From contig JAUWBH010000055.1 of NCBI GenBank assembly GCA_030605085.1, positions 1 through 31,896 on the forward strand: a stretch of 31,896 bases of DNA. Reading direction: 5' to 3'. Source of the stretch: Promethearchaeota archaeon. GTDB taxonomy: Archaea; Asgardarchaeota; Lokiarchaeia; Sigynarchaeales; SOKP01. The notes beneath the pieces are model-generated. The model made no database searches and had not been told where the DNA came from. It saw only the letters and a program-made list of their open reading frames with translations. This document shows positions 1 to 31,896 of the stretch, piece after piece. Numbering within the stretch: position 1 is the stretch's first letter; each line of letters starts with the position of its first letter. Position numbers and translations under genes: made by a program.

Positions 1-1132
1 CTTCTCGTAAGATTCTCGTGCCTTCTTTTTTCAAATTAATAGACGCATTTTTATCTCTATCGTGCGTAGTCCCGCAATTTAAACAAGTCCACGCTCTTTC
101 TTGTAAGGTAAGGTTGTTGTTTTTCCAACCACAGCGTGAACAGAATTTGCTTGAGGCAAAAAATCTATCAACGAGAACAAAATGCGTTCCTTTCCATTCC
201 ATTTTGTATTTTAAATAGGTCGTGAATTGATACCACGAAAAATCTAACGAAACCGATTTTGAAAGCCCCGAATTGAACTTCTGCATCCCTTTAACGTTTA
301 AATCCTCTAAAATGATGGCATCAAAGGTATCGGCTAACTTTCTGGTGAGCTTGTGCGTCCAATCTTTTTTCCGATTGCATATTTTCTCGTAGTGCCGTGC
401 CAATTTCAATCGTGCTTTTTCTTGGTTCTTAGAACCTTTCTTCTTTCGCGAAAGTTCCTTGTGTAGTTTCTTGGTCTTTTTCTCTTCGGAACGGTAGAAG
501 CGCGGGTTCTCCATTTTCACAATATTGTTCACCAAGAACTCGTTTGCCGACATATCGAAAGCGGTTATATCTCGTTCGCGTATTATTCGTTTCTCGTTCG
601 CGTCATTTTGAGCTTCTAAAGTGAAAGACACGAAATACTTGTTCGATTTCGTCTTTTTGACGGTAGCGTGTTTGATCCTTTCGGAAAACACCCTCTCATC
701 GTTATATTTTATCCATCCTAATTTCGGTAACTTTACTTTCTTTCGTTCAAAATCAATTTTGATATTTCCGTTCGTTTGTTTGGTCGTATAACTTTCCTTT
801 CCCTTCCTTGACTTGAATTTCGGAAAGCCCACCTTACGACCATTTTTCAGCCCGTTAAAAAAGTTTTGATACGCCTCAAATAAGTGTTCCCTTGAGGATT
901 GTAGCGCAATAGAGTCTGCTTCTTTTAGAAACGGAAACTCTGCTTTGTATTGCTTTTCGGTTTTATATTTATATTTCTTAAGAGCATCCTTATCGTCCTT
1001 TAACCGTTTGTAGACTTCTTTCCTCTCGTTTAACATCTGGTTATGGACGAAGCGACTACACCCGATTGTCTTGTGAAGTTGAATCCGTTGCGTCTTATTC
1101 GGATATATCCGAACGTTCATAGCTTGAATCAT
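1..1132 (-). CDS. tnpB: TnpB RNA-guided nuclease of an IS200/IS605-type element, 3' end cut by the window edge
   Basis: I translated the minus strand from ATG 1132-1130 to the edge: 377 open codons without a stop. The order fits TnpB/OrfB: an N-terminal helix-turn-helix region (IYPNKTQRIQLHKTIGCSRF), a RuvC-like core with Asp in TAFDMS and Glu in IILEDLNVKGM, a zinc ribbon (CSRCG, then CLNCG) and the third acidic residue in DRDKNASINL. All three RuvC carboxylates and four cysteines are present, so it could be active. TnpB proteins use a transposon-end RNA to cut DNA next to a short target-adjacent motif and help the element persist. No TnpA is visible; it could lie outside, or the element may depend on a TnpA elsewhere. 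Only the extreme C-terminus and the right end with its guide RNA are missing. Codon use is richer in CG dinucleotides than in the neighbours, suggesting transfer. Confidence 0.9.
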   Translation of the reverse strand, partial: MIQAMNVRIYPNKTQRIQLHKTIGCSRFVHNQMLNERKEVYKRLKDDKDALKKYKYKTEKQYKAEFPFLKEADSIALQSSREHLFEAYQNFFNGLKNGRKVGFPKFKSRKGKESYTTKQTNGNIKIDFERKKVKLPKLGWIKYNDERVFSERIKHATVKKTKSNKYFVSFTLEAQNDANEKRIIRERDITAFDMSANEFLVNNIVKMENPRFYRSEEKKTKKLHKELSRKKKGSKNQEKARLKLARHYEKICNRKKDWTHKLTRKLADTFDAIILEDLNVKGMQKFNSGLSKSVSLDFSWYQFTTYLKYKMEWKGTHFVLVDRFFASSKFCSRCGWKNNNLTLQERAWTCLNCGTTHDRDKNASINLKKEGTRILRE

Positions 1133-1211
1133 TTACTTGTAAAAAGAGGGAATTATGATTTAAATCGATTACGGGGCGGTGGTTTTTTGATTTTTTCTCC
1201 GAAAAAATAAG

Positions 1212-1253
1212 GCTCAATTCATCACTCCCATAAATGGGGTTGTTTTCTTGAGC
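1212..1253. repeat. Nested inverted repeat at the probable left end of the TnpB element
   Basis: GCTCAA at 1212-1217 pairs with TTGAGC at 1248-1253, and inside it CCCAT/ATGGG (1227-1231 and 1234-1238) forms a tight hairpin. Subterminal imperfect palindromes at the left end are typical of IS200/IS605 elements. It lies between the tnpB start and the point (1260/1261) where similarity to idi begins, which is where the element border is expected. Confidence 0.5.
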
Positions 1254-1260
1254 TGTCAGG

Positions 1261-1363
1261 ATAAAAATTTAAAAGCAAATCCGCCAATATCTGCTCCAAG
1301 CACTATACTTTTAGCGATATCTATTCCAGTTTTCAATTACCGTTAGTAACAGTAATATTGAAA
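1261..1363 (-). pseudogene. Fragment of a second copy of idi (type 2 IPP isomerase)
   Basis: Bases 1261-1337 match 1614-1690 inside the intact idi gene with only four differences in 77. Read on the minus strand they encode TGIDIAKSIVLGADIGGFAF, and three of the four differences are silent while the fourth changes Tyr to Phe. Weaker, gapped similarity continues to about 1363. The silent bias suggests the copy was once under selection, either a duplicate of the neighbouring gene or an idi allele from a related strain. The match stops abruptly at 1260/1261, beside the TnpB element, after TTTAT on the minus strand. It has no start, no stop and no full domain, so it cannot work alone. Confidence 0.8.
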
Positions 1364-1431
1364 ATATTATTTTAGAAAAATCAATTAAAAATCTTACTAA
1401 TTAATCCTTACCCTCCTGAGAAACATTATAA

Positions 1432-2526
1432 TTATTGATGTAAAAATTGATATAGTTTTCCTAAAATTACTCTTTTACTCTTATTACTTTTCAAGCCATC
1501 TATATTATTTATGTTCATAAGCCACAGACATGAGCGTAATTCATTTTTTAATGTTTGAATTTCTTTGACAGTATTAGATATTGAACTGTTTTTATAATCT
1601 TTCCATGAGGTTAATAAAAATTTATAAGCAAATCCGCCAATATCGGCTCCTAGAACTATACTTTTAGCGATATCTATTCCAGTTTTCAATCCACCAGTAG
1701 CAATAATTAATTTATTAGTTGCTTTTCTTACTTTAATTATACTAACTGGTGTAGGAACACCCCAATCTCTAAAAACTTTAGCAGGATTCCGTACATAATT
1801 CTCATTGATTTCATTTTGGCGATAAAATTCAATAGCAGCAAAACTAGTTCCTCCAGCTCCGCCAATATCAAATCCATCAAAGCCTAATTTATCAAGATTT
1901 TCAGCTAATTTTTGATTAAATCCTGTCCCTACTTCTTTTGCTATTATAGGAATTTCTGTTCTCGCTCTAATTTTCTGGAAATTTTGCCGAAAATACTTAT
2001 AAGAGATATTACCTTTATCTTGAACTAGTTCGTGCAATGCATTTAAGTGAATAGCCATTACATCAGCATTTATCATACTTATACATTCATTAAAATCTTC
2101 TTGGTTAAAATCAATCGAACCTATTTGACCTAAACCTATGTTTCCAATAATAGGAATAGTAGGAGCAACTTCGCGTACTATTTCAAACGAATCAACGGTG
2201 GAGGGATCTTCTAATCCAATGCGTTGACTTCCCACGCTCATAATGATATTCTCTTCTTCGGCAGCTTCGGCAAGAATTTTGTTAATCTCTTTAGAAACGG
2301 GATGTCCACCAGTAATTGCCGAAATACAAATGGGTGCTGAAATTTGCTTATTAAAGAAATTTATTGATAGATCAACATCTTCAAAATCCATCTCTGGAAT
2401 GGGATAGTGAATCAATTTAATATCATCAAAATAATTTTCAGAATGTTGTACATCATATTCTAAGGGAATTTTAAGATGTTCTATTTTTCTATCTATAATT
2501 TCCTTAGATTGATTTGGTTCAGGCAT
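1432..2526 (-). CDS. fni: Type 2 isopentenyl-diphosphate delta-isomerase (FMN-dependent)
   Basis: This enzyme interconverts IPP and DMAPP, the last step of the row, using reduced FMN. The 364 residues match the family length. Visible family motifs are AITGGHP (70-76), MSVGSQR (96-102), a HLN segment near 160, IAKEVGTG and the FMN-phosphate loop regions FDIGGAGGTS and IATGGLKTG. One point is odd: the usual NxxQE motif holding the proposed catalytic Gln reads NALHE, with His165 in the Gln place and Glu166 kept. The gene lies 37 bases after ipk and is the last of the row; a second, broken copy follows. The start ATG 2526 is well placed and no other is needed. The family is certain; full activity with His165 is not. 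Confidence 0.93.
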   Translation of the reverse strand: MPEPNQSKEIIDRKIEHLKIPLEYDVQHSENYFDDIKLIHYPIPEMDFEDVDLSINFFNKQISAPICISAITGGHPVSKEINKILAEAAEEENIIMSVGSQRIGLEDPSTVDSFEIVREVAPTIPIIGNIGLGQIGSIDFNQEDFNECISMINADVMAIHLNALHELVQDKGNISYKYFRQNFQKIRARTEIPIIAKEVGTGFNQKLAENLDKLGFDGFDIGGAGGTSFAAIEFYRQNEINENYVRNPAKVFRDWGVPTPVSIIKVRKATNKLIIATGGLKTGIDIAKSIVLGADIGGFAYKFLLTSWKDYKNSSISNTVKEIQTLKNELRSCLWLMNINNIDGLKSNKSKRVILGKLYQFLHQ

Positions 2527-2563
2527 TTTTCCTTCCTTATATTTATTATAACATAATGCAAAA

Positions 2564-3379
2564 TTAATTATTAATTAATATATTTGTACAATTTATTTTT
2601 TGATTTTTCAATGACTTATGGATATAACCTTCTTTTAATCCATTTATTAATTGCACGGGAACATTATATTTGCAAATTTTTTTAATAGAATTAAGTTTAC
2701 CTTCAATTCCACCAGTAACATCGATCTTTTTACCTAGGTCTGCTAATTCTATATTTTCTAATTCATTAGAATAGCATTTAGTAGCCAGTATGCTATTATT
2801 ACTGCCATTTTTATCAATAATATACAATCCATCCGTTTCCATTGTAAAAATGACTTTTGAAATGTGATATTTCTTTAAATTTTCACATAACTCAAAAATA
2901 ATCTGATCTCCTGAAATGATCGAAAATGAACCTTGCTTATCAAGAATGATGTCACCATATAAAATTGGCAAGATTTTAAGATCTAAAGCAGTTTCAATAA
3001 TTTCAATAGAGTAAGTTGAGATTTCTTTAGAATCTTTGATAAAAATACTGGAAGCTTGAATTGATAATGCTGGATAATTTTTTTCTAAAAACAAATTTAT
3101 TATATAAGAATTGAACTTATTCATTGATTGGTGAGTTTTAGCAAGTCCAAGAATTTGATTTGGAATAGATGTATCAAGTCCGTTAGAAATGCTATATTTT
3201 TTTGCGAGAGGATGACCAAATGAACCTCCATTATGAATTAAGATTAATTTCTCATTAGCATCAATAATTTGTTGAATTGCGGTTTTTACAACCTCTTCTC
3301 TAATAGAAAAAGGTTTAGTTTTATCAGTTAATAAACTTCCACCCAATTTTAACAGAAATATTTCATTACTTCTTTTCAA
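2564..3379 (-). CDS. ipk: Isopentenyl phosphate kinase
   Basis: It phosphorylates isopentenyl phosphate to IPP, the step that makes the archaeal mevalonate route differ from the eukaryotic one. The protein belongs to the amino acid kinase fold: KLGGSLLTDK at the N-terminus binds ATP phosphates, HNGGSFGHPLAKKY is the conserved glycine loop with the catalytic His of IPK (in FGH), followed by ISGDQI and the nucleotide-site segment DVTGGIEGK. The 271 residues are normal for archaeal IPK. It sits 13 bases after the mevalonate kinase stop and 37 before idi, so it is almost surely co-transcribed with both. Translation starts at ATG 3379. Confidence 0.93.
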   Translation of the reverse strand: MKRSNEIFLLKLGGSLLTDKTKPFSIREEVVKTAIQQIIDANEKLILIHNGGSFGHPLAKKYSISNGLDTSIPNQILGLAKTHQSMNKFNSYIINLFLEKNYPALSIQASSIFIKDSKEISTYSIEIIETALDLKILPILYGDIILDKQGSFSIISGDQIIFELCENLKKYHISKVIFTMETDGLYIIDKNGSNNSILATKCYSNELENIELADLGKKIDVTGGIEGKLNSIKKICKYNVPVQLINGLKEGYIHKSLKNQKINCTNILINN

Positions 3380-3392
3380 TTTTAATTCTTAC

Positions 3393-4359
3393 TCATCCAA
3401 TCATTGTTCTCCAAACATCATATCCTTCTTTCTCGATAGACTTGGCAATCTTTTCCTGTGATTCTTTGTTTTCAGCTAAAGCAATAACCAAGCCACCCCT
3501 ACCTGTTCCCGTCATTTTAGCACCTATTGCTCCATTTTTTAGCGCTATATTCACTAACTTATCGTTTATTTCTCCTGAAACCGTGATTTTTTGAAGCAGT
3601 TTGTGGTTTTGATTTATTAAATTACCCAAAGTTGTAACATTTCCTTCAAGCAAGGCTTTTTTTGCTTTATCTGATAAAATATTATATTCACTAAATATTT
3701 TCTCAAATTTTTCTTGATTAGCTTCTTTTAGGCGCCGAACATCAGCAACTACTTCTGTTGTTGAAGCTGTTATTCCTGAATTTGCGATTACTAATGGCAT
3801 CTTTTTTGGTGATTGAAGGAGGGTCATTGTATTTTTTCCACCACTTAAATTTTTCACAAACCAAATCAATCCACCATAAGTAGAGGCCGTGTTATCAATA
3901 CCCGAAGGCGTTCCATGGTAGGCTCTCTCTCCTTCATACGCAGCTTCATTTATCTTATCATCATCTAACTTTATATTAAAGCAATCATTAAGGGCACGAG
4001 CTAATGATGTACATTGAGCGGCAGAAGCACCAACTCCACTCGCAGCAATCAAATCTCCAGCAAAAGTTATTTCAAGTTTTTGACTCTCTATATCTATTTT
4101 TAAATGCTCGATTACATTTTTAATCGATTGCATTGTTTCATCGTATTTCGTTTTTTTATAACCAAGTGTTGCGGGTCTCTGGTCGTTGACGACCCAACCT
4201 TGTCCATCAACGACTTTAACATCTGCAGATGTGTAGGAGCCTAATGCTGATACGATTGCTGGAAATCCATACACAACAAAATGATTGCGTTTATTCCTGA
4301 ATTGGGAATTAAATTTCGCCAAAAAGTATGGTCTTTCCATATCCTATTCCAGTTCCCAT
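3393..4359 (-). CDS. mvk: Mevalonate kinase, interrupted by a 31-base candidate intron
   Basis: A GHMP kinase that makes 5-phosphomevalonate from mevalonate and ATP. The body shows GDLIAASGVGASAAQC (the ATP loop), GTPSGIDNTAS and GAKMTGTGRGG near the end. The continuous frame begins at ATG 4340, but its first 17 residues look random and lack the family's first strand. In another frame, ATG 4359 follows a strong GAGGT ribosome site 7 bases upstream (overlapping the stop of the preceding gene) and encodes GYGKTILFGE, which is exactly the missing motif; it then runs into TAA. Removing 4284-4314 joins it to HFVVYGFPAIV, giving GKTILFGEHFVVYG and a normal 311-residue enzyme. I therefore choose 4359 as start with exons 4359-4315 and 4283-3393. 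Without removal the kinase would lack its N-terminal motif. Confidence 0.88.
4284..4314 (-). other. Candidate bulge-helix-bulge intron (31 nt) in mevalonate kinase
   Basis: Minus-strand structure: central helix GGCG (4320-4317) against CGCA (4289-4286), three pairs plus a terminal G-A; 5' bulge AAA (4316-4314); inner helix TTTAATTCC with GGAATAAA, one A bulged; loop CAATTCA; 3' bulge ATC (4285-4283). Cutting after the second base of each bulge removes exactly 31 bases and yields the codons GGC GAA CAT for the GEH motif. The outer helix is weak, which is the poorest part of the model. The first ten bases around the junction, GAAATTTAAT, are identical to those at the roadblock insertion. Confidence 0.7.
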
Positions 4360-4369
4360 TTTCTTTACC

Positions 4370-4759
4370 TCATTTTGTCTCAATAGTTCCTTCTGAACCA
4401 TTAACAATAATTTTTTGGCCAGATTTAATATTTTTAATATCAATTTTATCCACACAAGGAATTTCACTAATAATGCAACCTACCGCGATGATTGTATCGA
4501 TTTGTTCGTTTACGATTGCTGCAGGAGCCATATTATTTTTTTTCATTCTATACATTGTATACGACCCTACAGTCGAACCTTTACCAGTAGGAAAGACTAA
4601 GACTTTTCCTGTTATGGATTGACCTTCGAGTTCATGTCCAACTTCGACAACTTTACCAGTATCAGGGTCAACGCCACCATAAAATGAAATTGCGTCATTG
4701 GTTACAATCGCTTCTGCCTCAACGGTTCCTTTATAGATTTTTCTTCCTTTTATCTTCAT
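4370..4759 (-). CDS. Phosphomevalonate dehydratase small subunit (DUF126 / aconitase X small)
   Basis: With the next-listed large subunit it dehydrates 5-phosphomevalonate to trans-anhydromevalonate 5-phosphate, the step specific to the archaeal mevalonate pathway described in Aeropyrum. The 129-residue protein is the swivelling domain of the aconitase family. It shows VFPTGKGSTVGSYTMYRM, with the conserved Ser of the GKGST loop, and AAIVNEQIDTIIAVG. Its ATG overlaps the stop of the large-subunit gene by four bases (4756-4759), which suggests coupled translation and equal subunit supply. Its own TGA (4372-4370) overlaps the ribosome site of mevalonate kinase. Function is assigned from family and context. 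Confidence 0.92.
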   Translation of the reverse strand: MKIKGRKIYKGTVEAEAIVTNDAISFYGGVDPDTGKVVEVGHELEGQSITGKVLVFPTGKGSTVGSYTMYRMKKNNMAPAAIVNEQIDTIIAVGCIISEIPCVDKIDIKNIKSGQKIIVNGSEGTIETK

Positions 4760-5955
4760 TTTATTGCCTCCTCAATACATTTTTCGATTGATCCAATTTT
4801 AACTTTAAAGTTATTCTTAGCACGTCCATAATAACACGCTTTTGCTGAATCTACCATGATTCCCTTAAAGCGCCCTTTAATTGGAGCTACAACACAACAA
4901 GTATCCGCTGCAAACTTTGCTCCAGCATCTTCAATAATTTTAGAAAAACCAGCTTCATCTGCAATTTTTTTTGTAGGTCGGGCAGTAGTTATCCAAAATT
5001 CTTTTTTTACTTGCTTTCCTTTTATTAATTTTGCTATTTCCTCGATTTCGTGAATTGAAGCGTGTGGACACCCAATACTAACAAAATCTATTTCAAGATC
5101 ATCGTCAATAAGTTCAGCACGAGTTTTATCTAAATCGTCCTGATTAATTTCATATACAACATCACTTGGTTTGGGGTATTTATTATATTCTGGAGTTATT
5201 TCTTCCATGTGGAATAGTGCTGTTCCACCGTAAGTAGCTACGGAAGCACAAAAAGATTTGAGTTCCTCAACAGTAGCTGATGGGATTCCCGTAATATAAG
5301 GTATTTTTTTCCCTAATTTAATTAATTTATCACCAATTATTTTTCCCAATACACCAAATTCGTCAGTACCTTTAATTGGAGCATTTATCTTAACTAAGAC
5401 TTGTCCATGACGATTTTCATCCAAATGATAACCGTATTTAGGCGTTTTTCCAGTTAAAGCCGCTGCTAATGCGCTTGGTCCCCCCTCACGATTCGTTCGA
5501 GCTCCAATAACAGAGTTAGAATAACAAACCGCACTACTTTCAGCCCAAGCAATATGTTGTCCATAATGAGGCGCGTTTCCAATTAAATATGGTGTACAAG
5601 AACATGTCGTAATTATTCCCATTTTAGCAAAGGCATCTATAGCGCGATTCTGATTTTTAGCAAATTCTTCATCTATTCCTAATGCTTGCCAATTTTCGCG
5701 ATCCATTCCTGCTGGATTTAAAGTCGTTAAAACTCTAACTTTCCCATCTTCGGCCATTTCGCTTAAAAATTCCAATCCCGCTTCGCCAAGATTGGCGTAA
5801 GAAACTCCTGCTATTTGTACACTATAAACTTTGACCATGTATTCAGCTTCAAATATTTCACCTAAAGTGGTTAATATTTCCATAGATTTTTGAGTAGATC
5901 TTCCTTGCTTGCCATCCAACATGTCTTTTTCTTCTGATGTTAATTTCAATCTCAT
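4756..5955 (-). CDS. Phosphomevalonate dehydratase large subunit (aconitase X catalytic subunit)
   Basis: Catalytic subunit of the iron-sulfur phosphomevalonate dehydratase. The 399 residues match the aconitase X (DUF521) family. Family motifs include VQIAGVSYANLGEAG, TTCSCTPYL with Cys118 and Cys120, HIAWAESSAVCYSNSVIG, RTNREGGPSALAAALTG, SIGCPHAS and DTCCVVAP. Several of these cysteines would hold the [4Fe-4S] cluster, though I cannot say which three from sequence alone. It starts at ATG 5955, 13 bases after the decarboxylase gene, and overlaps the small subunit by four bases. The archaeal mevalonate setting makes phosphomevalonate, rather than cis-3-hydroxyproline as in bacterial relatives, the likely substrate. 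Confidence 0.93.
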   Translation of the reverse strand: MRLKLTSEEKDMLDGKQGRSTQKSMEILTTLGEIFEAEYMVKVYSVQIAGVSYANLGEAGLEFLSEMAEDGKVRVLTTLNPAGMDRENWQALGIDEEFAKNQNRAIDAFAKMGIITTCSCTPYLIGNAPHYGQHIAWAESSAVCYSNSVIGARTNREGGPSALAAALTGKTPKYGYHLDENRHGQVLVKINAPIKGTDEFGVLGKIIGDKLIKLGKKIPYITGIPSATVEELKSFCASVATYGGTALFHMEEITPEYNKYPKPSDVVYEINQDDLDKTRAELIDDDLEIDFVSIGCPHASIHEIEEIAKLIKGKQVKKEFWITTARPTKKIADEAGFSKIIEDAGAKFAADTCCVVAPIKGRFKGIMVDSAKACYYGRAKNNFKVKIGSIEKCIEEAIK

Positions 5956-5968
5956 CGACTCCTATATC

Positions 5969-7270
5969 TTAAAAATATTTATTAATGTCTATTTTAGGAA
6001 AATCTGCTTTATTAAAACTCTTACCTTTAGCAAAAAGTGGTTTTGTTAAATCAAATCCAATTTTAGTTGTCATTTTGGTTCCTGACTCTGCGCTAGGATC
6101 TAAACTACTTCCCGGTTCTTTATCTTTAATAACCATTCTAATATCGCCTTGAAAGCGAGTTGCCATTGCCCATTCCACAGATAATGGGTCATAAATATTA
6201 ATATCTTTATCTACAATAAAAACATGTTTACAACTACTATGACCAGAAAAAGCACTATTTATCGCTTTTTTACCATCTTCTTCTGACTTTTTATCAATCT
6301 GTACAATTGCGTGTAACCATGAGCATCCCCCAGGATTTATATTTACATCTAAGCATTTAACTCCTGCGCCATTCACTTTATTGAAAATAGTTGGTTCTCG
6401 TGGCATTCCCATCAATATTTTGTGCTCAAGCGCACCAGGTAATAAGGCTTGCCAAATCGCATCCTTTCTATGAGTGATTTTTTTAACTTCAAAAACAGGT
6501 TCTTCTCTTACAATATCATATGTTTCTGTCAAATCGACAAAAGGACCCTCAGCATGTTTTTCTTCCATATAGACCCGTCCTTCTAAAACAAATTCAGCTT
6601 CTGCAGGAATTAAAAGATCAACCGAACTTGCTTTAACAACTTTAATTGGCTCTAATGCATTTGCAATATATAATTCATCAACGCCTATATCCACAGAAGT
6701 AGCTCCGGCAATTAGAATGTTAGGGGTATTTCCTATACAAAAAGCGACATCTAGTTCACTATTTTTTTCTAAAAATTTATGAAAATGACGACCTCTAACT
6801 ATTCGAGTAGCAAACTTTTCTTTGGAAAACTGCATAGCTCGATGAAAATCCATATTTTGTCCATAATCAGGATCTCTAGTAATAACGACAGCAGAACTAA
6901 TGTAGTTTCCACCGTCCTTTTCGCAATGGAGTAAAATTGGTAATTTGTCTAAATCTACATTCGTTTCTATTACTTCTTGACAAGGAGCGTTTGATATAAC
7001 ATCTGGTTCTGAGCGTTCTGATATTGCTTTAGAAAGCATTGGTATGAGATCTGCGGGAGATACACCAAAATAAGTAGCAATTACATTTTTAGTACAGAAT
7101 AAGTTGCCAACCAACCGGAATTTAGATTCTTTAATATTATTAAACATTATAGGGATTGGTTCTATCTCTTTTAAAATACCAGAGATCTCTAATCTCTTCG
7201 AAACTTCAACATCCACTTTACGAATTAATTTTTTTTCTTCAATTTTTTTTAAATATTCTCTAAAGCCCAT
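5969..7270 (-). CDS. UbiD-family anhydromevalonate phosphate decarboxylase
   Basis: A prenylated-FMN decarboxylase expected to turn trans-anhydromevalonate phosphate into isopentenyl phosphate, the substrate of the kinase encoded downstream. UbiD traits: an N-terminal MGFREYLKKIEEKKLI, then GQNMDFHRAMQ, RIVRGRHFH, the prFMN-site region around AGATSVDIGVDE, AEAEFVLEGRV, AEGPFVDLTETYD with the acidic residues of the active site, and LPGALEHKILMGMPRE. About 433 residues, usual for the family. The frame opens at a TTG (7279), but ATG 7270 gives the normal UbiD start and is preferred. The cofactor needs a UbiX flavin prenyltransferase, which is not in this window. Genes before and after belong to the same pathway. 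Confidence 0.92.
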   Translation of the reverse strand: MGFREYLKKIEEKKLIRKVDVEVSKRLEISGILKEIEPIPIMFNNIKESKFRLVGNLFCTKNVIATYFGVSPADLIPMLSKAISERSEPDVISNAPCQEVIETNVDLDKLPILLHCEKDGGNYISSAVVITRDPDYGQNMDFHRAMQFSKEKFATRIVRGRHFHKFLEKNSELDVAFCIGNTPNILIAGATSVDIGVDELYIANALEPIKVVKASSVDLLIPAEAEFVLEGRVYMEEKHAEGPFVDLTETYDIVREEPVFEVKKITHRKDAIWQALLPGALEHKILMGMPREPTIFNKVNGAGVKCLDVNINPGGCSWLHAIVQIDKKSEEDGKKAINSAFSGHSSCKHVFIVDKDINIYDPLSVEWAMATRFQGDIRMVIKDKEPGSSLDPSAESGTKMTTKIGFDLTKPLFAKGKSFNKADFPKIDINKYF

Positions 7271-7359
7271 AAATATCAACTCAAAAATTTATTTAAAATA
7301 ATGTAGTTATCATTAAGATAAATTTTTTTAGAGTATTTTATGAAACACCTTTTAAAAAA

Positions 7360-8640
7360 CTAAAGGTTTTCACCATTGAGTATTTTTTGTAAAACTTCTT
7401 TTGCATAATCTACTCGAATTTTTTTATCTAAAATCAATTTTTTAGATACTCTTTCTATTAAATCTTCTGGAACTCCAGCTAATTTAGCAATATTTCGCGA
7501 ATGTAACGCCATATGACCTTTTTGTATTCCTTCAGAAGCCAATGCTCTTAAAGCAGCAACATTTTGAGCCAAACCAACGGCTGCTGCCACTTGAGATAAC
7601 TCTTCTGCACTTTTCACATTTAAAATTTTTAATGCTAATTGCGCCATTGGATGTATTTTAGTCATTCCCCCGATTATTCCAAGTGCTAATGGAATTTCTA
7701 TTTCTCCAACTAAATTTCCTTCGGAATCAACATCAAATTTCGTTAAAGGAGAATATTTTCCGCTTAAAGACGCATACGCGTGAGCTCCAGCTTCAATAGC
7801 GCGAGTGTCGTTTCCAGTTGCTAATGTTAATGCGATAATACCATTCATTATGCCTTTATTGTGTGTAGTAGCTCTATAAGGATCAGCAAGGGCAAACTCA
7901 TACGCATTTAAGATGCCTTCAATCAATGCTTCTCCTCCTAATAACTCTTTATCAAATGTTGCTTTGCTTCTAGCTATTCGATGCGTTGCTAAATTCGAGA
8001 CAATTCTAAGATAGACTTTCCCACCACATATTTCTTCCAGATACGGGCTAATTGCTTCTGCCATAGTGTTTACTACATTAGCACCCATTGCATCTAAGAC
8101 ATTAACTAACAAGTGGAGTATTAGCATTTTTCCTTTTCTTGTTTCCAGAACTCTAATTTCAAAGTCGAATGCTCCACCACCTAATTCGTTCAAGAAAGGA
8201 TCTTGTTGGTTTGCTAATCTTATTATTTCTTCTCTGTGCTCAATTAAAGTATTTTTAGCAACTTTAATATTTTCTAGGTGAGTAATCTGAATTTGAGAAA
8301 ACATTACTGATTTAACTTTTTCAGAATGAAATCCCCCGTGTTTTCGAGCAAACCTCGCTGCATTTGATGCAGCAGCAACAACAGAAGGTTCTTCTATAAC
8401 CATTGGAATTAAATAATCTTTACTATTTATTTTAAAATTACAAGCTACACCCATTGGCAATTGATAACTACCTATAACATTCTCAATTAAAGTATCAATT
8501 TGGTTATTTGAAAAATAGCCCAAATTTTGAAGAATTTTGCATTCTTCATCATTAAGATTGAAAAGACTACATATAATTTGCTGTCGCTGTTCTATAGATA
8601 ATTTATAAAATCCAGAAATATTTGAATTGATTTCTTTCAT
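7360..8640 (-). CDS. hmgA: HMG-CoA reductase, class II type
   Basis: Reduces HMG-CoA to mevalonate with NAD(P)H, the committed step. Motifs in order: ENVIGSYQLPMGVACNF with the catalytic Glu, EPSVVAAASNAARF, DAMGANVVNTMAE (nucleotide site), THNKGIMNG with the catalytic Lys, GGMTKIHPMAQ and GHMALHSRNIA with the catalytic His. The length of about 426 residues, the lack of a membrane anchor and the spacing of the final His fit the class II enzymes of Pseudomonas mevalonii and Archaeoglobus rather than the class I enzymes common in other archaea; this suggests an old exchange with bacteria. The frame opens at TTG 8652; ATG 8640 is the more likely start. It lies 63 bases after the synthase gene. 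Coenzyme preference cannot be read. Confidence 0.93.
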   Translation of the reverse strand: MKEINSNISGFYKLSIEQRQQIICSLFNLNDEECKILQNLGYFSNNQIDTLIENVIGSYQLPMGVACNFKINSKDYLIPMVIEEPSVVAAASNAARFARKHGGFHSEKVKSVMFSQIQITHLENIKVAKNTLIEHREEIIRLANQQDPFLNELGGGAFDFEIRVLETRKGKMLILHLLVNVLDAMGANVVNTMAEAISPYLEEICGGKVYLRIVSNLATHRIARSKATFDKELLGGEALIEGILNAYEFALADPYRATTHNKGIMNGIIALTLATGNDTRAIEAGAHAYASLSGKYSPLTKFDVDSEGNLVGEIEIPLALGIIGGMTKIHPMAQLALKILNVKSAEELSQVAAAVGLAQNVAALRALASEGIQKGHMALHSRNIAKLAGVPEDLIERVSKKLILDKKIRVDYAKEVLQKILNGENL

Positions 8641-8703
8641 TATTTTTATCAACTTTTTAAAAACCTAATTGACATATCCCGTCGTAATTATTCTAATCCA
8701 AAT

Positions 8704-10332
8704 CTAATAAATATTGTGAACGGGGATATACATTGGACTCCAATTTAATAACCCAATTGTTTCGTTGATCTTGTTATCCTCAATCCCCACTCGCCGAATC
8801 TCGTATTCCAAAGAGTTTCCTTTCTTGGAATTAGAAGCAACTCTTACAAATCCATTTCTTAAGTAACTGAGATCATTTTTATCAAATTTTATTGGTTTAG
8901 AATTTAAAATGGCAAAAAGAGGGAACACACATTTATGATATCCAGAATGCCCTTTAGGACAATAATTTAATCCTTCTATGTTTGGAATAATACATCCTTC
9001 ATCACATAAATACAGAGTAAAACCTCTTTGATTATTTTGTTCGTGTTCTACAATGCGCCCTAAAAGGACCTGAGTCTTAAAATTTCCGGTCTTAATTAAT
9101 TCGTATTCGCGAACACTTCTCCGTTCTTTCATTTTGATATAATCATTTATTTTCGGACCTTTTTCTACGATACTTTTATAGTTAGGTCTTACTTTTAATA
9201 ATCCCGAAATACACGTCGCACCTGAACCGTATGAACCAAAATAAATTGTATTCTTAATACGACCATAATTTTCAAGAATGTAAATAATTTGCGCCCAAAC
9301 CGAAGCGTTATACATATTTCCAAAATGTGAGGGCACCATCAATTGCGGAAGTACCTTGTTTTTAACATTTGAAATAAACCAATGTGAAATATCTTCTAAC
9401 GGTTTTGATGTATAACCTTTTTCTCTTAATTTTAAATAAAGATATTCTGGAAGTACAGAAACATCATGTAAAAAATTATCAAGTTTCCTTAGAAGCGATA
9501 TTTTTATTTCACGCCGCTTCAATTTTGGAAGATTATTGATGTGATTTGCCCATCTTTTAAGGATTATTTGTTGCATACATTTTATTGGTAATTTAGAATA
9601 AGGCGCATGAAAGACATAATAATCAGCATGAAAATCTCCTATACTATCAACAAGATCGTCAAAAGCTCTTAACTGGAAGTTTAAATAAGTATCAACAGAA
9701 TATTTACCATTAGGTACTTGAGCATTTATTTCATTAATGGGTCTAAAAAAATCATTAACATTGCCCGAAACCTTTCCAAATTTTTTACTAAATACTGCTA
9801 CTCGTGGATTCTTTGAAATAACAAATGCCACCGCCCCCGATCCTTGAGTAGGCTCGCCTGGACTGCCTAATTCATAAGATGAAATGTCTGCATTTATAAT
9901 AAGAGCTTTTTTTATAATCTCTTTTTCTATCAAACCAATGGCATTCAAAATCGCTAATGTGCCCGAAGCGCACGCATTATATACATCTTGCGTAATTGAA
10001 TTTGGTGAAATGCAAAGTAATTCGGCAAAAATGTTAGAAACTGATTTTACGGCATAGGTCACCGTCTCTGTTCCGACAAAAATTGCGTCAATCTCTTTAG
10101 GACTGATATTACCTTTAGTTAACGCATGATAAGCTGCTTTCAACCCAATTGAGATAATATCTTCGTCAAGCTCTGGGATTCTTATTTCTTTTGAGAATAA
10201 TCCTTGACTATATTTCTTGGGGTCGACTTTCCTTTTAACGGCTAGCTCTTCCAAATTTATGTAATATCTTGGAGCGTGAAATCCTACAGAATCAATCCCT
10301 ATGTTCGAAAATAAGTAATCGTTGGATATCAT
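8704..10332 (-). CDS. HMG-CoA synthase with an extra cysteine-rich C-terminal domain
   Basis: Condenses acetyl-CoA with acetoacetyl-CoA to HMG-CoA. The thiolase-fold part spans about residues 10-385, with the catalytic triad Glu89 (FVGTET), Cys121 (YNACASG) and His242 (VFHAPYSK), plus GSYGSGA near 367-372. At 542 residues it is far longer than the roughly 350 of most archaeal enzymes. The extra 140 residues carry Cys443, Cys447, Cys458, His462, His466 and Cys468, a likely metal site within a small beta-rich domain. In other archaea a separate DUF35 protein with a zinc ribbon bridges thiolase and synthase; the extension could serve a similar role, but this is a guess. No thiolase lies in the window. 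First gene of the row; start ATG 10332. Confidence 0.92.
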   Translation of the reverse strand: MISNDYLFSNIGIDSVGFHAPRYYINLEELAVKRKVDPKKYSQGLFSKEIRIPELDEDIISIGLKAAYHALTKGNISPKEIDAIFVGTETVTYAVKSVSNIFAELLCISPNSITQDVYNACASGTLAILNAIGLIEKEIIKKALIINADISSYELGSPGEPTQGSGAVAFVISKNPRVAVFSKKFGKVSGNVNDFFRPINEINAQVPNGKYSVDTYLNFQLRAFDDLVDSIGDFHADYYVFHAPYSKLPIKCMQQIILKRWANHINNLPKLKRREIKISLLRKLDNFLHDVSVLPEYLYLKLREKGYTSKPLEDISHWFISNVKNKVLPQLMVPSHFGNMYNASVWAQIIYILENYGRIKNTIYFGSYGSGATCISGLLKVRPNYKSIVEKGPKINDYIKMKERRSVREYELIKTGNFKTQVLLGRIVEHEQNNQRGFTLYLCDEGCIIPNIEGLNYCPKGHSGYHKCVFPLFAILNSKPIKFDKNDLSYLRNGFVRVASNSKKGNSLEYEIRRVGIEDNKINETIGLLNWSPMYIPVHNIY

Positions 10333-10345
10333 TAGCGTCTCTTTT

Positions 10346-10360
10346 CTTATTTTATAATTT
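10346..10360 (-). promoter_or_regulatory. Likely TATA box of the mevalonate gene row
   Basis: The minus strand reads AAATTATAAAATAAG about 15-28 bases before the ATG of HMG-CoA synthase. An AT-rich TATA element at that distance fits a transcript with little or no leader, common in archaea. The background is so AT-rich that a chance match is possible. Confidence 0.35.
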
Positions 10361-10655
10361 TTAATTTAATCTTAATCTATATTATCCCTCTTGAAATTTT
10401 ATCTTTCCCTTTTTTCAGGTTAAATGCAAAATTTATAAAATCCATAAAACCAAGATAGTTTATTTAACGGGATAAATATGTATTTATTTAAAAAAAAAAA
10501 TGATTTTGCTATCGATAACATCAGGATTAAATATAAATGTTTCAACCAATCTAATATTGTTAATAGTTCAAATTCTTAAAAATCGTATATTTTCAAATTA
10601 AAATTGTGAATAAGGTCATTTATTTATAATCTTAAATTTAATTATTTGGTGATCT
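10361..10655. other. Divergent intergenic region, no gene seen
   Basis: Together with 10333-10360 this is a 323-base gap between the divergent HMG-CoA synthase and M28 peptidase genes. It is AT-rich, contains stops in all frames and a run of eleven A near 10490, and must hold promoters for both directions. I see no RNA gene or repeat in it. Confidence 0.5.
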
Positions 10656-11798
10656 TTGATTAAAAAGAAGGAAATAATCATTATATATAGTGTTTCGCTA
10701 ATAACAATTTTAATTATATCGTTTTCTCTATTCTTTTTGACAAATAAAATAAGAAATGTCGATGCTGATTTGGAATTCGACGAAGACAACGCTTACGATT
10801 ATATTAAAGACCAATTAGATATTGGAGATCGAATACCTGGAACAGAAGAGAGTAGCGAAACTGTTTATTACTTCATTACGAAATTCATTGAGATCGACCA
10901 AAACATTAACTATATTATACATGAATTTGAGGTAGATTCCACTGATTGTCAAAATGTTTTATTCAAATTAAACGAAAAAAAAGATAATATTATAATATTA
11001 GGAGCTCATTATGATTCCAGAGCAAAAGCGACTAAAGATAGTGAAAATCCAAAAAAGTCTGTTCCAGGGGCTAATGATGGAGCCAGTGGATGCGCAGTAT
11101 TAATTGAATTAGCTAGAGCTTTATACGATCAAAAAGATGAGCTAAATTGTCAGATATGGTTTGTATTTTTTGATGCTGAAGATCAAGGTAAAGAAGAAGG
11201 AGGTTATGGTATGGAAGGATGGGATTGGTGTGAAGGTTCTAAGGAATTCGTCAAAGACATAAAGGATTTTTATGATCCTGATGATGAAAAATTTGATTGT
11301 ATGATTTTATTAGACATGGTGGGTGGTGTCAATCTACAATTCATCAAAGAACAGTATTCAACTTCTTCCTTAGTAGATGAATTATTTGAGATTGGTAGAC
11401 AACTCGGATATGTTAATGAATTTCCAATTTTTCCGTATACATCTTCAGTTTATGACGATCACATAGCATTTATAGAGAAAGGCATTCCCTCAGCAGATTT
11501 AATTATAAAATTTTGGGATAATCCAGATTGGCCTTATCATCATACCACTAAAGATGATTTAGAACACATTTCAAAAAAAAGTCTTAAAGTAACTGGAAAA
11601 ACCATTGAGCAATTTATTTATAATAATTATTTAGACAAATTCAGAGGTGTCTATGAAGGGAATAAACCCTGGAACAACGATATGTATGTATCTAATACTG
11701 AAATAATAATTTTTTTAGGAATTTTTTTAGTAATAAGCAGTAGTATAGTTATTTTCATTTATCTATATCATAAAAGAAAACTCTTATTTTCAAATTAA
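10656..11798 (+). CDS. Membrane-anchored M28-family zinc peptidase, glutaminyl-cyclase-like
   Basis: Zinc-dependent hydrolase facing the cell exterior. Residues 8-29 form a membrane anchor and about 348-372 a second membrane segment, so the catalytic domain sits outside between two anchors. Metal and catalytic residues of M28 are visible: His118 and Asp120 (GAHYDS), Asp141 (PGANDGASG), Glu175 (FFDAED), Asp220 (LLDMVGG) and His295/296 (PYHHTTKDD). The late segment YDDHIAFIEKGIPSADLI resembles the glutaminyl-peptide cyclotransferase branch, but aminopeptidase activity is equally possible. The only plausible start is TTG 10656 because stops lie just upstream. It may be the only intact gene between two divergent units; the LRR fragment follows 25 bases later. 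Confidence 0.82.
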   Translation: MIKKKEIIIIYSVSLITILIISFSLFFLTNKIRNVDADLEFDEDNAYDYIKDQLDIGDRIPGTEESSETVYYFITKFIEIDQNINYIIHEFEVDSTDCQNVLFKLNEKKDNIIILGAHYDSRAKATKDSENPKKSVPGANDGASGCAVLIELARALYDQKDELNCQIWFVFFDAEDQGKEEGGYGMEGWDWCEGSKEFVKDIKDFYDPDDEKFDCMILLDMVGGVNLQFIKEQYSTSSLVDELFEIGRQLGYVNEFPIFPYTSSVYDDHIAFIEKGIPSADLIIKFWDNPDWPYHHTTKDDLEHISKKSLKVTGKTIEQFIYNNYLDKFRGVYEGNKPWNNDMYVSNTEIIIFLGIFLVISSSIVIFIYLYHKRKLLFSN

Positions 11799-11823
11799 AA
11801 CCAACCTAATTGAATATCTTGAA

Positions 11824-12096
11824 TTGAAATGCAATAAGATCACAAAATTATCAGATACAATGAGTTCACTTAGTTATCTCAAATGTCTTAATTTAAAAAA
11901 CAATTTAATTTACGATATTAAAGGACTAAGAAATCTATACGGTTTAAAAGAATTGTACCTTGATAATAATAAAGTTTCTGAAGTTATATGGTTGGATAAT
12001 CTGAAAAACTTAAAAATATTATCTCTAACCAATAATAATGTATCTAAATTAGACAATCTCAATAATTTACCGAAATTAAAAGTATTGAGAACCTAA
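11824..12096 (+). pseudogene. Leucine-rich-repeat fragment, SDS22-like
   Basis: About 90 residues made of four 22-residue leucine-rich repeats of the form LxxLxLxxNxI, for example LKCLNLKNNLI, LKELYLDNNKV and LKILSLTNNNV. The repeat pattern begins upstream of the first possible start (TTG 11824), right after the peptidase stop, and ends in the middle of a repeat unit without a cap. No ribosome site is visible. It looks like the middle piece of a larger LRR protein, a family common in Asgard genomes, left after rearrangement; a short functional protein cannot be excluded. LRR proteins bind other proteins. Confidence 0.55.
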
Positions 12097-12143
12097 AAAG
12101 AAACTTTTAAAACCATTAAATATTAAATTTATTTAATTAATAT

Positions 12144-12197
12144 CTTGAATAATATTTTAAGTATTGAATATTATTCTTGAATAATGTTTTAAGTATT
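12144..12197 (+). repeat. Direct repeat of 22 bases before the cis-prenyltransferase gene
   Basis: Bases 12144-12165 and 12176-12197 are identical apart from one A/G difference, 32 bases apart, just upstream of the ribosome site AAGGGA (12201-12206). The position suits a regulator site or a slipped duplication in the leader. Confidence 0.6.
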
Positions 12198-12212
12198 TTT
12201 AAGGGATAATAA

Positions 12213-13007
12213 GTGGAAACCTCAGATAACAGCTCAATTAAGAATAATATTGCTGATGGTTCTACCGATAGAGAAGATAGATTCAGAGAATTGAGAGAAG
12301 AGTATAAGGATAGGTTTCCGCGACACATTGGCTTGATCCCTGATGGAAATCGGCGCTGGGCAAGAGAGAATAATGTCCATATGAATATGGGTCATTATCG
12401 GGGATACGAAGTTGTAAAGAAGGTTTTGATCGCGTGTTTTAACGCTGGAATTAAGTATTTAAGTTTATACGCTTTATCTCTTGAGAATGCTATAAACCGT
12501 TCAAAAAAGGAATTGGAATATATTTACAAAATAATAAAGTTAGCAGTAGACACCATAAAGAACGAGCCTATTGTTACAGAAAAGAAAATAAAGTTCAATG
12601 TAATTGGTAGATTGGACTTATTACCACTGGATGTTCGAGAGAAAATTGGTGAGTTAATTGAATATACCAAGGATTTCGATGGCGCCTTCGTAAATGTTTT
12701 GATAATGTATGACGGACAAAGTGAGATTGTAGATGCGGTAAAAAAAATAATAAAGGACAAGGTTGATCCTGATAAGATTGACCGTCAATTAATTAAAAAA
12801 TATTTATATACGAAAAACTTTCCAGAACTCGATTTTCTCATTCGCACTGGAATGGCAGATGGTTCTCGTATTTCAGGATTCCTTCTATGGGACGCTTCTT
12901 ACGCTGAATTTAAATTTAGAAATGATTTTTGGCCAGATTATAGTGAAGATTTGCTAATTGAAGATTTAAACGATTATATAAATAGAAATAGACGCAAAGG
13001 AAAATAG
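12213..13007 (+). CDS. uppS: cis-Prenyltransferase (undecaprenyl/dolichyl diphosphate synthase family)
   Basis: Adds IPP units in cis to an allylic diphosphate to build the polyprenyl carrier used for glycan assembly at the membrane. The 264 residues contain the family signature HIGLIPDGNRRWAREN (Asp44 binds magnesium and diphosphate), YLSLYALSLENAINRS, and DFLIRTG followed by SRISGFLLWDASYAEF, where the Arg and the C-terminal motifs bind IPP. The segment between RTG and RIS is longer than in bacterial enzymes (MADGS instead of GEQ). The first 35 residues are a charged extension. GTG 12213 is chosen since AAGGGA lies six bases upstream. It uses the product of the mevalonate row and is transcribed away from it; the next gene converges. 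Confidence 0.92.
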   Translation: METSDNSSIKNNIADGSTDREDRFRELREEYKDRFPRHIGLIPDGNRRWARENNVHMNMGHYRGYEVVKKVLIACFNAGIKYLSLYALSLENAINRSKKELEYIYKIIKLAVDTIKNEPIVTEKKIKFNVIGRLDLLPLDVREKIGELIEYTKDFDGAFVNVLIMYDGQSEIVDAVKKIIKDKVDPDKIDRQLIKKYLYTKNFPELDFLIRTGMADGSRISGFLLWDASYAEFKFRNDFWPDYSEDLLIEDLNDYINRNRRKGK

Positions 13008-13128
13008 TTCATCTTTCTTTTTTTAAAAAAATTCTCACGATGACTTTTCAATTCCTTTTAAATGATGCATATTTTTTAAAAAAAAAATTATTTACTAGTT
13101 AGATTATTATATGATTAAGACAAGAATT

Positions 13129-14610
13129 TTATAGCTTTGGCACTTTAGCGTTTTTTAATTCGTCCGAAATTATTGTATGAGAGATTCCTTGGGAATGAAG
13201 CATAGTTCGACCGCTTTTGATCATCCGTGTGGCTAATCGAAATACTGAGTTAAGTATCCAATTGAACTTCGAAAGTGGATTGAGATATTGTTTTACTTTA
13301 TTTTTAAACCAATCTCCGTCCAAATAATAAGCGGCATAGGCTTCTGCCACTAATCGGTAAATTTCTACATTAGTTAATTGTTCCGTCCGCATCATGGGAT
13401 GAAATAGGTCGTAATATTTGTAATTATTGGTTGTAATCATACCTTTTGCCTTCATCTCATCGTAAAAATCAGTACCAGGGAAAGCAATAATAGGTGTAAA
13501 TTGAACAATTGTCATATGTAATGATTTTGCAAATTGAATTGTCTGATGAACCATCTCCTTAGTTTCACCGGGATATCCAATTATCACACCTCCAAAAATC
13601 GAGATTCCTTCGTCTTGCAGCATATTTACCACTTTCTTTGTCATTTGAGGTGTGGTGTTTTTTTTATTCATAGCATCAAGACTTTGCTGATGGACTGTTT
13701 CAACTCCAAGAAATATTTGCCTAAAGCCTGCTTTTGCTAAAAGCTTTACTAACCACGGATTGCGATAAATAGTATCAACGCGTGATTGACAACTAAAATG
13801 CAATTTATTAGGAAGTCCTGATCGAATGATTGTATTTAAGACTTTTTTAGTGCGTTTAATGTTAACTGTAAAATTATCTTCACAGAAAAATATGAAATCA
13901 TTCCGCCAATCGACATCGTAAATTTCGCGCATAATTCTTTTTAAACTTTTGGAACGATATGAGATGTTTTGTGTAGGATCTTTCCACATTTTAATAATGC
14001 AACAGAATTTACACGAATGGGGGCACCCACGTGAGGTTTCGATTTGATCCACCCTCGCCCCCAAATAATTATAGGTTTTACTTCGTAGGAGATCGCGCCG
14101 AGGCATACCAAAATTATCCAGATTACGTTCTAATTGACGATCAAAATTATGAACAATTTGTCCATCTTTATTCTTATAAGAAACTCCGCAAATATCTTTT
14201 AAAGAGACATGATTCTTGTTTCCATTTATATAATCAACAATCTCCCGAAATGTGTGCTCTCCTTCACCCCGTATAGTATAATCTACGGCAAAATGTTTTG
14301 CCACATATTCTGGAGCTAAAGTTGGATGATAACCACCCATAATAGTAGTACATCCTTGCTCCTTTGCCAAATGGGCAACTTCAAACGCGTGATCAATTTG
14401 AGGAGTCATACTTGTAATTGCAACTATGTCATAACGGTTTAATTCTCGTCGAAAACGTTCTTCGTGAAATTTATCAACTTTAAAATCAAATAATTTAGCA
14501 TCATGTTCGGGAACCATGCCAGCGATTGATATAAGACTTAAGGGTGGTCCTTTAATAACTGCGTCCATTCCAGCTTCGAGTCTGGCGGGATTGATATATA
14601 AAATTTTCAT
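13129..14610 (-). CDS. Radical SAM protein with N-terminal cobalamin-binding-like domain
   Basis: A radical enzyme of the B12-type (class B-like) group. Residues 1-140 match the Rossmann-like B12 domain (GPPLSLISIAGM, AITSMTPQIDHAF, GGYHPTLAPE, IRGEGE), without the DxHxxG base-on motif. The radical SAM core follows with CPHSCKFC (Cys196, Cys200, Cys203), FFCEDNFT, SCQSRVD, IFLGVET and GVIIGYPGET. A C-terminal helical part of about 100 residues is family-specific. In archaea, relatives of this type include the GDGT ring synthases GrsA/GrsB and calditol synthase, which modify membrane lipids; given the isoprenoid genes nearby a lipid substrate is attractive but unproven. It converges with uppS and diverges from tbp. 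Confidence 0.82.
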   Translation of the reverse strand: MKILYINPARLEAGMDAVIKGPPLSLISIAGMVPEHDAKLFDFKVDKFHEERFRRELNRYDIVAITSMTPQIDHAFEVAHLAKEQGCTTIMGGYHPTLAPEYVAKHFAVDYTIRGEGEHTFREIVDYINGNKNHVSLKDICGVSYKNKDGQIVHNFDRQLERNLDNFGMPRRDLLRSKTYNYLGARVDQIETSRGCPHSCKFCCIIKMWKDPTQNISYRSKSLKRIMREIYDVDWRNDFIFFCEDNFTVNIKRTKKVLNTIIRSGLPNKLHFSCQSRVDTIYRNPWLVKLLAKAGFRQIFLGVETVHQQSLDAMNKKNTTPQMTKKVVNMLQDEGISIFGGVIIGYPGETKEMVHQTIQFAKSLHMTIVQFTPIIAFPGTDFYDEMKAKGMITTNNYKYYDLFHPMMRTEQLTNVEIYRLVAEAYAAYYLDGDWFKNKVKQYLNPLSKFNWILNSVFRLATRMIKSGRTMLHSQGISHTIISDELKNAKVPKL

Positions 14611-14720
14611 TGATTAAAATATTAAAGGTTTATTTAATGATATATATTACTATTATAATTTTTACCAGTTTCTGAAATAATAAATTTCAAATAACAAATC
14701 TTCCTTTTAGGAGTAATAAT

Positions 14721-15353
14721 ATGTCGGAAAAAAAAAATGAAATTGAAAAATACGATTTTGAAGCAGAATTAGACTATAAAATCGAAAATGTCGTTGGGAC
14801 GGTTGTTGTGGAAATTACAGAAAAAATAGATCTTACCAAAATTGCCCGCAAACACCCAGATGTGGAATATAATCCTGAAAGGTTTCCGGGTCTCGTGATG
14901 AGAATCAAAGAACCTAAAGCAACATTTCTTATCTTCTCTATCGGAAAAATGGTTGTCACAGGACTTCGAAGAGCAGAAGAGGCAGCTCCCGGAATAGAAA
15001 AAGTGATAAAAAAAATTAAAAAAGCAGGAATTCAAGTATCTAATCCAAAAATCACGATTCAGAATATTGTCGCAAGTGGAGATTTGCACATACATATAGA
15101 TCTAAATATGGTTGCGGTTGTAATGGAAAACGTCATGTACGAGCCAGAAGTGTTCCCAGGGCTGATTTACAACATGAAAGATCCAAGATCAGTATTTCTA
15201 ATATTTTCTACAGGGAGAATAGTTTGTACAGGAGCTAAAAACAAGGAAATCGTAAAAGAAGCGGTTTTAAAATTAAATCGCGTAGTAAGAGAGCTAGGTA
15301 TTGCTAAAAAAGATACGAATAAATCCGAGTATCAAGACATTACATTCATATAA
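14721..15353 (+). CDS. tbp: TATA-box-binding protein
   Basis: General transcription factor that binds the TATA element and recruits TFB and RNA polymerase. The 210 residues hold the two saddle repeats, about 15-100 and 105-195, each with the strand-helix pattern IENVVGTVVV...ERFPGLVMRI...FLIFSIGKMVVTG and IQNIVASGDL...EVFPGLIYNM...FLIFSTGRIVCTG. The tail of about 18 residues is polar. ATG 14721 follows a good ribosome site, AGGAG at 14709-14713. It is single, reading away from the radical SAM gene, and a divergent 110-base region holds both promoters. Confidence 0.97.
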   Translation: MSEKKNEIEKYDFEAELDYKIENVVGTVVVEITEKIDLTKIARKHPDVEYNPERFPGLVMRIKEPKATFLIFSIGKMVVTGLRRAEEAAPGIEKVIKKIKKAGIQVSNPKITIQNIVASGDLHIHIDLNMVAVVMENVMYEPEVFPGLIYNMKDPRSVFLIFSTGRIVCTGAKNKEIVKEAVLKLNRVVRELGIAKKDTNKSEYQDITFI

Positions 15354-15426
15354 ATGTTTTCAATTCTACTCCTTTTAATAAAGATGTAATGGAAAGTATT
15401 GATTATTACTTTTAAATTTCTCTTGA

Positions 15427-16041
15427 ATTTTTAACGATAGATTTAAAACTAATTTCTATTTTAAACAGAATACGGTTGAATGGAAAAAATTTATTCCACT
15501 ATTCATCTTAATTTTAACAATTGGATATTTAGCATTAGCATCTTATGTTATTATAAGTTCTGGGACTAAAGACTTTGCACCAATATTACCAGGGAATAAT
15601 ATATCTGACATAAAAATTTTATTTATAGTGATACCACTGATAATGTGTTTGCTGGTAATCTTCATTAGATTTATCGCCATTATTAATTTTAAAATTTCAA
15701 CGATTTTTCTTAGAGATTACGAATATTTTTATGTTAACCTTGGAGATCGGCCATTTACAGCAAGAAACTTGATTGCAAGAGCTTTACTTCCCGTATTTAT
15801 GACTTAAATGTTTTCTCAATTAATTATTGATGGATTTCCTTCAATAATGGGTCCTATGGGCAGGGATAGGATTATTGCTATCATAATACTTTCCTTAATT
15901 TTGTCTCCAATAGTAACTTTATTAATGCTTCCGATATAGGTATTTAAAGATAGCGGCGTCGTAAAAGTTCTCAAAAAGCCGAAAAAAAGAGATAAATCTC
16001 GTAATCTGTGTTTTTTCTTACTCACCTTTCTTTCGTTTTAG
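15427..16041 (+). pseudogene. Broken membrane-protein gene with two internal stops
   Basis: One frame stays coding-like over 205 codons but carries TAA at 15805-15807 and TAG at 15937-15939. It encodes a segment around EWKKFIPLFILILTIGYLAL (membrane span), a second span (IKILFIVIPLIMCLLVIFI), a polar part DYEYFYVNLGDRPFTARNLI, a third span IIAIIILSLILSPIVTLLML and the basic tail KDSGVVKVLKKPKKRDK. The TAG sits where a Trp codon would fit (LPI-stop-VFKDSG), a one-base change. No start codon is found in frame; ATG 15389 is in another frame. I do not recognise the family. Unlike three other broken genes here, I could not fit an intron structure at these stops, so simple decay is preferred. Confidence 0.7.
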
Positions 16042-16236
16042 AATTAAGGATATAATGAGCGTCTTCTCTATTTTAAATAAGGGAGTGAACCCGTTTTTTG
16101 GATTTTTATAAGATTTTATAAATATTTATAAAATTTTAACGATCTGTTGAAACAATATTTTTTTTTAATTCCTAAAAATAATATATAATAACCGCTTTTG
16201 AAATATTTACTTAGAAAGAATCCTCAGTCTTAAATA

Positions 16237-18177
16237 ATGTCATCCTCGGACCCTAATAAAACAATTTCTTTGAATATGACAAAGTTTCCACAGAATCTTC
16301 TAATCCCTTCAATCGATAATGTTATATCATTTCAAGCAATAAATCATATGAATGCGGAAACTTACTATAGGTTTGTTTTTGAAGGAGAAAATTTAAATAT
16401 CACTATTCCTGAAGAATTAAAAAAAGATATGATTTTATTTGGGGCAAGCGACACTAAAAATTTTGAAATAAAATTGGTACCGATCGTTGATGGTTTCGGT
16501 AAATTATCTATTAACATCGATTGGATGAAAATTATAGAATATACCGTAAAAGTAAAAAAAGTTAGAGATACTGTATCAACAAGTAAAATTAACGAAATTT
16601 TAACAAAAAATAATCTTGCTCTTACTGTATCCAAATTTGTTGATACATTTGATGTTGACAATTTCTTTATTTCTATAACACCAGACGAGCTCAACCAAAT
16701 GGAAAGAGAATTAGAAAGAAAAAAAAAAGAGTATAAAGCTTATCAACAACTTAAATTAGCTAAAATAGCTCAAAAGAGTCCTACCATTCAAGCAATTCCA
16801 GAACCTGAATTGACGCTTGAAGAGATTGAAAGCAAGATAAAATATTTTTCGGAAGAAATCAATAATATGATAAAGCCACTCGCAAAGGGATATCTCTATA
16901 ATAGAAATCCTCAAAAAGCGTTAAAATTAGCAACGGATTTATCAGATGAAACAGAGAAATACAATTTCTATTATAATTTAATTAGAGCATATGGATTAAT
17001 TGATATAGACGGAGCAGTCCAAATTATAAAGAGCTTAACTGATAAAACTAAAAAACTTTTTTTAATCAAAAATTTAGCTTTAAATTGCGTAAAAAAAGAT
17101 CTTGAAAAAGCAACAGAAGTCGCACTTTTAATTGAAGATCCCTCCATAAGAGAAAATTTGATGATTGACATAATCTTCCAAATTATTAGTATAAATCCAA
17201 GAGCAGCCATCAAATTTAGCAGTTTAATTGATAATGAATTGTTAAGAATTAAAATTTTATTTAATATAATTAAAGAATTGCACGAAAAAAATATAAAATC
17301 AGAAATTATTGAAGCCATAAGGCATATTATTTACATTTTTGAAAAGTCACCTAATTTGGATTTAACTGAGAATAATTTTACTAATCCAGCCTATACTTTT
17401 TTTAGAGACGCTTTATGTTTATTAGCTGAATTAGAATCTCCTCAAACTGTAGATTCTCTGATAGTTACAACTAATTTAGAAATGCCAAAAAATAAAGCGA
17501 CTGAAGATTTATATAATTTACTCTATGTAATGGTTGACGAGATTAGAACGAGAGTAGACCCTAACCCAATTTTTGCGCAATATTATGTGTTTAATACGTA
17601 TGCTTCGGATATTAATAAGGATGTGAAGAATTTCTCGCTTATTGGAGGTAATGTTAGTAATAATATCCTCACAAAAGATTTTAACTTCAATATTTTATTC
17701 GTTTCACTGTTTAGTTATAATTTTAGTATTTTTCCTATTATCGATCGCGTTTATACAGACTTAAAATTCAATTTAAATAAACATTTTGCGTATTATATTT
17801 ATCCTTCTAAGGAGAATCATAATCAAATCGAATTAAAAACAATATTCAATACCATAAAGCAATTCTTTTTAAATTTTTTAAACGCTCCAAGTCAATTGAT
17901 TATCTTTAATTTAGATTTTATTCCCTATTTAGGTAAACCTACGATTATTTTTGCTTCAGAACCAGAATTATACGAGGAGTTAAGCTCTAAAATAAATAAC
18001 GCACTTGGAAACGCTGTCAATTTAGTATTTGACGATTCCTTATTTAAAGGAGGTACCAGTTTAGAAAATTTAAAACAAATCTTTCCACCCAATTGCAAAT
18101 TCGTGAATTTACTATTATCTTACGAATTTTTTAAAGAGTATGATGTTTTTAAAGCTTTTATTCAATCCTTAATTTAA
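16237..18177 (+). CDS. Large soluble protein of unknown function with helical repeats
   Basis: I do not recognise this 646-residue protein. The first 125 residues are rich in strands (ISFQAINHMNAETYYRFVFE and following). Residues 145-215 are charged and probably coiled coil (RELERKKKEYKAYQQLKLAK). About 215-430 is a run of paired helices with a repeating pattern, NPQKALKLATDLSDETEKYN, DLEKATEVALLIEDPSIREN, NPRAAIKFSSLIDNELLRIK, of the kind that makes TPR- or HEAT-like scaffolds. The last 180 residues alternate strands and helices (FNILFVSLFSYNFSIFPIID, KPTIIFASEPELYEELSSKI). No membrane span or signal peptide. It starts at ATG 16237 and stands alone, 98 bases before the ligase gene. Most likely a protein-binding scaffold. 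Confidence 0.75.
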   Translation: MSSSDPNKTISLNMTKFPQNLLIPSIDNVISFQAINHMNAETYYRFVFEGENLNITIPEELKKDMILFGASDTKNFEIKLVPIVDGFGKLSINIDWMKIIEYTVKVKKVRDTVSTSKINEILTKNNLALTVSKFVDTFDVDNFFISITPDELNQMERELERKKKEYKAYQQLKLAKIAQKSPTIQAIPEPELTLEEIESKIKYFSEEINNMIKPLAKGYLYNRNPQKALKLATDLSDETEKYNFYYNLIRAYGLIDIDGAVQIIKSLTDKTKKLFLIKNLALNCVKKDLEKATEVALLIEDPSIRENLMIDIIFQIISINPRAAIKFSSLIDNELLRIKILFNIIKELHEKNIKSEIIEAIRHIIYIFEKSPNLDLTENNFTNPAYTFFRDALCLLAELESPQTVDSLIVTTNLEMPKNKATEDLYNLLYVMVDEIRTRVDPNPIFAQYYVFNTYASDINKDVKNFSLIGGNVSNNILTKDFNFNILFVSLFSYNFSIFPIIDRVYTDLKFNLNKHFAYYIYPSKENHNQIELKTIFNTIKQFFLNFLNAPSQLIIFNLDFIPYLGKPTIIFASEPELYEELSSKINNALGNAVNLVFDDSLFKGGTSLENLKQIFPPNCKFVNLLLSYEFFKEYDVFKAFIQSLI

Positions 18178-18275
18178 TTAATTTTTATCTAAATCAATAA
18201 GTATAATAAAATTAATTTTAATAAATACTTAAAAAAAAATATTAAAGATTAAGTTAAAAATAAGAGAATTTACTC

Positions 18276-20028
18276 ATGGGAAAAGAGAAAAAGAAGGAAA
18301 AAAAAGAGAAAAAAGGAAAAAAAAAGAAAAAGGAAAAAAAGAAAGCTAAAAGTAAGAGCGAAACAAAAAAAAAGAAATCTCAAGCTGTCGTCTCAAAATT
18401 ACCCCCGGGAGTTTCACTTGGAAATCCTATAGACCGTTCTGCTGATAAACTTTTTTTAGGAACGGATTATTACGAAATCTATAATTGGCAATACGATAGA
18501 GCATGGGCAGAAATGCTGGCTGATGAAGAACTTTGGAGACCATTACCTTTCACCCATGGTATTGAGATGGAATTGATTATAGCAGATGATAATGGTGCCT
18601 ACCCTCCTGGAGAAGAAATGGTATTTCGAATGAAAGAAATTGTGAAAGAAGCCATTAAAATCATGAACGATATTTTATACGAGGGAAGATCTGATTTTTT
18701 ACCTGTTCCTAATTATATAAGACAGAAAGTATTAGCTAGACCATATGGAAAAGATGATGTTGAAAAAGGATATGTAATGGATATAAGATATAAGTTGCCT
18801 AACGATGCCGCAGTCGATATAGATTCTTTTGGACGAGATGGTAACGTAACCGCAATTACTTATATCTTAGAATTGGTTACACCTTATGGGGCTAAATCCC
18901 CAAAGGGGCTAAACCTCCTTGCGAATACGTGGAGGAACTTGCATATTGGGCTTCAACATTATTTTTACTGGCTAAACAGACATTGCCATCAGATTTACAT
19001 ATCATAGCTTCAGCAGTTAACCCCGTTACTAAGGAATATCAAAGAGGTCTGACCCAAAGATATATGATTTCCGTATAATCGGCTACGCAGACCACAATCA
19101 TCTCGGCTCGTTCCGTTCTGAGTTAGAAAAAATACAAGCATATTGTATGATTAGAAATTTTATTCCGCATTTAATCGCTCTCTCAGTCAATTCACCTATA
19201 ATGAACAATAAACCGACAGATGTTGTTAAAGTAATAAATAAAAGAATAACCGCTCCAAATTGCGTGCGTTCTTTAAGATTAAAACATAATACTTCAATGC
19301 TAAGTAATAACGACCCAAAACATTTTATTCCGTACTTAACTTCTACAGATGAAAATTCTAAAAATTATTTCCTACAAGTCGTCAGAAAAGCAAGCTTGGA
19401 AGACGGCAGATTTCAGGACATATTCCCTTTTACTGATTGGAATACTATCGAGATTCGTATATCAGATGCTCAGATTTCAATCTGTCGAAGAATCGGTATT
19501 GGACTTTTAATTCAAGCGATGTGTTATAAAGCGAGAAAACTTCTTGAGCGAGGCACTTGGGTTCCAGATGCGGGTAGTGAGACTATTGCCTATAATAGAA
19601 AGGGCGCAATAGAAAGAGGTTTAATTTCTTTATTTAGGCCACAAAATCTATCGCGGGAATTTCTCGCCAAATACGATCCAGATTTTGCTGAACAATATTT
19701 AGGACCTGAAGACCAACCGATAAGATATATGACTCAAGCGGTTCAAAGAATGTTTTTTTACTTAAAGGATGAGTTAAAAGAGCTCGGCTTTTTTTATTCG
19801 CCATTTTTAAAGCCCCTATTACAATCGGTATTTGGCAACGTTTCTTATGCAGAACCTCCAATCACTGAAGCGGAATATCAATTAAGTTTATTTCAATATA
19901 AAATGGAGCAGGGAGAGGATCCTAATATCTTGTATGATTTAATTTACTTTACAATTCAATATTGTCAAGATCCTTTAAAAAATCCTCTAACGGGAGTATT
20001 GACGCTTCCTAAAGAAATGAGAGAATAA
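18276..20028 (+). CDS. GCS2-family carboxylate-amine ligase, interrupted twice (candidate introns)
   Basis: Glutamate-cysteine-ligase-like (GCS2/YbdK) enzyme that would join a carboxylate to an amine with ATP. A very Lys-rich tail of 35 residues precedes the catalytic part: FTHGIEMELIIADDNG, ITYILELVTPYG, EYQRGLT, ADHNHLGSF, IRNFIPHLIALSVNSPI and TDWNTIEIRISDAQ all match family motifs. These motifs fall in three different frames: frame one to about 18895, frame two about 18913-19057, frame three about 19087-20028. Removing 18896-18912 and 19058-19086 gives one reading frame of 569 codons including the stop, with YQRGLTQADHNHLGS rebuilt across the second junction. Residues beyond the ligase core make it longer than typical (about 370). 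An amidohydrolase follows 33 bases later. The alternative is a pseudogene with two small indels. Confidence 0.8.
18896..18912 (+). other. Candidate 17-nt intron or small tandem duplication in the GCS2 ligase
   Basis: GGGGCTAAA occurs at 18888-18896 and 18905-18913; taking out one 17-base period restores the frame as PYGAKPPCEYVEE. The two copies of GGCT can pair with each other (two standard and two G-T pairs) and each is followed by AAA, so a bulge-helix-bulge can be drawn with cuts after the second A. The inside is very short, CCCC AAA GGGG would compete, and a plain duplication explains it equally well. Confidence 0.4.
19058..19086 (+). other. Candidate bulge-helix-bulge intron (29 nt) in the GCS2 ligase
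   Basis: The best of the set. Outer exon helix GGTCTG (19046-19051) with CAGACC (19088-19093), six perfect pairs; central ACCC (19052-19055) with GGCT (19081-19084), three pairs and one C-C; 5' bulge AAA (19056-19058); inner helix GATATAT (19059-19065) with GTATAATC (19073-19080), one A bulged; loop GATTTCC; 3' bulge ACG (19085-19087). Cutting after the second base of each bulge removes 29 bases, joins CAA to GCA and restores the frame through the conserved ADHNHLG motif. Confidence 0.72.
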
Positions 20029-20061
20029 AAAATAAATTCAAAAAAAAAATCAGAAATATAT

Positions 20062-21642
20062 ATGCTAACAGCAACGATAGAACAAGCCGGAAAATCCGAT
20101 TTATTTAACATGGCTAAAAAAAAAAAAAAACAGATTGAAAATATATTCGTAATTGACTGTCATTCTCATTTAGGGCACGATATCGACGACGCAAGTATGA
20201 TGAATCCTTTAGCACCAGGCTCTGGGACATTTGATTTTTGGGGAAATGTTGAGGGTAAAGTTAAAGCAGAGTTGGAAAATTCCAACGAATTATCTTTTAC
20301 AACTAATCTTAACGGAAAACCTACCAAAATATCGTGGTCTTTTAACCCATATCCATTCACAGATAAATTATATAGCGCTCTTGAGAAATTAGATCAAAAA
20401 CATTCTGATTTAAAAGAAAAATCTAAGTTTTATTCGTTCATTGACCAAGGCGTTTGTTTTCCCTTTCAAGATAAATTTCGCGATAAATATCCTGAAGCAT
20501 TATATCGTGCGAGTAACATTAATGTTTCTCGCTTCACTACACGCTTTCCATTCTCTATGAAATTAATAGGATATTGCCGTTGTGACCCCTCGGAGGGAGA
20601 TAAAGCAGTAAACGAAGTAAAATACGCATGCGAAGCGTTAGGGTTGAGAGGTCTGAAATTACATCCTCGAAGCGAAGGATGGATTGATAGTATTCATTCT
20701 GATAAAGCAATAAAGGTTCTCATTGAAGCTGCGAAACATTCTATGCCAATAATATTCGATACTCGAGGAAAAGGAAGCATAATGGAAATAGGAGATTTAA
20801 TTAGATCAACTAGAAACATATTAAAATCAAGCCATCCAAATTTAATACCTCATTTTAAGGTTATAATTGCTCATTTCGCTCAAGGTAATGTTGGAGATTA
20901 CGACGTTTACAATACAATAGTTCAACCAAACACATATGGCGATTTATCTATGTTGCATGGAGAAGGAGCCGGTAATTTTTTCGAAGATTTTCGAAAATGG
21001 TTTATTTCAACCAATAGACAACTCGTAGATAATCGCAAATGGAGCGAATACTTACTTTTTGGCTCAGATTATCCGTATTTTGGAGATGTCCACGCTACGA
21101 AACTATTGATTTATATCATAAATAAACAATTTTTCGATACTGGAGGAACTATTGACGATACTAGAAACATTCTCGGCTTGAACCAAATTAGGATTCTACC
21201 TGAATATAATCTTCCTCAGGTTAAAGTGGATGCAATCCCTTTGCCAAGCATCATAGTTTCTAATCCATTGTTTGAACAAAATAAAACGAGTACTCACGAG
21301 ATGGCTATTGAAAATTTAGCAAAAGCAATCATTAACAATAAAATTGATATTAAGAAATTTTGTTTACAATTTAAAGATTCATGGGATAAGTTTACAGATG
21401 AGATTTTCTTAACCTTTATAAAAAATAGTACAAAAGAAGAAATTAATTTATTTCTAACAGACCTCGTGAAAAATCAAATTACGCTTCTCGCTCCACTTCA
21501 ACCTAATATGGAATGGAAGAAATTTGGATATAAATACTTTAACCCAGAAGATAGGAGCTTTTTTGCTTCGTTTTTTAAGCGATCTTATTTGGCTATGGAT
21601 TCTATGAAAGCAACAGAATTACTCACACAGATCTTCAATTAG
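20062..21642 (+). CDS. Amidohydrolase-family (TIM-barrel) metal-dependent hydrolase
   Basis: Belongs to the amidohydrolase 2 branch. Visible metal and catalytic residues: His34 and His36 in DCHSHLGH, the strand RGLKLHPRSEG, VIIAHFAQGNVGD, and the Asp in LLFGSDYPYFGD. A segment of about 70 residues after the HxH motif and a helical C-terminal part of about 130 residues (DIKKFCLQFKDSWDKFTDEI) are additions to the barrel. The first 25 residues are partly poly-Lys; ATG 20062 and ATG 20110 are both possible starts, and no clear ribosome site helps to choose. It lies 33 bases behind the GCS2-family ligase, probably in one transcript, so the two may act on the same amide bond in opposite directions. 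The substrate is unknown. Confidence 0.82.
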   Translation: MLTATIEQAGKSDLFNMAKKKKKQIENIFVIDCHSHLGHDIDDASMMNPLAPGSGTFDFWGNVEGKVKAELENSNELSFTTNLNGKPTKISWSFNPYPFTDKLYSALEKLDQKHSDLKEKSKFYSFIDQGVCFPFQDKFRDKYPEALYRASNINVSRFTTRFPFSMKLIGYCRCDPSEGDKAVNEVKYACEALGLRGLKLHPRSEGWIDSIHSDKAIKVLIEAAKHSMPIIFDTRGKGSIMEIGDLIRSTRNILKSSHPNLIPHFKVIIAHFAQGNVGDYDVYNTIVQPNTYGDLSMLHGEGAGNFFEDFRKWFISTNRQLVDNRKWSEYLLFGSDYPYFGDVHATKLLIYIINKQFFDTGGTIDDTRNILGLNQIRILPEYNLPQVKVDAIPLPSIIVSNPLFEQNKTSTHEMAIENLAKAIINNKIDIKKFCLQFKDSWDKFTDEIFLTFIKNSTKEEINLFLTDLVKNQITLLAPLQPNMEWKKFGYKYFNPEDRSFFASFFKRSYLAMDSMKATELLTQIFN

Positions 21643-21795
21643 TTTACTTTATTCAATTAAAAGTATTTACGATTAATTTTAATTAAAAAAACTTTAGATT
21701 TTCCTAATTTTCAAATGACATTTTTACTCATATTAAAATTTTATAAATACGAATTTATATAATCTTTACAGATTTCAAAATTTTTATTAATAAAA

Positions 21796-22419
21796 ATGCC
21801 AAATTCTTATCAAATTTTTAAAGATGGATTGAAGAGATATCCATTCATAATAATAATCGGAAAATACGACCAAATTTTGGGTCCAAGAGCATTATTATCC
21901 TCATTTCCCGTAGAGAACGAGGAATTCTTTCATAACCTGTTGAAAGATGCTCTAAACACTAAAAATAAGTTCGTTATTTTGGACTTTAATAAATTTTATG
22001 CTCAAATTTGTAAAGTTACAATTGACGATCCCAATGCTAGAGGGGAGAAACAATTATACGCGATAATTTTGCTTAGACACGCTCAATATCCTTTGATTCC
22101 AACAATTCACTTTCAACGAATTGAAATGAATTTTCATAAAATAGGCAAATATAAAATTTTAATGGAAGATGAGATTTCTATTAAAGATTTTTTTAGTAAG
22201 ATTAAAGAAATTTATATTAAGAAAGAAGAGATATTACCTATCGAATCCCTTAATCTCCAAATTAGAAGTGGTATTAATACAATTCAAGGGTTTTGTGAGT
22301 TAATATTAGAAGAGAAAAAGAAAAGTGGAATTCTTTCCGAACAATTAGTTATAAATTATGTAGAAATGATGTTGGACTCTTGTAAGGAGATAATGGATGC
22401 TCTTGAAAATACTTTTTAA
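21796..22419 (+). CDS. Longin/roadblock-like domain fused to a HisKA-like helical hairpin lacking the phospho-His
   Basis: A 207-residue protein. Residues 14-125 look like a longin-type fold: FIIIIGKYDQILGPRALLSS opens it, as in eukaryotic trafficking and GTPase-control proteins, followed by strand YAIILLRHAQYPLIPTIHF. Residues 150-205 resemble the dimerisation hairpin of histidine kinases: LQIRSGINTIQGFCELILEE aligns with the usual LRTPLNAIIGFSELL, and YVEMMLDSCKEIMDALEN with its second helix. The phosphate-accepting His is replaced (Leu154), and no ATPase domain follows. Next gene, 84 bases on, is a receiver-domain protein, which suggests a docking role between them. ATG 21796. Fold assignments are by eye; the neighbourhood gives them weight. 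Confidence 0.6.
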   Translation: MPNSYQIFKDGLKRYPFIIIIGKYDQILGPRALLSSFPVENEEFFHNLLKDALNTKNKFVILDFNKFYAQICKVTIDDPNARGEKQLYAIILLRHAQYPLIPTIHFQRIEMNFHKIGKYKILMEDEISIKDFFSKIKEIYIKKEEILPIESLNLQIRSGINTIQGFCELILEEKKKSGILSEQLVINYVEMMLDSCKEIMDALENTF

Positions 22420-22503
22420 TATAATTTAAATAAATTAAAAAGTCAAAAAAAAAAAATCTTATTTTAATTTTTAAAATATTCAAGAATTAGAGATTACGGA
22501 TTT

Positions 22504-22872
22504 ATGACAAAGAATATATTTATTATCGAAGATAATGAAAGAAACATGAGGCTTTTTAAAGCGGTTTTAAAGATAATCCCTGATGTTGAAATTTATTCAG
22601 AAACCAATGGAGTTGCTGGATTGGAATTGATAAAATCTAATAATCCAGATATAATAATCTTAGATATTCAACTTCCTGATAAAGGTGGAATAGAAATATG
22701 TTCTGAGCTTCGAAAAATTGAGAAATTTAAAGAAACTCCAATTATAGCAGTTACTTCATTTGCTATGAAAGGAGATGAAGAGCGAATAATGTCAGCAGGA
22801 TTTACAGAATATATCCCAAAACCTATCAAAGTTGCTGAATTTAGAGAATTAGTCAAAAAACTTTTATCTTAA
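22504..22872 (+). CDS. Single-domain response regulator (CheY/DivK-like)
   Basis: A stand-alone receiver of 122 residues. All signature residues are present: acidic pair Glu9/Asp10 (IIEDNERN), phosphate acceptor Asp54 (IIILDIQLPD), Thr84 (AVTSFAMKGDEE) and Lys106 (YIPKPIK). It has no output domain, so it should signal by binding a partner, as DivK or CheY do. No complete histidine kinase is visible in the window; the preceding gene carries a kinase-like helical hairpin without the His. ATG 22504; no strong ribosome site. Receivers are frequent imports from bacteria into Asgard genomes. Confidence 0.94.
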   Translation: MTKNIFIIEDNERNMRLFKAVLKIIPDVEIYSETNGVAGLELIKSNNPDIIILDIQLPDKGGIEICSELRKIEKFKETPIIAVTSFAMKGDEERIMSAGFTEYIPKPIKVAEFRELVKKLLS

Positions 22873-22994
22873 AAATAGATGCAAAAAAGATAAAACAATT
22901 AAATGTGATTATTATTATAATATATTTTACCTAATTATGATTGTATAATTTTACGATATGTAGAGTGTTGTGTGATTCGAAGTTGAAAGGAATA

Positions 22995-23885
22995 ATGATT
23001 CTAGGGTTTAACGAGAACTACGAGGCGTACATCAAGACCCAATATCCAAAAAATATAGCTGAAAGTTTAAATGTTAAACCATCTGATTTAATGAATGTAT
23101 ACACGCTACATAGGATGAAGAAAAACGAGCCAAATTTCTTTCAAATGGAAATAAAGGAATTCACTATAGCGAGCTTTTTTACTGGTTTTTCGTATAAGCG
23201 ATACGTTGGGCAACCAGACTTAGCCATTACTGTATTTTTATCTGAAGATGAAATTAATCAAGATATACTTCCAAAAGACTTTGAGGGGATGGTAAGAAGA
23301 CTTGCTCATGAAATTTTGCCTCTAAGAGCTACTGAAAACGATGACCATACTATAGATGAGCTACTAAAAGATTATTTTATAAAGTTACAAAATGGAGAAT
23401 TAGAACCATACTGGGAAGAACAATCTGAAGAAGAGGTTGAAGGTGAAAAACTGACGATCGATACTATAGAAATTGATGCCTTTACGGGACAAGTAAGCAG
23501 TGAGGTAGAATTTAGCGAGGATGACGAATCCGAATTGAAGGCAGAAATTGTCGTTCAACCAAAAGATAACTTTTCTAAAGATAATTTAAAGATAATTGAA
23601 AAACAAGAATTAGAAAAGGAAATCAAGGATTTAAAAACAGCTTTAAGCGAAAAAATTGAAAAAATAAGAGAACTAACGAAAAAAATCGTAGATCAACAAT
23701 CCGATAAATCAGAACGAGAAGAATGGAAAACCAAATACGAAGAACTTACTAAGGAAAACGATCTATTAAAGGAAAATGTAAGCAAGTTAACTGAAATGGT
23801 TGCACAACAAAACGAGGAAATGGAAAAGCAAGCGCGCGATATAAGTAAACTAAAAAAAGATTTAGCCGAAAAAGAAATGGTATAA
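22995..23885 (+). CDS. Longin-like domain protein with long coiled coil, ended early by a stop codon
   Basis: The first 120 residues, starting MILGFNENYEAYIKTQYPKN and containing LMNVYTLHRMKKNEPNFFQM and IASFFTGFSYKRYVGQ, have the strand-helix order of Asgard longin-like domains, which in eukaryotes serve vesicle tethering and GTPase control. A charged linker (about 150-210) leads to a coiled coil (KIEKIRELTKKIVDQQ, and onward). I prefer ATG 22995, which has GAAAGGA just upstream; TTG 22983 and TTG 22941 are alternatives in frame. The frame stops at TAA 23883-23885, but the coiled-coil pattern continues in the same frame to 24119, so the gene appears shortened by a point mutation. Confidence 0.65.
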   Translation: MILGFNENYEAYIKTQYPKNIAESLNVKPSDLMNVYTLHRMKKNEPNFFQMEIKEFTIASFFTGFSYKRYVGQPDLAITVFLSEDEINQDILPKDFEGMVRRLAHEILPLRATENDDHTIDELLKDYFIKLQNGELEPYWEEQSEEEVEGEKLTIDTIEIDAFTGQVSSEVEFSEDDESELKAEIVVQPKDNFSKDNLKIIEKQELEKEIKDLKTALSEKIEKIRELTKKIVDQQSDKSEREEWKTKYEELTKENDLLKENVSKLTEMVAQQNEEMEKQARDISKLKKDLAEKEMV

Positions 23886-24119
23886 TCAAAGGTACTTAAT
23901 GAAGAAATTGAAAGATTAATGAAAGATAACGATCGACATTTAGATTCCATCGTAAATTTAAAACTCAAGCTTAGAGAATTAAGGAATAAAATATCGTCTG
24001 AAGTGGATGTCCAAGAAAATCTAAAAGAAGTTACAATTGACTTAAAAAAAGAGATAAAAGTTTTAAGACGAGAACGCGATCATTACAAAGAAATTATTAA
24101 AAAAAAGAATCTCATTTGA
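23886..24119 (+). pseudogene. Detached coiled-coil tail of the longin-like protein
   Basis: Directly after TAA 23883-23885 the same frame goes on for 77 codons with heptad spacing, SKVLNEEIERLMKDNDRH, IVNLKLKLRELRNKI, VTIDLKKEIKVLRRERDHYK, ending at TGA 24117-24119. A CAA-to-TAA change would explain it. A short internal start (ATG 23919) exists but lacks a ribosome site. Read-through or a separate small protein are less likely. Confidence 0.6.
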
Positions 24120-24313
24120 AATATTTTTAGAATTTTGTCGCTCTTATCCATTTTTTCATAGGAAAAACAGAATTAAAAAAAGCAAAGAATTTATGAATAC
24201 ATAATTTTTTATAAAGAAATCATTTCTATATCATTATAGTCTAATAAGATCAAATTTATTATCTCATATATAAAAACATTAAAATTATTAAAATAGGTGT
24301 ATAAACCATTAGT

Positions 24314-24792
24314 TTGGATACAAAAAGCTTCGATAGCATTTTATCCAAGATAATTAAATCTGAAAGTGGTATTAAGAAAGTTATTTTGGTTGATAGAACG
24401 GGATTAACTATCGCAAGCGTTTCAAAATTTTCCTATTTCCCAGCCGATGTCGATGGTATTGGTGCGATCGCAAGCGCGGTATTTTGTGCCTCGGAAATTT
24501 AATCTCGCTTAGAGATTAACCGAAAGAGCAGGGCAAAAACCTCGAGCTTGGCGGTTTAGATATTGTTACAAGCGAATTTTCGGGAGGTAAGATATTTGCT
24601 GCGAGTTGCGGCCCTAAGGGTGTGCTCTGCCTTATTTCCGACCCTGATATTAATATTGGGTTGATTCGCCTCATATTAAAGAGATCGGGAGAAAACCTTC
24701 GAGAAATTCTCGATGAATTCTTGTCTGAAATTCCAGAAACCTTAGATTCTGGATTGGATTTAAGCGATCTCGACGAGTTAACTCCAGATTAA
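24314..24792 (+). CDS. Roadblock/LC7-domain protein, interrupted by a 29-base candidate intron
   Basis: A roadblock/LC7 protein, a small dimer that in Asgard archaea and eukaryotes pairs with small GTPases. Exon one gives SILSKIIKSESGIKKVILVD and GIGAIASAVFCASE, then the frame meets TAA. In a second frame EQGKNLELGGLDIVTSEFSG, GKIFAASCGPKGVLCLISD and DINIGLIRLILKRSGENL continue the domain to TAA 24790. Taking out 24497-24525 joins them as ASEEQGKNLELGG and gives 149 residues, the expected length. The acidic tail LDLSDLDELTPD is usual for these proteins. Start is TTG 24314; AGGTG lies 15 bases before. Downstream of two longin-like genes, it fits a local GTPase-regulator group, although no GTPase gene is here. 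Confidence 0.82.
24497..24525 (+). other. Candidate bulge-helix-bulge intron (29 nt) in the roadblock gene
   Basis: Central helix TCGG (24491-24494) with CCGA (24520-24523), four perfect pairs; 5' bulge AAA (24495-24497) plus one extra T; inner helix TTAATCTC (24499-24506) with GAGATTAA (24512-24519), eight perfect pairs; loop GCTTA; 3' bulge AAG (24524-24526). Cutting after the second base of each bulge removes 29 bases and joins GAA to GAG CAG, restoring the domain. The outer exon helix is poor. Same length as the ligase intron at 19058. Confidence 0.72.
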
Positions 24793-24877
24793 TAAATAAC
24801 AAATTTTTTACTCTCTACTTTTAAGGAATATATTTATTCTAATGATTAATTTACTTAATTTTGCTTAATTAAAGCTG

Positions 24878-24899
24878 ATCCTACTAATTTAAATAGGAT
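24878..24899 (+). repeat. Small hairpin before the SDR gene
   Basis: ATCCTA (24878-24883) pairs with TAGGAT (24894-24899), 18 bases before ATG 24918. It may be a leader hairpin or an operator; nothing else supports a role. Confidence 0.35.
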
Positions 24900-24917
24900 G
24901 CAAAAATAAGTTGAAAT

Positions 24918-25721
24918 ATGAACTTAGGATTAGAGAAGAAAGTTGCCTTGGTTTTAGCATCGAGTAAAGGTTTGGGATTCGCGTGTGCGAAGACATTTTA
25001 CGAAGAAGGTGCGAATGTTGTAATTTGTAGTCGTTCAGAAGAAAACTTAAAAAATGCGAAAGAACAAATTGAATCAACCACATCGATTAGAAAAGAAAAT
25101 AAAGTTTATCCAATTGTTGCCAATTTACTGTACGAAGATCAGATAAAAAATCTAGTTGAAAATACATTAAAAGAATTTGGGCGAATAGACATTTTAGTAC
25201 ATAACGCAGGAGGACCTCCGTCAGGTCCAATAAGCAAAATAACAAAGGAAGATTGGTCAAACTCAATTGATTTAAACTTATTATCGTTCATTAGAATCTC
25301 AGAATTAATTGTACCTATTATGCAAAAACAAAAATCTGGAAAAATAATTGCAATTACATCTGTATCGGTAAAACAACCTTTAGAAAATCTAGTTTTATCA
25401 AATACTACTCGCCTTGGGATTGTAGGTTACGCTAAAACCCTCGCTAACGAATACGCAAAGGATAACATATTAGTTAATGTTGTGTGTCCTGGACCAAATC
25501 TCACAGATCGAATGAAAGAACTAATAAATAAGATGGCAAAAGATACTGGAAAATCTGAGAGGGAAATCGAAAAAGCGTGGACTGAACAAATACCCTTAGG
25601 GCGCTTAGGAAAACCAGAAGAGCTTGCAAATTTAGTTGTTTTTTTAGCTTCTGAAAAAGCAAGTTATATTACAGGCACGGTCGTGCAAGTAGATGGAGGA
25701 TTTGTAAAAGGGCCTTTTTAA
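24918..25721 (+). CDS. Short-chain dehydrogenase/reductase with altered catalytic motif
   Basis: A 267-residue SDR with the Rossmann start LVLASSKGLGFACAK (in place of TGxxxGxG), VHNAGGPPSGP, IIAITSVSVKQP with the catalytic Ser, VCPGPNLTDRM after strand six and the C-terminal VVQVDGGFVKG. The usual YxxxK pair is missing: the aligned segment is SNTTR, so Ser replaces Tyr and Arg replaces Lys. This matches a known divergent SDR branch with the pattern LVLSNxxR, whose reactions are poorly defined, so I do not name a substrate. ATG 24918. A single gene; a T-rich run follows at 25732-25740. Confidence 0.88.
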   Translation: MNLGLEKKVALVLASSKGLGFACAKTFYEEGANVVICSRSEENLKNAKEQIESTTSIRKENKVYPIVANLLYEDQIKNLVENTLKEFGRIDILVHNAGGPPSGPISKITKEDWSNSIDLNLLSFIRISELIVPIMQKQKSGKIIAITSVSVKQPLENLVLSNTTRLGIVGYAKTLANEYAKDNILVNVVCPGPNLTDRMKELINKMAKDTGKSEREIEKAWTEQIPLGRLGKPEELANLVVFLASEKASYITGTVVQVDGGFVKGPF

Positions 25722-25841
25722 GGTTAATTCATTTTTTTTTCGTTAATTTTTAGATAATTTTTATGGCAACATTAGCAAACAACTGGATGGGATTAATATT
25801 CATATATATATTGATTATTTTAATTTTCCAACGTATAAAAA

Positions 25842-26909
25842 TTAGAAAAGTTCTGGTTCTGTAATTCCAAGATATTTTTCTACTACATTTAAAATTTCCT
25901 CTTTTGCTCCTATATATCCAAAAAGTTGATGCGTTGCTTTCCCATGAGATGTATTATCAATCGTTTTAAATAGATTTAATTGTAATTCTATCTCACCATA
26001 TCTCAATTGGGGTTTGTTTGGAGAATCTGAATTATACGATTGGATGACCCCAATTTCAGAATCTGGATGGTCTCTTGCGACATCAAAACATTGATCTTGG
26101 CTTTTTGGTACATCATCTGATAGTTTAACTAAAAATCCGTAATCCTCCGTGTCAGGTATGTTTAAAACATATCCTATTTTTGCAGGTCTGTTAAAATTAA
26201 TATCATCGGGACGAATAGCTAACTTATATATATCGTCTACATCAATCTTATAGGCCACATAATTCTCTCCAGTTTTCAAGCGATCTTTTGGAATTACTCG
26301 AAAGTAGGAGATGATGACGGGTTCTCTTTTTGTAGGTATTAACACAGTACCGGGATTTTCAACACCGCCACTAATTATGTTTGCTAAACTCCATCCGTTT
26401 ATTTTTAAATTGGGTGTGTAAAACACGCAATCGTCTACAAATTCGATTCCACAATAATTCACTCCTGTTGAAAAAGGCTCTTTAATAAGAGTGAATTGTC
26501 GAGTTATTTCTCCGATATACTTCTCTTTTGTTGATTGATTCAATACCGAAAATCCACTTGATAATGTACACATCTTATTAGAACTCGCTAAAATTTCGTA
26601 ATTTGCTGGATCGAGATTTTTATCACAGAACCATCCCTCCCATGTTTCAGGATTCTTGTAAAAAAAATCCCTTTCGGGGCTAATCCAATACCTATCTCCT
26701 CCAATTGAACGATCTCTTGCTTCTATGGTTTGCTTAATGTTTGGATTTATCCATAACAAACTATAGCAATCTTTTTTAGGGAAAATACCTAATGGTCGGC
26801 CACCATATTCAGATATGATGATGGAACTATCGTTGCTAAAACTTAAATCAACTAAATTTGTGCTTTCCTTCACCGATGAAATTAGAGCATCTTTAGTATA
26901 ATAATTCAT
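25842..26909 (-). CDS. Beta-sandwich protein, possibly galactose-mutarotase-like (DUF6786-like)
   Basis: A soluble protein of 355 residues with almost only strands. The segments SEYGGRPLGIFP, SLLWINPN, SIGGDRYWISPERDFFYKN and GWSLANIISGG resemble the family of aldose-1-epimerase-like proteins in which a GGxRxWxxPE motif follows the first strands; I base this on memory of the pattern and hold it loosely. No signal peptide or membrane span. ATG 26909. It converges with the SDR gene. Sugar binding is the most likely role, activity unknown. Confidence 0.5.
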   Translation of the reverse strand: MNYYTKDALISSVKESTNLVDLSFSNDSSIIISEYGGRPLGIFPKKDCYSLLWINPNIKQTIEARDRSIGGDRYWISPERDFFYKNPETWEGWFCDKNLDPANYEILASSNKMCTLSSGFSVLNQSTKEKYIGEITRQFTLIKEPFSTGVNYCGIEFVDDCVFYTPNLKINGWSLANIISGGVENPGTVLIPTKREPVIISYFRVIPKDRLKTGENYVAYKIDVDDIYKLAIRPDDINFNRPAKIGYVLNIPDTEDYGFLVKLSDDVPKSQDQCFDVARDHPDSEIGVIQSYNSDSPNKPQLRYGEIELQLNLFKTIDNTSHGKATHQLFGYIGAKEEILNVVEKYLGITEPELF

Positions 26910-27152
26910 AAGATAAGATAATGAGTGCTCTAATAAATTAATTGATTTTTCTAATTATAATTTTCTATTAAAACCTTTAATAGTTCTTCTATTAGGGGAC
27001 TTTTTAATTTAGATGAAAAATTTATTTATATAGTCAAAAAAATCAATAACATTTATACCAAATAATATCAAATAATTTTATTTTTGTAATTATTTCGAAA
27101 ATACTACTGTAAATCAGAAAGTCTTTACACTGTAGACGCTTAAATACTTTAA

Positions 27153-27329
27153 CTCAATATTAACATATTGAGGAGTTCCCTCAATAGTAGAAAAGTTTTC
27201 TCGTATCGAGAATGGGAGAGCATAGCTGAGAGCCCGTCCAGAGCAGTTCTGGATGACGACCTTTCGGAGTAGAAAAGCATTCCCAAATTCCGTAGAGGTT
27301 GATGGGATAGAGGCGTTCGGACTAATGCC
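27153..27329. ncRNA. GC-rich island of stacked hairpins: RNA gene or transposon-end relic
   Basis: In a roughly 480-base gap without a convincing gene, this stretch is about half G+C against under a third around it, and is packed with inverted repeats: CTCAATAT/ATATTGAG (27153-27160, 27165-27172), competing with ATTGAGG/CCTCAAT (27167-27173, 27179-27185), TTCTCG/CGAGAA (27198-27212), TCCAGA/TCTGGA (27237-27253) and GGCGT/ATGCC (27312-27329). A 60-codon minus-strand frame over it has no family look. It could be a structured RNA, or the right end of an IS605-type element, whose guide RNA lies there. The strand is not settled. The flanks 26910-27152 hold nothing I can name. Confidence 0.4.
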
Positions 27330-27391
27330 ACAAATAATTCAACAAAACATCGTTGATAACATTATTTGAAATAATTTGAATACCATTTTAT

Positions 27392-28249
27392 TCATTTTAA
27401 TAGTCTAGCATCTAATTCTATTCTTTCTTTATCATGTAATTTCTTTATTGTTAAGGATAAAGTTTCATCAAATGCTTCACCTTCAACAGCGCACTTAAAT
27501 GCTAAATCTTCTGAGTGAAACAATTCTTTAAAGTACCCAAACCAATAATTACTATAGCGTTTATTCTGATAATGTTTAAAAATCAGATAATATTGATCTG
27601 CACTCTCTTTTTTCACATCAATGAGGTAAAAGTAATTTGCAACAATCCACACTTTTTTTATAGCAGAAATTATTTCATCTAACGACAAACTTTTAATGGG
27701 TTTTCTTGTATACCATAAAATCACATCAAGGGCAATATTACGTTTGAGTGGCTTATATAAACTATCTTTGGGAGTTTCTGCTGCAGCAATCAGCTGCAAA
27801 AATGTGGTTTTTCCGATGAGCATCATCTTCATTTCTTCTCGAGCGCGAATCCACAAATCTAGGTCGTCAGATCTTTCAGGATTTTTCTGCGCGTCGAATA
27901 CTTTGATTGCCTCTTCGATAACTTTTGTAATATTACCATATTCGTTAGTATACTTTTGAATTAATCCTTGAATTTCGGGAGATATTGATTTATAAGTTTT
28001 ATATACTTCGATTGCTTTTTCAATGACACCAGAAATAGTTGAACTTTCTTCTCTTTTTATCTCATCTATTATGTCTTTAGTAGATGTTTTAATTTCAGCA
28101 AACATTTTACTTTTTTGTTCTTCTTCGTTTGCTTGGTTGTTTTCTTTTAATTCCTTCTCTGAATCCACTTCCTTCTCTGGAGATCCTTTTTTTTCTGACA
28201 TATATTTTGCTTCAATCTTTTTCTTGTATGTGAACATATGTAATTCCAA
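27392..28249 (-). CDS. Cytosolic helical protein of unknown function
   Basis: A 285-residue protein I do not recognise. The first 50 residues are very charged and probably disordered (KEVDSEKELKENNQANEEEQ). Residues 65-125 hold two similar helical stretches, TISGVIEKAIEVYKTYKSIS and YGNITKVIEEAIKVFDAQ, reminiscent of ribbon-helix-helix DNA-binding units but without proof. The remainder is helical and aromatic (WIVANYFYLIDV, YSNYWFGYFKELF). No membrane span. Possible starts are TTG 28249, ATG 28237 and ATG 28201; none has a clear ribosome site. It is divergent from the NfeD/flotillin operon across a 202-base region with an inverted repeat TTTCATAT/ATATGAAA near 28362-28384, so it could regulate that operon. 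Confidence 0.65.
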   Translation of the reverse strand: MELHMFTYKKKIEAKYMSEKKGSPEKEVDSEKELKENNQANEEEQKSKMFAEIKTSTKDIIDEIKREESSTISGVIEKAIEVYKTYKSISPEIQGLIQKYTNEYGNITKVIEEAIKVFDAQKNPERSDDLDLWIRAREEMKMMLIGKTTFLQLIAAAETPKDSLYKPLKRNIALDVILWYTRKPIKSLSLDEIISAIKKVWIVANYFYLIDVKKESADQYYLIFKHYQNKRYSNYWFGYFKELFHSEDLAFKCAVEGEAFDETLSLTIKKLHDKERIELDARLLK

Positions 28250-28451
28250 TATTACAATATAATTAGATTCAATATTTTTATGTTTTCTGATATAATAATA
28301 TGAACTTACATTTAAAAATATATATCCATATAGATTCTGGGATCGAAATATTTAAATATATGGTTTCATATCTTTAATATGAAATTATATGGATTTGAAT
28401 AAAAAATATAAAAATATATTTAATTAAAAATCAACTAATTGGAGGCTGGAA

Positions 28452-29198
28452 ATGAGATCCTATGATTATTATTATTGGTTAAGCATGATCTGTTGCGGCA
28501 TAATAATGACAATTATTTCATTTTTTTACGCGGAAGCTTTCTATAATGTGTTTTTTAACATTTGCTTAGGGATGTTTATTGGTGGAATAATATTTTCGGC
28601 AATATCGTTCTTTTTAGCCCAAATGGAGTCAAGTCTTTCAGGTGAGGGTGAAATTGATATCGATACAGATGTAGATGCCGAACTGGATGCAGATGTTGAT
28701 GCCGAACTGGATGTAGATGCTGAAGCTGATACCGATACTGAAATCGACGAAGATATATCAGATATTACTCCTGCACCTATAATGTTATTACTTTCTGCAT
28801 CGTTTTTAATCTATGGTATTTCAGGAATTATTTTCTATTATCTTTTGTCAACTCCTATAAAATTTATTATTTTCTTTGCAACTCCGACCCTCGTATATAT
28901 AAGTTGGAAAGCCATCAACAATTCATGGAAAAAGATTGCCAAGTCGCGGTATTATACTATTTCATCAACCGAAAATTTGATAGGAAGGAAGGGCGAAGTC
29001 CTATTGGGTGTGGATCATAGGGGAGGGATTATTAAGATCCCTTCCCAAACACCTATGAGATTTGAAAGATTACACGTAAAATCTTTAATTCCTGAACTTC
29101 GATTTGAAAGAGGAGAGAATGTATATATTTGCGACGTTAAAAATGGCTTCTTATTAGTTGACGATAAAAAAAATTTAATTAAAAAAAGGAGGTATTGA
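28452..29198 (+). CDS. NfeD-like membrane protein with acidic Asp repeat loop
   Basis: Partner protein of flotillin-type SPFH proteins. Two membrane spans (about 9-25 and 33-56), an acidic loop 65-104 made of DA/DV units, two further spans (about 109-150), then a C-terminal OB-fold-like domain from 165: NLIGRKGEVLLGVDHRGGII, RFERGENVYICDVKNGFLLV. This arrangement matches the YuaF/YqiJ type of NfeD, whose OB domain lies inside the cell. The acidic loop would be extracellular if the termini are inside and might bind divalent metal. ATG 28452 has GGAGG six bases upstream. First gene of a three-gene operon; the next starts 4 bases after its stop. Confidence 0.8.
   Translation: MRSYDYYYWLSMICCGIIMTIISFFYAEAFYNVFFNICLGMFIGGIIFSAISFFLAQMESSLSGEGEIDIDTDVDAELDADVDAELDVDAEADTDTEIDEDISDITPAPIMLLLSASFLIYGISGIIFYYLLSTPIKFIIFFATPTLVYISWKAINNSWKKIAKSRYYTISSTENLIGRKGEVLLGVDHRGGIIKIPSQTPMRFERLHVKSLIPELRFERGENVYICDVKNGFLLVDDKKNLIKKRRY
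28674..28713 (+). repeat. 24-base tandem repeat coding the acidic octad of the NfeD-like protein
   Basis: The 16-base string GATGCCGAACTGGATG occurs at 28674-28689 and 28698-28713, a 24-base period that encodes DAELDADV / DAELDVDA. The repeat is likely to change copy number by slippage. Confidence 0.75.
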
Positions 29199-29202
29199 AA
29201 AG

Positions 29203-29406
29203 ATGACTGCTAATGAAGAGATTTTGGAAGAACAGAAACACAGTGAAATGACCAAACACGAAACTTTGTATATTTTTGGTAAGAAATATGATACAAGTAA
29301 AGTACATCGTAAGTTCAGACGCAAACCTCGAATAATTGGTGCCATTATAACCAATCTTTTCATTATAATTGGAGTAATCATCATCATCTTAATACTTTTC
29401 ACCTAG
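29203..29406 (+). CDS. Small single-span membrane protein in the flotillin operon
   Basis: A 67-residue protein: acidic N-terminal part (TANEEILEEQKHSEMTK), a short basic stretch YDTSKVHRKFRRKPR, then one membrane span IIGAIITNLFIIIGVIIIIL at the C-terminus, so a tail-anchored protein with its body in the cytosol. GGAGGT (29188-29193) lies ten bases before ATG 29203, inside the end of the preceding gene. Its place between a NfeD-like and a flotillin-like gene, in the spot taken by other small proteins in bacterial flotillin operons, suggests it belongs to the same membrane complex. No homology recognised. Confidence 0.8.
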   Translation: MTANEEILEEQKHSEMTKHETLYIFGKKYDTSKVHRKFRRKPRIIGAIITNLFIIIGVIIIILILFT

Positions 29407-29460
29407 TGAGGACCTAGATTTGAAGCACCCATTATCTAAATTATATTTTTTTTACTTAAA

Positions 29461-29532
29461 GGATATCCCTAGTATTATCGGTTCATATTTTCAGGACTTT
29501 GACAATATTAGGGTTATCCTTCATAAGGATAA
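29461..29532 (+). promoter_or_regulatory. Mutually exclusive hairpins before the flotillin-like gene
   Basis: GGATATCCCTAGTATT (29461-29476) pairs with AATATTAGGGTTATCC (29504-29519), 14 of 16 positions. TTATCCTT (29514-29521) can instead pair with AAGGATAA (29525-29532), eight perfect pairs. The two share TTATCC, so only one can form. In the 183-base gap inside the operon this looks like a switch or an RNA-processing site that sets flotillin levels. Confidence 0.5.
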
Positions 29533-29589
29533 AAAGAAAATTAGAAAAAAAAATTAAAAACCTAAGAAAAGGAGGTATTTAGAAAAAAA

Positions 29590-30729
29590 ATGTTAATTCA
29601 AGAGGTTGAAATCCAAGGTTGGACCATAGGTGGCGTTATAACAGCGATTATCATAGTGTTTTTATTTATAATTTTCTTAGCGGCACGCTATAGAAAATTC
29701 AAAACGAACCAATTTGTAATTCACTTAAGAAACGGTAAGGTCAAACACGCAGGGCTCGGAGGAAGTCTATTTTTGCTACCCTTAATAGACGAATATATTG
29801 TCATTCCAACTACGAGTATTCAAACAATTCTGGAAGCTCACGACCAAGTAGTCTCAAAAGAATATCAAAACATAGAAGTAGTTGGTATGCTCATATGGAA
29901 AGTCATTGATCCTGAAAAAGCCTTTAGTGCTGTTTCTTGGAACCATCGCGACGAAAATTTCGTTGAAAAGATTTTGAAAGGTGCTGCAGAGGCTATTATA
30001 AGGACAACTTGCGCTAATATGCCACTAGAATTGATAATCCGAGAACGACGAGAAATTATCGAACATGTAAGCAAAGATTTGCACGAACTAACCGCGGACT
30101 GGGGAATAGTAATAGAGACCTTTGAAATCTTAGAAGTTATCATTGTAGAACAAGAACTGAAGAAGAATATGGAAGCAATGAAAAAGGCTGAAGAATTAAA
30201 AAAAGCTCGAATTGCTCAAGCAAATGCAGAGCGAGAATCAAGATTAAGAGAGTTGGAAGTCAGGAATGAAATTGGTGTGGAAGAACAGCGCGTTGAAAAA
30301 GAGGTTGCTATGAGAGTTAAAGATAAAGAGATTGCTATTGCAGAAAAAGAGCGAGAAAGGAAGACAATCGAAGCAGATGGTGATAGACAGAAAAAGGTAA
30401 TTGAAGCAGATGCAGACGCGCAACAAATCAAAAAGAAATTAATTGCCCAAGCCGAAGGTGAGGCTGAAAATATCAAGCAACAAGTAGAAGCATTAACAAA
30501 CGCTGATGAGAGATTCTTAGCCGTTCAATTAACAAATATTTTGCCTGCGATATTCAAGAACTTAAGCCCTGATAAAATGTTTATAATGGGAGATGGCAAC
30601 GAGACTTTTAGCTCACTTTCAAAAGCAATTATGCCGTTCTTACAAATACTGCCTGAATATTCTGATAAAATAAAAGAACTTTTTGGAAACGGCGGATTAA
30701 AAGAGGTTCTAGCAGAAATTAAGAAATAA
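29590..30729 (+). CDS. Flotillin-like SPFH-domain protein
   Basis: Membrane scaffold that forms large ring assemblies and gathers proteins into domains. The 379 residues show an N-terminal membrane segment (about 12-32), an SPFH domain (35-190: TNQFVIHLRNGKVKHAGLGG, LLPLIDEYIVIPTTS, VVGMLIWKVIDPEKAF, WGIVIETFEILEVII) and a long coiled coil rich in Glu-Ala (195-315), then a flotillin-like C-terminal part (LAVQLTNILPAIFKNLSPDK). ATG 29590 follows AAGGAGGT, a perfect ribosome site. With the NfeD-like gene and the small membrane protein upstream it forms an operon like yuaF-floT of Bacillus. A T-tract terminator follows. Working in an ether-lipid membrane made from the isoprenoids of this window is an interesting setting. 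Confidence 0.93.
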   Translation: MLIQEVEIQGWTIGGVITAIIIVFLFIIFLAARYRKFKTNQFVIHLRNGKVKHAGLGGSLFLLPLIDEYIVIPTTSIQTILEAHDQVVSKEYQNIEVVGMLIWKVIDPEKAFSAVSWNHRDENFVEKILKGAAEAIIRTTCANMPLELIIRERREIIEHVSKDLHELTADWGIVIETFEILEVIIVEQELKKNMEAMKKAEELKKARIAQANAERESRLRELEVRNEIGVEEQRVEKEVAMRVKDKEIAIAEKERERKTIEADGDRQKKVIEADADAQQIKKKLIAQAEGEAENIKQQVEALTNADERFLAVQLTNILPAIFKNLSPDKMFIMGDGNETFSSLSKAIMPFLQILPEYSDKIKELFGNGGLKEVLAEIKK

Positions 30730-30753
30730 TAATTGTTTTTTTTAAGAATTCAA

Positions 30754-30768
30754 TTTTTTTTTTTTTTT
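30754..30768 (+). terminator. T-tract terminator of the flotillin operon
   Basis: Fifteen T in a row on the plus strand, 25 bases after the flotillin-like stop codon. Archaeal RNA polymerase terminates at such tracts without a hairpin. Confidence 0.6.
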
Positions 30769-30909
30769 CATTAGATTTTCTTAAAATAGTTTATACTACT
30801 AGACTATCAAAATGAATAAAACGATATTCAAATTATATCTAATAATGAAAAATTACTAAAAAAATAAATTTTATACATTAAAAATTAAAATAAAACAACT
30901 TCTTTTTTA

Positions 30910-31599
30910 GTGGAAAAAATTATGATTCAATTGATATTTCTAGTTTTGTTTTTCATTGATGGTGTAGCTAATCTTGTTAGCGTTGTAAGAGAATCTAAAA
31001 GATTAGAACACATAACAAAACCGTTATTGATGCCTTTGCTAGCTCTATATTACATTTTTGGTTCAATTAATAAGAATTTTGATTGGTTAATTGTCGTAGC
31101 ACTTTTATGTGGATGTGCGGGAGATGTTTTTTTGATGCTTGAAAACGAAGATAAATGGTTCATGTTTGGAATGGTTTCCTTTTTATTGGGTCATATCTTC
31201 TATATAATATCTTTTCTATTATCAATAAGCAATGCAGATTTTCCGTTATGGGGCATAGTGCTGTTCGCTCCAGTTATCGTGATTTTATTATTTATTTATC
31301 CCAAATATAAAAATAATTTAGGAGATATGAAAATTCCCGTTCAAATATACATGGGAGCGATACTCTTAATGCACATTTTTGCCGTTTTACGATTAACAGA
31401 GTTCAATTTCTTTAGTCTTTGTTTCATATTTGTGTGGATAGGATCCATTCTATTCGTATTATCAGATTCGTTGATCGCCGTCAACACATTTAACGAAGAG
31501 ATAAAAATCTCTTATATAAGAGTATACATTATGTTAACCTATATATTAGGCCAATTTCTTATTGTCCAAGGAGTACTATTAATCGGTTTGTTAAAATAA
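30910..31599 (+). CDS. YhhN/TMEM86-family membrane protein (lysoplasmalogenase-like)
   Basis: A 229-residue protein with about seven to eight membrane spans. Family marks: KPLLMPLLALYY, LLCGCAGDVFLML, GMVSFLLGHIFYIIS and IGSILFVLSDSLIAVNTF with the conserved Lys, Asp and His. In animals and some bacteria relatives cleave the vinyl-ether bond of lysoplasmalogens. Archaeal lipids are ethers without that bond in general, so the substrate here is unclear and may be another lipid or aldehyde. GTG 30910 opens the frame; ATG 30922 is a second option. It stands alone between two T-tract terminators. Confidence 0.85.
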   Translation: MEKIMIQLIFLVLFFIDGVANLVSVVRESKRLEHITKPLLMPLLALYYIFGSINKNFDWLIVVALLCGCAGDVFLMLENEDKWFMFGMVSFLLGHIFYIISFLLSISNADFPLWGIVLFAPVIVILLFIYPKYKNNLGDMKIPVQIYMGAILLMHIFAVLRLTEFNFFSLCFIFVWIGSILFVLSDSLIAVNTFNEEIKISYIRVYIMLTYILGQFLIVQGVLLIGLLK

Positions 31600-31608
31600 T
31601 CTATCTTA

Positions 31609-31619
31609 TTTTTTTTTTT
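31609..31619 (+). terminator. T-tract terminator after the YhhN-like gene
   Basis: Eleven T ten bases after the stop codon at 31597-31599. The rest of the window to 31896 is AT-rich and shows no gene. Confidence 0.55.
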
Positions 31620-31896
31620 CTTGATACATTTTATTCAAAATTCTCTCATGATTACGTCTTGAGAATCTCAGAGAATACCATCCTTGATTAATAGATTCTT
31701 TTTTAAAGACGATAAAAAACCTATATTTAAATTATTTTAATTTTTCAATATTTTTGGATTAAATGTTAAGTTTTTTGTAGGATTGAAAAAATAAAAATCT
31801 TTTCTAAGATTCGATATCACGAGCATATAACACCCTCATATTATCATGATAACACAACTTCTTAAATATGAACTTTAAGACAGTTGTTAACACATC

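What the first reader, a model, noticed from the sequence alone, without database searches (positions are those of the whole stretch)
4284..24525. Several protein genes appear to carry 29-31-nt bulge-helix-bulge mRNA introns
Three unrelated genes (4284-4314, 19058-19086, 24497-24525) are broken by insertions of 31, 29 and 29 bases. Seen in sequence: each folds as central 4-nt helix, 3-nt bulges on opposite strands, an inner hairpin, and 5' bulge AAA in every case. The single rule 'cut after base two of each bulge' gives the right frame in all three and rebuilds conserved motifs. Known: the archaeal tRNA-splicing endonuclease cuts such structures in tRNA, rRNA and a few mRNAs (crenarchaeal cbf5). 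Inference: this lineage uses it widely on mRNAs. So many small protein-gene introns in about 20 kb would be new to me. Chance frame restoration alone would be about 1 in 27, before counting structures and motifs.
Basis: partly seen in the sequence, partly recalled or inferred. Interest (0 to 1): 0.95.

Follow-up and report, generated by a model that had tools for sequence, protein, structure and literature searches.

The report
Spliced protein genes in Loki archaea
Several protein genes of Lokiarchaeia are interrupted by 28-32-base insertions that break the reading of the protein and are likely cut out of the messenger RNA by the enzyme that splices transfer RNAs, which would extend splicing within archaeal protein-coding sequence, confirmed for a single gene of another group in the papers we could search, to four more genes.

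Summary
The three insertions are real and exactly where reported, and a fourth was missed (best parse 18881-18912, same gene as 19058-19086). They break a mevalonate kinase, a GCS-like ligase (twice) and a Roadblock protein. Relatives carry these genes uninterrupted, and leaving the insertions out restores conserved protein. The kinase insertion sits at one codon boundary in 25 of 46 alleles examined; 24 of these align without gaps and show compensatory changes in a bulge-helix-bulge (BHB) fold that includes exon bases. Its tree needs several changes, most simply one old gain and repeated exact losses. A second Roadblock site (2 genomes) and a site in the splicing-ligase gene rtcB (2 genomes) fit the same cutting rule. 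EndA matched in 16 of 16 genomes tested (two matches in 13), RtcB in 17 of 19. Best reading: BHB pre-mRNA introns, cut by EndA and joined by RtcB. No RNA evidence was available. 'Widely' is not shown: about 704 kb of homologue-covered sequence in relatives held only two sites. Known kind (crenarchaeal cbf5), new hosts and genes, two introns in one gene.

The parts
4315..4359 (-). mevalonate kinase exon 1 (MGTGIGYGKTILFGE)
   Evidence: in 25 interrupted alleles 41 of 49 minority letters of its last 11 codons are at codon position 3
4284..4314 (-). intron 1: 31-nt BHB insertion between codons GAA and CAT; 5' bulge AA|A, 3' bulge AT|C, exon GGCG pairs with intron CGCA (3 of 4)
   Evidence: same site in 25 of 46 alleles examined
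3393..4283 (-). mevalonate kinase exon 2 (HFVVYG... to the stop)
   Evidence: Pfam GHMP kinase domains on the joined protein
18276..18880 (+). GCS-like ligase exon 1 (...TYILELVTP); its last bases depend on the junction chosen
   Evidence: the same frame running through this insertion is in P0001 of another assembly, one residue different
18913..19057 (+). GCS-like ligase exon 2 (PCEYVEELAYW...RGLTQ)
19058..19086 (+). intron 3: 29-nt insertion; AA|A and AC|G bulges, central ACCC/GGCT (3 of 4), outer helix GGTCTG/CAGACC 6 bp
   Evidence: an interruption at the same codon in P0004
19087..20028 (+). GCS-like ligase exon 3 (ADHNHLGS... to the stop)
24314..24496 (+). Roadblock exon 1 (TTG start inferred)
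24497..24525 (+). intron 4: 29-nt insertion; AA|A and AA|G bulges, central TCGG/CCGA (4 of 4), strong inner hairpin
   Evidence: likely homologous interruption in P0027
24526..24792 (+). Roadblock exon 2 including the stop
   Evidence: Pfam Robl_LC7 over the joined protein

Best explanation
The four frame-breaking insertions of 29-32 nt in three genes of this Lokiarchaeia window are likely bulge-helix-bulge introns of the archaeal type, predicted to be cut out of the pre-mRNA by the tRNA-splicing endonuclease EndA. Shown by sequence: each insertion breaks the frame of a gene that relatives carry unbroken, and leaving it out at one defined junction rebuilds the conserved protein. Shown: for the kinase the junction is framed by a fold (exon GGCG with intron CGCN, 3-nt bulges, inner hairpin) whose pairs change in a compensating way between species. 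Inferred: EndA cuts after base two of each bulge, RtcB (or another ligase) joins the exons, and the intron may be released as a circle. Inferred: the kinase intron is old and has been lost exactly several times, while the other introns are younger. The EndA of relatives looks like the type with a catalytic and a non-catalytic paralogue, which in Crenarchaeota accepts relaxed motifs and could make such introns tolerable here (inferred).
For: Restoration of conserved protein at all four window sites. Relatives read across both ligase sites in one open frame in 61 of 63 genomes with a match (the other two are a match ending at a contig end and low-identity pieces on two contigs) and across both Roadblock sites in 56 of 79, with 2 more broken at a different site (the other 21 have only weaker matches, best E 4.5e-27). 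Kinase site: 25 of 46 distinct fetched alleles carry 28-31 nt at the same codon boundary, 21 carry nothing. 24 of the 25 (the 28-nt row left out) align without gaps: 83.3% of cells paired against 40-46% when partners are slid, 6 of 13 pairs with a change on both sides, 0 of 500 shuffles as high in paired cells or covariation score. The exon Gly codon that pairs with the intron is GGC in 24 of 25 interrupted alleles (the one GGT has the matching intron change) against 2 of 21 uninterrupted ones. Exon 1 evolves as coding in its own frame and all 25 interrupted alleles meet a stop 3-21 nt into the insertion. Tree: 9 label changes, at least 4 forced. Sites found later fit the same rule: Roadblock site B in G003 and G042, rtcB in G035 (BHB as minimum-energy fold) and G059. 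Joint shuffle test Fisher 9e-11. EndA in 16 of 16 genomes, two matches in 13; active-site Tyr and His in 15 of 15 alpha-type sequences, Lys pattern in 14 of 15, no His at that place by eye in 5 of 5 beta-type ones. RtcB in 17 of 19. P0001, from another assembly, has the frame interrupted at the first ligase site with one residue different.
Against: No cDNA or RNA-seq was available; splicing is unproven. The fourth central pair of the kinase is unpaired in 17 of 24 alleles, two of four window sites have a mismatched central helix, and outer helices are short or missing except at 19058. RNAalifold on the same alignment predicts only the three central pairs, and minimum-energy folds of the window's kinase and 19058 sites do not show the BHB; G059's rtcB fold pairs differently at the exon side. 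At 18881 the central helix is mostly G-U. EndA and RtcB were not examined in the window's own genome. Of genomes with the kinase intron, G007 gave only a beta-type EndA, G002 and G016 only one (alpha-type), and G002 no RtcB; these MAGs may be incomplete. A two-subunit EndA does not by itself mean relaxed substrates: a reference title in PMC12397907 names a heterotetramer with constrained specificity, and the loop linked to relaxed recognition was not examined here. Introns are rare in the relatives scanned.
Confidence: 0.86

Rival explanations
1. Programmed translational bypassing: the insertion stays in the mRNA and the ribosome hops over a hairpin, as in phage T4 gene 60 or the byps of a yeast mitochondrion.
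For: Short hairpin insertions with stop codons just after take-off look alike at DNA level (review PMC8211752, passages seen); every kinase insertion has a stop within 3-21 nt.
Against: The landing triplet should match the take-off codon (recalled): GAA against AAT, AAA, TAT, TAA or CAA, so 0 of 25 kinase alleles match. The covarying helix joins exon bases to the 3' part of the insertion, which hopping does not need. At the Roadblock B and rtcB sites the BHB-parsed junction lies inside a codon. Triplet matching was counted only for the kinase.
Confidence: 0.06
2. Assembly or sequencing errors, or decaying pseudogenes.
For: The relatives' data are mostly metagenome assemblies; a gene with in-frame stops lies nearby (15427-16041).
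Against: The same kinase insertion is in 24 other alleles; the first ligase insertion is in P0001 of another assembly, and interruptions at the second ligase site and at the Roadblock site are in P0004 and likely P0027; exons are otherwise intact and under coding constraint; insert length is narrow (28-32) and the inserts are structured.
Confidence: 0.04
3. The insertions stay in the mRNA and the downstream part is translated from its own start (for the kinase an out-of-frame ATG 19 codons upstream), giving a truncated or altered enzyme on purpose.
For: The downstream kinase frame is open for 60-81 nt upstream in many alleles, with an ATG in 14 of 25.
Against: 11 of 25 interrupted alleles lack an ATG there and three have a stop directly upstream (other start codons were not examined); exon 1 is conserved in its own frame; the protein would lack the conserved GKTILFGE; it does not explain the three-part ligase gene.
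Confidence: 0.03

Closest known systems
cbf5 (archaeal TruB/dyskerin) pre-mRNA introns of Crenarchaeota, spliced by EndA
   Same: BHB-like introns in a protein gene, relaxed motif, cut between the second and third residue, hetero-oligomeric EndA, old presence with lineage-specific losses (PMC2738675, abstract and passages seen).
   Different: Different phylum and different genes (mevalonate kinase, GCS-like ligase, Roadblock, rtcB); two introns in one gene; the TruB_N part of cbf5 shows no interruption in the 76 of 79 genomes with a match.
Haloferax HVO_1309 5'-UTR BHB element cut by EndA
   Same: An mRNA substrate of EndA; that 2020 paper says cbf5 was the only additional BHB intron reported (PMC7714728, passages seen).
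   Different: Lies in an untranslated leader, not inside a reading frame.
Archaeal tRNA and rRNA BHB introns
   Same: Same predicted motif, enzyme and size class; tRNA introns are given as 11 to 175 nt (PMC2738675 passage).
   Different: Host RNAs here are messengers, so splicing must restore a reading frame.
SIRV1 rudivirus short insertions
   Same: Cited among earlier predictions of introns in other archaeal protein genes (only the reference title seen; that they are 12-bp elements with proposed RNA-level removal is recalled).
   Different: Viral and shorter (recalled); not compared here.

Membership tests
Archaeal BHB pre-mRNA intron (EndA substrate) | Insertion inside a protein gene whose removal restores the conserved frame | tested here: met
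   for four window sites; for two more sites
Archaeal BHB pre-mRNA intron (EndA substrate) | Cuts between base 2 and 3 of two 3-nt bulges flanking a 4-bp helix | tested here: inconclusive
   The geometry can be laid on all six sites, but the 4-bp helix is complete (counting G-U) at four and has one mismatch at two; unconventional BHB motifs are described for cbf5
Archaeal BHB pre-mRNA intron (EndA substrate) | Structure conserved by compensatory change | tested here: met
   kinase site only; RNAalifold recovers only the central pairs
Archaeal BHB pre-mRNA intron (EndA substrate) | Host encodes EndA and a ligase | tested here: inconclusive
   In relatives EndA 16 of 16 and RtcB 17 of 19, but not testable in the window's own genome, and G002 and G007 with the kinase intron each lack one expected part
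Archaeal BHB pre-mRNA intron (EndA substrate) | Spliced mRNA seen as cDNA; cleavage by EndA in vitro | not testable with these tools
   no RNA reads or enzyme assays available
Crenarchaeal cbf5 intron | Intron in cbf5 | tested here: not met
   76 of 79 genomes with a match; no split of TruB_N into different frames seen in the listing; only this part of the gene was queried
Programmed translational bypass element | Landing triplet matches the take-off codon | tested here: not met
   0 of 25 kinase alleles; other sites not counted
Group I or II self-splicing intron | Catalytic RNA core of hundreds of nt | tested here: not met
   insertions are 28-32 nt; no Rfam match at gathering threshold in the window

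The most novel reading that the evidence does not exclude
Lokiarchaeia run a live pre-mRNA splicing system built on EndA and RtcB: introns are gained, perhaps copied between genes (the Roadblock intron resembles the kinase intron 20 kb away), stacked two to a gene and lost exactly, and one sits in the gene of the splicing ligase RtcB itself, so that the ligase would need splicing to make more of itself, a built-in feedback loop.
Probability: 0.25. Interest if true: 0.95.

Novelty: new variant of a known kind. Interest (0 to 1): 0.83.

Why it matters
In the papers I could search, splicing inside an archaeal protein-coding frame is confirmed for one gene, cbf5 of Crenarchaeota. Here it is predicted in four other genes of Lokiarchaeia, archaea related to the ancestors of eukaryotes (recalled). 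It offers a testable non-spliceosomal route by which protein-gene introns arise, persist and vanish in that neighbourhood, suggests that gene callers reading straight ORFs truncate core enzymes there, and makes the intron in rtcB a possible self-regulation to test.

Tried and rejected
Other split genes flagged by the scans were rejected on inspection: the IPK/isomerase pair is a gene fusion in relatives; the ligase in G011, a gene near 582.36 kb of G007 contig 9 and G038:C15 are assembly gaps (runs of N); G064:C126 is a frame shift in an acidic repeat; candidates in L024, L025, L028, L012, L095, L141 and L146 are antisense, intergenic or low-complexity; L015 near 7.68 kb is a gene with several frame changes. 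Not explained: a 5' frame shift in G001:C21 and a 36-residue partial Roadblock copy in G003:C53. Other partial matches were not all inspected, and the list is capped. Matches that stop early in G051, G061, G062, G065, G066 and G067 end at contig ends. A gene at 15427-16041 has in-frame stops but no insertion. Rfam gave nothing. Scanning 400 kb each of G011 and G006 gave no intron there. In the intron-to-intron comparison (36 pairs of nine introns) kinase and Roadblock introns exceed all 500 shuffles, but so does one pair of different sites (second ligase intron and Roadblock B) and the two Roadblock B introns do not stand out, so the test is unreliable; I lowered the probability of the novel case from 0.3 to 0.25 for this. 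Truncated relatives P0002, P0003, P0007, P0029, P0033, P0036 and P0037 may mark further sites or contig ends; I held no DNA for them.
Full report
What is there. The window comes from a Lokiarchaeia genome not held here: its kinase is 67-86% identical to those of Lokiarchaeota and Lokiarchaeia MAGs in the genome-contig scan, and 87% is the highest identity in the tree. Three genes are broken by short insertions. The kinase (minus strand; Pfam GHMP kinase; mevalonate kinase by motif and neighbouring genes, recalled) has 31 nt at 4284-4314 between GKTILFGE and HFVVYG. A Roadblock protein (Pfam Robl_LC7 over the joined protein) has 29 nt at 24497-24525. The label GCS-like is recalled; the two ligase pieces searched had no Pfam match, while one distant relative carries PF04107. 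Coordinates were recomputed.

Relatives without the insertions. In 79 genomes of the order, 63 have a ligase match and 61 of these read through both window sites in one open frame without a stop (counted by hand); of the other two, one match ends at a contig end and one genome has low-identity pieces on two contigs. For Roadblock, 56 genomes read through both sites, two (G003, G042) are broken at another site, and the remaining 21 have only weaker matches, best E 4.5e-27 (listing capped). In the all-against-all scan over 3.38 Mb, plus-strand alignment pairs give 32 nt in 47 of 47 at the first ligase site, 29 nt in 46 of 48 at the second and 29 nt in 43 of 45 in Roadblock (some genomes are represented by more than one locus).

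The kinase site is polymorphic at one exact codon boundary. Among 46 distinct alleles in the fetched DNA that match the motif, 24 carry 31 nt, one carries 28 nt and 21 carry none. Three of the 21 are from outside Lokiarchaeia by record title (Altiarchaeota, Diapherotrites), and one is titled Bathyarchaeota but falls among the Loki rows. The tree needs nine changes of the label, at least four forced by well-supported branches, and the three earliest-branching Loki pairs carry the insertion. One old gain and repeated exact losses is the simplest story; several gains are not excluded. Exact loss is what recombination with a DNA copy of spliced RNA would give (inference).

Structure. With junctions fixed by the protein, one geometry can be laid on all six sites: a 4-nt exon/intron helix (one mismatch at two sites), 3-nt bulges cut after base two, and an inner hairpin. 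For the kinase, 24 of 25 interrupted alleles (the 28-nt one left out) align without gaps. On that alignment 83.3% of cells pair against 40-46% when partners are slid by 1-3 columns; six of 13 pairs have changes on both sides (1 of 500 shuffles as high); none of 500 shuffles reaches the observed pairing or covariation score. The Gly codon that pairs with the intron is GGC in 24 of 25 interrupted alleles, and the single GGT is matched by a change in the intron; in uninterrupted alleles the codon is GGA 9, GGT 7, GGG 3, GGC 2. Relatedness inflates such counts. Against: the fourth central pair is unpaired in 17 of 24 alleles, RNAalifold finds only the three central pairs, and minimum-energy folds of the window's kinase and second ligase site do not show the motif. 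Shuffling each insertion gives joint P values from 0.0005 to 0.022 and Fisher 9e-11 over six sites; the central helix alone gives only 0.005.

Further sites. Two genomes carry a 31-32-nt insertion at a second Roadblock site (CGP|KGV), with central helix GACC/GGTT that also appears in the minimum-energy folds. A family search for RtcB, run to ask about the ligase, showed a 29-nt insertion in the rtcB gene of G035: its minimum-energy fold is a BHB with central TTGG/CCAA and a nine-pair inner hairpin, and leaving it out restores GGVGYDINCGVR. G059 has the same intron at the same place, 26 of 29 bases identical although the flanking exons are 73-78% identical; in its predicted fold the exon side pairs differently. 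Of 70 genomes with a match to the first 220 residues of RtcB, two are split there, 65 read across the site (one of them, G078, with an in-frame TGA), two end at contig ends and one match is weak (counted by hand).

Independent assemblies. P0001, from another assembly, is the window's ligase frame running through the first insertion to the same stop, with one residue different; it ends before the second site and says nothing about it. P0004, 82% identical over the part aligned, reads through the first ligase site and stops with a short tail at the second one. P0027 breaks at the window's Roadblock site with a tail that, by my reading, fits a 29-nt insertion, and P0028 (43 member sequences) ends like G042's second Roadblock site. 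These are inferences from protein; I held no DNA for them.

Machinery. EndA (PF01974) is over the cut-off in 16 of 16 genomes, with two matches in 13. Of 20 EndA loci fetched (of 29 matches), 15 are alpha-type with the active-site Tyr and His (Lys pattern in 14), and five are beta-type without that His by eye. That is the subunit pattern of the hetero-oligomeric enzyme to which PMC2738675 ascribes relaxed specificity (passages). PMC12397907 (passages) ties relaxed recognition to lineage-specific loops and cites a heterotetramer with constrained specificity, so the pattern alone is not proof; the loop was not examined. The active-site residues are named from recall. RtcB is present in 17 of 19. 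Gaps: G007 gave only a beta-type EndA, G002 and G016 only one match, G002 no RtcB, although all three carry the kinase intron. EndA and RtcB of the window's own genome are untested.

How common. Nine stretches of relatives (2.30 Mb; 703,684 bases covered by homologues) gave five insertion instances at two sites, the kinase in G001, G007, G010 and G042 and Roadblock B in G042. The scan can miss introns near gene ends. Among the listed matches of two long genes (76 and 66 of 79 genomes with a match) no case was confirmed, not all partial matches being inspected; the TruB_N part of cbf5 shows none in 76 genomes. So mRNA introns exist in many Lokiarchaeia but are few per genome in those sampled; four in one 32-kb window may point to an intron-rich lineage, which I could not test.

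Rivals. Bypassing needs matching take-off and landing triplets (recalled): 0 of 25 kinase alleles match. Translation from a later ATG fails in the 11 of 25 alleles without one (GTG and TTG not examined). Exon 1 varies at codon position 3 in 41 of 49 minority letters of its last 11 codons, and a stop lies 3-21 nt into all 25 insertions, so unspliced mRNA would give a stub of about 16-22 residues.

What is known. Papers seen as passages only: PMC7714728 (2020) states that only one additional BHB intron had been reported, in cbf5 mRNA, besides its own leader example; PMC2738675 (2009) says no splicing was confirmed beyond cbf5 although others were predicted; PMC8211752 reviews archaeal recoding. 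Searches whose listings (titles and abstract starts) showed no report of protein-gene BHB introns in Asgard archaea: all in open-licence full texts. A subscription-only or preprint report could exist.

Verdict. BHB pre-mRNA introns, a known kind in new hosts and genes, strongly supported by comparison and not yet by RNA.

Noticed in passing
window 15427-16041: A membrane-protein gene with in-frame stops; P0040 (268 aa, 55% identical over 157 aligned residues) has no stops there, so this copy looks decayed, not intron-bearing.
   Followed up: partly
window 1432-3379: Isopentenyl phosphate kinase and IPP isomerase are separate here and in L006 and L172 but form one reading frame in relatives such as L003, L024, L028 and L029.
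   Followed up: partly
window 1262-1336: A 25-residue second copy of the isomerase segment LKTGIDIAKSIVLGADIGGFAFKFL on the minus strand, perhaps a duplication relic.
   Followed up: no
window 24497-24525 and 4284-4314: The Roadblock intron resembles kinase introns (0 of 500 shuffles score as high, highest score with the L024 allele), a lead for intron copying; one pair of unrelated sites also passes this test, so it is weak.
   Followed up: partly
L282 and L293: The rtcB introns of G035 and G059 are more alike (26 of 29) than their exons (73-78%), suggesting constraint or transfer.
   Followed up: partly
L021: A chromosome titled Bathyarchaeota (bin106) has a kinase that falls among the Loki rows of the tree: mislabelled bin or transfer.
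   Followed up: no
G006a, G007a, G011a (stretches of L054-L093 and L200-L239): ARAGORN (bacterial code) calls five tRNA genes with introns of 15-29 nt, about the size of the mRNA insertions.
   Followed up: no
P0002, P0003, P0029, P0033, P0036, P0037: Ligase and Roadblock proteins from public assemblies that change or stop abruptly at other conserved places; possible further intron sites or contig ends.
   Followed up: no
window 2-1132: An ORF with a C-terminal double-CxxC pattern, TnpB-like as recalled, at the window edge.
   Followed up: no
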